A stretch of 64,000 nucleotides of DNA, taken from the NCBI RefSeq assembly GCF_013409365.1, contig NZ_JACCBA010000001.1, positions 868,001 through 932,000 on the forward strand. The letters are read 5' to 3'. A program made the position numbers and the translations under genes. This DNA is from Actinomadura luteofluorescens. Its GTDB lineage: Bacteria; Actinomycetota; Actinomycetes; Streptosporangiales; Streptosporangiaceae. The notes below the pieces were generated by a model that ran no database searches, was not told the DNA's origin, and was given only the letters and a program-made list of their open reading frames with translations. Below, piece after piece: positions 1 to 64,000 of the stretch (position 1 is its first letter; each line of letters starts with the position of its first letter).

Positions 1-2
1 GC

Positions 3-122
3 CGCCACAGCGCCCACCTGGCCCGGCTCCCCGTGTCCGACCTGTGCGACCAACTCCTGGAACGCATGGAACTCAGCGGCGAGGACGACGTCGCCCTCCT
101 CGCCCTCCGCGTCCCCGTATGA
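3..122 (+). CDS. SpoIIE/PP2C-type phosphatase, C-terminal end only
   Basis: The frame is open from the left edge and ends at TGA 120-122, giving the last 39 residues of a protein. It ends with GEDDVALLALRVPV. A Asp-Asp-(Val/Ile)-(Ala/Thr)-Leu-Leu-(Ala/Val) run close to the C-terminus is characteristic of actinobacterial SpoIIE-type serine/threonine phosphatases, where the Asp pair helps bind the catalytic metals. These enzymes usually act on anti-anti-sigma factors. The domain architecture upstream is outside the window, so the assignment rests on this motif alone. Confidence 0.6.
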   Translation, partial: RHSAHLARLPVSDLCDQLLERMELSGEDDVALLALRVPV

Positions 123-171
123 GGGCACAAGCCCTGCGCCCCGGCGACAGGGGTCGAGCGTGCGCCTCCGC

Positions 172-468
172 TCACAAGGGTTCGCTGACCCAGCGCCAAC
201 CCCCGTCGACATGACGCGCACTGATCAGCTGCGCGCTCCCGGAGTCCGCGACCTCGGCGATCATCCGGACCAGCCGGCGGTGGAAGTCCGCGGGCGGACG
301 GCCATCGCCCGACGACCCCTCCAACAAGGACACGCTGACCTTCGCCTCGTCGCGCAGCTGCACGGTCAGCCGGCCGGTCCTGTCCAGACGCAGGACAACG
401 ATCGCATCAGCACGGATCAGGTCGCCTTCAGCCGCCGAGATCCATACCTCCGGTGCGTTACCGCTCAT
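172..468 (-). CDS. hypothetical protein, 98 aa
   Basis: I do not recognise this small protein. From ATG 468 it reads MSGNAPEVWISAAEGDLIRA and continues with an alternating charged/hydrophobic pattern typical of a folded alpha/beta protein. There is no signal peptide or membrane segment. ATG 468 is preferred over GTG 477 because a GGAAGG sequence lies about 8 nt upstream of it, whereas it abuts the GTG. The gene is convergent with the phosphatase tail and is the last intact-looking gene before the scarred stretch that follows. A complementary-strand frame of similar length covers it but has a less protein-like composition. Confidence 0.6.
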   Translation of the reverse strand: MSGNAPEVWISAAEGDLIRADAIVVLRLDRTGRLTVQLRDEAKVSVSLLEGSSGDGRPPADFHRRLVRMIAEVADSGSAQLISARHVDGGWRWVSEPL

Positions 469-477
469 GAGCCCCAC

Positions 478-1241
478 CTTCCATGAGTCCAGGAGCCCGC
501 CTCACCCCCGAACCTAATGCGGGCCCCGCCCCGGACCCCTCGGCGCGCCGACGAAGAAGACACTGCCCACAGCCGGACGGCGCGGCAACAGCGCCCAGTC
601 CCCTCCTCCCTCCCCGGGAGCAGACCGGCCCAAGCCTCACCTCAAGGTCCCCACCCGCCCCACCGCCGTTGCCGTCGACCAGGTCGGCTCGCTACCTGCT
701 CGACGGTTCTGAACCAGGGCAGCACCACGCGACATGGCACGGTATAGAAATGGAGTTGGATGTGGACAGAGCAGTACACCCCGACACTAAGAGCACTGCT
801 CTGATATGAGATTTGCGGACTTTTAATCCGCAGGGTATTGCTGTCAGGGTCTCCTCGCCCACAGCGCCCGCTTCCGGGGACTATGGCGGCTGACGCGTTG
901 CCTCACCAACTCCATCGACACGCACACACGAATACCCACGGTGCATCAGAGGCGGAGAGGCCTCGGACCGTGATTTGTTCGTGGTAGAAGACCCTAGGCG
1001 GGGTGCCCTGGGGAGCCAATCAGGGAGCCACCGTGGTCGGACCCCTCTCGACTCCCCACGACTCCCCCGGAGATTTCCGCAGGTGAGAGGCTCCCCGATC
1101 GACTTCCATCGACCTTGATCGACTGGTCTTCTGTGCCGCTCGGTCAAAAGGTCCTCCCCGGTCACGATCAGCGGAATGGTGTCGGCCTCCCGCGTGATCC
1201 ACGGCTGGGCAGACTGGGGCGCGTGTGAGCAGGGGGCCCGG
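478..1241. other. gene-poor scarred interval
   Basis: I see no convincing gene here. The open frames have Arg/Pro/Ser-rich translations typical of non-coding GC-rich DNA. The interval holds a tRNA-Lys-like anticodon arm (815-831) and, at 1010-1033, a tandem GGGAGCCA motif. A close relative of that motif lies beyond the 3' end of the integrase pseudogene at 44612-44633. Together these suggest the remains of one or more integrated elements. Confidence 0.5.
815..831 (+). other. tRNA-Lys(UUU)-like anticodon arm, possible att-site remnant
   Basis: GCGGA-CTTTTAA-TCCGC forms a perfect 5-bp stem with a 7-nt loop whose central triplet is TTT, as in the anticodon arm of tRNA-Lys(UUU). The flanks contain no T-arm or acceptor stem, so it is not a functional tRNA gene. 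Tyrosine integrases often use an anticodon arm as the crossover core, so this could be a scar of past integration. A related sequence, CGGACCTTAGATCCGCAGGGT, occurs near 27386-27406. Confidence 0.35.
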
Positions 1242-1516
1242 TTAGTGGAGGCGGCGCCGCTGTCGCCGCGCCTCGGGCCGCGTCGCGCGGATCGCCCGGA
1301 CCAGGCAGGCGTGGGCGTCAGAGTCGACCAACGCCGCCAGCAGCGCCCGATCCACCGCAGTGAACCGCATCCTCTTCCCGGCCAGTGGCGCTCCAGCACG
1401 GCGATCTGGGGCCCCAACACCAAGATTTCGGCGTCCTTGTCCCGATCGGTCATCGGGAGAAGGCGGAGGGCCGCGAAGGTGTTCGCCACGGTCAAGTAGG
1501 CCAGTCGCAACAGCAA
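1242..1516 (-). pseudogene. integrase-core transposase, N-terminal fragment, frameshifted
   Basis: From ATG 1516 the translation runs MLLRLAYLTVANTFAALRLL, then DRDKDAEILVLGPQIAVLER. This closely follows the conserved N-terminus of a family of integrase-core (DDE) transposases common in actinomycetes, where the second block normally reads DAEIL.LRHQ..VLERQL. The frame then shifts. The neighbouring frame carries RFTAVDRALLAAL, the next conserved block, and the similarity fades before the catalytic core. The gene is therefore a frameshifted, truncated relic. It lies in a gene-poor stretch with other signs of insertion and loss. Confidence 0.5.
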
Positions 1517-1620
1517 AGCCGCTCATCATCTCGCGACGACCGCCTCGCCCCCGTCGCTGCGAACCGATTAAGCCTTGCGCCAGAACCCACGCCCTGCAGG
1601 TCTCACCTGCACGGACGTAA

Positions 1621-1830
1621 TTTCGGCAGGTACAGGACTGCCAGCCAGCACGTTCTCTGGCTGATCGGCCAACCGACGCCACGCTCACCGAGGATCGCCG
1701 GCGTGCGGCGTGCTGCGCCGCGCTCCTGCCGGCCAGGGTCGACGCCGGCGTTCTCAGCGCCAACGAGGTCGCTGCTCTGGCCCTACTGGTGGACAGATCG
1801 CTGGGGAGCGAGAACTTGATCGCGAAGTGA
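1621..1830 (+). pseudogene. possible gene remnant, unknown function
   Basis: An open stretch without a good start codon ends at TGA 1828-1830. Its end reads VDAGVLSANEVAALALLVDR followed by SLGSENLIAK, which looks like the helical C-terminus of a real protein and not like random GC-rich translation. A stop lies just before 1621. I cannot name the family. It may be the surviving end of a gene disrupted by the same events that fragmented the transposase gene next to it. Confidence 0.2.
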
Positions 1831-2020
1831 GCCGCCAGGCGAGCCGGAGCGATGCCAGCGATCGCCGCATTGCCGTTGAAGGGAGGCGCGCCAGCGCCGA
1901 CCGCCGAGAGCAATGCGATAAGCCCGTCCGGGATCGGCCAGCCGGGTCCTTGGGGCGGGGAAACGGGGGACGATTTCTTGGGTCGTGGGAATCTCATGCG
2001 GTGGTTGCGGAGAGGTGGCC

Positions 2021-4861
2021 GTGGGGGGACCGGATTTCCTCATCGGGCGGGATGCGGAGCTCGGCAGATTGACGGAGGTTCTGGAGCGGGGCGTCGGGGG
2101 TTCGCGGGAGATCGTCTTCCTGGAGGGTGAGCCGGGGATCGGTAAGACGTTCCTGCTGGAGGCGCTGCTCGCGCGGGCGCGGGGGCGGGGTGCGCGGACA
2201 TTGTCGGGGACGGCGGACGCGATGGGCGGGAGTCGGCCGTTCGGGGCGCTCGCGGAGGCGCTGGCGGCGCCGGCGGGGGACGGGCTGCTGGCGCCGGACG
2301 CGGGGGGTGCCGAGGACGGGGTGCCCGTGCCGGCGGGGAGTCCGGCGGAGAAGGGGCTGCGCGGGCTTCAGGTGATCGAGGGTCTGCTGGCGGGGTTGGA
2401 GCGGCTGGCGGCGGAGGGGCCGGTGGTGCTCGCGCTGGAGGATCTGCATTGGGCGGATCAGGAGACGCTGCGGGCGTTCGACGCGGTCGTCCGGCATCTG
2501 GGGTCGTCGCCGCTGCTGCTGGTGGGAACGTTCCGTGCTCGTCCGCGGAGTGCGGAGTTGGCGGCGCTGCTCGACCGGGTGACGTCGCGCGGGGCGGAGG
2601 TGCTGCGGGTGGAGCGTCTGGGCGAGGAGGCGATCGGCGCGCTGTGCGAGCGGGTGCTGGGGGCGCCACCGTCGCGGGCGCTGCGGCGGCGGTTGGCGGC
2701 GGCGGGCGGGAATCCACTGTTCGCGGTGCAGTTGCTGCGGGCGTTGCAGGAGCAGGGGGCGGTGGTGGTGGGCGATGGTGTCGCGGACGGCGGGGACGGT
2801 CCACTGCCGCCGAGCCTGCGGCAGGTGATCGTGCGGCGGTTCGGGCAGTTGCCCGCGGCGACGGTGGAGCTGCTGCAGATCGCGTCGGTGCTGGGGACGT
2901 CGTTCGCGCCGGGTGATCTCGCGACGGTACTGGACAGGCCGCTGGCGGGGTTGCTGCCGCAGTTGAACGACGCGGTGTCGCACGGGCTGGTCGGGGATCG
3001 CGGGGACGTGCTGGCGTTCCGGCATCCGATGATGCGGGACGCGCTGTACGAGAGTTTGCCGTCGGCGATCCGGCGGCGGCTGCATCATGAGGCGGGGGAG
3101 GCGCTCGCGGCGGCGGGGGCGCCGGCCGCGCAGGTGGCGGTGCAGCTCGCGGAGGGTGCGCAGCCGGGTGATCCGGAGGCGATCGCGTGGCTGCGGAAGG
3201 CGGCGGAGGAGGTGTCGGCGTACTCGGTGGGGACGGCCGTCCGGTTGCTGGAGCGGGGGTTGGAGTTGGCGAGCGGCGACGGGGCGCGCGGTGCCGCGGT
3301 GCGCGCGGACCTGGTGCCGCTGCTGGGGTTGGAGGGGCGGTTCGCGGAGGCGCGGGAGCTGGCGGCGGCGATCCCGGCGGGGTGCCTGTCGGTGGAGGAC
3401 GAGATCCGGTTGCGGAGCGGGCAGGCGCGGGCGCTGTCGCGGCAGGGGCGCTGGGCGGAGGCGGCGCGGGCGTTAGGCGCGATCGCGGAGCTGGTGCCCG
3501 GTGGCGCGGTGCGGGCGTTGTTCGAGGCGCGAACCGCCTACGCGCTGATCTTCGCGGGGGATGTCGCGGGCGGGCGGGCGCGGGCGGAGCGGATCCGAGA
3601 CGCGGCGCTGGGGCCGGAGTACGAGCAGGCGCTCGGCGCGGCGGTGACGACGCTGGCGCTGGCGCTGGCCGCGGAGGGGAAGTTGAAGGAGGCGCTGGAT
3701 CTCGGCGAGCGGGGCCTGGTCGCGGTCGGGGATTCGCGGCCCGCGCCTGGAGCGTTCCTGTTCCCGCACATCCCGGTCGGGTTCGTGCTGCTGGACGCGG
3801 ACCGTCCGGACGACGCGGAGCGGGTGCTGAACGAGGGGCACGCGCTCATGGAGGAGGTCGGCGCGCTGAGTTTCCGGCCGTACGTGCCGGGTGTGAAGGC
3901 GCTCCGGGGGTTCCATTTCGGCGACTGGGAGACGGCGCTGGCGGAGGCGGAGTCCGGTCTCGTGATGGACGAGGAGATCGGCACCCGCTGGCTGTTCTTC
4001 GCCGAGACGGTGATCGGCCGGATCGCGCTGGCGCGGGACGATCTGCGGACGGCGGGGCGGATGGCGGCGAAGACGGAGGCGGCGCTGGCGGCGGCCGACG
4101 CGCCCGAGTTCGCGACCGGGCGGGGCTGGTCGCTGTGGATCGGGGCGCTGCTGCTGGAGGCGAGGGGCGAGGCGGACGCGGCTGCGCGGGCGGCGGCGCG
4201 GGCGTGGCGGGCGCTGAACGGCTGCCGGATGCTCGGCAACCGGCTGCCCGCACTGGACGCGGTACGGCTCGCGGCGGCGGTCGGTGACGGGCGGGTCGCG
4301 GACACCGTCACCGATGAGGTCGCCGAGTACGCGGAGCACGCGGGCACGTCGACCGCGGAGGGCCTCCGGCTGCACTGCGAGGGGCTGGCCCGCGGTGACA
4401 CGGATGCGCTGGTGTCGTCGGTGGAGGCATACCGGGAGGGTGCGCGCGGGTTCGAGCACGGGCTGGCAGCGGAGAGCGCCGCGGTGGCGCTGGCCCGGGA
4501 CGGCCGGGCGGCGGACGCGCGGCGGATGCTCGCCGAGGCGTTGGAGCGCTACGAGGCGCTGGGGGCGCGGCGGGAGGCGGCCCGCGCCACCGCCGCGCTG
4601 CGGGCGCTCGGGGTGCGGCCCGGGGCACGGCGGCGGCGCGTGGACCGTCCGGCGCACGGGTGGCAGGCGCTGACGCCGACGGAGCGGAACATCGCCGTGC
4701 TGATCGCCGAGGGGCTCACGAACCCGCAGATCGCCGAGCGCGTGTTCATCTCGCGGTACACCGTGGAGACGCATCTGAAGCGGGTGTTCGCGAAGATGCG
4801 GGTGCGCAGCCGCGCCGAACTCGCCGCGCTCGTCGTCGCCCGCGCCCCGCGTCCCGACTAG
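2021..4861 (+). CDS. LAL-family LuxR transcriptional regulator (AAA/TPR/HTH), 946 aa
   Basis: This is a large ATP-binding LuxR (LAL/MalT-like) regulator. An N-terminal AAA module has Walker A GEPGIGKT near residue 40 and Walker B LALEDLHWAD near residue 138. It is followed by a long Ala/Leu/Glu-rich helical region of TPR type, and a C-terminal LuxR DNA-binding domain carrying LTPTERNIAVLIAEG and NPQIAERVFISRYTVETHLK. GTG 2021 is chosen because GGAGAGG lies 5 nt upstream; GTG 1985 and GTG 2015 are in-frame alternatives. The codons are strongly G-ended. The gene converges on the six-giant-gene operon and is the obvious candidate to regulate it, but nothing in the sequence proves that. The inducer is unknown. 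Confidence 0.9.
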   Translation: MGGPDFLIGRDAELGRLTEVLERGVGGSREIVFLEGEPGIGKTFLLEALLARARGRGARTLSGTADAMGGSRPFGALAEALAAPAGDGLLAPDAGGAEDGVPVPAGSPAEKGLRGLQVIEGLLAGLERLAAEGPVVLALEDLHWADQETLRAFDAVVRHLGSSPLLLVGTFRARPRSAELAALLDRVTSRGAEVLRVERLGEEAIGALCERVLGAPPSRALRRRLAAAGGNPLFAVQLLRALQEQGAVVVGDGVADGGDGPLPPSLRQVIVRRFGQLPAATVELLQIASVLGTSFAPGDLATVLDRPLAGLLPQLNDAVSHGLVGDRGDVLAFRHPMMRDALYESLPSAIRRRLHHEAGEALAAAGAPAAQVAVQLAEGAQPGDPEAIAWLRKAAEEVSAYSVGTAVRLLERGLELASGDGARGAAVRADLVPLLGLEGRFAEARELAAAIPAGCLSVEDEIRLRSGQARALSRQGRWAEAARALGAIAELVPGGAVRALFEARTAYALIFAGDVAGGRARAERIRDAALGPEYEQALGAAVTTLALALAAEGKLKEALDLGERGLVAVGDSRPAPGAFLFPHIPVGFVLLDADRPDDAERVLNEGHALMEEVGALSFRPYVPGVKALRGFHFGDWETALAEAESGLVMDEEIGTRWLFFAETVIGRIALARDDLRTAGRMAAKTEAALAAADAPEFATGRGWSLWIGALLLEARGEADAAARAAARAWRALNGCRMLGNRLPALDAVRLAAAVGDGRVADTVTDEVAEYAEHAGTSTAEGLRLHCEGLARGDTDALVSSVEAYREGARGFEHGLAAESAAVALARDGRAADARRMLAEALERYEALGARREAARATAALRALGVRPGARRRRVDRPAHGWQALTPTERNIAVLIAEGLTNPQIAERVFISRYTVETHLKRVFAKMRVRSRAELAALVVARAPRPD

Positions 4862-4862
4862 C

Positions 4863-4900
4863 GCGTGTCCCCGGGCCGGCCGCCCGGCTGCGGGACACGC
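4863..4900. terminator. bidirectional hairpin terminator
   Basis: GCGTGTCCC (4863-4871) pairs perfectly with GGGACACGC (4892-4900), and the loop is itself GC-rich and self-complementary. It fills almost exactly the 40-nt gap between two convergent genes. There is no long T-tract, as is usual for actinobacterial terminators. Confidence 0.7.
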
Positions 4901-4901
4901 C

Positions 4902-6608
4902 TCAGTGCGTGCCCTTGGGGACTTCGGCGGCGAGTTCGTCCAGGTCGGCGCGGACGGCCTTGACCTCCCAGTAGAACCCGTGGTCCGCGGGGGCGCCGTC
5001 CACGGTGCGGACGGCGAACCGGCCGTCCGCCACCGCGGACGCGGCGAGTGGCGACAGTGGTTCGTCGGCCTCGAACTTCGGGGTGAGCTGGACGGTGCGG
5101 CCGTCCGGGCGGGTGAGCGCCTCGAAGTAGCCGGGCAGTTCGACGGTGGCCTTGCCATCCGCGAGCCGGCCTTCACCGCGGTAGTAGACGGCGTACTCGG
5201 GTCCTTCGACGGCGGCGTGGACGAGGTCGCGTTCGGCGGGCTCGACCGGGTGGTCGATGAGGAAGTGCTTGGCGCCCGCCCAGAGGTTGCCGTCGGCCAT
5301 CAGCTTGATCGGCCAGTTGTCGCGCTCGTAGCTGCCGACATAGACGGCGCCGTCGGCGAACAGGTCGAACGTGCTGATGCCGCCGCCGCTCCAGGACGGC
5401 TTGGTGTGGGCGCCGACGGTGAGCGTCCCGGCGGCCGGGGAGCCGCCGCCCCAGTCGGCGTTGATGTGGACGCCGCCCTTGTTCAGCAGGTAGAGGCGCT
5501 CCTCCCCCGCGATGTGCAGCCGCCCCTGGCCGAGGATGGCCTTGCCGGGCGCGTGGTACACGTCCTGCGCGAGCAGGTTCGCCTGGACGGTGAGGTCGCC
5601 GCGCGCCACGACGGCGTTCTCGAACGTGGTGCCGCCGCGGACGGTCAGCGCGTTGCCCCGTCCGACGATCGCGGCGGCGGTGACGTCGCGCGCGTGCAGG
5701 TCGGCGTAGGGGCGGGAGCCGAAGGCGTAGTCGAGGGAGGGCCAGTTGGTGCTGGGGTCGATGAGCTCGAAGCCGCGCCCGGCGCGGAAGGAGAGTTGGC
5801 CGTGCTGGACGCCGTGGCCCCAGAAGCCGAGCGCGGAGACGACCTGGCCGCTGTTGACGGTCGTGCCGTTGATCGAGCCGAGGTGGAGCATGCCGCCGGA
5901 GATGCGGAGCCGTTCGGCGCCGCCCTGGAGGAAGTCGATCGTGTCGCCGGCGTCGTTGTTGACGCCGATGAGCAGGGTCGTCTCCTCACCGCCGCGGACG
6001 TAGTAGCGGAGGAACGCCTCGTCGCCGGAGCCGCCGCCGGGGTCGGAGGGCCACTGGATGCCGGAGCGGCGGGTGTTCCCGGCCGTCGGTGTGATCGCGC
6101 CGCTGAGCACGCGGAGCCCGGCGGCGGCGCGGGACGAGGTGTCGACCGTCACGGTGCCGCCCTGCCGGGTGACGGACGCGAGGACGAGCGAGCGGCCCGG
6201 GTCGGACGGCGGGGACGCCGCGAACCTCAGCAGCCCCTCCTCGGTGAGGCGGGTCGCGCGGGCGACGCCGCCGTCGCCGTTGACGTCGGTCTCCCGTTCC
6301 AGCAGCGTGAGCGTCAGGACGTGCGTGCCGTCGCCGGGGAGCGTGAGGCGGGTGTCGTCGGGCAGCACGATCGGCATGCCGTCGGCGTCCACGGCGACGC
6401 CGGCGGTGACGACGACGTCGCCGCCCGCGGGGTTGACCGCCAGCCCGGACAGCACGCCGGAGGGCGACTGGGCGCGGGTCAGCAGGTTCTGCCGGGACAG
6501 CAGGTAGTCGAGGCCCTGCGCGAGGTCGGCCGCGCGCAGGAACTGGTAGTCGAAGTAGCGCGGCCGGGCCATCGGCAGGGCCGTGCCGTTCCGCCAGGTG
6601 ATGGTCAT
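4902..6608 (-). CDS. tail-fibre-like beta-rich protein, 568 aa
   Basis: The first ~90 residues contain RPRYFDYQFLRAADL and a segment on 'values' and 'defaults' (PAGGDVVVTAGVAVDADGMP), similar in style to N-terminal parts of phage or particle fibre proteins. The middle is a Gly/Thr/Val-rich repetitive beta region (SGGMLHLGSINGTT, ALTVRGGTTFENAVVARGDL), which suggests a trimeric beta-fibre. The C-terminus has KHFLIDHPVEPAERDLVHAA then VEGPEYAVYYRGEG, a block I associate with tail-fibre-like ends. There is no signal peptide. It is the last gene of the giant operon, 48 nt after the preceding stop, with GGAG upstream of ATG 6608. A role as a surface or particle appendage is inference. Confidence 0.6.
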   Translation of the reverse strand: MTITWRNGTALPMARPRYFDYQFLRAADLAQGLDYLLSRQNLLTRAQSPSGVLSGLAVNPAGGDVVVTAGVAVDADGMPIVLPDDTRLTLPGDGTHVLTLTLLERETDVNGDGGVARATRLTEEGLLRFAASPPSDPGRSLVLASVTRQGGTVTVDTSSRAAAGLRVLSGAITPTAGNTRRSGIQWPSDPGGGSGDEAFLRYYVRGGEETTLLIGVNNDAGDTIDFLQGGAERLRISGGMLHLGSINGTTVNSGQVVSALGFWGHGVQHGQLSFRAGRGFELIDPSTNWPSLDYAFGSRPYADLHARDVTAAAIVGRGNALTVRGGTTFENAVVARGDLTVQANLLAQDVYHAPGKAILGQGRLHIAGEERLYLLNKGGVHINADWGGGSPAAGTLTVGAHTKPSWSGGGISTFDLFADGAVYVGSYERDNWPIKLMADGNLWAGAKHFLIDHPVEPAERDLVHAAVEGPEYAVYYRGEGRLADGKATVELPGYFEALTRPDGRTVQLTPKFEADEPLSPLAASAVADGRFAVRTVDGAPADHGFYWEVKAVRADLDELAAEVPKGTH

Positions 6609-6656
6609 CGGTGTCTCCAGGAAGGTCGGTGGTGGGAGGGCTTCGCCCGGGGACGG

Positions 6657-8531
6657 TCAGCGGGGCGCGACGGCGTCGTAGCGCAGGCCGCTGGAGGCGG
6701 TGCCGCCGCCGGTGCGCTTGGCGCGGGCGAGCCACAGGTGCACCGAGCCGTCGGTCCAGCGGGCGAGCCGCCACTCGCGGACGACGCGGAGCCCGGCCCG
6801 TCCGACCTCCTCCTCGGGGACGGCGAGCCTCACCACCCGTCCGGTGTCGGGGGCGAGGGTCCAGTCGAGGACGCGGCTGTGGCCGATGATCGGCACGGGG
6901 GCCCCGCCCCGGGTGGGCTGCTGGAGCGGGACGCGCCGGAGGCGGACGCCGTCCGGCCGGCCGTCCTCCGGCGTCGGGACCAGCGGAACCCAGTTCTCCG
7001 GCACGGTCGTGGCGAAGGTGTAGGTCAGCTCGGGGAGTCCGGGGACGTCGGCGCGGGCCGGCACCCGGGCGCGCGGCACCTGGCCGTCCCGGTCGATGGG
7101 CTCGCCGGTGGCGCCGGTGACCGTCCGCTCGACGGCCCAGGCGAGGTTGGCGGTCTCGTCGCGCAGGAACCGCACCTCCTCGACGGGCGCCGAGGACAGC
7201 GTCGAGGACGTCGTCGGCGGCAGGACGAGCAGCGGCGACGGCGATTCGCCGCGGGCCGACGCGGGCCGGAACAGCCCCCAGCCCTGGCTGGTGCCGCCGC
7301 CGGGGCCCGTCGCGGGCACCAGCGTGCGGACGCCGAAGCTGTCGGTGACGACCAGCGAGCGGATCCGGGTGACCGAGCCGCTCGGCACGTCCACGGGGAT
7401 GACGAAGTGGTCGTTGCCGTAGACGGTGGCGTACTCCACCAGGACCATCCGGGCCAGGTCGGTCGGGCCGGCGCCGATCCGGCCGAGGTTGACGTCGGCG
7501 TCCTCCATCTCCCAGAACCGCGTCGCGGGCATGCCGGGGTAGGCGGCGCGAGTGGGGACGACGACCCGCGTGCGCCGCTCGGTGTCGGACGGCGCGTGCA
7601 GCGACGCGTCGGGGTCGTGGTCGAGGTGGTACCAGTCGAGCCGGTCGCCGCCGTACTCGGGCGCGGTCAGGACGGTCTCGCCGCCGGAGCCGGTGGCGGC
7701 GACCGCGAAGGCGTACTCCATCCGCTCCCGCTGCCAGGTGCGGACGTCCGGGCCGGGGGTGTCGACCAGCGGCAGGAATCCGTCCGGCGGCCACGGCGGG
7801 TCCTGCGCGGCGCCGCCGGGTGCGGGCGCCAGCACGCCGGGCAGCCGCATCAGGTGGCCCGGGTCGGAGGTGCCGGAGGGCCGCTCCCCCACCTGGAGCC
7901 AGTCCAGCCAGCCGGTGACGGCCGCGGTGACGGAGGCCGTCAGCTCGGCCGGGACGTTGACCGAGCCGGGGAACGCGCCCTTGGCGTAGTCGCGGAGCAC
8001 GTCCGTGCCGTGCGGTGCCCGGCCCGCCATGATCCGCAGGTAGCCGGCCGTCGTCTCGTCGGCGGCGGACGGGCCGTCCGCGGGCGGCCCCGGGATCGGG
8101 TAGCGGGCGACGACGGCCGCGCGCACCGCCCCGGCGCCGTGCTCGGACAGGAGGCGGAGCAGCTCCTGCCCGATCTCGGCGGCCCAGCGCAGGTCGTGGG
8201 CGCCGCCGGTGTCCTCGGCCTCGACGACCGCCTCCAGCGGCCGCGCCGCTGGCATCGGCGCCGCCGGGCCGCCGGCGGGCCCGTACCGCACCTCGGTGAA
8301 GCGCGCGGACTCGACGTCGAGCCTGGCGAGGACGGGGCTGCCCGCGTCCTCGCCCTGGAACTCGCCGAGCTGCCACTGCCGGGCGAGGAACCAGAGCGGG
8401 TCGGCGGTGCGGGCCTCCAGCGCGGGGCTGAGGTCCTCGGCGCGGGTGCGCGGCTCCAGTCGGCTCCAGGTGGTGATCGACGGGACGTGTGGTGGCTTCT
8501 CGGCGTCCGGGAGGAGGTCGGGAACGGTCAT
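6657..8531 (-). CDS. conserved protein of unknown function, 624 aa
   Basis: The start ATG 8531 overlaps the stop of the upstream gene by 4 nt (ATGA), indicating translational coupling. The N-terminus carries a compact Trp-rich signature, [20 protein letters not shown] followed by [21 protein letters not shown] take this as a conserved family motif but cannot attach a biochemical function to it. The rest is mixed alpha/beta, with a region ([20 protein letters not shown]) resembling a structural beta domain. There are no transmembrane helices, signal peptide or recognised catalytic motif. Its fixed place between two other giant genes suggests a structural or scaffold role in a common complex; this is inference. 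Confidence 0.65.
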
Positions 8532-11500
8532 CGGATCCCCCCGGGGGTGGACGGAGCGGCGGACGGAGCGGTGAGCGTTGCGGCGGGAGCGGTCCCGTCG
8601 GGTGGCGGCGCGTCCGGAACGAAGTCGGTGGAGGTCTGCGGCTCGGTCAGGTTCACCGGGACGTAGGTGCCGGGCAGGAACTGCCCGGCCGCGCCGAGCG
8701 AGTCGATGTCGGCGGCGCGGGCGCGGGCCAGGTCGAAGGCCTCCTCGAGCGTCTGCACGAGGGCGTCGGGCTGCCAGGCGGGCGCGCCGTCGGCGGGCAC
8801 GGCAAGCAGGACGGCCTGGGGCGCGGTGGCGCCGGGCGCGTCGTACTCGAAGGTCAGGCCGGTCTCCTGCCGGGCGGCGGGCACGACCTCGGTCCACTCG
8901 TCCACGAGGAGCCCGTGGACGGGCTTGGCGGGGTCGAAGTCGCCGAGGGTGACCACGACCATCGAGACGACGTCGCCGTCCGGTGCGCTCTCCCCCGCCC
9001 AGCGGTCGCCCGGCTTGGAGGGGAACTGGACGGCGCGGACGGTGGGGGGCAGCGTCGCGGCCCCGGCCCCGGTGAGCGCCTCGGTGTAGGCGAGCGCCTT
9101 CTGGAGCGTCCCGACCTTCGGCCGCACCCGTCCGTACTTGGCCAGCCACCGGCGGACGGCGTGCGCCGTTCCGCCCTCCAGCTCGTTGCCGGGGGCGAGC
9201 GTGGCGGCGAGCGCGGCCGGGTCGGGTGCCGCGGTGCTCTGGAGGACGGGGAGGTCCTGGGCGAACAGCGCCCGGAGCCGTGCGGTCTGGAACTCGCGGC
9301 GCCGGGCGGGCGATCCCGACGGCAGGTCGTAGTCGGCGGGGACGCAGGTGCAGGCGTCGAGCGTGCAGTTCAGCGCGCGGCCCCGGTACTCGGCGACGAT
9401 CCGGCAGTGCGCCAGCCTGCGGTGCAGGAGCTCCGTCCGCGCGGACGCGGCCTGCTCCATGACCTGCTGCGCGGCTCCGGTCCGCGGCGGCGGGGCGACG
9501 GTGCCGAGCACCCCGAACCCGGCGGCGCTCGCCAGGGCCTTGCGCACCTCGGTCTCGGTCGTGGCGGCGAGGCCGGTGATGCTGGTGCCGACGATCTGGA
9601 GGGCGAAGTCGGCGCGGTTCCTGGTCGCCTGGTCGAAGGTGCTCTCGGCGGTGGCGCCGGGCCCGGCGAGGTCGGCGGCCTCAACGGGGCGGGACTGGGT
9701 GAGCAGCCGCCGCACCGCCGAGGCGGCCTCCAGGAACTCGGCGAGCGACACCTGGTCGGCCGGCCAGGTGGGGTCCCGCTCGAAGCCCGGTTCCAGCGCC
9801 CAGTCCTCGCCGATCTTCGCGGCGTCGCGGCGCGGCCAGGCGGCCGCCTCGATCCGCCGCTCCAGTTCGGCGCCGGCGTCCGGGCGCGCGCCCCGCACCG
9901 GGGCGGCGACGTGGTCGATGGCCGGGATCTGGAGGAAGTCCAGGCTCAGCGGTGGCTGGACGACGGTGCGCGCGCCGTCGGGCGAGCGCCATGTGTTGCG
10001 CCACTTGACCCGCCAGTTCGGCGGCAGCAGCGCGGTGGCGACGCCGTCGGCCGGGGCGGCGGCGAACACGCGCACCTGCTCGGCGATCGGGGCGCCCCAG
10101 CGCAGCTTCTCGAACCGGGCGTCGTAGTTGAACAGCAGCAGGACCCGGTGGGTGACGGCCGCGCCGCTGTCGGCGGTGCGGCAGAACTGGAGTTCCGGCG
10201 GGGTGGAGCCGCCGTGCGCGGACGCGTCGAGGGCGGCGGCGGCGCGGGTGGCGTTGCCCTGGGCGATCTGGTGGACGCCCTCGGCGAGCAGCGCGTCGCC
10301 CACCGCGTCGATCGCGTCCGCCAGGTCGGTGAGGACGTCCTCGACGGCCGTCCGGTCGCGGACGGGGAGTCCCGCGAGAACCGCGTCCAGGTCTCCGGCG
10401 CCGTAGAGGCGGTGCAGTTCCAGGCCGTCTGTCACCGCGGTCGACTCGATCGCCGGGACGGCGGTGGCGTCGGGGGTGACGCTGTGCGCGCGGATCGGCG
10501 CGGCGTCCCGGAACACCGGCAGGTGCTGGTCGAAGGGGCCGCGCGGGTGCTCGTGCAGGCCGCGCTCGAACCGGTAGCCGAGCAGCAGGCCGAGCGGCTG
10601 CCCGTCGCGGACGCCCGCGATGAGCTGCTCCGCCAGCCGCACCCGCCGCGACGTGAGCTCGACCGCCAGCGGGTTGCCGCCCGCGTTCGCGGCGCCGCCG
10701 TCGCCCGAGGCGCCCGCGCCGCCGTGGGAGCGCCAGCCGCTGCGCAGCACGGCCGCGGTGACGGCTTGGGTGAGCGACGGCGCGTGCACGTGCCCGGCCT
10801 CGTCCGGTGCCGGGTAGAGCGGCCCCGCGGGGACGCCGTCCGGCAGCGGGACCTGGTCCCCGGTTCCGGCCGGCGGGACCAGGTTCGCGACCCAGCCGTA
10901 GCCGCCGATGTGCACCCCGGCCTTCTCCCCGGCGGCACGCCCGCGGACGAGCCCCTCCAGCCGCCGGGTGGCGAACGAGGTGATCCAGGCGTCCAGCCGG
11001 TGCGCGGTCAGCGCGAGCGTCCCGGCGACCTCGCGTTCCAGCCGCCCCGGCGTGAGACCGGGTCCCGCGAGCCTGGTGAGGGTCGCGCGGAAGTCGCGGA
11101 TGCCCTCGGTCACGGTCGCGTGCCGTGTGTCGCCCGGACGGTCGGCGGCCGCGAGGTAACCGCCGACCGTCAGGGCGGGATCGGTGCCGCCGCCGGGCAG
11201 CGGGAGGGGCTGCCTGAGGCGCCGCGCGAGCGTGGAGGTCACCTCGCGCGGGAAGATGTCGATCAGCTCGGGGTCGGGGACCTGCCCGACGCCGTCGATC
11301 AGGGCGGCGGCGTTGGAGTGCTCGGCCAGCAGCGCCGCGCGCAGCAGCCGCCGGAAGAGCGGCGCCGGACCGGACGGCGCGGGCGCCTCGTCCGCGCGGA
11401 GGCCGGGCGCGGCCAGCTCCTGAAGGTAGGCGCGGATCGCCGCCGCGTCGGTGCCCGCGATCGGCGTGGCGAGCCGCATCGACGTGTCGGCGAACACCGC

Positions 11501-13024
11501 CAGGGCCAGCGGCGGGTCGTCGGCGGTCCCGAGGCCGAGGTCGGCGAGCAGCCGCCGGGACGGCCCGGCCACCTGCTCCCGCCAGCCGCCGCCGAGCTCC
11601 AGGCGGGCGAACCGCCACAGCCAGGCGACGTACTCGTTGCCGAGCATCGCGCGGACCCGCATCTCGCGGGGCAGCGCGTCGGTCGCGAGGATGTCGAGCA
11701 TGGTGCCGTCCGGGTCGTCCAGGCCGGGACGGATCCGCGGCACCGGCGACGTCAGCCACACCCGGTCGAGCAGCCGGGTCAGCAGGTCCACGGCCTTCGC
11801 CTCGCCGGGCCCGGCGGCGGCCCAGCGGCGCATCGCCGCGACCGGCAGCACGCCGTAGACCTGGCGGCCGACGCGCAGCGTCGGCAGCGGCCCGTCCGGG
11901 TGGACGTGCGCGACGAAGTGCGACCGGATGGCGGGCAGGTCCGAGTCCCGGCTCGTCTCGTGGCCGTCCATGAGGTGGCGGACGAGGTAGTCCAGGGAGG
12001 CGGGGAACAGCAGCCGCCGCACCGCGGCGCCGGTCCGGCGCAGGTCGTCGCCGCCGTCCGGGGCCCGGCCGAGGGCGGTGGCCGCGCCGGACGGGGCGGG
12101 CGCCCGCCGCGTCCGCTCCAGCAGGTCGCCGGTCCGGGAGACGAGCGGGAGCGCCAGCGCCTCCGCGAGCAGCGCCGCCGCGCTGTCCGGGCCGACGGCC
12201 GTCGCGGGCGCGCCGGTGACGCGCGCGTCCGCCGCCGTCTCGCGGGACCTGGGCGCGTACCCGCTGGACACGGTCTCGGTGTTGTTGGTCGGCGTGCCGG
12301 GCGGGACGAAGCCGAGCCCGACCGTCGCGGCCTGCGCCTCCAGCAGCTCCGCCAGCCTCGCGGCGGCCGTCTCCGGCGCGGCCCCCTCGTCCACGCCGTA
12401 GACGACGAGCAGCTCGATCTCCTCGGTGACGCCGTCCACGGCGACCGCCATCCCGGCGTCCACCGCGGCGGGGAAGTCGACGAGCCACCGCATGCCTTCG
12501 TCGACCGCGGCGTCCTCGTCGGTGAGCCCGGCGAGACCCTGCGGCGCGCGGGGGGACGGGCCGACCGCGAGGTCCGGACGGACCTCCTTGGCGAAGTCCG
12601 CCGCGATGACGCGTCCGCTGGCCGTGCGGGCGGCGAGCCGCCACCGGGTGGGCATCGCGCGCGCGTGGGGCGCCTCCTCCCAGGTGTCGGTGCGTTCGAG
12701 CGGTCCGGGGAACTTGCCGGTGTCGTCCGGCTGCATGACCCGCGCGATCCAGGTCGCGCGGGGTGCGCCGTGATAGAGGACGAGTTCCTCCCAAGCGGCT
12801 TCGGGCTCGTTCTTCCGCGTCCAGTAGCGGCGGCCGGCGTCCCGCTCGGTAGGGGTCAGCTTCGCCTCGTGCGAGTCGACGTGGATCTGGTCCGGGTAGA
12901 TCCGGATGAGCAGCCGGGAGCCGTCGAACCTCGTCTCCAGGCGGACGGGCAGCAGCGCCACCGGGTACCGGGCCGACAGCGACCAGCCCGTGGCGGGCAC
13001 CTGGCCGGACAGTGCGAGATTCAT
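8528..13024 (-). CDS. giant conserved protein of unknown function, 1498 aa
   Basis: ATG 13024 overlaps the upstream stop by 4 nt (ATGA). Residues ~17-40 read [20 protein letters not shown] then [18 protein letters not shown]. This looks like a conserved signature, with an Arg-rich beta segment and a conserved Asp/His pair. Long helical stretches follow; the last third has alternating helices and beta segments. No signal peptide, membrane segment, nucleotide-binding loop or protease triad is visible. Its length and lack of low-complexity sequence indicate a real multidomain protein. I do not recognise a function. The neighbouring 1683-residue protein also has an N-terminal segment of similar beta/helix style, so distant paralogy is possible but unproven. 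Confidence 0.65.
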
Positions 13025-16000
13025 GAGCGGGCTCCGATCGCTCCAGTGGCCGCGGGGACGATGAGGGCGCCGGACGCCGGCCCGGCGAGGACGCCCGGCT
13101 CGGCGAGGGCGGCCGGGGACGGGTCGGGAGGCAGCAGGTCGCTCGCGTGCCGGGCGACGAGCGCGGGGCGTTGCAGCGCGACGCGGGCCATGTCGGCGGC
13201 GTTGCGGCCGAAGACGGCGCCGTCGAGTGGCTCGCCGCCGAAACCCGGCGCGTGGGGCGACAGGAACAGGGCGTCCGCCGGGAGGTGGCCCCAGTGCAGG
13301 TCGTCCCAGTGGGCACCCGCCCAGGGAGTGCCCGGCACCCAGTCTTCGGGCGGGTCGTCCACGCCGAACCGGGTCGCCGTGGGCTGCTCGCGCAGGACGA
13401 AGAAGTGTCCCGGCCGTTTCTTCGCCGGGTCGGCGTCGCCCCGGGCCTCCTCCGCCGTCAGCGGGAAGCCGAACAGCAGCAGGTCGGGGTTCAGCCAGGC
13501 GTGGAAGGTGGGCAGGACGTCGGGCCCGGTGCAGTCGCGGCGGCCCTCCTTCCACGTCGCGGCCCGCATCGTGACGACCGTGGACGGGTAGCGGCGCATC
13601 GCCTCACCGCGGATCACGAGGATCAGCGACCGCTCGCCGGGCGCGCCGACGGCGGTGAGGTGGGTGCCGAGCGGCCCGGTCCGCCAGGCGGGCTCGGTGA
13701 ACGGCGGGATGTCGGTCAGCGGCGCTCCGGCCGAGACGGCGTTCCGCACGTCCCAGAACTGCGGGAACCAGGTGTTGCGGGGGTCGGCGGGGAAGCCGCG
13801 CCACAGCATCTCCCGGCTCATCTCGTGGTTCAGCCCGACGAGGAACGCCTCGATGAACCGCGGGTTCGCGGCGAGCGCGGTCAGCGTCTCGGGCGCCACC
13901 TCCGGCAGACCCGGGACGACGTTCTCCTGCGAGAGCCCGCGCAGCAGTTCGTACGCGGGCACGGTGAACCGGACGCCCGCGAGCAGCCGCCGCAGCGGGT
14001 CGCCGGTGTCGGGGATCGCCTCGGCGAGCGGCCCGTCGCCGAGCCGCAGCCCGTCGAGGACCTTGCGGGGCACCGTCGCCTCCGGCCGGAGCTGCTCCCG
14101 GACGGCCGCCGCCGTCGCGTCCACCTCGATCTCGGCGCCGCGATCGTCGCGGGCGAGCGCCTGCGCCGGGGCGAGGTACTGCTGGTGCTTCAGCGCCGCC
14201 TTCATGAAGTCGTCGCCCATCGCGGCGCGGTCGGCGACCAGGCTGGGCCGCAGGTCGGCCAGCGCGACGCCGCCGCCGCGGACGGACGCGCCGGGCAGCC
14301 GCTCCACGTTCCGCGCCTCCGTCCAGCCGGTGGCGGCGCCGTCCGCGCCGAGGTCGAACCCGATGCGGTAGGCGGCGTCGTTGCCGCCGGACGCGCTGCC
14401 GACCCGGTAGACGAGCAGGTCGGGGCGGCGCGTGCCGCTGAAGTCGGCGACGACGATCCCGGCGCCGTGCCCCCAGCCCGCCTCCCGGTCCTGCGGGACG
14501 GGCACGAGGCCGCTCCAGCCGCCGAGGACGACGCCGCGCCGGTTGAGCGTCCGGCCGATCCCGTACCCGGCGAACGGCCTGCCCGCGGCGTCGGTGCCGC
14601 TGAGGAACACGACCAGGTCGGGCCGCAGGTCCTGGGAGACGTCGGCGACGTCCACGGCCACGTCGCCGAAGGACGTGAAGGAGTAGGGCAGCGTCACCGT
14701 GTCGCTCCAGCCGCCGGTCACGACGCCGTCGTCGGACAGCCGCCAGCCGATCCTGTAGCGGACCCGGCCGTTCGCCGTGTAGACGAAGACCAGCTCCGCG
14801 CGGCCGTCGCCGTCGATGTCGGCGAGCGCGATGTCGGCGCCCTCCGCGGGCGCGCCGAGCGGGTCGTGCGCCCGGCGCGGCGCGCTCCACCGGGCGGGCA
14901 CGCCCTCGGTGTCGAGGTCGAGCCCGAGCTGGTAGGTGATCTCGCCGAGCTCGTCGCCGAGGACCACCATGACCTGCGGGCCGGACGGCGTGATCCGGCC
15001 GGCCGTCACGGCCATCACCTCCACGTCGATACCGCCGAGGTCCGGGCCGGTGCGGGCGCCGGAGAACCCGCCGATCCGCCCGTCGGCGTCGAAGCCGTGC
15101 GCGACCCGGTGCCGGACGCGCCCGGCGCCGCCCTCCTTGGCGAAGTCGGCGACGATCAGGGACGAGAACAGCCCGACCCGGGACGCCCACCGCTTGTCGG
15201 GCACCGGGACGTCGCCCGGCCCCCCGGCGCCGCGGACATCCCGCGGGAAGCCGTGGTCGGTCCACTGGCCGTTGTGGTCGACGGACGCGAGCCGCCCGTC
15301 CGCGGTGACGGCGAACAGCTCGCTGTCCCGGCCCTCCCGCAGGACGACGGGGCCCGGCTGCCGGAGCGAGAGGCCGCCCGGCGGACGCAGGCGCGCGTTG
15401 CTCCAGTTCCACGTGTCGCCGCCGGCATGCTCCAGGCGGCACATCACGACGTCGTTCGGGTTCGCGTCGGGGACGACCAGCATGCTGATGGTGGGACGGC
15501 CGTAGAAGTCCACTCCGGCCTCCCGCGCCACCGACACCACCGACGTCCCGTTGTACGGCTCCCAGTAGTTGGAGGCCGGCCGGAGGTCGCCGCGGGTGAG
15601 GATGAGGTTCCCGTCCCGGGACGCGTACGCCATCCCCGTGAGGTGCTCGTAGTCCGGCCAGGGGGCCGCGAGGTTGCCGTTCACCAGCGGTGTGGGGTTC
15701 TCACCGACGTTCAGGTTGATCCACTCCCGGGTGGTGAGCCCCTGCCGGGAGCACGCGTGCAGCCCGCCGAGGTTGGTCGTGACGTAGACGAAGTCACGGC
15801 TGCGGGACGAGATCGGGCCGATCAGCACCTCCTTCGAGCTGGCGAAGGTGGGGCGGCCGAGGGCCCGCCACGTCCAGGTGCGGGCCTGGTAGTCCCAGTC
15901 CAGGGCGTACAGGCCGTTGTCGCCTCCCAGGACGTAGACGGAGGTGCCGCCCGCGTGGGGGTCGGTCCTCGCCCCGCCCGGAGGGGCGCCGCGGTCGGCC

Positions 16001-18072
16001 CAGACGAAGCCGGCGCTCGGCGCGTCCCGGTACCGCTCCCACAGGTTCCCGTCGGCGGTGCGGACCAGCACCTGCGGCGCCCCGCCGGTCCGGATCGCGG
16101 CCCCGGCCGACCGGACGGGCTGTCCGCTCGGCGGCGTCCCGTGGTCGAGCCATAGCCAGCGGTCCTCGACGAAGCGCCGCTGGAACAGGTGGCCGTCGTT
16201 CGCCGCGACGAAGAACCCCCCTTGCACCATGTCCCCGCCTTCGGACGCGAGCGTCCGCGGCGTGTCGTCCGACACGGCGGCGGGGCTCGCGGCCGGTAGT
16301 TCCCCGGGGATGCTCCCGGCGGCCACGCCGGCCCGGGTGGTGTTCCACCAGGGGTCGGCCATCGCGGCGCGGATGGACGCCTCGTCCACCGAGCCCAGCA
16401 ACCGGCCCGCGACCTTCGTGAACGGCGTTCCCCCGGCCGGGACGTCCGCCGGAGGGACGGCGGTGTCGCCCGTCGCGAGCCGCTCCACCGGGGCCGGCAC
16501 GGTGCCCGCGCGCGACGCCAGCGGGCCCCGGGGGCGCAGCAGCCGCCGCATCGGCACGGACGTGGCCGCCCGCAGCCCGGCGTTCCCGGCCAGCTCGTCG
16601 CCGACGCTCGGCCCGCCCTCCACGTCGCCGCCCACGGGACCGTCGCCCTTCGGGCCGTCCGGCCCCTTCCGGCCGATGCCCGCGCCCCTCCGGGCGGCGG
16701 TCGCGTCCGGCGCCTCGATCTCCCCGAGGACGGGGCCGGTGACGGCGAGCAGCTGCGCGTCGGTGAGGGCCCCGCCGGGCTGCTCCGGGTCGAGCCGCTT
16801 GCCGTGGAGGGCGGCGGACACGTCACGCGCCGCCTGCCCTCGCAGGAGCACCTCGTTCATGTCCCGGACGGCGGCCGCCGCCGCCCACGCGGCCGCCGCC
16901 AGGTCCTCCTGGTGCCGCTGGATGATCTCGGTCCCGAGCGCGGCCGCGGCCCGGTAGCGCGGGTCGAGGTTCAGTTCCCGCAACCACTTCGGCTCGCCCG
17001 CGGGGAGGTCCACCTCCGCCGTGTGGACGGCCCCGTACAGGGGCGGGGTGAGCCACTCGTCGGTGTCCTGGAGCAGCTCCTCGATCACCTCCCGCCAGGA
17101 CGCGCGGACGCCCTCTTCCCATACGGTCGGCTCCATCACCGGCGACGACAGCGCGCCCTCGAAGCCGAGCACGGACGTGCCCACCCGGCCCGCGGGCTCG
17201 GTGGCGGGCAGCCCGCCGCCCGGCGCGGAGATGTCCACCGGCCGCTTGCCGACCTCCGGGGGCAGCGGGCGCGCGCGCAGCCGCCGGACCAGGGACTCGA
17301 AGTCGCCCTCCGGTCCCGTGGTGAACGACCAGTGGTGGTAGGCGGGCAGCACGACGACGTCCTGCGGGGACGGTTTCGGGGAGCCCGGCCCCCACGCGGG
17401 GACCAGCGTCCCGGTCTGGGCGGGCCGCCCGCCGCTGCCCGCGAGCCGTCCGGCCTCGAAGGCGGGGACGACGGCCGCGTGGTAGCGGGTCCCGGCCTGG
17501 AGCCTGCGCGGGCAGACCAGCCGCGACAGCGTGCGGTCGGGATGGTCGCGCAGGACGTCCGCGACGTCGCCGTCCTCCCCGGTGAGCAGGACCTGCGCGT
17601 GCGCCCACGCCCACGACTCGGCCAGCGGCGGCAGCTCGCGGACCGCGCAGGTCAGTGTCGGCAGCGCCCCGGCGGGCTCGGCGATCTCGCCGTCCTCCGC
17701 CGGGACGGCGACGAGCACCAACCAGGGGCGGAGCCGGCCCTGCGCGTCGGCCTCGGCCGGGGTGAACGCCCACGGCAGGTCCGGGCGGTCGAACTCGACC
17801 GCGGCGAACAGGGTGTCCTCGGCGCCGTCGGTGCCGGGCGCCGGAAAGCTCCGGATGACCTGCCGGTCGTCCAGGCCGGTGACGTCGCCGGGCCCGTGGA
17901 TCGCCGCGGTCGTGTCCGCCGGGATCACCCTCCCGTCGTCGGCGGTGAAGCCGACGTGCAACGGGATCTCGCCGCGCAGCTTCGGCAGGGCGCCGCTCAG
18001 CGGGTCGGCGCCGGTGACGGCGCGGGCCAGGCCGTCCCGGACCCAGGGCAGGAAACGCAGTCCGGCGGCCAT
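13021..18072 (-). CDS. giant protein with lectin-like and VCBS/FG-GAP-like beta-propeller regions, 1683 aa
   Basis: ATG 18072 follows the upstream TGA by a single nucleotide. Residues 1-560 and ~1290-1683 look like one scaffold (for example [20 protein letters not shown] near 1454). Between them is a large insertion. Residues ~610-950 have short repeats such as [18 protein letters not shown] and [11 protein letters not shown], typical of PLL- or fucolectin-like propellers. Residues ~965-1280 have repeats such as [19 protein letters not shown] and [18 protein letters not shown], typical of VCBS/FG-GAP propellers that bind Ca2+ through Asp-rich loops. The propellers suggest binding of carbohydrate or another ligand. 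No signal peptide is seen. The function of the scaffold is unknown. Confidence 0.7.
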
Positions 18073-18073
18073 G

Positions 18074-21000
18074 TCAGGACACCTCCGAGTGGTCGGTCGA
18101 GTGGTCTGGGCGCTCTGGATGGTCGATGCGCGCGGCGAGGGGCGGCGCGGCGAAACGGGCCGGGCCGCTGGTGCGGGTCCTCGCGTTCGCGGCGGGCCCG
18201 TTCCCGGCGAACACCGCGAGCAGGCCGTCGCCGAAGGCCCTGCCGTCGCCGTCGCGGCCCGCGCCATCGCGGGCGGCGTGGTGGGCGGGCACGGCGTCCC
18301 CCATGGGACGGGCCGCGGTGTCGGGGTCGTCGATGATGATCCGGTCGTAGGACCCGTCGTCGCCCGCGGTCGTGAAGACGGTCAGCGCGGCGTCGGGCAC
18401 GTCCGTCCCGGCGGGCGCGACGAGCCGCCGTCCCGCCGCGCGGCGCTCGGACTGCGGACGCTCGACCATCTCCGCTTGCGTCAGGTCGAAGAACTGGCCC
18501 GGCGCGTAGTAGTCGTCGATCGTGTCGCCGAGCCCCCCGGCCTCCCCGCCGACCGTGAACGAGGTGATGTCGAAGCGGCGGGGCCCCTGGACGCGGCTGG
18601 TGCCGAGGCGGTCCAGGTCCACGCCGAGCGGCAGCAGGTTCTGCCGGACGCCGAGGGTCGCGCCCGGGTGCATGAGGACCTGCCCCGCGGGCAGCTCCGG
18701 AGTGCTCAGGGCGGCCATCTCCCCGCCGCCGCCGGGGGTGGCGACGTCCCAGGTCCCCGGCTGCTTGAGGGCGTCGAGCAGCAGGTCGGCGGCGTTGACG
18801 AACGTCGGCCGGTTCTCCTCGGTCGGGTCGCCGAGCACCTTGTCGAACCGCTTGCTGATGTCCCAGAACAGGAGGTGGACGGTCACCTCGCCGTGCGCCC
18901 GCCATGGGCCGGGGCCGCTGATGCCGATGAGCAGCGTGAGGGCGAGCAGGGTCTTGTCGCCCCACTTCACCGACACGGTCGCGCCGAGCTCCGCGGTCAG
19001 CCAGAACGGCTTGAACTGGATCAGCGCGTCCAGCCAGGCGCGGCCGTCCACGACCAGTTCCCAGAACGCGAAGTGCAGGTAGAGCGCGCCGCCGAACTGG
19101 ACGCTGTTGCTCGTCACGGCGAGGTACGCCTCGACGCGGAACAGGTCGCCGCTCTTGTTGAGGTTGATGGAGAAGCGCTTCAGGTCGGGGAAGCCGGTCG
19201 GCTTCGGGAACGCCGGGTGGAAGCCGCCGATGGAGACCGCGAAGTTCTTCTCGCCCTTCCAGCGCAGCCGCAGCGCCATGTCGCCGCTGACCGGACGCCC
19301 GAACAGCTTGGAGTCGACGAGGCTGCCGTCGAGCGACACCTCGCCCGCGCCCGGGTCGAGCGTCCCGACCACGTCGAGCTGGAACCTCCCGGCCTCCTGG
19401 AAGTTGATCACCAGCCGGCCGAGCACGACCAGCCGGATCGGCTCCGGAAACTCGATCATGATGCCGAGGTCGGCGCGGACGGTCCCGGCCAGCCACTCCA
19501 GCCGCGCCATGATCCCGACGAGCGTGCCGGTCGGGTCGGGCGGGAACATCCGCCCGAGCGTCGCGATCACGTTGGGCGCGTTGCCGACCGGGTCCGCCGG
19601 GAACAGCACCGCGTCCAGGCTCCGGGACCGGGTCGCGTTGCGCAGCTCCTCCAGGTTCGCGCGCCGGTTCAGGCCGACGATCGCCCCGAGCCCGGTCAAC
19701 GTGATCCCGGCCGGCAGCACCAGCCCCGGACGCCACTGGAACGACCCGGACACCAGCAGCGAGTAGCTCTCGCTGCCGTCCCGCTCGGTGAACGGCCTCC
19801 CGTCCGCCGTCTTCGTGTTGAGGACGGCGACGGCTTGGAGCCGGAACCCGCTCGACCCGGGCGCGATACTGCTCGCCATCCCGAACTGGAACGCCCCGGA
19901 GTACATGCCGCGCGGCTCGTCGATCGACAGGTAGCCGCCACCGTCCACCACACCGAGCACGAGGTGCAGCCCCAGCCCGGACGGCGGCTTGAACCGCGGC
20001 GCGAGGTTCGCCTTGCCGAGGTTGCCGCCCTCGTCCGGGAACGTGAGGTCGGCGGCGAGACCGACGTCCTCGATCACCGCGGTCAGGCCGCCCACCCGCA
20101 CCGACAGCGTCGTGGTCGCCCAGGCGGTGACCGCCTCGTCCGCCAGCGACGCCTCAACCCCGATCCGCACCGTCTCCGGGCTGATGCCGAGCACCGTCGC
20201 GTGCACCGGGAACTCCGCGATCAGCCCGGCGGCGCCCGTCAGGTGCAGCCCGGCCCGATGCGACCACGCCACGCCCAGCTCGAACGGCACCGACACCTTC
20301 TCGTGCGGCAGGACCCGCTTGACGAACCCGTCGCCGTCACCGCCCGCGATGACGACCTCCGCCCGCCCGGCCCGGACACCGATCTCGATGTCGTCGCGTC
20401 CGGTGCCGAGCGCGGCGCGGAGCGCGAGCACCAGTTCGCCGACCGCCAGGTGCACCCCGTCGGGCGCGCCCACGACCCACGCGGGCTCGTCCGGCGCGGA
20501 GATCCGCGCCACCTCGGCCGCCACCCGCACCGCCGGGTCTGCGCCCGCCACCGTCACCCCGCCCGGCCCGAACGCGAACGCCTCCGCGGACACGTCCATG
20601 TCGCCGCTGACGTTCCAGCCCCCGGCCCTTCCGACGACGTGCGCCGCGATCCGCGGGACGACGATCAGCGCCGGGCGTCCCTCGATGAGCCCCAGCCCGA
20701 AGGTCGCGCCGAGCTCCACCTCGTCGCCCGCCCCGTCCGGGACGCGTGCGCGCACCGACAGCAGGTGCCCGGCGAGCCGCTCCCCGTCCGCCCCGAGGTC
20801 GGGCCCCACCCCGGGCTTGACGCCGTAGGCGGCGTCAAGCCCGAGCCCGCGCAGCAGCGCCGCCGCCTTCGGGAAGATGCGCGCCGCCGCGGCGTCGATC
20901 GCCTCCGGCGTGTCCATCCCCTCCGGCACGTACAGGGCGCGGAAGTACGCCCCGGGATCCGACAGCAGGTCGATGAGCCGGCCGAGGTCGAAGCCGGCGC

Positions 21001-21556
21001 GGCGCCGCGGCAGCCGGATCGGGTTGTCGCCGGGCGGCATCGGCGGGCTGGGGTTCTCCTGGTCCGCCGCGAGCGTCGCCACGCCGAGCATGACGGCGGC
21101 CGGCAGCGTCCACCGGGCGCGCCGCGCGAGGTAGGCGGTCGGCAGGTAGTCGAGCAGGTCGCCGAGCATGGTCTCGTACAGCTCGTCCGGGACCTCGCCG
21201 CCGACCCGCGGCGGCAGCGCCTTCACCGGCCCCGCGGCCGCGCCCAGCTTCTCGAACGCCGCCTTGTAGCCCTTGAGCGAGTCGCGCGGCAGGTCGGCGG
21301 CGGCCTCGGCCGCGTCCGTGACGGCCTTGCCGATGCCGTCCGCCCACTCCTGGAACGCCTGCGAGTCGTACCCGATCAGCGGCCCGAGGTCCCACCCCAG
21401 CGCCCGCAGCAACTGGTTCCGCCGCCACGGATCGGCCGCCGCCCGCGCCGGCTCCACGAACAGCGCGAACTCGGCGAAGATCTGCGCCAGGACGCTCCTC
21501 TCCACATCCGCCGCCTCAGCGTCTGCCGGGCCTGGGGTGTGCGTCGGGTCGGTCAC
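18074..21556 (-). CDS. DUF6603-like beta-rich giant protein, 1160 aa
   Basis: GTG 21556 is chosen because AAGGAGG lies 6 nt upstream and the codon overlaps the preceding stop (GTGA); a longer in-frame extension reads as low-complexity Arg/Pro. The N-terminal ~250 residues are helical. The central and C-terminal part, residues ~300-900, is built of alternating beta segments. It includes GLGAIVGLNRRANLEELR then SLDAVLFPADPVGNAPNVIA around 620-665, which I recognise as the pattern of the DUF6603 family (function unknown). The Gly-rich amphipathic strands resemble large beta-helix or lipid-channel-like proteins, but this is only a resemblance. No export signal is visible. Confidence 0.65.
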   Translation of the reverse strand: MTDPTHTPGPADAEAADVERSVLAQIFAEFALFVEPARAAADPWRRNQLLRALGWDLGPLIGYDSQAFQEWADGIGKAVTDAAEAAADLPRDSLKGYKAAFEKLGAAAGPVKALPPRVGGEVPDELYETMLGDLLDYLPTAYLARRARWTLPAAVMLGVATLAADQENPSPPMPPGDNPIRLPRRRAGFDLGRLIDLLSDPGAYFRALYVPEGMDTPEAIDAAAARIFPKAAALLRGLGLDAAYGVKPGVGPDLGADGERLAGHLLSVRARVPDGAGDEVELGATFGLGLIEGRPALIVVPRIAAHVVGRAGGWNVSGDMDVSAEAFAFGPGGVTVAGADPAVRVAAEVARISAPDEPAWVVGAPDGVHLAVGELVLALRAALGTGRDDIEIGVRAGRAEVVIAGGDGDGFVKRVLPHEKVSVPFELGVAWSHRAGLHLTGAAGLIAEFPVHATVLGISPETVRIGVEASLADEAVTAWATTTLSVRVGGLTAVIEDVGLAADLTFPDEGGNLGKANLAPRFKPPSGLGLHLVLGVVDGGGYLSIDEPRGMYSGAFQFGMASSIAPGSSGFRLQAVAVLNTKTADGRPFTERDGSESYSLLVSGSFQWRPGLVLPAGITLTGLGAIVGLNRRANLEELRNATRSRSLDAVLFPADPVGNAPNVIATLGRMFPPDPTGTLVGIMARLEWLAGTVRADLGIMIEFPEPIRLVVLGRLVINFQEAGRFQLDVVGTLDPGAGEVSLDGSLVDSKLFGRPVSGDMALRLRWKGEKNFAVSIGGFHPAFPKPTGFPDLKRFSINLNKSGDLFRVEAYLAVTSNSVQFGGALYLHFAFWELVVDGRAWLDALIQFKPFWLTAELGATVSVKWGDKTLLALTLLIGISGPGPWRAHGEVTVHLLFWDISKRFDKVLGDPTEENRPTFVNAADLLLDALKQPGTWDVATPGGGGEMAALSTPELPAGQVLMHPGATLGVRQNLLPLGVDLDRLGTSRVQGPRRFDITSFTVGGEAGGLGDTIDDYYAPGQFFDLTQAEMVERPQSERRAAGRRLVAPAGTDVPDAALTVFTTAGDDGSYDRIIIDDPDTAARPMGDAVPAHHAARDGAGRDGDGRAFGDGLLAVFAGNGPAANARTRTSGPARFAAPPLAARIDHPERPDHSTDHSEVS

Positions 21557-24500
21557 GGTTGCCTCCTTGGGAGGTCGTCGGTGTCCGGGCGCAGGGAGTT
21601 CCGGCCGCCGGAGAGGTTGCGGTCGGCGGGGGGCAGGGCCTCGATCGGGAGCGTGTAGGGCGTACCGGTCGGCCACGTGGGCCAGTTCCGGACGGCCTCG
21701 ACCGGCGCGCCGACCCCGGCGCGGGTCGCGGTGGCGCGGGCCAGCGCGGTGATGAGTGCGGTCTCGTGATCGCCGGTCCAGGTGTTCGGGGCGCCGGAGA
21801 AGTCCGGGCCGAGCGCCTTCGCGGCGGTGAGGACCTCGTGCAGGGGCGTCGCGGCGCGTCCGGCGAAGCGGCTCTCGGGCGGCTCGGCCGCGCCGGGCTG
21901 GGCGGCGGACAGCACGAACCCGGGTTCGAGCAGGTGCAGGCAGGCGAGCATCCCCGCCGCGCGCTCGGAGGTGAACAGGTCCCCGACCCGGGCGGGACGC
22001 GGGTTACCGTCCGCGCCGGGCACGGACCCCACGGTCGCGGGCGCCGCAGGGCCGTCCCAGGGCGCGCCGAGCAGGTCGTGCAGCCGCTGCCGGGCCGGTT
22101 TCCAGAAGCTCCGGCGAACGGCGGCGTCCGTCCGGGTGGCGGCGACGAAGCGGTACATCCAGTGCCAGGCGCGGAAGATCCCGAGCGAGAACTCGTGGGC
22201 GAGCGGCGCGCCCGGCTTGCCGTTCTCGGCGGTGAGCGTGGGACGCGACCGCGGTGTCCGCAGCCCGGTGTCGAGCAGGCCGGCGCCGTCGGCGCCCCAG
22301 CCCGGCAGCGGGACGAGCCCGGCGCCGCCGGTCAGCGCGTCGAACGCGTCCCGGTCGGTGGCGCGCAGGAACGCGATGTAGGCCCACAGCTCGCCGGACC
22401 ACTCGCGGTTCTGCCGGACGGCCGTGACCGGCGGGAACGGCCCGTCGGCGGCCCAGCCGAACGGCCCGAGGCGCAGCAGCGCGGCGTCGGCGGCGGTGAC
22501 GGCGTCGAACCAGGCCCCGGCCGTCGCCTCGGCGACCGCGCGGAGCACCTTGAACGTCGAGAGCTGCTTCGCGACGTGCTCGTCCGCGCGGCGGGCCACG
22601 AGCTGCGCGAGCGTCGGCCCGGACGAGGTGTCCGGGAGCCGCGGCAGCAGATGCTCGGGCAGCAGCTCCGAGCGGCCCGGCAGCACCGGGCCGGGCCCGT
22701 CCGGATACGAGGGGTCGGTGGCGATCGAACCGAGCGGCGTCAGCTCGGGGTGGCCCGGCGGCGCCGGGCCGACGACCGGACCGGCGATGTCGCGGGCGAA
22801 CAGCCGCGTGGACGCGGACACCTGCCCGGCGCCCCACACGTTCGGGTCGACCAGCTCGGCGAGCGCCGTCCCGGACATCCGCCAGCCCTCGACCACCACC
22901 GGGCACCGCCAGCGGTTCCGCTTCCACTTCGCGATCGTGAGCTGGGTCGGCAGGTCGGCGACGCCGCTGACCGGGCCGACGTACCGGTCGGCGTCCGGGA
23001 CGTCCACCGGGTGCAGGCGGTCGGAGTAGCGGGCGGCGTCACCGTCCTCGCGGGCCGCGCGGGAGCGCCGCGCGTACGTCTGGAACTCCCGCACCGCCCG
23101 GACGGTCTCGGTGTCGTACGTCCCGTAGACCGCCGGCGGGGCGAGGAAACCGAGTTCGAGCAGGTCCTTCTGGAGCTGCTCCACGACCTTGCCCGCGATC
23201 AGGACGGCGGGGCGCCGCAGCCCGTCGTAGACGGCGGGCCCGGACGCGATCGCGTCGTGGTCGAACTCCCGCAGGACGAACCCGTACGGGATGTCCTCGG
23301 TGAGGGACGGGCCGAGGTCGAGGCTCACCTCGTACGTCGTCAGCGGGCCCGGTTCCGGCCGGTCGCCGAGATGCCACCACAGCGTCTGCGTGGCCTTCTT
23401 GTCCTCGCCCTGCCCCCAGGAGAACGACAGCTCCCCGAGGTTGCAGTGACCGACGATCTCCTTGCCGGCGCCCCAGTCGCCGGTGTAGCCGTCGAAGTCG
23501 CGGGACGCCGCCAGGTACTCGGCGAGCGCCTCGGGCCCGGACTTCCCGGTCGGGTCGCCCACCGGCACCGCTCCGGTGGCGCTCCGCTTCGGGTCGGCCT
23601 CGTCATGCCGGACGAACCGCGTCGCCAGCCGCCACTCGGGCTGGACGGTGAGCATCCGCCCCTCGCTCAGCTCACCGACGGACGGCTTGCCCTGCACGGA
23701 CCAGCCGACCGGGTCGCCGCCGGTCAGCGGCACCTCGACGCCCACCTGGCGCCGCGCCCCGCCGCGGTCCTCCCCGGACCAGCCGACATAGTGCAGGTGC
23801 GGGACGGTGTCGCCGACCCCGTAGCCCGTCTTGTGCAGCAGCCTCGTCAGGCGGGCCTCATTGCGCAGCGCGCTGGCGACGAACGTGGCGAGCACCGCCT
23901 CCGTCCGGTTCTCGCCCTCGTACGGCTTGGACCGGTCGGGTCCGCACGCGTACGGCAGCACCGCCGAGTACCGCGACCGCTCCGCGAAGCCGTAGTGGAT
24001 GTCCCCGCCGAGCAGGACGAGCCGGCGCCGCCGCACCCCGTCGGCGTCCTTCTGCGCCGCCGCGCACAGCCGCCCGATCATCTTGTGCAGCGACGCGTCG
24101 TCGTGGAACCAGGCGTCCTCCGCGTCCGCCTCGTACCGGCCGCCCCACGCCTTGGCGAGGGGCTGGACGATCTGCTCCACGACCGGAACGCCGAGGAACG
24201 CGGTCGGCTGCGCGACGATCGTCACCGCGTCGTCCCCGAGCGGCGGCTCGGCGGCCACCATCGCGTCGATCGGTCCGTCGTCCAGCAGCAGCACGCCCCG
24301 GTTGCCGACGTAGCGGCGCCACGTCCGGGTGTCGAGGACGACGAGCTGGTAGCGCGGCCAGGTGATCGTGTAGTGGTAGGTCAGCATGTCCGGCGCAGGC
24401 GGCTTCACCTGGACGCCGTACTTCAGCTCCAGCGGCAGCCCGAGCCCGGTGCGCAGCGCCGCGTCGTCTGCCGCGCCCGGCGCGGCGAGCCAGCGCTCCA

Positions 24501-25740
24501 AGGCCCCGAGCACCGCGCGGCCCGGCGTGCCGTCCGCGAACCGCTCTGGCGTGTTGCCCCAGTGCTGGAACACCGCGTACGCGGCGAGTGCGTTGCGCAC
24601 GACCCGCCGCCCGAGCCCGTCCGCGATGACGGCCTTGGTGATCCACTCGGTGCTCATGTTCCAGTCGTCGGAGACGTCGTGGTCATCGAAGACCATGTAC
24701 GTCGGGACGTTCGCCAGCGCCCGCCGCACCAGCGACAGCCCCTCCCGGAACTCCTCCAGCACCGGCGCCTCCTCGCGCCAGCGCTCGAACCGCTCCGCGA
24801 TCGCCTTCTGGTGCTTGAACGGCCGGTACGGCAGTCCCTGGACGATCAACCGGTACACGTCCTCGCCGGGCTTGCGCCGCGCCGGGTCCTTCAGGATCGC
24901 GGTGTCCTCGGGGAAGACGTCCTCGAACCTGGGGACCGGCCCGGTCCACAGCACGTCCGACCACACCATCAGGTACATCCCGACGTACTCGCGGAACGAC
25001 ATCAGGTGGCTGTCGCAGTGCCCGGACGTGAAGTGCGCCTGCTTGAGCAGCACGTCCTGCCGCAGGCCGGGACGCAGCGCCGTGTCGGCCGGATCGCCCT
25101 CCGCGGGGAGCGTCTCGGCCGCCATCCCGAGCCCGGCGCTCGCCTGCTGGATCATGACCAGCAGCGGGTCCGACACGTTGTCGGCGTAGATCTGGTCCCC
25201 GGTCATGATCATCTGGTGCGGGCGCAGCAGCGGATCTCCGGCGCTCACCCGGACGATGTGGTCGAGCGCGGGCAGCAGGTCCTTGCCCTCCGCGTGCGGC
25301 CGGCGGCACGACCCGTGGAAGATCCGCAGCTTGCTCGGATCGTCCGGCGGCGTCGGGAAGCTCGGCCACCCGGGACCGTCCGGATAGGCCAGCGCCGCCT
25401 TGGCCTCCGCCGGATCGGCGTGGACGACGCCCGCCGCGAACAGCGACGTCCGCTGACCGCCGAAGTCGAGGTCGTAGCCGAACAGCGCCCCGGCGCCGAA
25501 CGTCCCGCGCACGGTCACCGCCACGACGTGCAGCGACTCCCCCAGCCGGACGGTCGGCGCCGCCGCCGACACCTCCGGCGCGCCCCGCGCGTACCCGGGC
25601 GCCGGCCCCAGCGGGAACACCCGCAGCGTGGCCTGGCAGTGCTCCCGCACCCCGACGACGACGGTCACGCTCGTCCGATCGACTCTCCGGACCATCGGCC
25701 CGAACACGACGAACGGTGTGGTGGAAGCGATCTCGCTCAA
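21553..25740 (-). CDS. PhoD-like metallophosphatase fused to peptidoglycan-binding-like and unknown C-terminal domains, 1395 aa
   Basis: Residues ~1-650 are a PhoD-type phosphatase domain. Metal-binding motifs are GDQIYAD near 182, FDDHDVSDDWN near 353 and LLGGDIHYGF near 578. Family enzymes hydrolyse phosphodiesters using Fe/Ca. Residues ~853-888 (LLELGFLAPPAVYGTYDTET, then VRAVREFQTY) match a PG_binding_1-type module. The final ~400 residues are helical and unrecognised, with a Trp-rich stretch FRAWHWMYRF. TTG 25740 is the chosen start, with AGGGGG about 7 nt upstream; residues begin LSEIASTTPFVVFGPMVRRV. No Tat signal is visible, unlike exported PhoD enzymes. First gene of the operon; it overlaps the next gene by 4 nt. 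Confidence 0.8.
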   Translation of the reverse strand: MSEIASTTPFVVFGPMVRRVDRTSVTVVVGVREHCQATLRVFPLGPAPGYARGAPEVSAAAPTVRLGESLHVVAVTVRGTFGAGALFGYDLDFGGQRTSLFAAGVVHADPAEAKAALAYPDGPGWPSFPTPPDDPSKLRIFHGSCRRPHAEGKDLLPALDHIVRVSAGDPLLRPHQMIMTGDQIYADNVSDPLLVMIQQASAGLGMAAETLPAEGDPADTALRPGLRQDVLLKQAHFTSGHCDSHLMSFREYVGMYLMVWSDVLWTGPVPRFEDVFPEDTAILKDPARRKPGEDVYRLIVQGLPYRPFKHQKAIAERFERWREEAPVLEEFREGLSLVRRALANVPTYMVFDDHDVSDDWNMSTEWITKAVIADGLGRRVVRNALAAYAVFQHWGNTPERFADGTPGRAVLGALERWLAAPGAADDAALRTGLGLPLELKYGVQVKPPAPDMLTYHYTITWPRYQLVVLDTRTWRRYVGNRGVLLLDDGPIDAMVAAEPPLGDDAVTIVAQPTAFLGVPVVEQIVQPLAKAWGGRYEADAEDAWFHDDASLHKMIGRLCAAAQKDADGVRRRRLVLLGGDIHYGFAERSRYSAVLPYACGPDRSKPYEGENRTEAVLATFVASALRNEARLTRLLHKTGYGVGDTVPHLHYVGWSGEDRGGARRQVGVEVPLTGGDPVGWSVQGKPSVGELSEGRMLTVQPEWRLATRFVRHDEADPKRSATGAVPVGDPTGKSGPEALAEYLAASRDFDGYTGDWGAGKEIVGHCNLGELSFSWGQGEDKKATQTLWWHLGDRPEPGPLTTYEVSLDLGPSLTEDIPYGFVLREFDHDAIASGPAVYDGLRRPAVLIAGKVVEQLQKDLLELGFLAPPAVYGTYDTETVRAVREFQTYARRSRAAREDGDAARYSDRLHPVDVPDADRYVGPVSGVADLPTQLTIAKWKRNRWRCPVVVEGWRMSGTALAELVDPNVWGAGQVSASTRLFARDIAGPVVGPAPPGHPELTPLGSIATDPSYPDGPGPVLPGRSELLPEHLLPRLPDTSSGPTLAQLVARRADEHVAKQLSTFKVLRAVAEATAGAWFDAVTAADAALLRLGPFGWAADGPFPPVTAVRQNREWSGELWAYIAFLRATDRDAFDALTGGAGLVPLPGWGADGAGLLDTGLRTPRSRPTLTAENGKPGAPLAHEFSLGIFRAWHWMYRFVAATRTDAAVRRSFWKPARQRLHDLLGAPWDGPAAPATVGSVPGADGNPRPARVGDLFTSERAAGMLACLHLLEPGFVLSAAQPGAAEPPESRFAGRAATPLHEVLTAAKALGPDFSGAPNTWTGDHETALITALARATATRAGVGAPVEAVRNWPTWPTGTPYTLPIEALPPADRNLSGGRNSLRPDTDDLPRRQP

Positions 25741-25981
25741 CCTGTGGCCCCCTAGCCCGCGGGAGGGAGCCGCGCCACGCCGGGCGCCCGGGTTCCCCGA
25801 CCCGGCCGCCTCCGACCGCCGCCGATCCCGGCGGCGGACTCCCCCGAAAGTCCGCCCGCCCGGCCGGCGCGCCGTGCACGCCGTCCGGAACGAACACCCC
25901 CAACCATGCCGGGAACGCCCGAACCCGAACATCCCTGACCTCAGGTATTCCGAACCACCTTCGGTTCCCGCGCCCGGAAGC
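25741..25981. other. leader/promoter region of the giant-gene operon
   Basis: This 240-nt gap precedes the PhoD-like gene (minus strand). It contains the inverted repeat GAACC-ACCTTC-GGTTC near 25954-25969, a possible regulator site. I cannot pick out clear -35/-10 boxes. Confidence 0.3.
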
Positions 25982-27220
25982 TCAGGTGCGGCGGTTGACC
26001 TGATCCAGCGAGGAACCCGAGACCTGGGCGCAGCCGGTGACGATCGCCTCGACGGTCGCGGGATCGATCACGTCCTCAAGGCGGTCGAAGCCGTCCGGGG
26101 CGCGGCGCTCGACCTCGTCGATGACGCTCTCCGGCTCGCCCGTCCGGTTGCGCGGCACAACCTGGCTCGTCGGCAACAGCCGGTCCTGCTGGTAGGCCAG
26201 AACGCGACCCCGACCCGCGTCTGCTCGACGAGCTGCCCGCCGAGGCCCGCGGCGTCCAGGACGGCCTGGCCCGCGCGGTTCGACCCCATCGGATACATCG
26301 GATGGGCCGGTCGCCCAGCAGCGTCACCCGCCCCCGCCCCCGCGTCCAGTACGGCAGCGGGTCGCGGTCGCACATCGGGAACTCGAAGCACTCCTCGGTC
26401 GCCTCGACGAGCGCCGCGTGGTCCAGGAGCGGCGTGCGGAACCGCGCGATGTGCTCCTTGAGGCCGCCCGGATCGGCGCCGCGCGACCAGTCCTGCCGCT
26501 GCGGCACCGGATCCCCGGGCTGCCCAGTTGGTAAGCCGCGTCCCCAGATCCCGGCCCCGCGAGATCGGATAGACGACCAGCTTCGCGTCGGTGCCCCCGA
26601 CGAGGAGCATCGAGCGTCCGGTCGCGAACACCGGCCACTCGGCCGCCCCGCGCCACACCATCACGCCGTTCCACCAGGGCGGTCCCTCATCGGGGAACAT
26701 CAAGGACCGCACCGTCGAATGGATCCCGTCGGCGCCCACGGGACATTACCGCGCGCCGGAGCGAGCGCATCCCCACGCCGGTCCACGCACTCGGCGCGCA
26801 CTTCCTTGGCGTCCTGCTCGAAATCGACGAGACGGTGCCCCATCCGGACCGCGTCCGGTCCCAGCCTTCCCGCACCGCCCGCAGCAGGACGCTTTGCAGC
26901 CGTCCCCGATGGACGCCGATCTGCGGATAGCTGAGCCCTGCGTCCGTCCCGCACGGCCGGTGCAGGATCTGGTGACCCAGCCGGTGGGCGTAGAACAGCT
27001 CGCGGGTGCGGATGCCCACGTCATCGAGTCGTACGAGCAGCCCAAGCCGGTCCAGCTCCCTGACCGCGTACGGCAGCGCGTTCAGCCCGACGCCCAACTC
27101 CCGAAGCTTCTCGCTCTGCTCGTACCCCTCGCAGCCGATGCCTTCCTGCCGCAACCGCAGCGCCAGGACGAGCCCTGCGCTTACCGAAAAACTCAATCCA
27201 TGCTGGTCAGGCAGGGACAC
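25982..27220 (-). pseudogene. flavin-dependent monooxygenase, multiply frameshifted
   Basis: Read from 27220 downwards, pieces in different frames line up in the order of one ~400-residue FAD-dependent aromatic monooxygenase. They are LALRLRQEGIGCEGYEQSEK (dinucleotide-binding region), LGVGLNALPYAVRELDRLGL, VGADGIHSTVRSLMF (the DG-type motif), PYWTRGRGRVTLLGD with PMYPMGSNRAGQAVLDA (the GD motif region), and the C-terminal RNRTGEPESVIDEVERRAPD. At least four frame changes are needed and the extreme N-terminal GxGxxG is missing. It is a decayed gene that once encoded a salicylate-hydroxylase-like enzyme. It lies directly upstream of the giant operon but is unlikely to take part in it. Confidence 0.8.
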
Positions 27221-27670
27221 CTACGAGCGAACCACAAGATTGTCAACAGTCCATGTCGGCTCGTTGTCGGCTCGGCGGTTTCGGACCGGATCGGCATGCG
27301 GGCGGCATCATGCGGCACGAATACCGGCCTCGATGGTGACGGATCGGCACAGGCCGACACTGAGCAGGCCGCTCCGATACGGCAGTTTCGGACCTTAGAT
27401 CCGCAGGGTGTCGAATTAGACGCAGCGACAGCCAGGCCGGCGGCCGCCCGACCGGAGGGCCGGATCCACGAACCCGGCTCCCTTCGGCCCACAGCTCACG
27501 CCATACCGGCGGGCCGGACGGGCATCGCCCGGCCATCTCCTCAGAGATGATCAGCTCTGCACCCTCAGCGTTCGACTGACTTTCTTGCCTCCTCAAGCGA
27601 GCTGCCAGGAGCGGCGCGCTCCGGTTAGCCGGAGCTGAGCAGCTCAGGGCTGTCCCGTAACTGTTGGTGG
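27221..27670. other. intergenic interval with tRNA-arm-like repeat
   Basis: No gene is supported. Near 27386-27406 the sequence CGGACCTTAGATCCGCAGGGT repeats, with several changes, the tRNA-Lys-like arm and following bases at 816-836. The remaining sequence shows no strong hairpin or promoter. Confidence 0.35.
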
Positions 27671-28198
27671 TCACCGGGTGGCGGCGTGCAGGTCCCGGAT
27701 GTACCAGTCGAAGCGTGTGCCGTCGCTGCTGTGTGTCGGCTTGCCGGGGGTGAACCCTGCCCGCTTTGCGACTGCGGCAGATGCGGGATTCTGCGGCTCC
27801 ACTTGGATTACCGCCTCTGCCCCGCCCTCACTCGCCGCGTACTGGGATGCCAACAGGACCGCGCGGGTAGCCAGGCCACGTCCTCGCCAGGACGGATAGA
27901 GGCCGTAGGCGACGTTCACCTGGCCAGGCGCCAGACCTTCTCCTGCGAATCGCAGGTCGATCGTGCCCACGAGCACCTCGTCGGGGCCCATCCGGATGCC
28001 GAACGCGCGGAGTGGTCCGGCGGTGTCCCACTGCTCCCGGCAGTGCCGGAAGTACGCCTCGATGCCCTGTCGCGTGCCTGGACCGCCGTTGAGCCAGCGA
28101 ACGAGTAGCTCGTCCTCCCCCGCGAGGTGCGCCTCCGCATCGTCCAGGCGCAGGGGGGACAGAGTGATGATCCCGTCGGACAGCTTCACCTCATGCAT
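27671..28198 (-). CDS. GNAT-family N-acetyltransferase, 175 aa
   Basis: The protein has the GNAT order. LSPLRLDDAEAHL forms strand 1/helix 1, VLVGTIDLRFAGEG and VNVAYGLYPSWRGRGLATRA carry the acetyl-CoA pyrophosphate loop (R-G-R-G-L-A), and VEPQNPASAAVAKRAGF is the C-terminal helix. This layout is typical of RimJ/RimL-like acetyltransferases acting on amino groups of proteins or small molecules. ATG 28198 is chosen because the fold starts directly after it; ATG 28234 adds 12 residues, and neither has a clear ribosome site. The gene is alone, downstream of the stress block on the same strand. The substrate is unknown. Confidence 0.85.
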   Translation of the reverse strand: MHEVKLSDGIITLSPLRLDDAEAHLAGEDELLVRWLNGGPGTRQGIEAYFRHCREQWDTAGPLRAFGIRMGPDEVLVGTIDLRFAGEGLAPGQVNVAYGLYPSWRGRGLATRAVLLASQYAASEGGAEAVIQVEPQNPASAAVAKRAGFTPGKPTHSSDGTRFDWYIRDLHAATR

Positions 28199-28357
28199 CC
28201 GGTGATTCTTGACGCCAGAGCCGTGCCGCACCATCAGTTTCTGTGCGACATCACGCGGAGCTCACGGGCTGACTCGGAGGGCTACTCGGCGGGCGCCTCA
28301 GTGGCCTGTACGACGTTCCAGGTTGAAGGCGCTCGGAACCTGTCGACGGCGAGTCGG

Positions 28358-29593
28358 TCAGGAGCGTGCTCGGCGTAGGTCTGTTCGCCGCCGGATTGGG
28401 CTGAGCGTGGCGGGCGGCGAAGGCCTGGGAATGCGGAGCCGGCGATTCGCTCGCCCTTTAGTCAGCATCCGCCGCTCGGACTTCAGTTCGTTTCTCAAGC
28501 GGTCGAGATGAACGAGGATCTCACCATGGAGCGGCCAATCGGGACTGTCGGCCCACAACAAATCACCTAGTTTTACGCGCTCTTCGTGCGCGGCGGCCAG
28601 GTGATAGGCGAGTGGGTCCTCGAGGTCGGTCGATCCTGTGGCGAACTGCTGGCGGCGCAACCGCCCGTAGGTGCCCAGCGCCGAGGCCAGATGTCCTAGC
28701 GCCGTGGCCAGCCGGCTGCGTGCGTCACTCTGGGACAAAGGGTCCTCTCGCTCTGCCTCAACCTCGTTGGCGTGGTCGGCTAGACAGCGCGCCAGGCCGC
28801 GGATGGTGATCCCGCAGTGCTCCAAAGCGGCCAGGGTCTCCCGTAGCGCCACCATTGCCCGCAACATTCCGACCCCCTGAGGATTGAGTCGGATGCTCTC
28901 CTCGGCTTGTGCGAGTTCGCCGTCGACGCGTTGGACATCCCGGCTGAGGAAGCGGGCCTGGGCGAGCAACTCGCCGTACGTGCGTGGCTCGGGGCGCTTT
29001 TCCACCCCTTCGGCGATGGCATGGAGGTGGCTGGCCATGATCTCGCTCAGACCCTCCAAGGCCTCCTCTGCCGCTTGGATCCTGACCGGTGAGGTCAGGA
29101 TTCCGGCGATCAGGCCGGTGAGAGCGCCAACGAGGGTCTCCACGATCCGCCCCGTGGCCGCAGCACCGGCTCCGAGAGACAGGATGAGCATGGCGCTGAT
29201 CGGCACCTCGAGGACATAGTTGCCGAGCCGCATCAAGACTCCGCAGACCAGCGCGGCGGTGATGGTGAGGCCCAGGCTCCACCAACTGAATCCCACCAGG
29301 TTCGACAGTAGTGCCGCGACTATCACACCGACCACGACGCTGACGACGCGCTGCCAGACATGGCGAATGGTCTGGAACAGCGTGATCTGGAGGACGAGGA
29401 TCGCGGTCAGAGGGGCGAGTACGGGCCTTGGACTGGTGTCGGGCAACCACGACGCGAACTCGAACGAGAGAACTGCTGTCACGGCGAGGCGAGCAATCTC
29501 GAAGGCCGTAGGCTGCGTTTTCAGCTGCCTCAGGCCCACTCGCGCCGGCGTGACGGCGCCGTGCGCCACAGCACGTATTCGCTGGTCGCTCAT
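28358..29593 (-). CDS. FUSC/aromatic-acid-exporter-like membrane protein, 411 aa
   Basis: The N-terminal ~170 residues hold about six hydrophobic helices (for example PLTAILVLQITLFQTI, VVSVVVGVIVAALLSNLVGF, MLILSLGAGAAATGRI), followed by a ~240-residue soluble helical part. This is the half-length FUSC/ArAE layout, a family linked to export of aromatic acids or other solutes. ATG 29593 (MSDQRIRAVAHGAV) is preferred; an in-frame GTG at 29605 adds four residues. The gene starts 18 nt after the flavoprotein gene, so they are very likely co-transcribed. The Arg-rich tail (RANRRLRIPRPS) is probably cytosolic. Its substrate is unknown. Confidence 0.75.
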   Translation of the reverse strand: MSDQRIRAVAHGAVTPARVGLRQLKTQPTAFEIARLAVTAVLSFEFASWLPDTSPRPVLAPLTAILVLQITLFQTIRHVWQRVVSVVVGVIVAALLSNLVGFSWWSLGLTITAALVCGVLMRLGNYVLEVPISAMLILSLGAGAAATGRIVETLVGALTGLIAGILTSPVRIQAAEEALEGLSEIMASHLHAIAEGVEKRPEPRTYGELLAQARFLSRDVQRVDGELAQAEESIRLNPQGVGMLRAMVALRETLAALEHCGITIRGLARCLADHANEVEAEREDPLSQSDARSRLATALGHLASALGTYGRLRRQQFATGSTDLEDPLAYHLAAAHEERVKLGDLLWADSPDWPLHGEILVHLDRLRNELKSERRMLTKGRANRRLRIPRPSPPATLSPIRRRTDLRRARS

Positions 29594-29611
29594 CTCACGC
29601 CCCACAGCCGT

Positions 29612-31204
29612 TTATCGGTCCAGGCGCACGAATGCCAGGCGGACGGCCATCGCCCCCTCCCCCACCGCCGAAGCGACACGCTTGATCGAGCCACTTCGCA
29701 CGTCACCGACGGCCAACACGCCGGGGAGGCTGGTCTCCAACGGCAGGGCTTGAGGGCCGCCGGTGCGCACGTATCCCTTGTCATCGAGTTCGACCGTGTC
29801 CGCCAACCAGTCGACACAGGGGACGGCTCCAATGAAGACGAACAACGCGCCGACCTCGAATCGGCGGGCTTCAGCGGTCCGGTTGTTCACCGCGACAACC
29901 TCCTCCAGGAAATCGTGTCCGTGCACTTCACGGATCTCTGTATGGAGGAACACCTCTATATCGGGACAGTGCTCGATCCGATCGACGAGGTAGCGCGACA
30001 TGTTCTCGCCGAGCTCAGCACCCCGGACGAAGAGCAGGACGCGTGTGGCGTGCCGAGCCAGGAATACGGCCGCCTGGCCCGCCGAGTTGCCGCCGCCGAC
30101 GATGGCCACCGGCATGTTCCGACATTGCAGCGCCTCCACCTGGGTCGCCGCGTAGTACACCCCGGCACCCTCGAAGTCTTCCAGGCGCGGGACGTCCAAC
30201 CGGCGATAGCGGGCACCGGTTGCGATGACGACCGTCCGGCCGGAGAGTTCGCCGCCTCCGCCGAGGTCGACGGTGTAACGGTCGCTGCGTGCCCGTAGTC
30301 CCGTGGCATCGCCGGGCACCTGGAGCCTCGCCCCGAATTTCCCGGCCTGGATGACCGCCCGATCGGTCAGATCCGCGCCCGAGATGCCGGCGGGGAAACC
30401 GAGGTAATTCTCGATCTTCGATGACGTCCCGGCCTGTCCTCCGGTGGCGATGGCATCGACGACCATCGTGTCCAGGCCCTCTGAGGAGCCGTACACGGCC
30501 GCGGCCAGCCCGGCCGGACCCGCCCCGATGATGAGAAGATCGTATGCCGAGGAGGCCGGTGCCGGTGGCGGCAGCCCGAGGAGCCGGGGAAGTTCGTCGT
30601 CCCCCGGATTGCGCAACACCCGTTCGCCGTCAAGGATCACGACGGGTGTCTCCGATACCGGGATGCTGAGCCCTCTGAGCAGCGTTTCGGCGTCCTCATC
30701 GTCCTCGACGTCGATCCATCGATGCGGCAGTCGGTTGCGCACGGCGAAGTCGCGCAGTCGCCGGCAGCGGGCAGAGAACCGCGAGCCGATGATCCGCAGC
30801 CCGACGCCCTGCGCGATGAGCAGCGAACGGCGGATGAGGAACGCGCGCAGGACGAGATCGCCGAACCAGGGTTCCTGGCCGGCCAGCTCCCGCAGCCGCC
30901 GGGGCGGAACCACGATCACCTTGCCCGGCTCGGCGACGCGGGCTGTGAGGAACGTGGGCTGACCTGTCAGCAGGCCCAGTTCGCCGAGGAACCGTCCCGG
31001 ACCGTGCAGGCTGATGACTTCGCCCTTGTCCAACATCTCCACCGTCCCGGCCAGGACCAGGAAGAAGGCGTAGTCCCGGTCCCCTTCCGAGTAGAGGACG
31101 TCGCCGCGGCGGGTCGGGCGTTGTTCGCCGTATGCCGCGACCAGCCCCATCTGCTCGCGGTCGAGCCGGGGGTAGGCACCGTTCAGATCAGGTGTCTCTT
31201 CCAA
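29612..31204 (-). CDS. thioredoxin-reductase-like flavoprotein with N-terminal cyclic-nucleotide-binding-like domain, 530 aa
   Basis: Residues ~20-130 are a Crp/cNMP-binding fold (GDVLYSEGDRDYAFFLVLAG, GRFLGELGLLTGQ). The usual phosphate-binding Arg after this loop appears replaced (QPTFLTARV), so cNMP binding is doubtful. Residues ~140-215 form a thioredoxin-like spacer. From ~225 there is a TrxR-type oxidoreductase: FAD motif LLIIGAGPAGLAAA, TGGQAG, NADPH motif AIVGGGNSAGQA, and terminal GVLAVGDVRSGSIKR. The redox CxxC of true thioredoxin reductases is absent; the equivalent place reads GVYYAATQVEA. It overlaps the thioredoxin gene by 17 nt, so a redox partnership is likely, but the electron path is not the classical one. 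Confidence 0.85.
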   Translation of the reverse strand: MEETPDLNGAYPRLDREQMGLVAAYGEQRPTRRGDVLYSEGDRDYAFFLVLAGTVEMLDKGEVISLHGPGRFLGELGLLTGQPTFLTARVAEPGKVIVVPPRRLRELAGQEPWFGDLVLRAFLIRRSLLIAQGVGLRIIGSRFSARCRRLRDFAVRNRLPHRWIDVEDDEDAETLLRGLSIPVSETPVVILDGERVLRNPGDDELPRLLGLPPPAPASSAYDLLIIGAGPAGLAAAVYGSSEGLDTMVVDAIATGGQAGTSSKIENYLGFPAGISGADLTDRAVIQAGKFGARLQVPGDATGLRARSDRYTVDLGGGGELSGRTVVIATGARYRRLDVPRLEDFEGAGVYYAATQVEALQCRNMPVAIVGGGNSAGQAAVFLARHATRVLLFVRGAELGENMSRYLVDRIEHCPDIEVFLHTEIREVHGHDFLEEVVAVNNRTAEARRFEVGALFVFIGAVPCVDWLADTVELDDKGYVRTGGPQALPLETSLPGVLAVGDVRSGSIKRVASAVGEGAMAVRLAFVRLDR

Positions 31205-31613
31205 GGGTTCCCTCCACCCACGTTCGGAGCGGCCCAGCGGGCACGGCGCCCGCTCTCTGGTCGATCACCTTCCCGTCACGCATCAGCAGCAGCGTGGGAA
31301 CGGCACGAACGGCGAAGCGCTCCTGTATCTTCGGCGCCCGGTCGATGTCGATCTTCACGAGCTTCAGCCGCCCGGCCAGTTCGCGGGCGAGGTGCTCCAG
31401 TACCGGGCTGACCGTCCGGCACGGCGCGCACCAGGTCGCCCACAGGTCGACGATGACCGGCACCGAGGAGTGTTCGGCGACCTCGGCGAAGTCTTCGTCT
31501 CCGGCCTCCGCGATCCATGGGAGCGGCCGGTGACAGTTCCCGCAGACCGGACCGCCGTCAGCGGCTGCCGGCACACGGTTCTTCTTTCCGCAGTGCTCAC
31601 AACGGACGATCAC
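31188..31613 (-). CDS. trxC: thioredoxin with N-terminal zinc ribbon (TrxC type), 141 aa
   Basis: Residues 1-30 contain two CxxC pairs (CEHCGKKNRVPAAADG, then CGNCHRP), the zinc-binding extension of thioredoxin 2. The thioredoxin fold follows with active site WATWCAPCR near residues 60-68, and the conserved cis-Pro segment VRAVPTLLLMRDG. It is a cytosolic disulfide reductase, and TrxC proteins are typically induced by oxidative or heat stress. It sits between hsp20 and the flavoprotein gene with which it overlaps, which matches a protein-repair role. The zinc ribbon and CAPC site make the assignment firm; its dedicated reductase is not proven. Confidence 0.9.
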   Translation of the reverse strand: MIVRCEHCGKKNRVPAAADGGPVCGNCHRPLPWIAEAGDEDFAEVAEHSSVPVIVDLWATWCAPCRTVSPVLEHLARELAGRLKLVKIDIDRAPKIQERFAVRAVPTLLLMRDGKVIDQRAGAVPAGPLRTWVEGTLGRDT

Positions 31614-31652
31614 CGGCTCCTCCAGCGGATGTGGTCGAAGCGCCTTGTCGGT

Positions 31653-32102
31653 TCAGTCCTTGACCTCGACGTGGCGGTCCTTTTCGGTCGTGGACTTGGG
31701 GACCGTCACGGTCAGCACGCCGTCGGCGAGGTTCGCGTCGACCCGTTCGGCGTCGATGTCGCCGGGCAGGAATACCCGGTACTCGAACCGGCCGGTGCGC
31801 CGCTGCTTGCGATGCCGCAGTCCGCGGCTCTCCCGCTCCTTGACCTCCCCCGTGATGGTCAGTTCCCGGTCGTGCAGCGACACGTCGACCTCGTTCTTCT
31901 TCAGGCCGGGTAGTTCGGCCTCGATCACGTAGGCGTCGTCGGTCTCGCCGACGTCCGCCGCGGGCACCCAGGGCATCTCCGTGGGGGCGCCGGCGAAGGC
32001 CGCGTTGACCAACTGCTCCATCTGCTCGTAGAGCGCGTCGAACGCCCGCGGCCTCGGTGTGAGCATCGTGTCACCGGAGCGGCGGGTGCTGGGCAGTGCC
32101 AT
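31653..32102 (-). CDS. Hsp20/alpha-crystallin small heat-shock protein, 149 aa
   Basis: The alpha-crystallin domain spans residues ~48-145. It contains VIEAELPGLKKNEVDVSLHD, RELTITGEVKERE, and the signature LADGVLTVTVPKS with the A-x-x-x-G-V-L motif; the C-terminus is HVEVKD. The N-terminal arm (PRAFDALYEQMEQLVNAAF) is the usual variable, substrate-binding helix. Small Hsps hold unfolding proteins in a state that the DnaK and ClpB systems can refold, and both systems are encoded ~6-12 kb away. It is the first gene of the run hsp20, trxC, flavoprotein gene and FUSC gene. No HspR-type HAIR site is visible upstream. Confidence 0.93.
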   Translation of the reverse strand: MALPSTRRSGDTMLTPRPRAFDALYEQMEQLVNAAFAGAPTEMPWVPAADVGETDDAYVIEAELPGLKKNEVDVSLHDRELTITGEVKERESRGLRHRKQRRTGRFEYRVFLPGDIDAERVDANLADGVLTVTVPKSTTEKDRHVEVKD

Positions 32103-32205
32103 GTTCTGACCCTCTCGTCTCGTCGGGACGTTCTCTAGACAGAGCGTTGCCCGTCCGTCCGGTCCGGCACATCCTCAGAGTTGACAGGTACCGGCCAGGC
32201 CCCGC

Positions 32206-33780
32206 TCAGCCGACTTCCCGGATGTCGGGGTCCTCAAGATCGAGCCATCGGTCCACGGCCCGCAGGCCCTCGGCGCTGATCTTGCCCTTGGAGTAGAGCC
32301 GGCGCAGTTTCTCTCGCTGCGTCCGCACCAGTTCGCGGCGGAGGCCGAGGGAGTCGGTCAGCTCCTCCTCGAGGTGCTCACCGAACTCAGTGCGGATCTG
32401 GTCCAGGAGGTCCTCGTACAGCTGGCGGAAGGTCCTGCCAGTGCGACCATCGACCTCGCCGTTCTCGATGAGTTCGTCGAGCCGGGCCAGAGCCGCTTCC
32501 ACCACGGCCTTCTTCGCCTCCCGGTACTCGATCCGGACGCGGTCGGACTCAGCCAGGCCCAGTCGTCTCAGCAGGCCGGGCATCGTGGTCGCACACCCGA
32601 TCAGGGTGATGAACACGACCGCGCCGGTCACAAAGAGCCGCTCGCCGCGCCGTTCCGGTGGCAGTCCCTGCGCGGAAACCGGCAGGGACAGCACGATCGC
32701 CAGGGAGATCGCGCCTCGCATGCCGCTCCAGCCGATGGCGAGCCGGCCACGCCAGTGCAGGTGATCGAAGGCGATGTGGCGGCCGGGCAGATACCGGGAG
32801 AGCGGAAAGACGAACTGCGTCCAGGCCAGCCGCAGGGCCACGATGACAGCCGTGACCGCGGCCGCGCCGAGAAGTGCCGACGGCCAAGCCGCGCCGGTCA
32901 ACTCGCGCACGATGACGCGTATCTCGAGGCCGAGCAAAACGAACAGTGCTGACTCCAGGAGGAAGACCAGCACCTGCCAGAACAGATGACCCGGCAGCCG
33001 GGACGCCGGTTGGAGCACGCCCTCTCCGCGGGTGCCGAGGTAGAAGCCCGCGCAGACGGTGGAGAGTACCCCGGAGAAGCCGAGCTCGTCGGCCGGGACG
33101 AACGCGAGGTACGGCGTCAGCAGGGACACGATGATCTGGCTGCCGGGATCGCGGATCCGGCGACGCAGGCGGGACGCGATGAACCCCACTGCCAGGCCGT
33201 ACGCCACACCGCCGGCGACCACTCCGGCCAGCCGCGCTATGCCGTGGCCGACGCTGAAGGGCGTTGTCAGCGCCTCGACGGCCAGCACGAAAGCGGTGAG
33301 CGCGACAGCGTCGTTGATGAGGTTCTCTCCTTCGATGATGGTCACGATCCGAACCGGCGCATTCAGCCGCTTCATGATCGAGATTGCGGCGACGGGGTCG
33401 GTGGGGGCGACGGCGGCACCGAGGGCCACGGCCGCCGCCCAGCCCAGGTCGGGCAGAACCCCCCGCAGTACCGCGGCGACGGCGAAGGTGGTCACCGTTG
33501 TCAGGCCGATCGCGAGCGCCGTGATCGGCACGGCGTCCGCCTTCGCCTCGCGGGGGGCGCTGAAGAACGCCGCGTAGTAGACCAGCGGAGGCAGGAAGCC
33601 GAGGAGCACCACTTCCGGAGGCAGTTCGATCTCGGGCATGCCAGGCAGGAACGCGATCGCCGCGCCGAGCACGACGAGCAGGATCGCTTCGGGCAGCCCT
33701 GTACGCGCCGACAACGCCCGGGAGAGCAGGACCGCGACCGCGGTGGCCAGGACGACGATGAACACGGATTCCGGGCCCAT
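32206..33780 (-). CDS. CPA1-family Na+/H+ antiporter, 524 aa
   Basis: About 12 membrane helices fill the first ~400 residues. Two key motifs are present, VAPTDPVAAISI and EGENLINDAVALTAF, which carry the Asp/Asn-Asp residues of the ion site in NhaP/NHE-type exchangers. A cytosolic ~120-residue tail rich in Glu/Arg helices follows (RLDELIENGEVDGRTGRTFR), as in bacterial NhaP-like proteins. Such antiporters exchange Na+ or K+ for protons, for pH and salt homeostasis. It lies 103 nt upstream of hsp20 on the same strand. The closest analogue in heat-resistance islands is a KefB-type antiporter, so its presence here is suggestive. Confidence 0.9.
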   Translation of the reverse strand: MGPESVFIVVLATAVAVLLSRALSARTGLPEAILLVVLGAAIAFLPGMPEIELPPEVVLLGFLPPLVYYAAFFSAPREAKADAVPITALAIGLTTVTTFAVAAVLRGVLPDLGWAAAVALGAAVAPTDPVAAISIMKRLNAPVRIVTIIEGENLINDAVALTAFVLAVEALTTPFSVGHGIARLAGVVAGGVAYGLAVGFIASRLRRRIRDPGSQIIVSLLTPYLAFVPADELGFSGVLSTVCAGFYLGTRGEGVLQPASRLPGHLFWQVLVFLLESALFVLLGLEIRVIVRELTGAAWPSALLGAAAVTAVIVALRLAWTQFVFPLSRYLPGRHIAFDHLHWRGRLAIGWSGMRGAISLAIVLSLPVSAQGLPPERRGERLFVTGAVVFITLIGCATTMPGLLRRLGLAESDRVRIEYREAKKAVVEAALARLDELIENGEVDGRTGRTFRQLYEDLLDQIRTEFGEHLEEELTDSLGLRRELVRTQREKLRRLYSKGKISAEGLRAVDRWLDLEDPDIREVG

Positions 33781-34241
33781 GATCGCGGCCTTCCCCCGCA
33801 GGGCACGGCCAGCCGGACATGCAGGTAGGGAAATGTCTAAGCGGAACCGACCTGTGGACGATCACTGCCGTCAATGCTCAGCGACAGCTGCTACCCGGCC
33901 GGAGGATGTAGGGCACCCGGCGGCACGCGAACGAAGTGTTGCGGACGTGACGAGGAACCGCTACCCGAAGCCGAAGCCCAAGCCGCCCGGCCCCCGCCAG
34001 GGTTGGTGGAGCGGCTGCGTCTCAGCCATGTCGACGCTTGGCGGCACAGTGCCCGATAACGCTGGTCAACGCCCCATCCGCCTTGGGGGAAGTCCGTCCG
34101 CTGAGCTGGAACACCACCCCGTGGGGCGAGGGCGGCGTGGAACGGCTGGTGCCCACCGTCCTGCACGACCTGTGTGGCACTACGTCGCGGAAGTGGCGTG
34201 GAAGGACCTCAAGTCCAGCATTTCCCAGGACCTGCGTCCGC
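33781..34241. other. intergenic interval
   Basis: No gene is supported. Open frames here have irregular Pro/Arg/Lys composition and no plausible start. The only repetitive bit is CCGAAGCCGAAGCCCAAGCC (Pro-Lys repeats if translated), which I do not take as coding. It separates two same-strand genes and probably holds the antiporter promoter. Confidence 0.4.
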
Positions 34242-37100
34242 TCATTCCGGTCTAGGGCGTCTGTGGGCGGGAGGTAACTCGGCCTCCGGGCCGTCGGAGC
34301 TCTTCTTGGTATGCGCGTCTGGGGGGTCGTCGGAGTGTTCGAGGACCTGCCGCGCCAGTTCGACGCGCGAGCGGATGTTGAGTTTGCGGAAGACCTGCCG
34401 CAGGTGGAACGCGACCGTGTGGACGCTGACGAACAGCTGATCGGCGATGCGCTGGTTGGTGAGCCCATGGGAGACCAGCCCGGAGATCCGCCGCTCGGTC
34501 CCGGTGAGGCTGGCCCAGCCGGTCGCGGGGCGATCGCGGCGTTCCCAGTGCCTGCGGGATTCCCCCATCCGCCGCAGGCGCCCACGGATGCGGGCCGCGT
34601 CCCGCTCGGCGCCGGCCGCCACGTAGCGGGAGAGAGCCTCGTCGAACCACTGGATCGTACGGCCGCGCGCGCCGCCCAGCCCGCTCAGCAGGATGCCGAG
34701 GTCCTCGTATGCGGAGGCGGATGACCAGTGGTCGGCGTGCCCCGCCCCGGCGTGTCGCAGGAGGTCCGAATCGCCGTGGAGCAACCCGCGGGCGTGCTCG
34801 GCGGCGGCAGCCAGACTGGGCAGCCCCGGGTTCATGTCGGCGAGCCGGTCCGCCGCAGCAACGGCCTTCTCGGCGTGTCCGGTCTCACCCACCGCGACCG
34901 CCGTCCGGACCAGCCAGGCCGCCGCGGTCGGATCGCAGATCAGCACCCGATTGTGCTTCGCCAGGCCCTCGAGGAGTCGGCTCACTCCGGGCACGGCGGC
35001 TCGCGGCCCGTCACACGCCTCGGTCACCTGTGCCCGGATCAACTCGCTTCGGGTCAGATCGAAGGGAGGGGATGCCGGGCCGCCCGCGTCCTTGCCTCCG
35101 AGGCTGTGCTCAGCGGCCGTCTCGAGATCGCCGGAGCGCAGCGCCGCGATGGACAGCGTGGACCTGGCGCAGGAACCCAGCAGGCGCGCCCCGACCTCGT
35201 CGGCGGCTTCCAGAGCCGCCCTCGCGCCGCGGATCGCGTCCTCCGGACGCCCCTCGGCGAGGTCGATGCGAGATCGCACGATCGCCGATCCGGCCGCCCA
35301 GCCGTCCCGTCCGATCCCCTCGGCTCCGCCGGTCCCCAGCACCATCGTCCGCCGCGCCTCGTCCATGAGTCTGACGTCCACCAGGAACGAGGCCAGGATC
35401 AGAGCTGGGTGAAGCCGGCACTCATGCACGCCGTCATTGGACACCTGCCGCACACCGGTTCGCGTGAGGTCGAGCGCGCCGATCAGATCGCCCTTGTCCC
35501 AGTCGTCCAAGGCGAGGACGATGAGCGCCCCGGTCACCAGGCCACGGCCACGCGCGTCGGCCGCCTTGATGATCTCTCTGGCCCGCTCCAGCGCGCTTCC
35601 GCCCTCCTGCAGCCCGACCTCGGCCTGCAGGAGGGCGAGTTCGGCGCGGTCGCGCACCTCGTCGCTCAGATCAGGCATGTCCAGCACGGCCTTGGCCGTG
35701 TCCGACGCCCGGGCGGCCTGGCCCATCGGCACCAGGACGAAGGACAGCGCGGTCAGCAGTTCGGCGGTCGAGGGGCCGGAGGCGCATCGGTCGAGCGCGC
35801 CCTCCGCGAACTCCGCGGCCCCCGTCAGGTCACCGGCGGTGACCAGCGCCCCCATCGCCGTCATCGTGCGTGCGAACCACAGCGGATCTGCGGGCTCGGT
35901 GAGGTCGAGCGCCCGCCGGGTCAGCTCGGCGGCGACCGCCGGGTCGGTGTCGAGCATCTGCGCGCTCGCCCGGTCCAGGCTCTGGAGGACCTCCGGGACG
36001 CCTGAGACCGCCCCCGCCATGAGGTGGGCCGCCGCGGCCTTCACCCTGCCACCGTGCTCCAGCAGGGTCCTGCCGATCTGCACATGCAGAGCCTGCCGGA
36101 CGGGACCGGCAATATCCGTGATCACCGATTCGCGCACCAGATCGTGCCGGAACACCAGAGCCTCTTCATGCGCTGTCAGCAACTCGGTCGCCAGAATCGC
36201 CTCCAGTGACGGCAGTAGTTCGGAGGGGGTGATGCCAAGCAGATCTGCGGCGACCAGGGGGTGGAACGCCGGCCCCAGCATCGCAGCCACCTCGAGAAGC
36301 CGCCGGGCCGCCGGATCCAGATCTTCCAGGCGGCCCTGGACGACGAGACGGGCCCGCTCCGGCAACCGCGAGGCGATGAGGTGGGCGTGACCCCGGGCGT
36401 TCATCACACTGCCCTCGTCGAGCAGTCCGTTCATCAGCTCGAGAAGCAGCAGCGGATTGCCGCCCGCCTTGTCCGCGAGCACGCGCAGGTCGACATCAGG
36501 GCATGCACCCAGGGTGGCGGTGACCAGATCGAAGACGGCCTCATCCGGCAGAGGACTGAGCCGGCACAGGACGGCGCCGCGCGCCTTCAACCGGGAGAAC
36601 AGCCGATCGGGCTCGGCGCCACCGGAACCGGTGCGGCGTGCGAGAATCCACCACACGGGAGACGATGCGAGTCGGATCGGCAGCGTCCGCAGGGCGAGGA
36701 GCGTCTCGGGATCGGCCCATTCGAGATCGTCCAACACGACCAGCAGCGAGGCGGAGCGGGCCCGCCTTTCCAGCGCGTCCCGCAGCAGCTCAGCCGAACG
36801 GTCCTGTCCGCCGGCCGACGGCGAAGGCGACGGCGGGCAGGGTTCGTCGAGTGCCGACAGCAGCAGGTCCAGGTCCGCGGGCCGACGCAGTTCGGGGGCC
36901 ATATCCGGGTCCACCACTGAGAAACCCTCGTCGGCGGCGATCCGCGCGGCCTCCTCGAGCAGGCGGGTCCGCCCGATGCCCGGCTCCCCCTCGACGAGCA
37001 TGACCCTCGGACCGTCGACGCGCGTCAGCAACTCGTCGATGCTCGCTTGTTCCCGTTGGCGACCGAACGTCGCTCCCCGCGTCGGCGGCCTGCCCTCCAT
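34242..37100 (-). CDS. LAL-family LuxR transcriptional regulator, 952 aa
   Basis: An N-terminal ATPase module has Walker A GEPGIGRT, with Arg replacing the usual Lys, and Walker B LLVVLDDLEWAD. Helical TPR-like repeats follow, and the end carries a LuxR-type helix-turn-helix (LTGTERRISGLVSHGLTNQR, SVHTVAFHLRQVFRKL). The Lys-to-Arg change in Walker A could weaken ATP hydrolysis. ATG 37100 (MEGRPPTRGATFGRQREQ) is preferred since the fold begins there; ATG 37160 gives 20 more residues, and neither has a strong ribosome site. It lies between the antiporter and the DUF1931 gene, so it may control the stress block; this is inference. Confidence 0.88.
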   Translation of the reverse strand: MEGRPPTRGATFGRQREQASIDELLTRVDGPRVMLVEGEPGIGRTRLLEEAARIAADEGFSVVDPDMAPELRRPADLDLLLSALDEPCPPSPSPSAGGQDRSAELLRDALERRARSASLLVVLDDLEWADPETLLALRTLPIRLASSPVWWILARRTGSGGAEPDRLFSRLKARGAVLCRLSPLPDEAVFDLVTATLGACPDVDLRVLADKAGGNPLLLLELMNGLLDEGSVMNARGHAHLIASRLPERARLVVQGRLEDLDPAARRLLEVAAMLGPAFHPLVAADLLGITPSELLPSLEAILATELLTAHEEALVFRHDLVRESVITDIAGPVRQALHVQIGRTLLEHGGRVKAAAAHLMAGAVSGVPEVLQSLDRASAQMLDTDPAVAAELTRRALDLTEPADPLWFARTMTAMGALVTAGDLTGAAEFAEGALDRCASGPSTAELLTALSFVLVPMGQAARASDTAKAVLDMPDLSDEVRDRAELALLQAEVGLQEGGSALERAREIIKAADARGRGLVTGALIVLALDDWDKGDLIGALDLTRTGVRQVSNDGVHECRLHPALILASFLVDVRLMDEARRTMVLGTGGAEGIGRDGWAAGSAIVRSRIDLAEGRPEDAIRGARAALEAADEVGARLLGSCARSTLSIAALRSGDLETAAEHSLGGKDAGGPASPPFDLTRSELIRAQVTEACDGPRAAVPGVSRLLEGLAKHNRVLICDPTAAAWLVRTAVAVGETGHAEKAVAAADRLADMNPGLPSLAAAAEHARGLLHGDSDLLRHAGAGHADHWSSASAYEDLGILLSGLGGARGRTIQWFDEALSRYVAAGAERDAARIRGRLRRMGESRRHWERRDRPATGWASLTGTERRISGLVSHGLTNQRIADQLFVSVHTVAFHLRQVFRKLNIRSRVELARQVLEHSDDPPDAHTKKSSDGPEAELPPAHRRPRPE

Positions 37101-37171
37101 GCAACCGAACGTGCCCGTGATCGCGGGGAATACGCGACCGCCGACACACGGATGTCTCATTTATCGGCAAA

Positions 37172-37190
37172 TTACGTAAACCTTACATAA
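37172..37190. promoter_or_regulatory. AT-rich direct repeat, probable operator/promoter
   Basis: TTACGTAA (37172-37179, itself a palindrome) and TTACATAA (37183-37190) repeat with an 11-nt spacing, about one helical turn. They lie in an AT-rich patch unusual for this GC-rich region, just upstream of the LuxR gene and downstream of the DUF1931 stop. They may form its promoter or an autoregulatory site. Confidence 0.4.
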
Positions 37191-37248
37191 AGCCATAATC
37201 GCACACGGGAGCGCATCTATCGCGAACCAGTCAAAGCAGCAGTCCTGC

Positions 37249-37698
37249 TCACAAGAGCAGGTCAAACATGCGCTGGACCCGCTCCCACTGCGTGGTCTGC
37301 GGGTTGCGCCGGTCCGGGAACACGATCCGGAAGGCCTGCGCCAGCGCGTAGGAAAGGCCGCCAGCGATTTCGGGAAGCTTCTCATCGGTGACATCGCGGA
37401 CCGCGATGTCCAGCGGGGGCCTCCTCGCCAGCAGTTCCAGGATCGGCTCGACCTCGATCTCCTCGTCCAACCGGCGGAACCGGTGGATGCACTCCTGCAG
37501 GCCCTTCGTGATCGGGAGGTCGAACGGCTCGATGATGTCGCGCCCGTTCGCCTTCGCCCTGGCCTGCCCGATGAGGAGCAGGTCGTACAGCTTGGCGTCC
37601 AGGAACTCGTGATAGCGCCGTAGATCGTTCTTGTCGACGTCCACCCCAGAGGCAGCCCTGAAGAAGCGCTCGAACCTGCTGATTCCCAACACGGCCAT
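37249..37698 (-). CDS. DUF1931 histone-fold protein, 149 aa
   Basis: The sequence MAVLGISRFERFFRAASGVD, then DKNDLRRYHEFLDAKLYDLL and ANGRDIIEPFDLPITKGLQE, is typical of DUF1931. From the structure of the Aquifex homologue I recall that this family has a double histone fold in one chain, as in a fused histone dimer. Two similar halves are visible: helix-rich segments ending in DIIEPFDLPIT and DIAVRDVTDEKLP. It is not a canonical nucleoid protein, and its DNA binding is unproven. It has no signal peptide and about the usual family length. It lies ~350 nt upstream of dnaK on the opposite strand, and such placement beside chaperone genes suggests a stress role. Confidence 0.8.
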   Translation of the reverse strand: MAVLGISRFERFFRAASGVDVDKNDLRRYHEFLDAKLYDLLLIGQARAKANGRDIIEPFDLPITKGLQECIHRFRRLDEEIEVEPILELLARRPPLDIAVRDVTDEKLPEIAGGLSYALAQAFRIVFPDRRNPQTTQWERVQRMFDLLL

Positions 37699-38046
37699 GG
37701 ATCCACCTCCCTGTCTCCTCCTGACAGAGGAGAAGTACTGCTTGCAGCATCCCCGCCCCGGGGGGCCGTCACATCGTCAGATCTTGTAGGCCTGGCTCGC
37801 CCGCGACGAGGCTGCAGGACCACGCCGGGCCGGCGGTTCGACCTGCGCGCGCCGCCTGCCCGACCGCCATTCCCAACGACAACCTCACCAACGCCCCCGT
37901 GGTAGGCGCCGAGTCGGACCTACACGGTCAGTGGATGTGCTGGGCCGGCTGACGGCGCAACGTGGGGACGAAGGCATCGCCGTCTCCGGCAACGGATGTA
38001 CGCGATCTCGCTGGAGTGCGCGGTGAGGACCATCGGAGGGAACCTG

Positions 38047-39924
38047 ATGGGTAGAGCAGTCGGTATAGACCTCGGCACCACCAACTCGGTCATCGCGGCG
38101 ACGGAAGGCGGTGAACCCCGGGTCCTCCCCAACGCGGAAGGAGCACGGACGACCCCGTCCGTGGTGGCCTTCACCGAGCAGGGGGAGAGGCTGGTCGGGC
38201 AGTTGGCCCGGCGGCAAGCGATCATGAACCCGAAGGGCACCATCACCTCGGCGAAGCGCTTCATCGGACGGCGCTACGACGAGATCGAGACCGAGAAGGA
38301 CGCGGTCTCCTTCGACGTGGTCGAAGGGTCCGACGGGACGGCACGCTTCGACGTGCGCGGCAAGCAGTACGCGCCTGAGGAGATCTCGGCGCTGGTGCTG
38401 CGCAAGCTGGCCGACGACGCCGGCAAGTCGCTCGGCGAGAGGGTCACCGAGGCGGTCATCACCGTGCCCGCCTACTTCAACGACGCCCAGCGCCAGGCGA
38501 CGAGCGACGCGGGGAAGATCGCCGGGCTGGAAGTCCTGCGCATCATCAACGAGCCCACGGCGGCGGCACTGGCCTACGGCCTCGACAAGAAGGCAAACGA
38601 GACCGTGCTCGTGTTCGACCTGGGCGGCGGTACGTTCGACGTCAGCCTGCTGAACATCGGCGACGACGTGGTGGAGGTCCGCGCCACCTCCGGTGACGGT
38701 CATCTCGGCGGCGACGACTTCGACCGTCGGATCGTCGACCACCTCGCCGATGAGTTCCAGCGGGAGAACGGGATCGACCTGCGAGCGGACCCCCAGGCCC
38801 TGCAGCGGCTGTTCGAGGCCGCCGAGAAGGCCAAGGTCGAACTGTCCACGGTGACCCAGACACAGATCAGCCTTCCGTTCATCACGGCCGACGCCAGCGG
38901 CCCGAAACACCTCAACACCTCACTGATGCGCTCCGGGTTCGAGCAGATCACAGCGGACCTGATCGAGCGCTGTGTCGGCCCGGTGGAACGGGCGATGAGC
39001 GATGCCAAGGTGACCGCCGACGACATCGACGAGGTCATCATGGTCGGCGGGTCCACCCGGATCCCCGCCGTACAGAACCTCGTCCGCGGGCTGACCGGCG
39101 GCCAGGACCCCAACATGTCGGTCAACCCCGACGAGGTCGTGGCACTGGGCGCCGCGATCCAGGCCGGCGTCCTCAAGGGCGAGGTCAAGGACGTCCTGCT
39201 GCTCGACGTCACGCCCCTGTCGCTCGGCGTGGAGACCATGGGCGGCGTCATGACCAAGATCATCGAGCGCAACACGACCATCCCCGCCCGCCGCACCGAG
39301 ACGTTCAGCACCGCCGAGGACAACCAGAACGCGGTCGACATCGTGGTCCTGCAGGGTGAACGGGAACGGGCCGCCGACAACCGGGTGCTCGGTCGCTTCC
39401 GGCTCGAGAACATCCGCCCCGCGCCACGCGGCGAACCGCAGATCGAAGTGACGTTCGACATCGACGCGAACGGCATCCTCAATGTCTCCGCGCGCGACCA
39501 GGACACCGGGGCCGAGCAGCACATCACCATCAGCCAGAGCTCGAACCTCGACGAGAGCGAGGTCGAGCGCATGATCGCCGATGCGGAGCAGAACCGGCAG
39601 GAGGACGCCCGCCTGCGCGCGCAGGTCGACGCGCGCAACGAACTGGACTCGGCCATCTACCAGGTCGAACACCGGCTTGGTGAACTCGGTGACACGGTGC
39701 CCGTGCACGAGAAGTCGCGGGCCGAGGGGCTGATCGAGGACGCCCGGCAGGCCATGAAGGAGGAAGTGCCGCTGGACCGGCTGCGCACGCTCACCTCCGA
39801 ACTCCAGCAGATCCTGCACGGCTTGGGAACGACCACCGGATCCGGCGCGGGCGAGCGTCCCGCCGGGGCCACGACGGAAGGCTCGGATGACGATGTCATC
39901 GACGCCGAATTCACGACGGACTGA
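38047..39924 (+). CDS. dnaK: molecular chaperone DnaK (Hsp70), 625 aa
   Basis: The N-terminus [20 protein letters not shown] is the Hsp70 phosphate-1 motif. [14 protein letters not shown] (phosphate 2), [11 protein letters not shown] (adenosine motif) and [11 protein letters not shown] (start of the substrate domain) follow in order, and the tail ends [14 protein letters not shown] 38047 is chosen because GGAGGG lies 6 nt before it; the upstream in-frame ATG gives a non-Hsp70 extension. It is ATP-dependent, works with GrpE and the J-protein downstream, and recovers aggregated proteins with ClpB. The length is slightly shorter than primary DnaK and the operon is atypical, so it is probably a second, stress-dedicated paralogue. 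Confidence 0.95.
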
Positions 39925-40483
39925 GCAGACGGGACAGCCGGCCGACCGCGACCGGTCCTTCGAGCGGCCAGAGCGCGCAGGGCAGGGGCCCGGGCAGGAG
40001 GAGCCCGCCGAGGCGGCCAGCCGGGATCCCGGCGAGGTCGAACGGCTCAGGGCGCGGGTCGAGGAACTCGAGGACCTGTGGCGGCGCGCACTCGCCGACC
40101 TCGACAACCTGCGCAAACGCATGACACGCGAACTGGAGACGCAGCGCCGTGCCCAGCGGGCTGAGGTCACAGCGGCGTGGCTGCCGGTACTCGACGACCT
40201 CGAACGCGCACTCCAGCACGCCGAGTCCGACCCGAGGGGCCTCGTCGAGGGCATTCGCAGCGTCCGGGACCGGGCCGTGGCGACTTTGCGCGACCTCGGT
40301 TATCCGCGTCGCGATGACCTGGGGGTCCCGTTCGATCCGGCCCGGCACTCGGCGGTCGCCGTGCGCGCCGACACCGACGTTCCGCCCGGCACGGTGGTCG
40401 AGGTGCACCAGCCGGGCTACGGCGACGACGAGAACCAGTTGCGTCCGGCGCTGGTGTCGGTGTCGGCCAGGGCCGGTGAGTGA
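39887..40483 (+). CDS. grpE: nucleotide exchange factor GrpE, 198 aa
   Basis: A disordered, charged N-terminus (~45 residues) is followed by the long GrpE helix ([33 protein letters not shown]) and the beta-domain ending [20 protein letters not shown]. The block LRKR in the helix and the conserved GxPFDPxxH ([12 protein letters not shown]) support the family. GrpE releases ADP from DnaK. ATG 39887 overlaps dnaK by 38 nt; ATG 39893 is an equally good start. It overlaps the J-protein gene by one nucleotide (TGATG), so the three chaperone genes are translationally coupled. Confidence 0.93.
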
Positions 40484-41439
40484 TGGCCGTCCAAGATCCG
40501 TACGAGGTGCTCGGGGTCTCCCGCGACGCCGGCCAGGACGAGATCCAGCGGGTCTACCGCAAGCTCGCCCGGGCCCATCACCCCGACATCAACAAGGACC
40601 CCGGAGCCGAGGAGAAGTTCAAGGACGTCTCCGAGGCCTACGCCATCCTCTCCGACCCGGAGCAGCGCCGCCGCTATGACGCATTCGGGCCCGACTTCCG
40701 GCGGGTTCCGGAAGACGTCGACCCGGACATGTGGGCACGCTCTCGCGCCGGTGCCGCCGCCGGTGCCGGTGCCGGACGCGCCGGCCCCTACGCCACCACG
40801 GGCGGCGGCGGCCGCACCGAGGGGTTCGGTGAGGACATCGACCTGGAGGACCTGTTCGGTGGGATCTTCGGTGGCCGCGGGCGTGGCGGCGGCTGGTCGG
40901 CCTGGGCGCCGTCGCAGGGCGCAGACCAGGAGGCCGAGATCGAGGTCAGCGTCGAGGAGGCGTACCGAGGGACCAGACGCACCATCACCCTCGAGCGTCC
41001 AGGGGGCCGGCAGACCCTCGACGTCACCGTTCCCGCCGGGGTGACCGACGGCCAGCGCATCCGGTTGGCCGGACAGGGCGGGAGCGGCGACACCGCCGGT
41101 GACCTCTTCCTGGTGGTGCGGATCGCCCCGCATCACCGCTACCGCGTCGAAGGTCGCGACATTTACACCGACCTGCCGCTCGCTCCGTGGGAGGCCGCCC
41201 TCGGCACGACAGTGGCACTGCAGACGCCCGGCGGCGAGGCCAAGCTGAAGGTGCCCCCTGGCACGTCCAGTGGGCGGCGGCTCCGGCTGCGCGGCCGCGG
41301 GCTGCCCAACCCCCGCGGCACCCCGGGCGACTTGTTCGCCGAGGTCCGGATCATGGTGCCGCCCGAGCCGTCCGAAACGGAACGCCGGCTGCTCGAAGAG
41401 CTCGCCTCGGTGTCACCGTTCGACCCGAGGAGAACCTGA
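40483..41439 (+). CDS. cbpA: DnaJ-like co-chaperone CbpA type, 318 aa
   Basis: Residues ~5-70 are a J domain with the essential HPD motif ([20 protein letters not shown]). A Gly/Arg-rich linker follows ([19 protein letters not shown]), and two DnaJ_C beta domains ([39 protein letters not shown]). The Cys-rich zinc domain of true DnaJ is absent, so this is the CbpA type. It stimulates DnaK ATPase activity. It follows GrpE with a 1-nt overlap and is directly followed by a CbpM-like gene, also with a 1-nt overlap, the same pair as in E. coli. Confidence 0.92.
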
Positions 41440-41783
41440 TGGTCCATCTGCTGCCCGGCACGGTCTACGCCATCATCCCGGCCCGTTCCCGGCGGATGGA
41501 CCTCGACGCCTTCGCCGAGGCCGCCGGAATCCATCCCGAGCTGGCACGCCGGCTGGTGCGTCTCGGGCTGCTCGATCCCGAACGCGACCGCTCCGGCCGG
41601 CTCTGGTTCCCGCCGGCGCAAATCGCCGCATACGCACGCCTCGAACGCCTGCGGACGGGCCTCTGCCTCAACTACGCCGCGCTGGGACTCGTGGTCGAAC
41701 TGCTCGACCGCATCGCCGAGCTCGAGCGGGAACTGCGCATCCAACACCACACCGGAGGCCGAACGTGGACCCCAACCGCCTGA
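41439..41783 (+). CDS. cbpM: chaperone modulator CbpM-like protein, 114 aa
   Basis: The product has MerR-like helices ([36 protein letters not shown]) then a helical stretch [20 protein letters not shown]. This is the layout of CbpM, which binds the J domain of CbpA and inhibits it; HspR-type MerR regulators are related, but the usual HspR C-terminus is not evident. The start ATG 41439 shares its first base with the cbpA stop, and the gene overlaps clpB by 19 nt. The helix-turn-helix leaves a DNA-binding repressor role open. I prefer CbpM because it directly follows cbpA. Confidence 0.8.
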
Positions 41784-44380
41784 CCCAGAAATCCCAGGAG
41801 GCCTTGCACGACGCCCAGACCAAGGCCTTGCGCTTCGGCCACATCGAAGTGGACGGCGAGCACCTCCTGCTCGCCCTGCTCGACCAGGCCGATGGCCTGG
41901 TCCCGCGACTGCTGACCGAGGCGAAGGCCGATCCGGCACGGTTGCGCGAGGCGCTGGAGGCCGAACTGGGTCACCGCCCCAGTGTGAGCGGTCCCGGCAC
42001 CGAACCCGGCCAGGTCCTGGTGACCCAGAGGCTCTCCCGCCTGCTCGACACCGCCCAGCAGGAGGCCGAACGGCTGAAGGACGAATATGTCTCCGTGGAG
42101 CACCTGGTCATCGCGCTGCTGGAGGAGGGCTCGGCGACGGCGGCGGGACGGCTGCTGGAACGTCAGGGCATCACCAGGGACTCCTTCCTGGAGGCCCTCA
42201 CCCAGATCCGCGGGAACCAGAGGGTGACGTCCGCGATGCCCGAGGTCGCCTACGAGGCGTTGGAGAAGTACGGCCGTGACCTGGTGGCCGATGCCGCGGC
42301 AGGCAAACTCGACCCGGTCATCGGCCGGGACACCGAGATCCGTCGTGTCGTCCAGATCCTGTCCCGCAAGTCCAAGAACAACCCCGTGCTGGTCGGCGAC
42401 CCCGGCGTCGGCAAGACCGCCATCGTTGAAGGTCTCGCCCTGCGCATCACCAACGGCGACGTACCCGAGGGCCTCCGCGACAAGACGATCTTCAGTCTGG
42501 ACATGGGCTCGCTCGTCGCCGGCGCCAAGTACCGGGGCGAGTTCGAGGAACGCCTCACCGCCGTGCTCAACGAGGTCAAGGCGGCCGAGGGCCGGATCCT
42601 GCTGTTCGTCGACGAGCTGCACAACGTCGTCGGCGCGGGCGCCACCGAAGGGGCCATGGACGCCGGCAACATGCTCAAGCCGATGCTCGCCCGCGGCGAA
42701 CTTCACATGATCGGCGCCACGACGGTGGAGGAGTACCGCAAGCACATCGAGAAGGACGCGGCCCTGGAGCGGCGCTTCCAGCCCGTCCTGGTCGACGAGC
42801 CCACCGTGGAGGACACCGTCTCCATCCTGCGCGGCCTGCGCGAACGCCTTGAGGTCTTCCACGGCGTGAAGATCCAGGACGCCGCCCTCGTCGCCGCCGT
42901 GACGCTCAGTCACCGCTACATCTCCGACCGGTTCCTGCCGGACAAGGCCATCGACCTGGTCGACGAGGCGTGCGCCATGCTGCGTACCGAGATCGATTCC
43001 CTGCCGGCGCCGCTGGACGAACTCACCCGCCGCGTCATGCGGCTGGAGATCGAGGAGGCCGCACTGTCCAAGGAGGAGGACGCGGCGAGCAAGGACCGCC
43101 TGGAGAGACTCCGGAAGGAACTGACCGGGCTGCGCGCCGAGACCGACTCCATGCGCGCCCAGTGGGAGGCCGAGCGCCAGGCGCTCCGCAAGGTGCAGGC
43201 GCTGCGTCAGGAGATCGAACAGCTTGGGCAGGAGGCCGCTCGCGCGGAGCGCGACTACGACCTCAACCGTGCTGCCGAGTTGCGGCACGGCCGGCTGCCC
43301 GACCTGGAGCGGCGGCTGCGCGCCGAGGAGGAGCGGTTGGCCGGCAAGCAGGACGGCGGACGCCTGCTGCGCGAGGTCGTGACCGAGGAGGAGATCGCGG
43401 CGATCGTGTCCCGCTGGACGGGCATCCCGGTGAGCCGCCTGCAGGAGGGCGAGCGGGACAAGCTGCTCAAGCTCGACAAGGTTCTGCACGAGCGCGTGGT
43501 CGGACAGGACGAGGCCGTCCAGCTGGTGTCCGACGCCATCATCCGCGCCCGCTCGGGCATCAAGGACCCGCGCCGCCCCATCGGCTCGTTCGTCTTCCTC
43601 GGCCCCACCGGTGTCGGCAAGACCGAACTGGCCCGCGCCCTCGCCGCGGCCCTGTTCGACACCGAGGAGAACATGGTCCGCATCGACATGAGCGAGTACC
43701 AGGAGCGCCACACCGTCAGCCGGCTGGTCGGTGCACCTCCCGGCTACGTGGGATTCGAGGAGGGCGGCCAGCTCACCGAGGCCGTCCGCCGCAAGCCCTA
43801 TTCGGTCGTGCTGTTCGACGAGATCGAGAAGGCGCACGGCGACGTGTTCAACACGCTGCTCCAGGTGCTCGACGACGGCCGCCTCACCGATGCGCAAGGC
43901 CGCACCGTCGACTTCCGCAACACCGTCATCATCATGACGTCCAACATCGGGTCGGAACATCTGCTCCAGGGCGTCACCTCAGAGGGCGACATCGAGGAGG
44001 ACGCCCGCGACCGGGTGATGGGCGAACTGCGCCGCCATTTCCGTCCGGAGTTCCTCAACCGGGTCGACGACATCGTTTTGTTCAAGCCGCTCACGCTGCC
44101 GCAGATCGAGCAGGTCGTCGACCTGATGTTCAACGACCTCCGCGCCCGGCTGGCCGACCGGCAGATGCGCCTGGCGATCGACGAGGACGCCCGGCGGCTG
44201 ATCGCCGAGCAGGGCTTCGATCCGGTGTACGGCGCTCGTCCGCTCCGTCGCTTCATCGCCCGCGAGGTCGAGACCCGACTCGGGCGCGCGCTCATCGCCG
44301 GGGATGTCCGGGACGGCGCGACCATCCACATCACCGTCGCGAACGACGAGCTGAACGTCCGCTACGAGAACCCCGAGTGA
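41765..44380 (+). CDS. clpB: ATP-dependent disaggregase ClpB, 871 aa
   Basis: The N domain starts [20 protein letters not shown]. The first AAA module has Walker [10 protein letters not shown] near residue 212, and Walker B/sensor region [18 protein letters not shown]. The middle coiled coil is present (residues ~400-520, [20 protein letters not shown]), which separates ClpB from ClpC. The second AAA has GPTGVGKTE near 613 and [15 protein letters not shown]. No ClpP-binding tripeptide loop is evident. GTG 41765 is preceded by GGAGG at 7 nt. ClpB extracts chains from aggregates with DnaK, GrpE and CbpA. It ends the five-gene chaperone operon. A second copy for housekeeping probably exists elsewhere. 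Confidence 0.95.
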
Positions 44381-44506
44381 CCGGCGGGCGCGCCGCCCTG
44401 TTCGCGGCGGACTTCGCCCCGTTCCTTGTCCGTACGGACACCACGCCGGCCCGGGTGCCGTAGTCGGCTGGCCGGTCCATCCGGTGGAAGCCGCCTACCG
44501 AGGTGT

Positions 44507-44543
44507 GTCAAGGGGGCGTGGGTTCAAATCCCGCCGTCCCGAC
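44507..44543 (+). pseudogene. tRNA-Pro 3' fragment, probable att-site remnant
   Basis: GTCAAGG, a variable-region part, the T-arm GTGGG-TTCAAAT-CCCGC and the acceptor strand CGTCCCGAC reproduce the 3' half of an actinobacterial tRNA-Pro. No matching 5' half (CGGGACG...) exists upstream, so it is not a working gene. The broken integrase gene lies next to it and points towards it. Integrases often duplicate the 3' end of the tRNA used as attB, so this is very likely an att remnant. The intact tRNA-Pro should lie outside the window. Confidence 0.75.
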
Positions 44544-44561
44544 AGAGAAAGACCAGGTCAG

Positions 44562-44593
44562 AAGGGCTTCGGAGGTCATTCCGGAGCCCTTTT
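44562..44593. terminator. rho-independent terminator
   Basis: GGGCTTCGGA (44564-44573) pairs with TCCGGAGCCC (44580-44589) around a 6-nt loop, with one G-T pair, and is followed by TTTT (44590-44593); AA precedes the stem. It lies beyond the tRNA-Pro fragment and may have been the terminator of that tRNA or of the chaperone operon. On the other strand it lies beyond the integrase pseudogene. Confidence 0.75.
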
Positions 44594-44643
44594 CCGATCT
44601 TGAAGGTCGATGGGGAGCCAAAGGGGAGCCACCACCATCCGGC

Positions 44644-45723
44644 CTACGCCGACTTGCCCGGACCGAACACCACGTCGGCCACCTCGGCGCCCCGGGTGAT
44701 CACCGGCCTGAGCTGGTGCCGGTAGACCTCCCCGGTGACCGCCGGAGAGGAGTGCGCGCAGAGGTCTGCGATCGCTCTGCACCCCGCCGTCACTCATGAT
44801 CGATACGAACGAGTGACGCAGTTCGCGCGGCGACCAGGTCTCCCCGATCCCCGCCTTCTTGGTGATGAGCCGGAAGCCCCGCCGCACGTTCGCGGCGTCC
44901 AGCGGCTTTCCGGTCGTCGAGCAGAACACCAGCCCGGTCTCCTGCCACGCCGGCCCCGCTTTGAGCCTGTCGGAGGCCTGGCGCGTCTGATGGCGTCGTA
45001 GGGCGTCCACCGCCTGCAGCGGCAGTTCCAGCGTCCGCCGCGATTTCTCGGTCTTGGTGTCACCGTGGGCTCGCACGGACCGCCACACGTAGACGGCGAA
45101 CCTCTCGCGATCGAAGCCCGCCTTGACCACCGGCCGCCATTCGGCCGTCTCATCGCTCCACGCCACGACGTGTGCCCACTGCAACGCGCGGGCTTCTTCC
45201 GTACGGACACCGGTCAGCAGGCTGACCACGACGTAGGCGTGCAGTCGAGATGACTGGGCCGCTTCCAGCACGGCCCGGGCCTGCTCAAGGGTGAGAGCCC
45301 GGCTCGGCCTTCCGGCCGTGCCCTGGGGGTCTTGACCAGCTCGGCCACGTTCCGCATGATCATGTCGCGTGCTTGAGCCTGCCGGATCGCGCGCTTGAGG
45401 ATCGCGTGCACGAGCCGCAGGCTCCGAGTCGACAACGTGCCGGAGAGCCCGTCGAGCCACTCGTCGACGTCGTCGGCTCGCAGATCAGCGAGCTTCGCCT
45501 TGCCGAGCAGCGGGATGACATGCTTCCGGGCCAGGCTCCCGTAGTTGCCGACCGTGTCGTCATCCAGCCCTTTGAGGCCTTTGGCGAGCCAGTCTTCGAC
45601 GCAGTCCCCGACCGTGTAGGTCGCCGGGTCCTTGACGCTGGCCTCCAGGTCCTCGACCACTTGCTTGAGCCTGTCCAGGACCTGGGCTTTGGTCCTGCCC
45701 TTCCTTTTGCTCGCCCAGGTCAA
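44644..45723 (-). pseudogene. phage-type tyrosine integrase, N-truncated and frameshifted
   Basis: The N-terminal SAM-like domain is present in one frame (KAQVLDRLKQVVEDLEASVK, DLRADDVDEWLDGLSGTLST) and the catalytic domain in another (ALTLEQARAVLEAAQ, LLTGVRTEEARALQW with the first catalytic Arg, SPRELRHSFVSIM with the R-H pair). A third frame change follows near 44780, after which the true C-terminal end AEVADVVFGPGKSA appears with its stop at 44644. The arm-binding N-terminus is missing. Two frameshifts plus truncation make it non-functional. It ends ~100 nt from the tRNA-Pro fragment, the normal position of int beside att, so it marks one edge of a former integrated element. Confidence 0.85.
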
Positions 45724-45795
45724 CGGAAGCGCCCTTTCCGCTAGGACTCCTGCTTCCCGATCACTTGACCTCGTACGCCTGAAGGGAGCGGCTGG

Positions 45796-46256
45796 ATGAC
45801 AGCCCAGCAGGGGCCGCAGCACGTCATCAGATTCGCCGACTGGTGCAGCGCTGAGCGCATCGTGCTGGAGCATCTGCCGCCCGTGCTCGAACCATCGCGG
45901 AGCGGGGAGCCGCACGGGTGGTGGTTCGTGCGCAAGTACCCGACCTGACGGCTACGGCATCGCCCGACCACCGCCCATGGCCTGCGGAGACTGGACCGGG
46001 CGCTGGACATGATGCTCTCGGACGGCTTGATCGACGGCTGGACGCCCGGCATCTACGATGCCGGAGACCATCGCTTTCGGAGGCGCTGCGGGCATGGGTG
46101 CCGCCCACGCGCTCTTCCACCACGACAGCCGTCTCGTCCTTCAGCATCTGGGCGGGCGTGATGCCGACGAGTTTCAGCAACGCTCTGAGGTGGCGGAGGC
46201 CGACGAGGGTGAGTCCGCGGTGCGTCGGTTCCGCCGCATCCTGACCACGGGGAGAG
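45796..46256 (+). pseudogene. thiopeptide-type bacteriocin biosynthesis (SpaB_C-like) protein relic
   Basis: From ATG 45796 the first piece reads HVIRFADWCSAERIVLEHLP with GWWFVRKYPT, ending at TGA 45946. The next frames carry LDMMLSDGLIDGWTPGIYDA and then FGGAAGMGAAHALFHHDSRL, which normally follow in one chain in thiopeptide-type bacteriocin biosynthesis proteins (the lantibiotic dehydratase C-terminal or elimination domain). These proteins act in ribosomal peptide maturation. Two or more frame changes and the missing C-terminus show that it is a relic. No precursor peptide or partner dehydratase is seen nearby, so the rest of the cluster is gone or was never here. Confidence 0.65.
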
Positions 46257-46295
46257 CGGCGGCCTCGCCGATGTCGTCGTCACCTGGGTGTCCGG

Positions 46296-47651
46296 CTATC
46301 GACTTGCTTCGGCCGCCGCCTCCATGTCGGCGGGCTGCCGCGGGCTGTTGGCCTGCGGCGGCAATAGCGCGACGATGAGCACGGCGCCGAACGCCATGCA
46401 GATCGCGCCCGCCGTGAGCCCGCTCGAGTAGCCCATGATGGCCAGCGCGGCCACTCCGATGGCTCCGCCGATCTGCTGGACGGAGGTGAACAGGGCCGAG
46501 CCGAGACCGGCGTCGTCCTCGGTGGTGCCGTCGACCGCGGCCGTGGCCATGACGGGCAGGCCCAGTCCGTTGCCCACGCTCAGCACGAGCATGCCGGGCA
46601 GGACGTGGACGAGGTAGGAGTCGCCCGCCACCAAGCCGGATAGCAGTAGCAGGCCGGCGATGTTGACCAGGAACGCCAGCAGGAGCGTCCAGCGCGTCCC
46701 GATTCTGGGGGAGATTCGGGAGGACAGCCACATGCCCGACAGGATGCCGGCGCCGTAGGGCAGGTAGGCGATGCCGGCAAGGAGCGGGCTGTACCCCAGG
46801 GCGGCCTGCACCTGGATCATCAGCAGGAACGACATCGCGTACATCGCCATCGAGAACAGCAGGGTCGCGCCGTTGGCCGCCGCCCGCGTCCGCGAGGCAA
46901 GGAACGCCCCGGGCACCAGCGGCGCGACCGCCCGCGACTCGGCCGAAAGGAACGCCATTGCCAAGGCGGCGGACAACGCGACGACGCCGACGACGACCGG
47001 ATCGGTCCAGCCGGTCTCACCCGCGCGCAGCAGCCCGTACACCAAAGTCACCGCGGCACCGGTGATCAGGACCGCGCCGGGAACGTCGAGGCGGCGCCGC
47101 CCGGGGGCGCGGGACTCGGGGACCAGGCGGGGAAGCAACGCCAGCGCCACAGCGACGACGGGCAGGTTGATCAGGAAGATCCAGCGCCAGGACACCAGGT
47201 CGGTCAGCGCCCCGGAGATCACCAGGCCCGAGGTTGCGCCCAGGGCCGCGATCCCGCCCCAGATGCCCAGTGCCTTGACCCGCTCCTCCGGCCCCGGATA
47301 CAGCAACGTGATCATCGACATCGCCGCCGGACCGGCCATCGCCGAGCCCGTGCCCTGCACGAACCGCCCGGCCACGAGCTGCCACGGCTGTTGCGCCAGC
47401 CCGCACGCCAGGCTGGCCGCCCCGAACAGCGCGACACCGATGAGGAAGACGCGTCGGCGGCCCAGCAGGTCCGCCAGCCGGCCGCACAACAGCAGCAACC
47501 CGCCGAAGGCCAGGAAGTAGGCGTTGACGACCCACGGCAACCCGGACGCGCCGAAGCCCAGGTCATCGCGGATGCTGGGCAGGGCGACGTTCACGACGGT
47601 GTCGTCGAGCACGAGCATGAACTGGACAAGGCACAACACGATCATCGGCAT
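46296..47651 (-). CDS. MFS transporter, DHA2 (14-TM drug exporter) type, 451 aa
   Basis: About 14 hydrophobic helices are visible, with motif A region LADLLGRRRVFLIGVALFGA and motif C-like GGIAALGATSGLVISGALTD. Early on it has the DHA2 signature LVLDDTVVNVALPSI. These exporters use the proton gradient to expel drugs or dyes. ATG 47651 (MPMIVLCLVQFML) is chosen because the upstream extension would run into the promoter shared with the divergent AraC gene. It is divergent from a regulator, the usual pairing of inducible drug exporters. The substrate is unknown. Confidence 0.9.
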   Translation of the reverse strand: MPMIVLCLVQFMLVLDDTVVNVALPSIRDDLGFGASGLPWVVNAYFLAFGGLLLLCGRLADLLGRRRVFLIGVALFGAASLACGLAQQPWQLVAGRFVQGTGSAMAGPAAMSMITLLYPGPEERVKALGIWGGIAALGATSGLVISGALTDLVSWRWIFLINLPVVAVALALLPRLVPESRAPGRRRLDVPGAVLITGAAVTLVYGLLRAGETGWTDPVVVGVVALSAALAMAFLSAESRAVAPLVPGAFLASRTRAAANGATLLFSMAMYAMSFLLMIQVQAALGYSPLLAGIAYLPYGAGILSGMWLSSRISPRIGTRWTLLLAFLVNIAGLLLLSGLVAGDSYLVHVLPGMLVLSVGNGLGLPVMATAAVDGTTEDDAGLGSALFTSVQQIGGAIGVAALAIMGYSSGLTAGAICMAFGAVLIVALLPPQANSPRQPADMEAAAEASR

Positions 47652-47713
47652 CTGAACGACGCTATGATCCGCCGCATTTGGCCACAATCCGCGATGGGGC
47701 CAGACTGTGTCGC

Positions 47714-48449
47714 ATGGAGGACATGGGCGCGATCACCGTCGGCCACTTCCCGCTGGCCTCCGGAGAGTGGATCCCCCCGCACAAGCACACCTACCACCAG
47801 CTCGCCTGGACCCGCCGCGGCGTCCTGAGCGTCGGTGTGGACGAGGTGTACTGGGTCCTGCCGCCCACCAGGGCGCTATGGCTGCCCGCCGGCATCACCC
47901 ACACCACCGGCGCGACCCGCGACGCGGTCCTGTGCAGCCTCTATCTGGCGCCCGACCGCTGCCCGGTGAACTGGTCCGAACCGACGGCGGTCGGCGTCGA
48001 CGGACTGCTGGCCGAGCTCATCGGGTATCTGGACCGCACCGACCTCACCGACGAAGCACGGTCGCGTGCCGAGGCGGTAGTGCCCGACCTGCTGCGTCCT
48101 CTGCCCACCCGACCCATCAACGTGCCGCAACCGACCGACGAGCGCGTCCAGGTGGTCGCGGCCCGCCCTGCTGGCAGACCCGGCAGACCCGCGCAGCCTG
48201 GAGGCTCACGCCCGCGCGGCGGGCGTGAGCCGGCGGACGTTGACGCGGCTGTTCGTGCGCGACACGGGCATGAGCTTCGACCATTGGCGCACCCAGGTAC
48301 GGCTGCGTGCCGCCCTGCCGCTGCTGGCCGAGGGGCAGCCGGTATCGCGGGTGGCCCACAGCGTGGGCTACGCCACGGCGAGCGCGTTCCTAGCCGCCTT
48401 CCGCCGCACGGTCGGCACCACACCCAAGCGCTACCTGCTCAAAGGTTGA
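47714..48449 (+). pseudogene. AraC-family regulator with cupin sensor, single frameshift
   Basis: The first frame encodes a cupin sensor (SGEWIPPHKHTYHQLAWTRR, LWLPAGITHTTGATRDAVLC). The helix-turn-helix part is in another frame (VSRRTLTRLFVRDTGMSFDH, VAHSVGYATASAFLAAFRRT). Together they give a complete ~245-residue AraC regulator of the cupin-containing type. The break lies near 48160-48172, where one base too many follows GTGGTCGCG; removing one base there restores the frame. So this is either a recent mutation or a sequencing error. ATG 47714 is the start used; ATG 47723 is possible. It is divergent from the MFS exporter, its likely target. Confidence 0.75.
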
Positions 48450-48571
48450 CTTCGATCTCCGCCACGCTGACCGGTCCGACCCGGGCAACGCGATCACCTG
48501 ACGACGCGGAGGTCCGCCAGCCACCCCCAGAATGGTGCGGAGTGTTGCCGCGCCGGGGGCATGGCGGGCCG

Positions 48572-49219
48572 TCAGTGCTTGGCGGCGGCCAGCCCCTCCG
48601 CTATCAGGCGGAGGCCGAACTCGAACTGCTCCGAGGACGCGAGCGTGGGGAGCTCCGGGGCCAGCCTCAACGTGCTGGGGAAGCGGTCGGCGGGGAGGCC
48701 GGCATAGAAGTGGTGGCGCTGGCGGCGGCCCTCCGGGTCGTCGCCCCAGGTGCGGGGCGTCTGGTAGCCGGAGAAACCGAGCGCGTAGGTGATGAGGACA
48801 CCGTAGGCGCGGGTGGCGTCCGCCCCCTTGAGCCCCGCCGACTCCAGGCGGTCGAGGACGGCTTCCATGGCGCCGTCCAGGGCGTCGATGCTGTCGGTGA
48901 CTCGGGTGGAGAGCAGCCGGACGACGCAGGGGTGGGCGAGCATCATCGCGCGGAAGGCGCGCCCGCATCCCACAAGCAGGTCGATGGGGTCGTCCGTCTC
49001 GGCGGGAGGGACCTCCATCCCGCCGAGGACGTGATCGGCCATCGCGTCGAGAATCTCTTCCTTGTTGCGGAAGTAGCTGTACAGGGTCATCGCGCCGACA
49101 CCGAGCTCGCCGGCCAGGCGTCGGACGGTCAGTGTGTCCAGGCTCTCGGAGTCGCCTATGCGCACAGCGGTCTCGACGATGCGTTCGCGGGTGAGCGTCC
49201 GCGCGTCCCTCTTGGCCAT
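48572..49219 (-). CDS. TetR-family regulator of the catabolic cluster, 215 aa
   Basis: An N-terminal helix-turn-helix (LTVRRLAGELGVGAMTLYSY, FRNKEEILDAMADHVLG) is typical of TetR, followed by a helical TetR C-terminal domain (MMLAHPCVVRLLSTRV, AYGVLITYALGFSGYQTPRT). The protein is clearly paralogous to the TetR at 61394-62080: both share the HTH block, VVRLLSTR and the RRQRxHFY segment. It lies 42 nt after the Rieske oxygenase gene on the same strand, so they are probably co-transcribed from the GTAC-operator promoter. It is a good candidate to bind these operators. The ligand is presumably the aromatic substrate or an intermediate. Confidence 0.9.
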   Translation of the reverse strand: MAKRDARTLTRERIVETAVRIGDSESLDTLTVRRLAGELGVGAMTLYSYFRNKEEILDAMADHVLGGMEVPPAETDDPIDLLVGCGRAFRAMMLAHPCVVRLLSTRVTDSIDALDGAMEAVLDRLESAGLKGADATRAYGVLITYALGFSGYQTPRTWGDDPEGRRQRHHFYAGLPADRFPSTLRLAPELPTLASSEQFEFGLRLIAEGLAAAKH

Positions 49220-49261
49220 TCCGCTCCGTGTCTCGTCGGTCTTCCCGAGCGAGGGTAGCGC

Positions 49262-50413
49262 CTACCGCTTGTCCGGCTGGACGTTCGGAGCGCTCTGCTC
49301 GACCTTGCGCCGCCACGCGGTGAGGGACAGGTCGGGCCGGTAGAGCTTCTCCGGCGGGGCGTCCATCACGTCGACCATCCAGGCGTCCTGCGCGGTGAAC
49401 TGGCCGTGGAACAGCCAGCGGATGGCGGCGAGGTACTTGAGCTTGAAGAGGCCGGCGCGGGCACCGGTCTCGAAGCGCACCATGAGCTGGACGTAGCGCA
49501 CGTTGTCGGCGTCCACCGGGACGTACCACTCGTAGTGAATGAACTGCGGGTAGGCGACTCGGAGGATGCCCGGCATCCGGATCGAGACGAAGCCGGGCAG
49601 GTCGAGGCCCTTGATCACGGGGTTGGTCTTCTGGGCCTTGCCGGGGGCGTCGGGCAGTGGCATGCGCTTCCACCAGCGCTTGTTGGTCCACAGGCCGAGA
49701 CCGGGCATGCGGGCCTCCCAGTGCACCTCGTCCTGGACGCGGACGAGCCATTCGCCGCGTTCGACGACGCGGGTCTTGTTCCATGCGGGCATGACCTTGA
49801 ACAACCGCCACAGCGCCGTGTTGTGCAGGTACTTGGCGTGGCCCTCGTCGAAGCCGTTCTCCGCGGCGAACCGCCAGTTGCCCTTGCGGACGTCGGTGCG
49901 GCCGCCGATGACGAGCGCATTGTGTCGCAGCTCCTCGGGCAGGTCGTCGTCCAGCGGGTGGGGGTCACCGTCGCCGATGTAGACCCAGACCAGGCCGAAG
50001 CGCTGCCGGACGGGGTAGGTGCGGACCTTGACGCGGCCCTTGATGGGCGAGTCCGGGCCGTCGGTGAGGACGCCGCAGAGCTTGCCGTCCTTCAGGTCGT
50101 AGGTCCACCCGTGGTACGGGCAGGAGACCGTGCCGGGGAACTGGCGCCGTCCCAGGGAGAGGGGCACGCCGCGATGGGGGCACCGGTCGTGCAGGGCGTG
50201 GATCTCCTCGCCCTCGCGGACGAGGGCGATGTTCTCGCCGAGCAGGGTGACGGCGACGGGCTTCTTGCCGACCTGCTCGGTCCACAGGACGGGGTACCAG
50301 TGGTCGCGGAACCCGAGAGCGGCGCTCTCATAGGTCGGCCAGGACGACCAGTCCTGGCCGGGCTGGCGCCGCTCGGGCCGGGAGCGGCCGGGGGACGTGG
50401 CGTTGGTGGACAA
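49262..50413 (-). CDS. Rieske non-heme iron oxygenase, CarAa-like terminal oxygenase, 383 aa
   Basis: The Rieske cluster motifs are CPHRGVPLSL and CPYHGWTYDLKDG, near residues 80-105. The mononuclear Fe site is in NGFDEGHAKYLH, where the two His and an earlier bridging Asp are conserved. The family style (VTLLGE, VRTYPVRQRFGLVWVYIGDG) resembles carbazole 1,9a-dioxygenase CarAa and 2-oxoquinoline 8-monooxygenase, which are alpha-only trimers. No beta subunit gene lies near, which agrees. TTG 50413 is the start: AAAGGAGG lies 5 nt upstream. The enzyme hydroxylates an aromatic or heteroaromatic ring with electrons from the divergent reductase. The substrate cannot be told from sequence. Confidence 0.9.
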   Translation of the reverse strand: MSTNATSPGRSRPERRQPGQDWSSWPTYESAALGFRDHWYPVLWTEQVGKKPVAVTLLGENIALVREGEEIHALHDRCPHRGVPLSLGRRQFPGTVSCPYHGWTYDLKDGKLCGVLTDGPDSPIKGRVKVRTYPVRQRFGLVWVYIGDGDPHPLDDDLPEELRHNALVIGGRTDVRKGNWRFAAENGFDEGHAKYLHNTALWRLFKVMPAWNKTRVVERGEWLVRVQDEVHWEARMPGLGLWTNKRWWKRMPLPDAPGKAQKTNPVIKGLDLPGFVSIRMPGILRVAYPQFIHYEWYVPVDADNVRYVQLMVRFETGARAGLFKLKYLAAIRWLFHGQFTAQDAWMVDVMDAPPEKLYRPDLSLTAWRRKVEQSAPNVQPDKR

Positions 50414-50437
50414 CGGTACCTCCTTTAACAATGTTAC

Positions 50438-50448
50438 GTACTTTGTAC
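50438..50448. promoter_or_regulatory. operator copy 1, GTAC-TTT-GTAC
   Basis: GTACTTTGTAC is an interrupted palindrome. It covers the -10 region of the minus-strand promoter of the Rieske gene. The same 11-bp pattern occurs at 50500-50510 and 51506-51516 (both GTACATAGTAC). Confidence 0.75.
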
Positions 50449-50468
50449 GGCGAGTTCTGCCATGTCAA
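50442..50468 (-). promoter_or_regulatory. promoter of the Rieske-tetR transcript
   Basis: On the minus strand, TTGACA (50463-50468) and TACAAA (50442-50447) are 15 nt apart. The -35 is a perfect sigma-70-type hexamer. The -10 lies in operator copy 1. The ribosome site AAAGGAGG (50419-50426) and TTG 50413 follow. Confidence 0.65.
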
Positions 50469-50478
50469 CCCCCGACTC

Positions 50479-50506
50479 TTGACGGGTATGCAAAGTACCG
50501 TACATA
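50479..50506 (+). promoter_or_regulatory. promoter of the reductase gene, nearly leaderless
   Basis: TTGACG (50479-50484) and TACATA (50501-50506) are 16 nt apart. The -10 is embedded in operator copy 2. A start about 7 nt downstream would leave only two or three bases before ATG 50516, and no ribosome site precedes the ATG, so the mRNA is probably leaderless. Confidence 0.7.
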
Positions 50507-50510
50507 GTAC
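50500..50510. promoter_or_regulatory. operator copy 2, GTAC-ATA-GTAC
   Basis: GTACATAGTAC overlaps the -10 of the reductase promoter, so a bound repressor would block the polymerase. It is identical to copy 3. Confidence 0.75.
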
Positions 50511-50515
50511 GAGCC

Positions 50516-51463
50516 ATGGTGGAGAACGAACGCGAGCTGGTCGTCCGCTCGATGACCTGGGAGGCGGACGGGGTCCTGTCGGTCACGCTGACCGCTCCCG
50601 GCGGCGCGCCGCTGCCTCCGTGGGAGCCGGGGGCCCATCTTGAGATCGACCTCGGAAAATGGGTTCGCCAGTACTCGCTGTGCGGAGCGCCCGGCGGGAC
50701 CGGCTCCTACCGGATCGCCGTCCTGTACGAACCCGACGGCAGGGGCGGCTCGGCCTACGTGCACGAGGAGTTGCGGCCCGGCCGCACGGTGCGGGTGCGC
50801 GGTCCGCGCAACCGGTTTCCGCTGGAGGACGCGCCGCGCTACCTGTTCCTGGCGGGCGGCATCGGGATCACTCCGCTGCTGCCGATGATCGCGCAGGCGG
50901 CGGACGGCGGCGTCCCCTGGCGCCTGGTCTACGGGGGGCGGAGCCGGGACTCGATGGCGTTCCTGCCCGAACTCGCCCGGTACGGAGACGCTGTGACGAT
51001 CGTCCCCGAGGACAGCGACGGCCGTCCCGACCTCGACGCGCTGCTCGGCGCGCCCGAGCCGGGCACGGCGGTCTACTGCTGCGGGCCCGAGGGCCTGATC
51101 GCGGCGGTGGAGCGGCGGTGCGAGGCGTGGCCGCACGGGAGCCTGCACGTCGAGCGGTTCGCCGCCGCGCGCGATCAGGTGCTGGACGGCGAGGACACCG
51201 CCTTCGAGGTGGAGTGCGCGCGGTCCGGGGTGACCGTCGAGGTCGGCGCCTTCGAGACCGTGATGGACGCGCTGGAGCAGGCCGGCGTCCAGATTCCGAA
51301 CGCGTGCCGCGAGGGCATCTGCGGAAGCTGCGAGACGCCCGTCCTGGCGGGGGTCGCGGACCATCGCGACGGCCTGCTGACCGATGCGGAGCGGGAGGCC
51401 GGGGCGACGATGATGCCGTGCGTCTCGCGCTGCCTCTCGGACCGGCTCGTGCTGGATCTCTGA
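50516..51463 (+). CDS. PDR/VanB-type oxygenase reductase (FMN, NAD(P)H, 2Fe-2S), 315 aa
   Basis: A flavin-binding domain (WVRQYSLCGAPGG) is followed by an NAD-binding domain (LFLAGGIGITPLLPM), and then a C-terminal plant-type ferredoxin domain with CREGICGSCETPV near residue 263 and a last ligand in MMPCVSRC near 301. This flavin, NAD, ferredoxin order is that of phthalate dioxygenase reductase and vanillate demethylase reductase VanB. It passes electrons from NAD(P)H to the Rieske oxygenase, whose gene is divergent from it across a shared 100-nt operator region. ATG 50516 is chosen because the promoter -10 ends 10 nt before it. No Shine-Dalgarno is visible. Confidence 0.93.
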   Translation: MVENERELVVRSMTWEADGVLSVTLTAPGGAPLPPWEPGAHLEIDLGKWVRQYSLCGAPGGTGSYRIAVLYEPDGRGGSAYVHEELRPGRTVRVRGPRNRFPLEDAPRYLFLAGGIGITPLLPMIAQAADGGVPWRLVYGGRSRDSMAFLPELARYGDAVTIVPEDSDGRPDLDALLGAPEPGTAVYCCGPEGLIAAVERRCEAWPHGSLHVERFAAARDQVLDGEDTAFEVECARSGVTVEVGAFETVMDALEQAGVQIPNACREGICGSCETPVLAGVADHRDGLLTDAEREAGATMMPCVSRCLSDRLVLDL

Positions 51464-51484
51464 GACGCGGTCCGCGTCCGGGCA

Positions 51485-51512
51485 TTGACTCCGGACCTAA
51501 GTAGTGTACATA
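51485..51512 (+). promoter_or_regulatory. promoter of the long catabolic operon
   Basis: TTGACT (51485-51490) and TACATA (51507-51512) are 16 nt apart, the same geometry as the reductase promoter. The -10 is within operator copy 3. A leader of ~105 nt precedes the hydrolase gene ATG 51626. Confidence 0.7.
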
Positions 51513-51516
51513 GTAC
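51506..51516. promoter_or_regulatory. operator copy 3, GTAC-ATA-GTAC
   Basis: GTACATAGTAC is identical to copy 2 and placed on the -10 in the same way, so the hydrolase/importer/hydroxylase operon should be controlled by the same repressor as the Rieske and reductase genes. Confidence 0.75.
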
Positions 51517-51625
51517 GCATCACCGTGATTCACGGCACAAGCTCGGCTTTCTTGGAGCGCGCCCCCCGCTCGTCAAGGCCGCCGGGAGCCTCCGCCAGGA
51601 GGCCGGGAGAACCGGAGAGCACTCC

Positions 51626-52516
51626 ATGACCGCATCGATCGCCGGCACCCGGCACACCGTGCTCGGGACCGCGCTGCGGGTCCGCACGACCGGCGAGGGC
51701 GTGCCCACCGTCCTGCTGCACGGCGGCGGCCCCGGCTGCTCCGCCTGGACCGACTTCGCCGCCCTCGTGCCGGAACTGCCCGGCCGCCGGCTCGTCCTGG
51801 TGGACCTGCCGCAGTACGGCGACTCGGACGCGCCCCGGGCCGACCTGCCGCTGTTCTCCTTCCACGCGCGGTACGTCACGGCCCTCCTCGACGACCTCGG
51901 GATCGAGCGCGCGGACTTCGTCTGCCAGTCGCTCGGCGGGGCGGTCGCGCTGCTGATCGCGGCACGCCACCCGCACCGCGTCCGCCGCATCGTCCTCACC
52001 GGCAGCCGCCCCGCCGAACTCGGCGGTACGCCCGGGGTGAGCGGGGCGGAGATCCGCGCGGCGTACTACGGCGGTGAGGGCCCGACCCCGGAAAAGATGC
52101 GCGACCTCATCGGTCTTCATGAGTGGAACGATCCCACGATGGTTCCGGAGGCAACTGTCGCTGAACGCTTCCGAAACAGTGTCTCTGCAACCGCTCTTGC
52201 TCTTGGAACGGACATCGAAGCGCGCGGCCGGCCCGAGGATCTCGGTCCTCTGCTGCCGGAGGTGGCGGCCCCCGTCCTGCTGCTGTGGGGCTCCGCCGAC
52301 CCGTTCGCCGACATCGGCTACGCGGCCCGCCTGGCCGCGGCGCTGCCCGCCGCCGACCTGGAGGTGCTGCCGGACACGGCGCACCACCCCCAGGAGGAGC
52401 GGCCCCGCGACTACGCCCGGCTCGCCGAGGCGTTCCTGCGCGACCCCCGCCCCACCGACACCCGCCCCACCGACCCCCGGCTCGCACCTGTGGAGGCCAC
52501 CCGATGCGCATCCTGA
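51626..52516 (+). CDS. alpha/beta hydrolase, meta-cleavage-product-hydrolase-like, 296 aa
   Basis: The oxyanion region VLLHGGGPGCSAWTDFAALV and the nucleophile elbow FVCQSLGGAVAL (Ser near residue 101) are typical of MhpC/BphD/CarC hydrolases, which split C-C bonds of ring-cleavage products. The Asp follows in LLLWGSADPFADIG and the His in VLPDTAHHPQEERPR. ATG 51626 has GGAGAG 6 nt upstream. It is the first gene of the long operon. The Thr/Pro-rich tail (RPTDTRPTDPRLAPVEATR) is unusual and overlaps the next small gene by 13 nt. A second hydrolase of this type is at 63125-63976. Confidence 0.85.
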   Translation: MTASIAGTRHTVLGTALRVRTTGEGVPTVLLHGGGPGCSAWTDFAALVPELPGRRLVLVDLPQYGDSDAPRADLPLFSFHARYVTALLDDLGIERADFVCQSLGGAVALLIAARHPHRVRRIVLTGSRPAELGGTPGVSGAEIRAAYYGGEGPTPEKMRDLIGLHEWNDPTMVPEATVAERFRNSVSATALALGTDIEARGRPEDLGPLLPEVAAPVLLLWGSADPFADIGYAARLAAALPAADLEVLPDTAHHPQEERPRDYARLAEAFLRDPRPTDTRPTDPRLAPVEATRCAS

Positions 52517-52632
52517 TCATCCTCGCCGTCCTGCTGGCCGCCGCCTTCGGCGTCCCGCCGGTGCGGCGCCGCGTCCTGGCCGCGTTCGTCCGCGGCACCG
52601 GGACGGCGGTGCGGACGGAGCCCGCGTCGTGA
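52504..52632 (+). CDS. small membrane protein, 42 aa
   Basis: ATG 52504 opens a 42-codon gene: MRILIILAVLLAAAFGVPPV, then RRRVLAAFVRGTGTAVRTEP. Its N-terminal ~18 residues form one hydrophobic helix and the rest is basic, so the tail probably faces the cytosol. It overlaps the hydrolase by 13 nt and the ABC ATPase by 4 nt (GTGA), an arrangement rarely kept without selection. I do not recognise it. It might be a small subunit or regulator of the importer, or only a translational coupler. Confidence 0.55.
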   Translation: MRILIILAVLLAAAFGVPPVRRRVLAAFVRGTGTAVRTEPAS

Positions 52633-54125
52633 CGGCGCCCGCCGTCGCCGCGCACGGCGTCACCAAGCGGTTCGGCCCCTTCACCGCGCTGGACGGGGTG
52701 GACCTCGACCTCATGGCGGGCGAGGTCCATGGACTGATCGGCTCCAACGGCGCCGGCAAGTCGACCCTCATCAAAGTGCTGTGCGGCGCGTACGCGCCGG
52801 ACGGCGGACGCCTCGAGGTCGAAGGCCGCAGGGTCGGCAACGCGACGCCCGCGCAGGCCGAACGCGCCGGCATCACCGTCGTCCACCAGGAGACGCAGCT
52901 GTTCCCCGAGCTGACGGTCGCCGACAACATCGTCGTCGCCGCCCCGAACCGGCGCGGCCGGCTGATGCGGGACCGCCGCGCCGACCATGCCGAGGCGGCG
53001 GAGCTGCTCGGCACGCTCGGCACCGGCCTCGAACCGGGACGCCGCGCGGGCACCCTCGACCTCGCCGAGAAGAAGCTGCTGCAGGTGGCGCGGGCGCTGC
53101 GCGCCCGGCCGAAGCTGCTGATCCTGGACGAGCCCACGGCGGCGCTCGAACCGCGGCAGTCCAAACTGATCACCGACCTGGTCCGGCGGCTCGCCGGCGA
53201 CGGCCTCGCCGTCCTGTTCGTCAGCCACGACCTCGACGAGGTCCGCCTGCTCTGCGACCGGATCACGGCGCTGCGCGACGGCCGGATCGTCGCCCGCCTC
53301 GGCCGCGGCGAGGCCACCCCGCACGGGCTGGTCGAGCTGGTCGCGGGCCGGACCCTCGCCAACGCCCCGGACCGCGAGCCGCACGAGCCCGGCGACGTGC
53401 TCGTGCATGCGGATCTGCCCGGCGCACCCGAGCTGGACCTGCGGCATCGCGAGGTCGTCACGATGACCGGCCTCCTCGGCTCGGGCGCCGGCCGCTACGC
53501 GCGCGCTCTCGCCGGGGCGGCCCGGCCGCCCGGGCGCGAGCGCGCCGAGGTCACGGTCGGCGGACGGCGGGTCAGGCCGCTCAACCGCGTCGCGGCCGTC
53601 GCCGCCGCGATCGGGTTCGTGCCCGAGGAGCGCAAGCGCGACGGCGTGCAGCCGCTCCTCAGCATCGAGCGCAACATCGCGCTCGGCGACGTGCGGGCGT
53701 TCAGCCGGTTCGGCGCCCTGGACCGGCGCAAGATGCGCTCCACGGCGCTCCGGCTGATCGCGGACCTCGACATCCGCCCGGCCGACCCGGCGTTCCCCGC
53801 CGGGCTGCTGTCCGGCGGCAACCAGCAGAAGGTCCTCATCGCGCGGTGGCTCGCGGCGGGCGCCCGGGCCCTGGTCGTGGAGGAGCCCACGCACGGCATC
53901 GACATCGGGGCCAAGGAGCACGTGCTGCGCCAGCTCCGCGCGTTCGCGGACGAGCGCGGCTGCGTGGTGGTCGTGGCGCTGGAGAGCGAGGAGTTCCGCT
54001 CCATCACCGACCGCTACCTGGCGTTCCGGCGGGGACGCCTGGTCGCCGAACTCACGGCCGACGTCACGCACGCCGAACTGATGACGGCGTGCCTCGGCGA
54101 ACACCCGGAAGGTCTTGCCTCATGA
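52629..54125 (+). CDS. CUT2-type ABC importer ATPase (RbsA-like), 498 aa
   Basis: Two fused ABC modules are present. The first has Walker A GSNGAGKST and Walker B LLILDEPTAALEPRQ. The second has a degenerate Walker A (GLLGSGAGRYARAL) and signature LSGGNQQKVLIARWL, as is normal in RbsA/MglA/XylG-type sugar or nucleoside importers. The first signature motif appears degraded too (LDLAEKKLLQVARAL). GTG 52629 overlaps the upstream stop. With the permease and lipoprotein that follow it forms a full importer. Its place in a catabolic operon suggests that it imports the substrate; CUT2 systems usually carry sugars or nucleosides, so this would be unusual. Confidence 0.9.
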   Translation: MTAPAVAAHGVTKRFGPFTALDGVDLDLMAGEVHGLIGSNGAGKSTLIKVLCGAYAPDGGRLEVEGRRVGNATPAQAERAGITVVHQETQLFPELTVADNIVVAAPNRRGRLMRDRRADHAEAAELLGTLGTGLEPGRRAGTLDLAEKKLLQVARALRARPKLLILDEPTAALEPRQSKLITDLVRRLAGDGLAVLFVSHDLDEVRLLCDRITALRDGRIVARLGRGEATPHGLVELVAGRTLANAPDREPHEPGDVLVHADLPGAPELDLRHREVVTMTGLLGSGAGRYARALAGAARPPGRERAEVTVGGRRVRPLNRVAAVAAAIGFVPEERKRDGVQPLLSIERNIALGDVRAFSRFGALDRRKMRSTALRLIADLDIRPADPAFPAGLLSGGNQQKVLIARWLAAGARALVVEEPTHGIDIGAKEHVLRQLRAFADERGCVVVVALESEEFRSITDRYLAFRRGRLVAELTADVTHAELMTACLGEHPEGLAS

Positions 54126-55129
54126 AGAGAAAAGCCCCCGCGCTGGAGGACGCGTTCGTCCCGCTGCTGCTGGTCGTCCTCGCCGTCGTCCTGACGTTCT
54201 CGACGGACTCGTTCCTCAGCAGCGGCAACGTCCTCAACGTCCTCAGCTCGATGGCGATCCTCGCGATCGTCGCGTTCGGGCAGACCTTCGTCATCGCCGG
54301 CGGCGGGTTCGACCTGTCGGTGGGCGCGCAGGTCGCGCTGCACGGCGCGGTCGGCGCGATCGTCATGCGGGAGACGCAGAGCATCGCGCTCGGCCTCGCC
54401 GCGGCGGTGCTGTCGGGGGTCGTGTTCGGGCTGCTCAACGGGCTGCTCGTGATCGCGCTCAAGGTCCACCCGTTCATGATCACGCTGGGCACTTCGGTGA
54501 TCGGGGTGGGCGTCACGCTCATCCTCACCCACGCCGAGTCGGTCGGCGGGCTGCCCGCGAGCATCGCCGGGTTCGGCGTCGGGCGCCCGCTCGGCGTCCC
54601 GTGGATCGTCTGGTTGATGATCGTCTGCTTCGCCGTCTCGGCGTTCCTGCTGAGCGTGAGCCCGTTCGGGCTGCGCGTGCTGTCCAGCGGCGGCAACCGG
54701 GAGGCGGCACGGCTCGCGGGCCTGCGCGTCGAGCGGACGATCGTCGCCACCTTCGTGCTCGCCGGGGCGTTCGCGGCCGTGGCGGGCATGGCGACGACGG
54801 CGCGGCTGCAGTCGGCGCAGCCGACCGTCGGCGAGGGACTGGAGCTGTTCTCGGTCGCCGCCGTCGTGCTCGGCGGCAGCGCCCTGCACGGCGGGCGGGC
54901 CGCGGTGTGGCGGACCCTGCTCGGCGTCCTGGTCATCTCCGTGATCCAGAACGGCCTCAACCTCAACGGCGTCGGCGACGCCTGGCAGGAGGTCGCGGTC
55001 GGGATCGTGTTCATCCTCGCGATGTCGGCCGAGCTGCTGCGCCGGTTCTCCCGCCTGCGCACCGGGAGAAAGGAGGCACCGCCGCGCACGACCGTCGCGG
55101 ACGCCCCTGCCAAGGCCACCGTCACCTGA
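54122..55129 (+). CDS. CUT2-type ABC importer permease (RbsC-like), 335 aa
   Basis: About 9-10 membrane helices are visible. The family-typical segment FVIAGGGFDLSVGAQVALHG and NREAARLAGLRVERT (cytoplasmic coupling loop) are clear, as is the late GLELFSVAAVVLGGSALHGG. These are typical of RbsC/XylH permeases. ATG 54122 overlaps the ATPase stop by 4 nt. A single permease probably acts as a homodimer with one fused ATPase and the lipoprotein at 55179. The substrate is not predictable from the sequence. Confidence 0.92.
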   Translation: MKRKAPALEDAFVPLLLVVLAVVLTFSTDSFLSSGNVLNVLSSMAILAIVAFGQTFVIAGGGFDLSVGAQVALHGAVGAIVMRETQSIALGLAAAVLSGVVFGLLNGLLVIALKVHPFMITLGTSVIGVGVTLILTHAESVGGLPASIAGFGVGRPLGVPWIVWLMIVCFAVSAFLLSVSPFGLRVLSSGGNREAARLAGLRVERTIVATFVLAGAFAAVAGMATTARLQSAQPTVGEGLELFSVAAVVLGGSALHGGRAAVWRTLLGVLVISVIQNGLNLNGVGDAWQEVAVGIVFILAMSAELLRRFSRLRTGRKEAPPRTTVADAPAKATVT

Positions 55130-55178
55130 ACACGCCCAGCCCCCCGCCTTCACCGAAACCCGCAAGAGGAGACCCATC

Positions 55179-56138
55179 ATGCGCATGACCCGACTTCGCG
55201 GGATCGCCGCGGCGGCGCTGTGCATCGGCCTGGCCGCCACCGGCTGCACGGGCTCGGACGCGTCCGAAAAGGGCGCGAAGACCATCGGCGTGAGCTTCGC
55301 CGCCCCCAGGATCGCCCTGTACGCCGGGATCCAGAAGGGCATCCAGGCGGAGGCGAAGAAGCTCGGCGTCAAGGTGGTCTTCACCGACGCCGGCGGCGAC
55401 CCGCTGAAGCAGGCCAACGACATCAACGACCTCATCGCGAAGGGCGTGGACGGCATCCTCGTCTCCGCGATCGACGCCAAGGCCGTCGTCGCGCCGCTCA
55501 ACGCGGCGAAGGCCGCGCACATCCCGGTCATGACCGTGGCCCGCGACGTCGAGGACAAGTCCAGCCGCGCGTCCTACATCGGCAACGACTGGGGCAGGTC
55601 CGGTACGCAGATCGCCCAGTGGACCTGCAAGAACGTCGGCAAGGGCAAGATCATCATGATCAAGGGGCCGTCCGCGGCGCCCTACGTCCAGGAGATGACG
55701 AAGGCCTACAAGGCGGTCGTCGGCTCGGCGGAGTGCCCGGGCATGTCGGTCGCCCACGAGGTCAACGTCTCCGCCCTCACCTCCGAGGAGGGGCTGAAGG
55801 CCGCCAAGGCGTCGCTGTCGGCGGTCCCGGACGCCAAGGTCGTCTACGCCAATCTCGACGACTTCCTCACCGGAGTCGTGCAGGCGATCAACGAGGCCGG
55901 CAAGACCGGCCAGATCACCGTGACGGGCTTCGACGGCATCCCCTCCACGCTCGCGATGGTGCGGGACGGGCGGGTCGGCTACGAGATCGCGCTCCAGCCG
56001 AAGAAGTGGGGCGCCACGGCGCTCCAGACGATGGTCGGCAAGCTCGGCGGGAAGGACACCCCCAGCGTGGTCAACATCGAGACCCGGCCGTTCGACAAGA
56101 ACGACTCCGGTGACCTCACCGAGGCCGACCTGGAGTAG
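55179..56138 (+). CDS. CUT2-type substrate-binding lipoprotein, 319 aa
   Basis: The signal peptide MRMTRLRGIAAAALCIGLAA ends in lipobox LAATGC, so the protein is a lipoprotein anchored outside the membrane. The Peripla_BP_4 fold follows, with GVSFAAPRIALYAGIQKGI, DINDLIAKGVDGILVSAIDA and VTGFDGIPSTLAMVRDGRVG. These belong to RbsB-like proteins. GAGGAGA lies 7 nt upstream of the ATG. It supplies substrate to the permease and ATPase encoded before it. The 49-nt gap to the permease keeps it in the same operon. Confidence 0.93.
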   Translation: MRMTRLRGIAAAALCIGLAATGCTGSDASEKGAKTIGVSFAAPRIALYAGIQKGIQAEAKKLGVKVVFTDAGGDPLKQANDINDLIAKGVDGILVSAIDAKAVVAPLNAAKAAHIPVMTVARDVEDKSSRASYIGNDWGRSGTQIAQWTCKNVGKGKIIMIKGPSAAPYVQEMTKAYKAVVGSAECPGMSVAHEVNVSALTSEEGLKAAKASLSAVPDAKVVYANLDDFLTGVVQAINEAGKTGQITVTGFDGIPSTLAMVRDGRVGYEIALQPKKWGATALQTMVGKLGGKDTPSVVNIETRPFDKNDSGDLTEADLE

Positions 56139-56178
56139 CACGCCGTCCCGTCCGCACCTCCTCCGTCTGGGGTCCTTC

Positions 56179-56658
56179 ATGAACATCACCGTCAACGGGC
56201 AGACCGGCGACGCCGCCGCGCCTCCCGGGACCGTCCTCGCCACGCTCCTTCGGGAGCGGTTCGGGGCGACGTCCGTCAAGCTCGCGTGCGAGCGCGGCGA
56301 GTGCGGCGCCTGCACCGTGCTCGTCGCCGGGCGCCCCAGGCTGTCCTGCGTGACACCCGTCGAACTGGTCGACGGCGAGGTCACGACGGCGGAGGGCCTC
56401 GCGGAGGAGTCCGAGGACCTGCGTGCGGCGTTCGCCGACCTGGGCGCGTTCCAGTGCGGATTCTGCACGCCCGGCCAGGTCGTCCACGCCACCGCCCTGC
56501 TCCGCGCCGGCCTCCCCGCCGACGCGGAGCGGGCGCGGGCCCGGGCGCGGGCGGAACTGTCCGGCAACATCTGCCGGTGCACCGGCTACGCGGCGATCGT
56601 CGAGGCGGTGTGCGCGACGGCCCGCGCGCGGGCAGGGGCGCGGGGGGATTCGCTATGA
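56179..56658 (+). CDS. molybdenum hydroxylase 2Fe-2S subunit (small), 159 aa
   Basis: Two [2Fe-2S] sites are visible: CERGECGACTVLVAGRPRLSC in the N-terminal half (plant-ferredoxin type), and CGFCTPG with CRCTGYAAI in the C-terminal half. This is the standard small subunit of the xanthine-oxidase family (CoxS/QorS/XdhA). It carries electrons from the molybdenum site to FAD. ATG 56179 has no strong ribosome site (GGGGTCCTTC). It overlaps the fused large subunit gene by 4 nt (ATGA), so the two form one enzyme. Confidence 0.95.
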   Translation: MNITVNGQTGDAAAPPGTVLATLLRERFGATSVKLACERGECGACTVLVAGRPRLSCVTPVELVDGEVTTAEGLAEESEDLRAAFADLGAFQCGFCTPGQVVHATALLRAGLPADAERARARARAELSGNICRCTGYAAIVEAVCATARARAGARGDSL

Positions 56659-59600
56659 CCGAACGAATCGGGCGAAGCATCCGGCCGCTGGACTGGCAGG
56701 ACCGGTCCCTCGGACGTGTCGACTACGTCAACGACCTCACCGAGCCGCCGCACCTGCACGCCGCGGTGCTGCGCTCCCCCGTCCCCTACGGCCGGATCAC
56801 CCGTCTGGACGCCGCCCCCGCGCTGCGGATGCCGGGGGTGCGCGGCGTCATCACCGCCGACGACTTCCCTTCCGGCATCACCTACCTCCATCGGGGCGGG
56901 CACATGTCCGACCGGCCGCCCCTGGCGGCGGGCGTGGTGCGCTACGTCGGTCAGGAGATCGCGGCCGTCGCCGCCGACACCGTGGAGCAGGCCAGGGCGG
57001 CGGTCGCGGCGATCCGGCTGCGCATCCGGCCGCTCCGGGCACCGCTCACCATCGCCGAGGCCCTCGCGCCGCGTTCCCGCTCGCTCCACGAACGCCCGTC
57101 CGAACGCAACGTCGCGATCCGGTGGAACAGCGTGTGGGGCGACCCGGACGCCGGGATCGCGGCGTCGGACGTGATGGTCGAGGGCGACTTCGTCTACCCG
57201 AGCGTCGCGCACGCGTGCATGGAGCCCAACGTCACGCTCGCCCGGTGGGACGCCGACCGCGAGGTGATGGAGCTGTGGACCTCCACGCACGCGCCCTACT
57301 TCATCGCCAAGGAGGTCTCGCACCTGCTGGGGCTGGAGCACCACCAGGTGGTGTGCCGCGAGGTCGCCACCGGCGGGAGCTTCGGCTCCAAGTCGAAGGC
57401 CTCCGAACACGAGATCCTCGCCGCGGCGCTGGCCCGCAAGACCGCGACACCCGTGCTCATCTCGCTCACGCGGGAGGAGGAGTTCGCCTCCAACAAGCCC
57501 CGGCACCGCTTCGAGACGCGGCTGCGCACCTACGCCGACGCGGACGGGAACCTGCGCGCGTTCGAGACCGAACTGAACGTCGACAACGGCGCCTACTCCC
57601 ACATGGGCTCGTCGGTGATGCGCGTCGGCGTCATCGCCCTCGGGTCGGTGTACCGGGCGGACGGCGTCCGCTACGACGCGCGCCTCGTCGACACCGCCAC
57701 GCAGCCCGGCGGGCAGTACCGCGGGTACGGAACACCGCAGGTCGCGCTCGCCATGGAGTCCCAGCTCGACGAGATCGCCGAGCGGCTCGGGATGGACCCC
57801 ATCGACCTGCGCGTCCGCAACGCCGTCGAGCCGGACACCGAGACGCTGTGCGGGTACCGCCTCACGACGGCGCGGCTCGTCGACTGCCTGGAGACCGTCA
57901 GGCGGGAGCTGGACTGGGACGCCAAGCGGGCCGCGAGGACCTACGGCCGCGGCGTCGGCGTGTCCAGCGCCGCGCACGGGTCGGGCGCCTACGCCTACCC
58001 GCTGTCGAACGTCAGCGAGGCGGGCGTGGACGTCGACGCCGACGGCCGCGTGCGCGTCCGGTTCGGCGGGTCGGACGCGGGCACCGGCCAGAAGACGATC
58101 CTCGCGCAGATCGCCGCGGAGGAGCTCGGCGTCGCCCCCGAGGACGTCGACGTGCTGTCGATGGACGGCGAGCTGACGCCGCTGGACCTCGGCGCCTGGT
58201 CGTCGCGCGCCACGCACATGTCGGGGACGGCCACCGGCCGGGCCGCCCGGGAAATGGCCCACCGGCTGCGCGGGCTGGCCGCCGACAAGCTCGGCTGCGC
58301 ACCCGGGGACGTCGAGCTGCGCGACGGCGCGGCCGTCCACGGCGACCATGCGATGAGCTTCGGCGACCTGGCGGGCGCGCACGGCGGCCTCAGCCTGGAG
58401 TCCCGCTACGAACTGGAGGGGACGGAGACGATCACGCCCGGCGAGGACAGGGCCAATCTGTCGCCCACCTACTCCTTCGCCGCGCACGGGGCGGAGGTCG
58501 AGGTCGACGTCCGGACCGGCAAGGTCACCGTGCTCGACTACGTCGCCGCGCACGACGTCGGGCGGGCCATCAACCCCGTCATGGTCGAAGGCCAGATCAT
58601 CGGCGGGGCCGTGCACGGGATCGGCGCCGCGCTCGGCGAGGAGCTGATCCGCACCGAGGGGCGCGTCGTCAACCCCGCCTACATCAACTACGCACTGCCG
58701 CGCGCCGCCGACGTCCCGCGCGTCCGGCCGTTCATCGTCGAGGGCCACGACGACGCGGGGCCGTACGGCGCCAAGAGCGTCGGCGAGATCCCGATCGTCC
58801 CGCCGGGCGCGGCGATCGCCAACGCCGTCCACGACGCGGTCGGCGTCCGCATCCGCGACCTGCCGATCACTCCGGACAAGGTGCTGCGGGCGCTGGCGGA
58901 GAAGGAGGGAAGGGTCCGCGACCACCGGCTGCGGCGGCGCCCTTCGCGCTGGTGGATCGCGCTGATGCGGGCCGCCTACCCGCGCGGAGTCCACGCACTG
59001 CTGCACCGGTGGGGGACGCACCTCGGCCGGCAGGGCCGGTACCCGGGCCTGGCGCCGGCGGTCCCGGACATCGCCGAGATCGTCCGTCCGGAGAGCCTGG
59101 CGGAGGCGGGCGCCGCGCTGCGGGGCGGGACCGCCATCGGCGGCGGCACCGACGTGCTGCTCCAGCGCCGGCAGCGGCTGGCCGCGCCGGAACGCCTCGT
59201 CTCCACCGCGCTGCTTCCGGGCCTGCGCGACATCACCGAGGAACCGGACGGGACCGCGGTCATCGGCGCGGCCGTCACGCTGGCCGAGCTGTCCGCCCGG
59301 TTCGCCGAGTCCATCCCGGCGCTGGCGGAGGTCGCCGACTCCATCGCGTCGCCGCAGGTCAGGAACGCGGCGACGGTCGCGGGGAATCTACTGCAGGCCA
59401 AGCGCTGCTGGTTCTTCCGCAACGATTTCCCCTGCTACAAGCGCAACGGCGCCTCCAGCCCCTGCTACGCGATCCTCGGCGACCACCGCTTCTACCACGC
59501 GGCCGTCGACGGGCACCGCTGCCAGGCGGTCACGCCGTCCGACCTGGCCACGGTGCTGGCGGCGCTGGACGCCGTCGTCGAACTGTCGGACGGGCGCCGC

Positions 59601-60017
59601 ATCCCCATCGGCGACCTCTACACCGGCCCTGGGGAGACGGCCCTGAAGCAGACGGACCTGGTCGTCGCCGTCCGGATCCCCGAGCCGGGCAGGCCCTGCG
59701 TGTTCGAGAAGCTCGCGCTCTGGCAGGGCGACTTCGCCGTCGTGTCCGTCGCCGCGTCCAGCCGGTCGGCGGAGCGGTGGGACGACTGCCGGATCGTGTT
59801 CGGCGCGCTGGCTCCGACGCCGTGGCGTCCCGCCGACGCCGAACGCGCCCTCGACGGAAGGCCGTTCGACCCCGCCGCGCTCCGCGACGTCGTGGACGCC
59901 GAACTCACCAGGCACGGGCACCCCCTGCCCGGCAACGCCTGGAAGCTCGACGCCGCCGCCGGACTCGCCGAACGCGCCGCCGAACGACTCACCCATGACA
60001 GGGAGGAAACCGTATGA
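56655..60017 (+). CDS. molybdenum hydroxylase, Mo-cofactor domain fused to FAD/4Fe-4S-like domain, 1120 aa
   Basis: Residues ~1-760 are a molybdopterin-binding subunit (LGRVDYVNDLTEPPHLHAAV, GGSFGSKSKASEHEILAAAL, GAKSVGEIPIVPPGAAIANA, with catalytic Glu in SVGE). A basic linker follows, then a FAD domain at ~800-1110 (GGTAIGGGTDVLLQ, then ASPQVRNAATVAGNLLQAKR). Four Cys in this domain (AKRCWFFRNDFPC, SPCYAI, GHRCQAV) match the 4Fe-4S insertion known in 4-hydroxybenzoyl-CoA reductase and PaoB. The Mo-FAD fusion order is unlike the usual 2Fe-2S/FAD/Mo order. It would hydroxylate an N-heteroaromatic or aldehyde. ATG 56655 overlaps the 2Fe-2S gene. Confidence 0.92.
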   Translation: MTERIGRSIRPLDWQDRSLGRVDYVNDLTEPPHLHAAVLRSPVPYGRITRLDAAPALRMPGVRGVITADDFPSGITYLHRGGHMSDRPPLAAGVVRYVGQEIAAVAADTVEQARAAVAAIRLRIRPLRAPLTIAEALAPRSRSLHERPSERNVAIRWNSVWGDPDAGIAASDVMVEGDFVYPSVAHACMEPNVTLARWDADREVMELWTSTHAPYFIAKEVSHLLGLEHHQVVCREVATGGSFGSKSKASEHEILAAALARKTATPVLISLTREEEFASNKPRHRFETRLRTYADADGNLRAFETELNVDNGAYSHMGSSVMRVGVIALGSVYRADGVRYDARLVDTATQPGGQYRGYGTPQVALAMESQLDEIAERLGMDPIDLRVRNAVEPDTETLCGYRLTTARLVDCLETVRRELDWDAKRAARTYGRGVGVSSAAHGSGAYAYPLSNVSEAGVDVDADGRVRVRFGGSDAGTGQKTILAQIAAEELGVAPEDVDVLSMDGELTPLDLGAWSSRATHMSGTATGRAAREMAHRLRGLAADKLGCAPGDVELRDGAAVHGDHAMSFGDLAGAHGGLSLESRYELEGTETITPGEDRANLSPTYSFAAHGAEVEVDVRTGKVTVLDYVAAHDVGRAINPVMVEGQIIGGAVHGIGAALGEELIRTEGRVVNPAYINYALPRAADVPRVRPFIVEGHDDAGPYGAKSVGEIPIVPPGAAIANAVHDAVGVRIRDLPITPDKVLRALAEKEGRVRDHRLRRRPSRWWIALMRAAYPRGVHALLHRWGTHLGRQGRYPGLAPAVPDIAEIVRPESLAEAGAALRGGTAIGGGTDVLLQRRQRLAAPERLVSTALLPGLRDITEEPDGTAVIGAAVTLAELSARFAESIPALAEVADSIASPQVRNAATVAGNLLQAKRCWFFRNDFPCYKRNGASSPCYAILGDHRFYHAAVDGHRCQAVTPSDLATVLAALDAVVELSDGRRIPIGDLYTGPGETALKQTDLVVAVRIPEPGRPCVFEKLALWQGDFAVVSVAASSRSAERWDDCRIVFGALAPTPWRPADAERALDGRPFDPAALRDVVDAELTRHGHPLPGNAWKLDAAAGLAERAAERLTHDREETV

Positions 60018-61336
60018 CGGCGCTGGACCACGCGCGTCTGGCACTGCTGCGGGACGCCGAGAGGCTCATCGACCCCGAGCGCCTCGCCGAACTCATCACC
60101 GGCATGACCGGCATCCCCAGCCCCACCGGCGAGGAGGGCGAACTGGCCCGCTGGGCGGTCTCCACCCTCGCCGCCTCCGGGATCGACGCCGCCTACCAGC
60201 CGATCGACGATGCCCAGGGCAACGCCGTCGCCCGGCTCCACGGCGACGGAACGGGCCCCGACCTTCTCCTCTACGCCCCGATCGACACGCTGACGACGGG
60301 GAATCCCGAAGAGGACCTGCCCCGGGTCGGCGCGACGCTGCGCTACGACATGGTCCCGGAACCGGTCCGGGACGGCGACTACGTCATCGGCCTCGGCGCG
60401 AGCAACCCGAAGGGCCACGCGGCGTGCCTCGTCGCCGCGCTGGAGATCCTGCACCGGGCCGGCACGCCGCTGCGCGGCGACGTCGTCCTCGGACTGGGCG
60501 CGGGCGGGATGCCGACGAACAAGCGCACCGCCCCCCACGTCCGCCGGTACAACGCGGGCCAGGGCAACGGCGCCTCGTTCATGCTGGAACAGGGCGTCTG
60601 GGCCGACTTCGCGCTGATCGCCAAGCCCGGATGGGCCGTCTCGTGGGACGAGGTCGGCCTGTGCTGGTTCGAGGTCACCGTCGGCGGCAGCTACTCCTAC
60701 GCGGGCAGCCGCCACCGCATCGACTACCGCAACGCGATCCTCGGCGCCGGCACCGTCGCCGCGGCCCTGGAGGAGTGGTTCGCCGAGTACACCGCCCGGC
60801 ACACGTCCGGAACGGTCGCCCCGCAGGGCAACATCGGCGCGATCGAGGGCGGCTTCATGCGGATGCCGGCCGTCTCGCCCGCCTCGTGCCGTTTCGTCCT
60901 TGACCTCCGCACGTCACCGGCGTCCACGCCGATGAGCGTCAAGCGCGAGTTCGCCGCCGCCGTCGCGCGGATCGCCGCCGCGCACCCGCGGTTGGAGATC
61001 GGCTGGGACATGACCCTCGCGATCCCGGGGACGGCGACCGATCCCGACGCGTGGATCGTCCGCGCGGCGATCGAGGCGTGGGAGGCCGAGGAGGGCCGGG
61101 CGCACGAGCCGATCCTCGGCAACAGCGGCGCCACCGACGCCAACATCCTGCGGGGCCGCGGTCTGCCCACGGCTCGGATCGGCATGGCCAGGGCGGGGGC
61201 GGAGGCGCCGCTGCCCGTCGACTTCCCCATGGGGATGAACGTGGTCGACCTCAGGGAGATGGCCCGTCTCACCCGGCACGTGATGCGCACCACGATCAAC
61301 ACCTGTACCCGGGCAACGGCGGACGTGGGCCTGTGA
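60014..61336 (+). CDS. M20-fold protein with lost metal ligands, 440 aa
   Basis: The overall layout is that of M20/ArgE/DapE amidohydrolases (ELITGMTGIPSPTGEEGELA, ALIAKPGWAVSWDEVGLCWF, GNSGATDANILRGRGLPTAR). The metal site is destroyed: the canonical GHxD reads APID, the DxKG site reads SNPKG, the catalytic Glu-Glu of DEE is replaced by GLGAGGMPTN, and the last His is missing (LPVDFPMGMNVVDL). So it is unlikely to hydrolyse by the M20 mechanism. It may bind a substrate or act by another chemistry. The start ATG 60014 overlaps the previous gene by 4 nt. It is the last gene of the long operon before tetR. Confidence 0.8.
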   Translation: MTALDHARLALLRDAERLIDPERLAELITGMTGIPSPTGEEGELARWAVSTLAASGIDAAYQPIDDAQGNAVARLHGDGTGPDLLLYAPIDTLTTGNPEEDLPRVGATLRYDMVPEPVRDGDYVIGLGASNPKGHAACLVAALEILHRAGTPLRGDVVLGLGAGGMPTNKRTAPHVRRYNAGQGNGASFMLEQGVWADFALIAKPGWAVSWDEVGLCWFEVTVGGSYSYAGSRHRIDYRNAILGAGTVAAALEEWFAEYTARHTSGTVAPQGNIGAIEGGFMRMPAVSPASCRFVLDLRTSPASTPMSVKREFAAAVARIAAAHPRLEIGWDMTLAIPGTATDPDAWIVRAAIEAWEAEEGRAHEPILGNSGATDANILRGRGLPTARIGMARAGAEAPLPVDFPMGMNVVDLREMARLTRHVMRTTINTCTRATADVGL

Positions 61337-61393
61337 TCCGGGAGAAGATCGAGTGGAGAAGAGTTCAGGACCTTGGGCGAGACGGAGCGAAGA

Positions 61394-62080
61394 GTGACGA
61401 CACGGCGGCCCCCGCCCCGAGGACGCCGTCCGGACAAGGCGGCGCTCACGGCGCGGGACATCGTGGACGCCGCCATCGCGATCGGCGACCGGGAGAGCCT
61501 CGACGGGCTGACCATGCGGCGGCTCGCGGGCGAGCTCGGCTTCAGCACGATGGCCCTGTACCGGCACTTCAAGAACAAGGACGACATCCTCGACGGGATG
61601 GCGGACCAGGTGCTCGGCAACCTGCGGCTTCCCGAGGAGATCGGACCCGATCCCGTCACCGAGGCGCGCCGCATCGCCGAGGCGCTCCTGTCCATGATGC
61701 GGGAGCACCCGAGCGTGGTCCGGCTGCTGTCCACCCGGACCACGGCGAGCCGCGGCTCGCTGGGCGGCGCGTTCGAACGCGTCCTGGCACGGCTCCGGCA
61801 GAGCGGGCTGCCCCCGGCGGACGCCGTCTGCGTCTACGGCCTCCTGCTGACGTACACGCTCGGCTTCGCTGCCTACCAGATGCCGCGTCCGTGGGGCGGG
61901 GACGACGAGGACGCCGCCGAACTGCGCAGGCAGCGGGCCCATTTCTACTCGGCGCTGCCCGCCGACGAGTTCCCGAACATGATCGAGCTGTCTCCGGAGC
62001 TGGCCTGGCTCCCCACGGACCGGCAGTTCCACGCGGGACTCGACGTCCTGCTGAGAGGGCTCGCGGCCGAGCGGCCCTGA
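61394..62080 (+). CDS. TetR-family regulator, paralogue of the one at 48572, 228 aa
   Basis: The helix-turn-helix (LTMRRLAGELGFSTMALYRH, FKNKDDILDGMADQVLG) and ligand domain (MMREHPSVVRLLSTRT, LLLTYTLGFAAYQMPRPWGG, RRQRAHFYSALPADEFPN) match the TetR at 48572-49219 along the whole length. GTG 61394 is chosen because GGAG lies 6 nt upstream; TTG 61373 is an alternative. The gene is 57 nt downstream of the M20-like gene and 94 nt before the dioxygenase gene, all on one strand. The two paralogues could bind the same GTAC operators or divide the ligands between them. Confidence 0.88.
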   Translation: MTTRRPPPRGRRPDKAALTARDIVDAAIAIGDRESLDGLTMRRLAGELGFSTMALYRHFKNKDDILDGMADQVLGNLRLPEEIGPDPVTEARRIAEALLSMMREHPSVVRLLSTRTTASRGSLGGAFERVLARLRQSGLPPADAVCVYGLLLTYTLGFAAYQMPRPWGGDDEDAAELRRQRAHFYSALPADEFPNMIELSPELAWLPTDRQFHAGLDVLLRGLAAERP

Positions 62081-62174
62081 CCCGCGTTCCGGCCGCCCTC
62101 CGCGGGCGGACGGCGACGACCACCCCGAGGACGGGGCGGGCCGTCGCCTCGTCCGCCCTGCGTTGGAGGAACTG

Positions 62175-63128
62175 ATGAGCGACATCGTGCTCGGCGTGGG
62201 CGCCTCCCACAGCACGCTGATGAACACCGACTGGGCCAAGGTCGACCACCTGGAGGACGCCCACCGCTTCCGCGACGGGCTGGAACGCGCCGCCGAGCGG
62301 CTGCGCGCCGCCGCCCCCGACACCGTCGTGATCATCGGGTCGAACCACTTCCGCGGGTTCTTCCTCGACATGATGCCCGCGTTCACCATCGGCGTCGGCG
62401 AGGTGCTCGGAGCCGGCGAGGCCCTCACGCCCGGGGGGCCGCTGCCCGCCGACACCGACCTGGCGCGCCACCTGACCACGTCCCTCGTCGACGACGGGTT
62501 CGACCCGGCCTTCTCCCTGCGGCTCACCGTCGACCACGGCATCACCCACGGGCTCCAGCACCTGGTGCCGGACCTCGACATCCCGATCGTCCCGATCGTG
62601 ATCAACATGTTCGCGCCGCCGCTGCCGGCCCTGCGTCGCTGCCACGATCTCGGCGCGGCACTCGGCCGCGCCATCGCCGCCGACGGCGCCGGGAAGCGCG
62701 TCGCCGTCATCGCGTCCGGCGGGCTGTCGCACCGGCTGCCGTGGCCGAAGTGGTTCGAGACCCTCTCCGACGACGACCGCTTCCTCGTCGAGGCGTGGCT
62801 GAACGGGCGCGGATCTTGGGGCGACTACGAGGTCCGGCGGCGGCAGATCATCCGCGCCGCCGAGGCCGATCTGAACCCCGCGTTCGACGCGGCCTTCCTG
62901 GATCTCGTCGAGAACGGGGACCTCGGCCCCGTCCTCGACCGGACCACCACCGAGATCGACGAGGAGGCCGGCAACGGCGCACAGGAGATCCGCTCCTGGA
63001 TCGCCATGCTCGCCGCCCTCGGACCCGGCGCACGCGGCGAGACCCTCGCCTACGCCGCCGTCCCCCAATGGCTCACCGGAATGGGCGTCGCCGTCGTCGA
63101 GCCCGCAACAACGAAGGAGAAAGCATGA
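62175..63128 (+). CDS. class III extradiol ring-cleavage dioxygenase (LigB/MhpB-like), 317 aa
   Basis: The sequence starts MSDIVLGVGASHSTLMN and contains VVIIGSNHFRGFFLDMMPAF with metal-ligand His, LTVDHGITHGLQHLV, and VIASGGLSHRLPW. These are typical of LigB-type single-subunit dioxygenases, including MhpB and CarBb-like enzymes, which cleave catechols next to a hydroxyl with Fe(II). ATG 62175 is preceded by GGAGGAACTG. The gene overlaps the hydrolase gene by 4 nt (ATGA), so ring opening and C-C hydrolysis are coupled. The substrate would be a catecholic product of the hydroxylases encoded upstream. Confidence 0.9.
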   Translation: MSDIVLGVGASHSTLMNTDWAKVDHLEDAHRFRDGLERAAERLRAAAPDTVVIIGSNHFRGFFLDMMPAFTIGVGEVLGAGEALTPGGPLPADTDLARHLTTSLVDDGFDPAFSLRLTVDHGITHGLQHLVPDLDIPIVPIVINMFAPPLPALRRCHDLGAALGRAIAADGAGKRVAVIASGGLSHRLPWPKWFETLSDDDRFLVEAWLNGRGSWGDYEVRRRQIIRAAEADLNPAFDAAFLDLVENGDLGPVLDRTTTEIDEEAGNGAQEIRSWIAMLAALGPGARGETLAYAAVPQWLTGMGVAVVEPATTKEKA

Positions 63129-63976
63129 GCATCTGGACCGACCTCACGGGCGTCGACCACGCCGTCCGCTTCGTCGACGCGGGCGGCGTCCGCACCCGGG
63201 CCCTCCAGGCCGGGACGGGAGAGGCCGTGGTGTTCCTGCACGGCACCAGCGGCCACCTGGAGGCGTTCGTCCGCAACATCCCTGCGCACGCCGAACGGTA
63301 CGCCTGCCACGCCGTCGACATGCTAGGGCACGGCTACACCGACGGCGTGGACGAGCCGTACCGCATCCCCCGCTACGTCGACCACGTCCTCGCCTACCTG
63401 GACGCCTGCGGCATCGACCGCGCCCACTTCGTCGGCGAGTCGCTGGGCGGCTGGGTCGCGGGCCGCCTCGCCGCCGACCACCCCGACCGCGTCGGCCGGC
63501 TCACGCTCGTGGCCCCCGGCGGAACCGTCGCCAACCCCCAGGTCATGGAACGCATCAAGACCAGCACCCGCAGGGCCGTCGCCGAGGACGACATCGGCCT
63601 CACCCGCAAGCGCCTCCAGCTCCTCATGCACGACCCGGCGAAGGACGTGTCCGAGGAACTGGTCGAAGTCCGGCATGCGATCTACCACCGGCCCGAGTTC
63701 GTCAAGCGGGTCGACAACCTGCTCTGCCTCCAGGAGATGGAGAACCGCGAGCCCGACCTTCTCAGCGCCGCGCAGATGGGAAGGATCGTCGCGCCCACGC
63801 TGATCGTGTGGGGCGCGCAGAACCCGTTCGGCGACATCCCGGAGGCGCACCGGATGAACGACAGCATCCCCGGCTCCCGGCTGGAGATCTTCGGCGAGTG
63901 CGGGCACTGGCCCCAGCACGAGCACGCCGCCCGCTTCAACCGCCTCAACCTGGACTTCCTCGGGGAGGCGCGGTGA
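63125..63976 (+). CDS. alpha/beta hydrolase, meta-cleavage-product hydrolase (MhpC-like), 283 aa
   Basis: The protein has FLHGTSGHLEAFVRNIP (oxyanion), VGESLGGWVAGRLAAD (nucleophile Ser near residue 104) and GECGHWPQHEHAARFN (catalytic His near 260), with VWGAQNPFGDIP carrying the Asp. This is the pattern of MCP hydrolases such as MhpC, BphD and CarC. ATG 63125 overlaps the extradiol dioxygenase stop by 4 nt, which is the normal order of ring cleavage and C-C hydrolysis. Two such hydrolases in one cluster suggest two ring-cleavage products or branched chemistry. Confidence 0.9.
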   Translation: MSIWTDLTGVDHAVRFVDAGGVRTRALQAGTGEAVVFLHGTSGHLEAFVRNIPAHAERYACHAVDMLGHGYTDGVDEPYRIPRYVDHVLAYLDACGIDRAHFVGESLGGWVAGRLAADHPDRVGRLTLVAPGGTVANPQVMERIKTSTRRAVAEDDIGLTRKRLQLLMHDPAKDVSEELVEVRHAIYHRPEFVKRVDNLLCLQEMENREPDLLSAAQMGRIVAPTLIVWGAQNPFGDIPEAHRMNDSIPGSRLEIFGECGHWPQHEHAARFNRLNLDFLGEAR

Positions 63977-64000
63977 GGGTCGGCATCCGCGTCCCGGCCT
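63973..64000 (+). CDS. start of next gene, possibly luciferase-like monooxygenase
   Basis: GTG 63973 overlaps the hydrolase stop by 4 nt and opens VRVGIRVPA before the window ends. The MRVGxxxP pattern is typical of F420- or flavin-dependent luciferase-like oxidoreductases, but nine residues cannot confirm it. The overlap shows that the operon goes on to the right. Confidence 0.4.

What the first reader, a model, noticed from the sequence alone, without database searches (positions are those of the whole stretch)
4902..25740. Operon of six giant uncharacterised genes
Six minus-strand genes totalling 6.3 thousand codons are joined by 4-nt overlaps or 1-48-nt gaps: PhoD-like fusion, DUF6603-like protein, propeller-bearing protein, two conserved unknowns, then a tail-fibre-like end. 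The set is not a contractile injection system (no sheath, tube, baseplate or AAA ATPase), not secretion, and not polyketide or peptide synthesis. Such tight coupling of large beta-rich proteins suggests one large particle, surface or appendage complex with a phosphatase and a fibre-like tip. The functional idea is inference.
Basis: partly seen in the sequence, partly recalled or inferred. Interest (0 to 1): 0.8.

Follow-up and report, generated by a model that had tools for sequence, protein, structure and literature searches.

The report
Widespread unknown giant-protein gene cassette
Six giant genes in a soil bacterium include a four-gene core that keeps the same order in many bacterial phyla and in salt-loving archaea, often next to an exchangeable enzyme gene and sometimes a fibre gene; it looks like one unknown protein machine, but what it does has not been shown.

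Summary
In detail: six minus-strand genes (568-1683 aa, 6,928 aa in all) lie end to end at 4902-25740. Homologues are not scattered. In the 80 kept loci found through G5, G4 adjoins G5 in 79 (the exception has no room) and G3 precedes G4 in 58 of 58 with room. DUF6603 (G2) precedes them, also on haloarchaeal plasmids. The gene before G2 is exchangeable: PhoD-like phosphoesterase in 29 of 67 stretches, elsewhere phospholipase D, tyrosinase, M64 or M23 peptidase. A fibre (G6) follows in 7 of 80 loci. G4 and G5 match no family library, G3-G5 no solved sequence, and G5 no PDB or viral fold. DUF6603 models as a long, one-face-hydrophobic beta-sheet loosely like giant beta-barrels and the ApoB belt. 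The own genome has no contractile sheath; a genome-level association with sheaths elsewhere is suggestive only. Best reading: one modular, enzyme-carrying, membrane- or lipid-contacting assembly. One system: near certain. Effector particle: inference, about 0.4.

The parts
21553..25740 (-). G1: PhoD-like metallophosphoesterase (1395 aa) with a peptidoglycan-binding-1 domain at residues 851-889; exchangeable 'head' gene
   Evidence: Pfam PhoD 25.4 bits (cut-off 27), PG_binding_1 31.1 bits (cut-off 23); SCR, GDxIYxD, DDH and GDxH motifs invariant in 25 of 25 aligned rows, window included
18074..21556 (-). G2: DUF6603 protein (1160 aa): helical N-terminus, then a long amphipathic beta-meander
   Evidence: PF20248 354.5 bits; AlphaFold2 model pLDDT 80, pTM 0.54; amphipathic strands
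13021..18072 (-). G3: conserved core protein (1683 aa) with an FG-GAP/propeller-like insert in the middle
   Evidence: FG-GAP_3 25.3 bits, cut-off 26.9; many relatives are about 860-980 aa (lengths), which I read as lacking the insert
8528..13024 (-). G4: conserved core protein (1498 aa), family without a name
   Evidence: no family; adjoins G5 in 79 of 80 loci
6657..8531 (-). G5: conserved core protein (624 aa), family without a name; very conserved segment about residues 20-66
   Evidence: 1525 proteins at E<=1e-5 among 7,996 scored; alignment A3; model pLDDT 79, no PDB or viral fold match at E<=0.001
4902..6608 (-). G6: fibre-like protein (568 aa): CIS13-like N-terminus, phage-protein-like C-terminus; accessory
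   Evidence: NF053767 37.4 bits over residues 14-93; phrog_28536 and phrog_17490 over residues 445-564; Arthrobacter and Synechococcus phage matches

Best explanation
The operon encodes one modular multi-protein assembly. Shown: a four-gene core (DUF6603, G3, G4, G5) keeps its order and evolves as a unit across bacterial phyla and haloarchaea; the gene 5' of it is swapped between enzyme families, most often the PhoD-like phosphoesterase seen here; a fibre gene follows in some lineages; a hydropathy scan shows no N-terminal signal-like or transmembrane helix in the window's six proteins. Inferred: G3-G5 form a scaffold (the near-invariant but poorly modelled N-terminus of G5 docks on a partner); the DUF6603 sheet contacts or inserts into a membrane or binds lipid; the head enzyme is the payload or working part; propeller, lectin, crystallin or lamin-tail domains and the fibre bind a target or surface. 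The assembly would be made in the cytoplasm, leave by lysis or act inside, and bring the enzyme to an envelope, in the manner of a non-contractile effector particle.
Against: No experiment shows a complex, release or a target. In 13 of 67 stretches no same-strand head gene was called (one of these, L166, has no recognised G2 either), so an enzyme partner may not be obligatory; 6 of 22 other heads were not scanned, and of the 16 scanned 8 are not clear enzymes. Gene calls were automatic, and for second DUF6603 copies the downstream side was not read. Amphipathic strands also occur in soluble beta-sandwiches, and the fold matches are loose (rmsd 10-14, pTM 0.54). The fibre is present in few lineages. 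Immunity genes were not looked for. No signal-peptide program was run; G2 has one hydrophobic window (1.84 at residue 611) inside the modelled sheet. 3 of the 15 stretches found by DUF6603 alone (L123, L128, L131) lack recognisable G3-G5 or have only a weak G3; one plasmid has G5 alone.
Confidence: 0.42

Rival explanations
1. An extracellular or cell-surface enzyme scaffold: G2-G5 build a lipid- or envelope-associated structure that displays a scavenging enzyme (phosphate release by PhoD, lipid or protein breakdown by the others), with no attack on other cells.
For: Several head enzymes are hydrolases or oxidases; PhoD-like and peptidoglycan-binding domains suit an envelope role; the record titles are mainly environmental organisms (my reading).
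Against: No signal-like or transmembrane helix by hydropathy in the window's six proteins; fibre-type module in part of the family.
Confidence: 0.25
2. A helper or alternative load of contractile injection systems: the assembly works with a CIS encoded elsewhere in the genome.
For: Sheath PF04984 at E<=0.001 in 36 of 50 genomes with the cassette (28 of 50 over the Pfam cut-off). DUF6603 genomes against the rest: Actinomycetota 4 of 12 against 32 of 384, p 0.017; Nitrospirota 4 of 5 against 11 of 95, p 0.0016, or 3 of 5, p 0.019, at the cut-off. Eight high-scoring sheath loci read look like CIS clusters by eye and BLAST clustering, 7 of them from DUF6603 genomes. CIS13-like N-terminus of G6.
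Against: The window's genome has no sheath match, nor do 14 of the 50. Two of the four Actinomycetota genomes with both (G263, G305) have a DUF6603 locus without recognisable G3-G5; counting only genomes with a recognisable G3 it is 2 of 9 against 34 of 387, p 0.19. Genome size confounds: Nitrospirota of 3.5 Mb or more give p 0.039. Nearest pair on one contig is about 42 kb apart; many lie on separate contigs. No core homologue labelled in the CIS loci read.
Confidence: 0.1
3. A cytoplasmic lipid- or polymer-associated body: DUF6603 as an ApoB-like belt around lipid, with G3-G5 as coat and the head enzyme as its processing enzyme.
Against: Enzyme variety (tyrosinase, M23, M64) and the fibre do not suit an internal body; the match is loose.
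Confidence: 0.12
4. A remnant of a prophage or of a tailed-phage module.
For: G6 C-terminus matches phage proteins.
Against: G5 gave one 48-residue fragment in a scan of 2.9 million viral contigs; DUF6603 none in 50,697 phage records; the only G4 hit there is an unverified scaffold that holds the whole cassette and genes that look bacterial by eye.
Confidence: 0.02

Closest known systems
Extracellular contractile injection systems (eCIS)
   Same: Large multi-gene assembly, exchangeable effector-type genes, fibre with a CIS13-like N-terminus, found in bacteria and archaea (the CIS13 point, the rest from abstracts and general knowledge)
   Different: No sheath match in the genome; no tube, baseplate or ATPase family in the six proteins; core families unrelated by the tests run
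PhoD-family metallophosphoesterases (PF09423)
   Same: G1 keeps the SCR, GDxIYxD, DDH and GDxH motifs (that these are the PhoD motifs is recalled)
   Different: Score below the Pfam cut-off; no signal-like N-terminus by hydropathy; C-terminal extension with a peptidoglycan-binding domain; encoded with the DUF6603 core
DUF6603 family (PF20248)
   Same: G2 is a clear member
   Different: The family is listed as of unknown function; no paper in the held library names it
Large beta-barrels and beta-belts (LptD, FimD, SprA, ApoB100)
   Same: Long antiparallel meander with one hydrophobic face
   Different: Loose fit, no sequence relative found for the sheet region, and hosts such as Actinomadura and haloarchaea have no classical Gram-negative outer membrane (recalled)

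Membership tests
Contractile injection system (eCIS/CIS) | contractile sheath protein in the genome | tested here: not met
   PF04984: no match in G000; the control rang in 3 of 14 known genomes. Only this Pfam model was tried
Contractile injection system (eCIS/CIS) | baseplate, tube and AAA ATPase genes in the operon | tested here: not met
   no such family in the six proteins at E<=0.1; profile comparison with a gpJ-like CIS protein gave E 0.23-0.57 (only 4 sequences, low power)
Contractile injection system (eCIS/CIS) | Cis13-type tail fibre | tested here: inconclusive
   G6 matches CIS13_fam over residues 14-93 at 37.4 bits, cut-off 370; BLASTP with a CIS-cluster protein of similar look gave nothing
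PhoD-like phosphatase | metal-binding and catalytic motifs | tested here: met
   motif residues invariant in 25 of 25 rows; their role is recalled
PhoD-like phosphatase | Pfam gathering score | tested here: not met
   25.4 bits, cut-off 27
DUF6603 (PF20248) | Pfam gathering score | tested here: met
   354.5 bits, cut-off 27
Tailed phage or prophage | core found in viral genomes | tested here: not met
   one 48-residue fragment of G5 in viral contigs; no DUF6603 in phage records; one G4 hit in a probably mislabelled scaffold. G3 was not searched there
Tc (ABC) toxin complex | TcA, TcB or TcC domains | tested here: not met
   no such Pfam family at E<=0.1 in the six proteins
Membrane beta-barrel or lipid-binding beta-belt | closed barrel or lipid-bound belt | tested here: inconclusive
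Anti-phage defence system | PADLOC models | tested here: not met
   no match at E<=0.1

The most novel reading that the evidence does not exclude
A previously undescribed class of non-contractile, enzyme-carrying protein particle shared by bacteria and archaea: a four-protein core with a giant membrane-inserting or lipid-binding beta-sheet (DUF6603), loaded with one of several interchangeable enzymes and aimed by interchangeable binding domains or fibres.
Probability: 0.35. Interest if true: 0.92.

Novelty: categorically new. Interest (0 to 1): 0.74.

Why it matters
A fixed cassette of four giant proteins, three of them in families without a name, spread over about ten bacterial phyla and haloarchaea with an exchangeable enzyme, was not found described in the searches made here (one search gave listings on contractile systems and phages that I did not read further). 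If it builds a particle, it is a new kind of molecular machine next to contractile injection systems; if not, it is still a widespread unknown enzyme-scaffold system. It is directly testable by tagging one subunit.

Tried and rejected

Rows dropped: genome contigs gave 340 relatives, of which the tool kept 80. The sheath search covered 50 of the 54 genomes reached through G5 loci (G559, G565, G581 and G583 left out, having no or only a weak DUF6603 match). Of the 22 non-PhoD head genes, 16 were scanned. 54 downstream genes were listed and 18 of them, with 3 plasmid genes, scanned; no family was shared by more than two members. The G1 alignment used the window, 23 of the 29 upstream PhoD-like genes and one haloarchaeal gene. 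For the fold of G5, 2 plasmid rows were dropped. Sheath loci were chosen for reading among high-scoring hits.
Full report
What is there. The window lies in a 9.62-Mb single-contig genome whose closest named relatives by G5 are Actinomadura. Six minus-strand genes fill 4902-25740: G1 (1395 aa), G2 (1160), G3 (1683), G4 (1498), G5 (624) and G6 (568), joined by a 4-nt overlap, a 1-nt gap, two more 4-nt overlaps and a 48-nt gap. By a hydropathy scan none has a signal-like N-terminus or a transmembrane helix; G2 has one hydrophobic window (1.84 at residue 611) inside its modelled sheet; no signal-peptide program was run. Against up to three related loci the genes show purifying selection (dN/dS 0.25-0.43).

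What the proteins are. G2 is a strong DUF6603 member; G1 is PhoD-like just under the Pfam cut-off, with a peptidoglycan-binding domain; G3 has FG-GAP repeats just under the cut-off; G4 and G5 match nothing in four libraries. G6 has an N-terminus weakly like CIS13, the tail-fibre-like protein of contractile injection systems, and a C-terminus like phage proteins. In 25 aligned G1 rows (window, 23 upstream genes, one haloarchaeal gene) the SCR, GDxIYxD, DDH and GDxH motifs are invariant, so G1 is probably an active metallophosphoesterase (role of the motifs recalled).

It is one conserved cassette. G5 has at least 1525 relatives (only 7,996 candidates were scored). A scan of species genomes found 340, of which 80 were kept; by record title (phyla assigned by me) they are Actinomycetota, Acidobacteriota, Verrucomicrobiota, Myxococcota, Nitrospirota, Pseudomonadota, Bacillota, Chloroflexota, Cyanobacteriota and Goldiibacteriota. 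G4 lies 5' of G5 on the same strand in 79 of 80 (median gap 32 nt between the matched parts, maximum 888); the exception has 214 bases of upstream sequence. G3 is 5' of G4 in 58 of 58 loci with enough upstream sequence, and G2 (often cut by the end of the locus) is detected in 47 of those 58. Of 14 plasmid records with G5, 8 were read: 7 show the same order (Streptomyces, Rhizobium, and the haloarchaea Salinigranum, Halalkalicoccus and Halobellus; in Rhizobium and Halobellus some core genes are split), one (S. anthocyanicus, L016) has only G5. The Salinigranum operon starts with a G1 homologue, so the five-gene order G1-G5 occurs in both domains. Distances between 64 loci agree for G3, G4 and G5 (r 0.94-0.96, label-shuffle maxima 0.17) and for G2 and G5 (r 0.89, 36 loci, no shuffle run).

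The search was repeated from another side. DUF6603 alone rings in 12 of 396 Actinomycetota and 5 of 100 Nitrospirota genomes and in none of 14 controls. Of 15 stretches fetched around such hits, 7 show G3-G4-G5 downstream, 5 show G3 before the fetched stretch or contig ends, and 3 (L123, L128, L131) have no or only a weak match to G3-G5. DUF6603 occurs in 22 of 22 and 29 of 32 genomes reached through G5. The spread is patchy: G5 was found in 6 of 40 genomes searched, the own one counted, 5 of them in the same genus.

The flanks are exchangeable. In 67 stretches upstream of DUF6603, automatic gene calling gave a PhoD-like gene in 29, another same-strand gene in 22, none in 13 (one of them, L166, without a recognised G2), and 3 were too short; some stretches belong to second DUF6603 copies whose downstream side was not read. 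Of the 22, 16 were scanned. Eight pass a Pfam enzyme cut-off: phospholipase D (L124, L137), M64 peptidase (L103, L129, L130), tyrosinase (L105), M23 peptidase (L118, next to a hemopexin-repeat gene) and a beta-lactamase-like enzyme (L104). The other eight are WD40 (L121), DUF4056 (L126), DUF2515 (L100), matches under the cut-off (L128, L161) and no family (L110, L132, L153). In L134 a LodA-like oxidase lies divergently. At the other end, G6 relatives follow G5 in 7 of 80 loci, and three more loci (L064, L085, L094) have fibre-like genes of other kinds, judged by eye from their repeats (no NCBIfam match). In Actinomadura kijaniata (L020) the core is about 78-80% identical to the window's but no G6 was found. 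Accessory domains sit in different core proteins in different lineages: FG-GAP in G3 or G4, lamin tail or crystallin in G5, Kelch- or ricin-type accessions in DUF6603 proteins.

Relation to contractile injection systems. The own genome has no sheath match, and the gpJ-like baseplate protein of CIS loci is not related to G3, G4 or G5 by profile comparison (low power). Sheath proteins are found in 36 of 50 genomes with the cassette at E<=0.001, 28 over the Pfam cut-off, against 36 of 396 Actinomycetota and 15 of 100 Nitrospirota in even draws; other phyla were not drawn. Within phyla: 4 of 12 DUF6603 genomes against 32 of 384 (p 0.017) and 4 of 5 against 11 of 95 (p 0.0016; 3 of 5, p 0.019, at the cut-off). 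But two of the four Actinomycetota (G263, G305) have DUF6603 loci without recognisable G3-G5; with a recognisable G3 required it is 2 of 9 against 34 of 387 (p 0.19), and Nitrospirota of 3.5 Mb or more give p 0.039. Eight high-scoring sheath loci read look like CIS clusters, 7 of them from DUF6603 genomes. The association may reflect lifestyle or genome size rather than a shared machine.

How it most likely works. Shown: one heritable unit, a conserved core, an exchangeable head gene that is often an enzyme, accessory binding domains and fibre, no secretion-type helices by hydropathy. Inferred: G3-G5 are the scaffold, DUF6603 meets a membrane or lipid, the head enzyme is the working part, and the beta-domains and fibre choose the target. 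I give about 0.4 to the effector-particle form of this idea, with a surface or secreted enzyme scaffold as main rival.

Novelty. No paper in the held library names DUF6603 or PF20248; two broader searches returned nothing and one returned listings on contractile systems and phages that I did not read further. Only open-access papers are held there.

Noticed in passing
window 1985-4861 (+) and 34242-37160 (-): Two large AAA_16/LuxR-type (GerE) regulators; the first lies convergent and directly beyond G6.
   Followed up: no
L103, L125 (Nitrospirota): Two DUF6603 genes in one operon separated by an 857-aa gene; in L103 that gene matches M64 peptidase.
   Followed up: partly
L181 (MT835531.1): A record labelled 'Bacteriophage sp.' (unverified) holds DUF6603-G3-G4-G5 with neighbours that look bacterial by eye; probably a mislabelled bacterial scaffold.
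   Followed up: yes
L134 around 7164-9998: A LodA-like oxidase gene lies divergently next to DUF6603.
   Followed up: no
genomes with the cassette: Contractile sheath genes seem more frequent in genomes that carry DUF6603, although the loci are not adjacent where both lie on one contig; weaker when a recognisable G3 is required.
   Followed up: partly
L050, L057 (Neobacillus): A propeller stretch like that inserted in G3 of Actinomycetota lies inside G4 instead.
   Followed up: partly
L119 (viral contig): The only viral-contig relative of G5 found is a 48-residue fragment at a contig end.
   Followed up: no
P0027: A 644-aa protein identical to G5 over 41% of the query, longest contig 9.62 Mb, perhaps a near-identical strain with a frameshift.
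   Followed up: no
L123, L128, L131: DUF6603 genes followed by large genes that the G3-G5 models do not or barely recognise; possibly a diverged second type of cassette.
   Followed up: no
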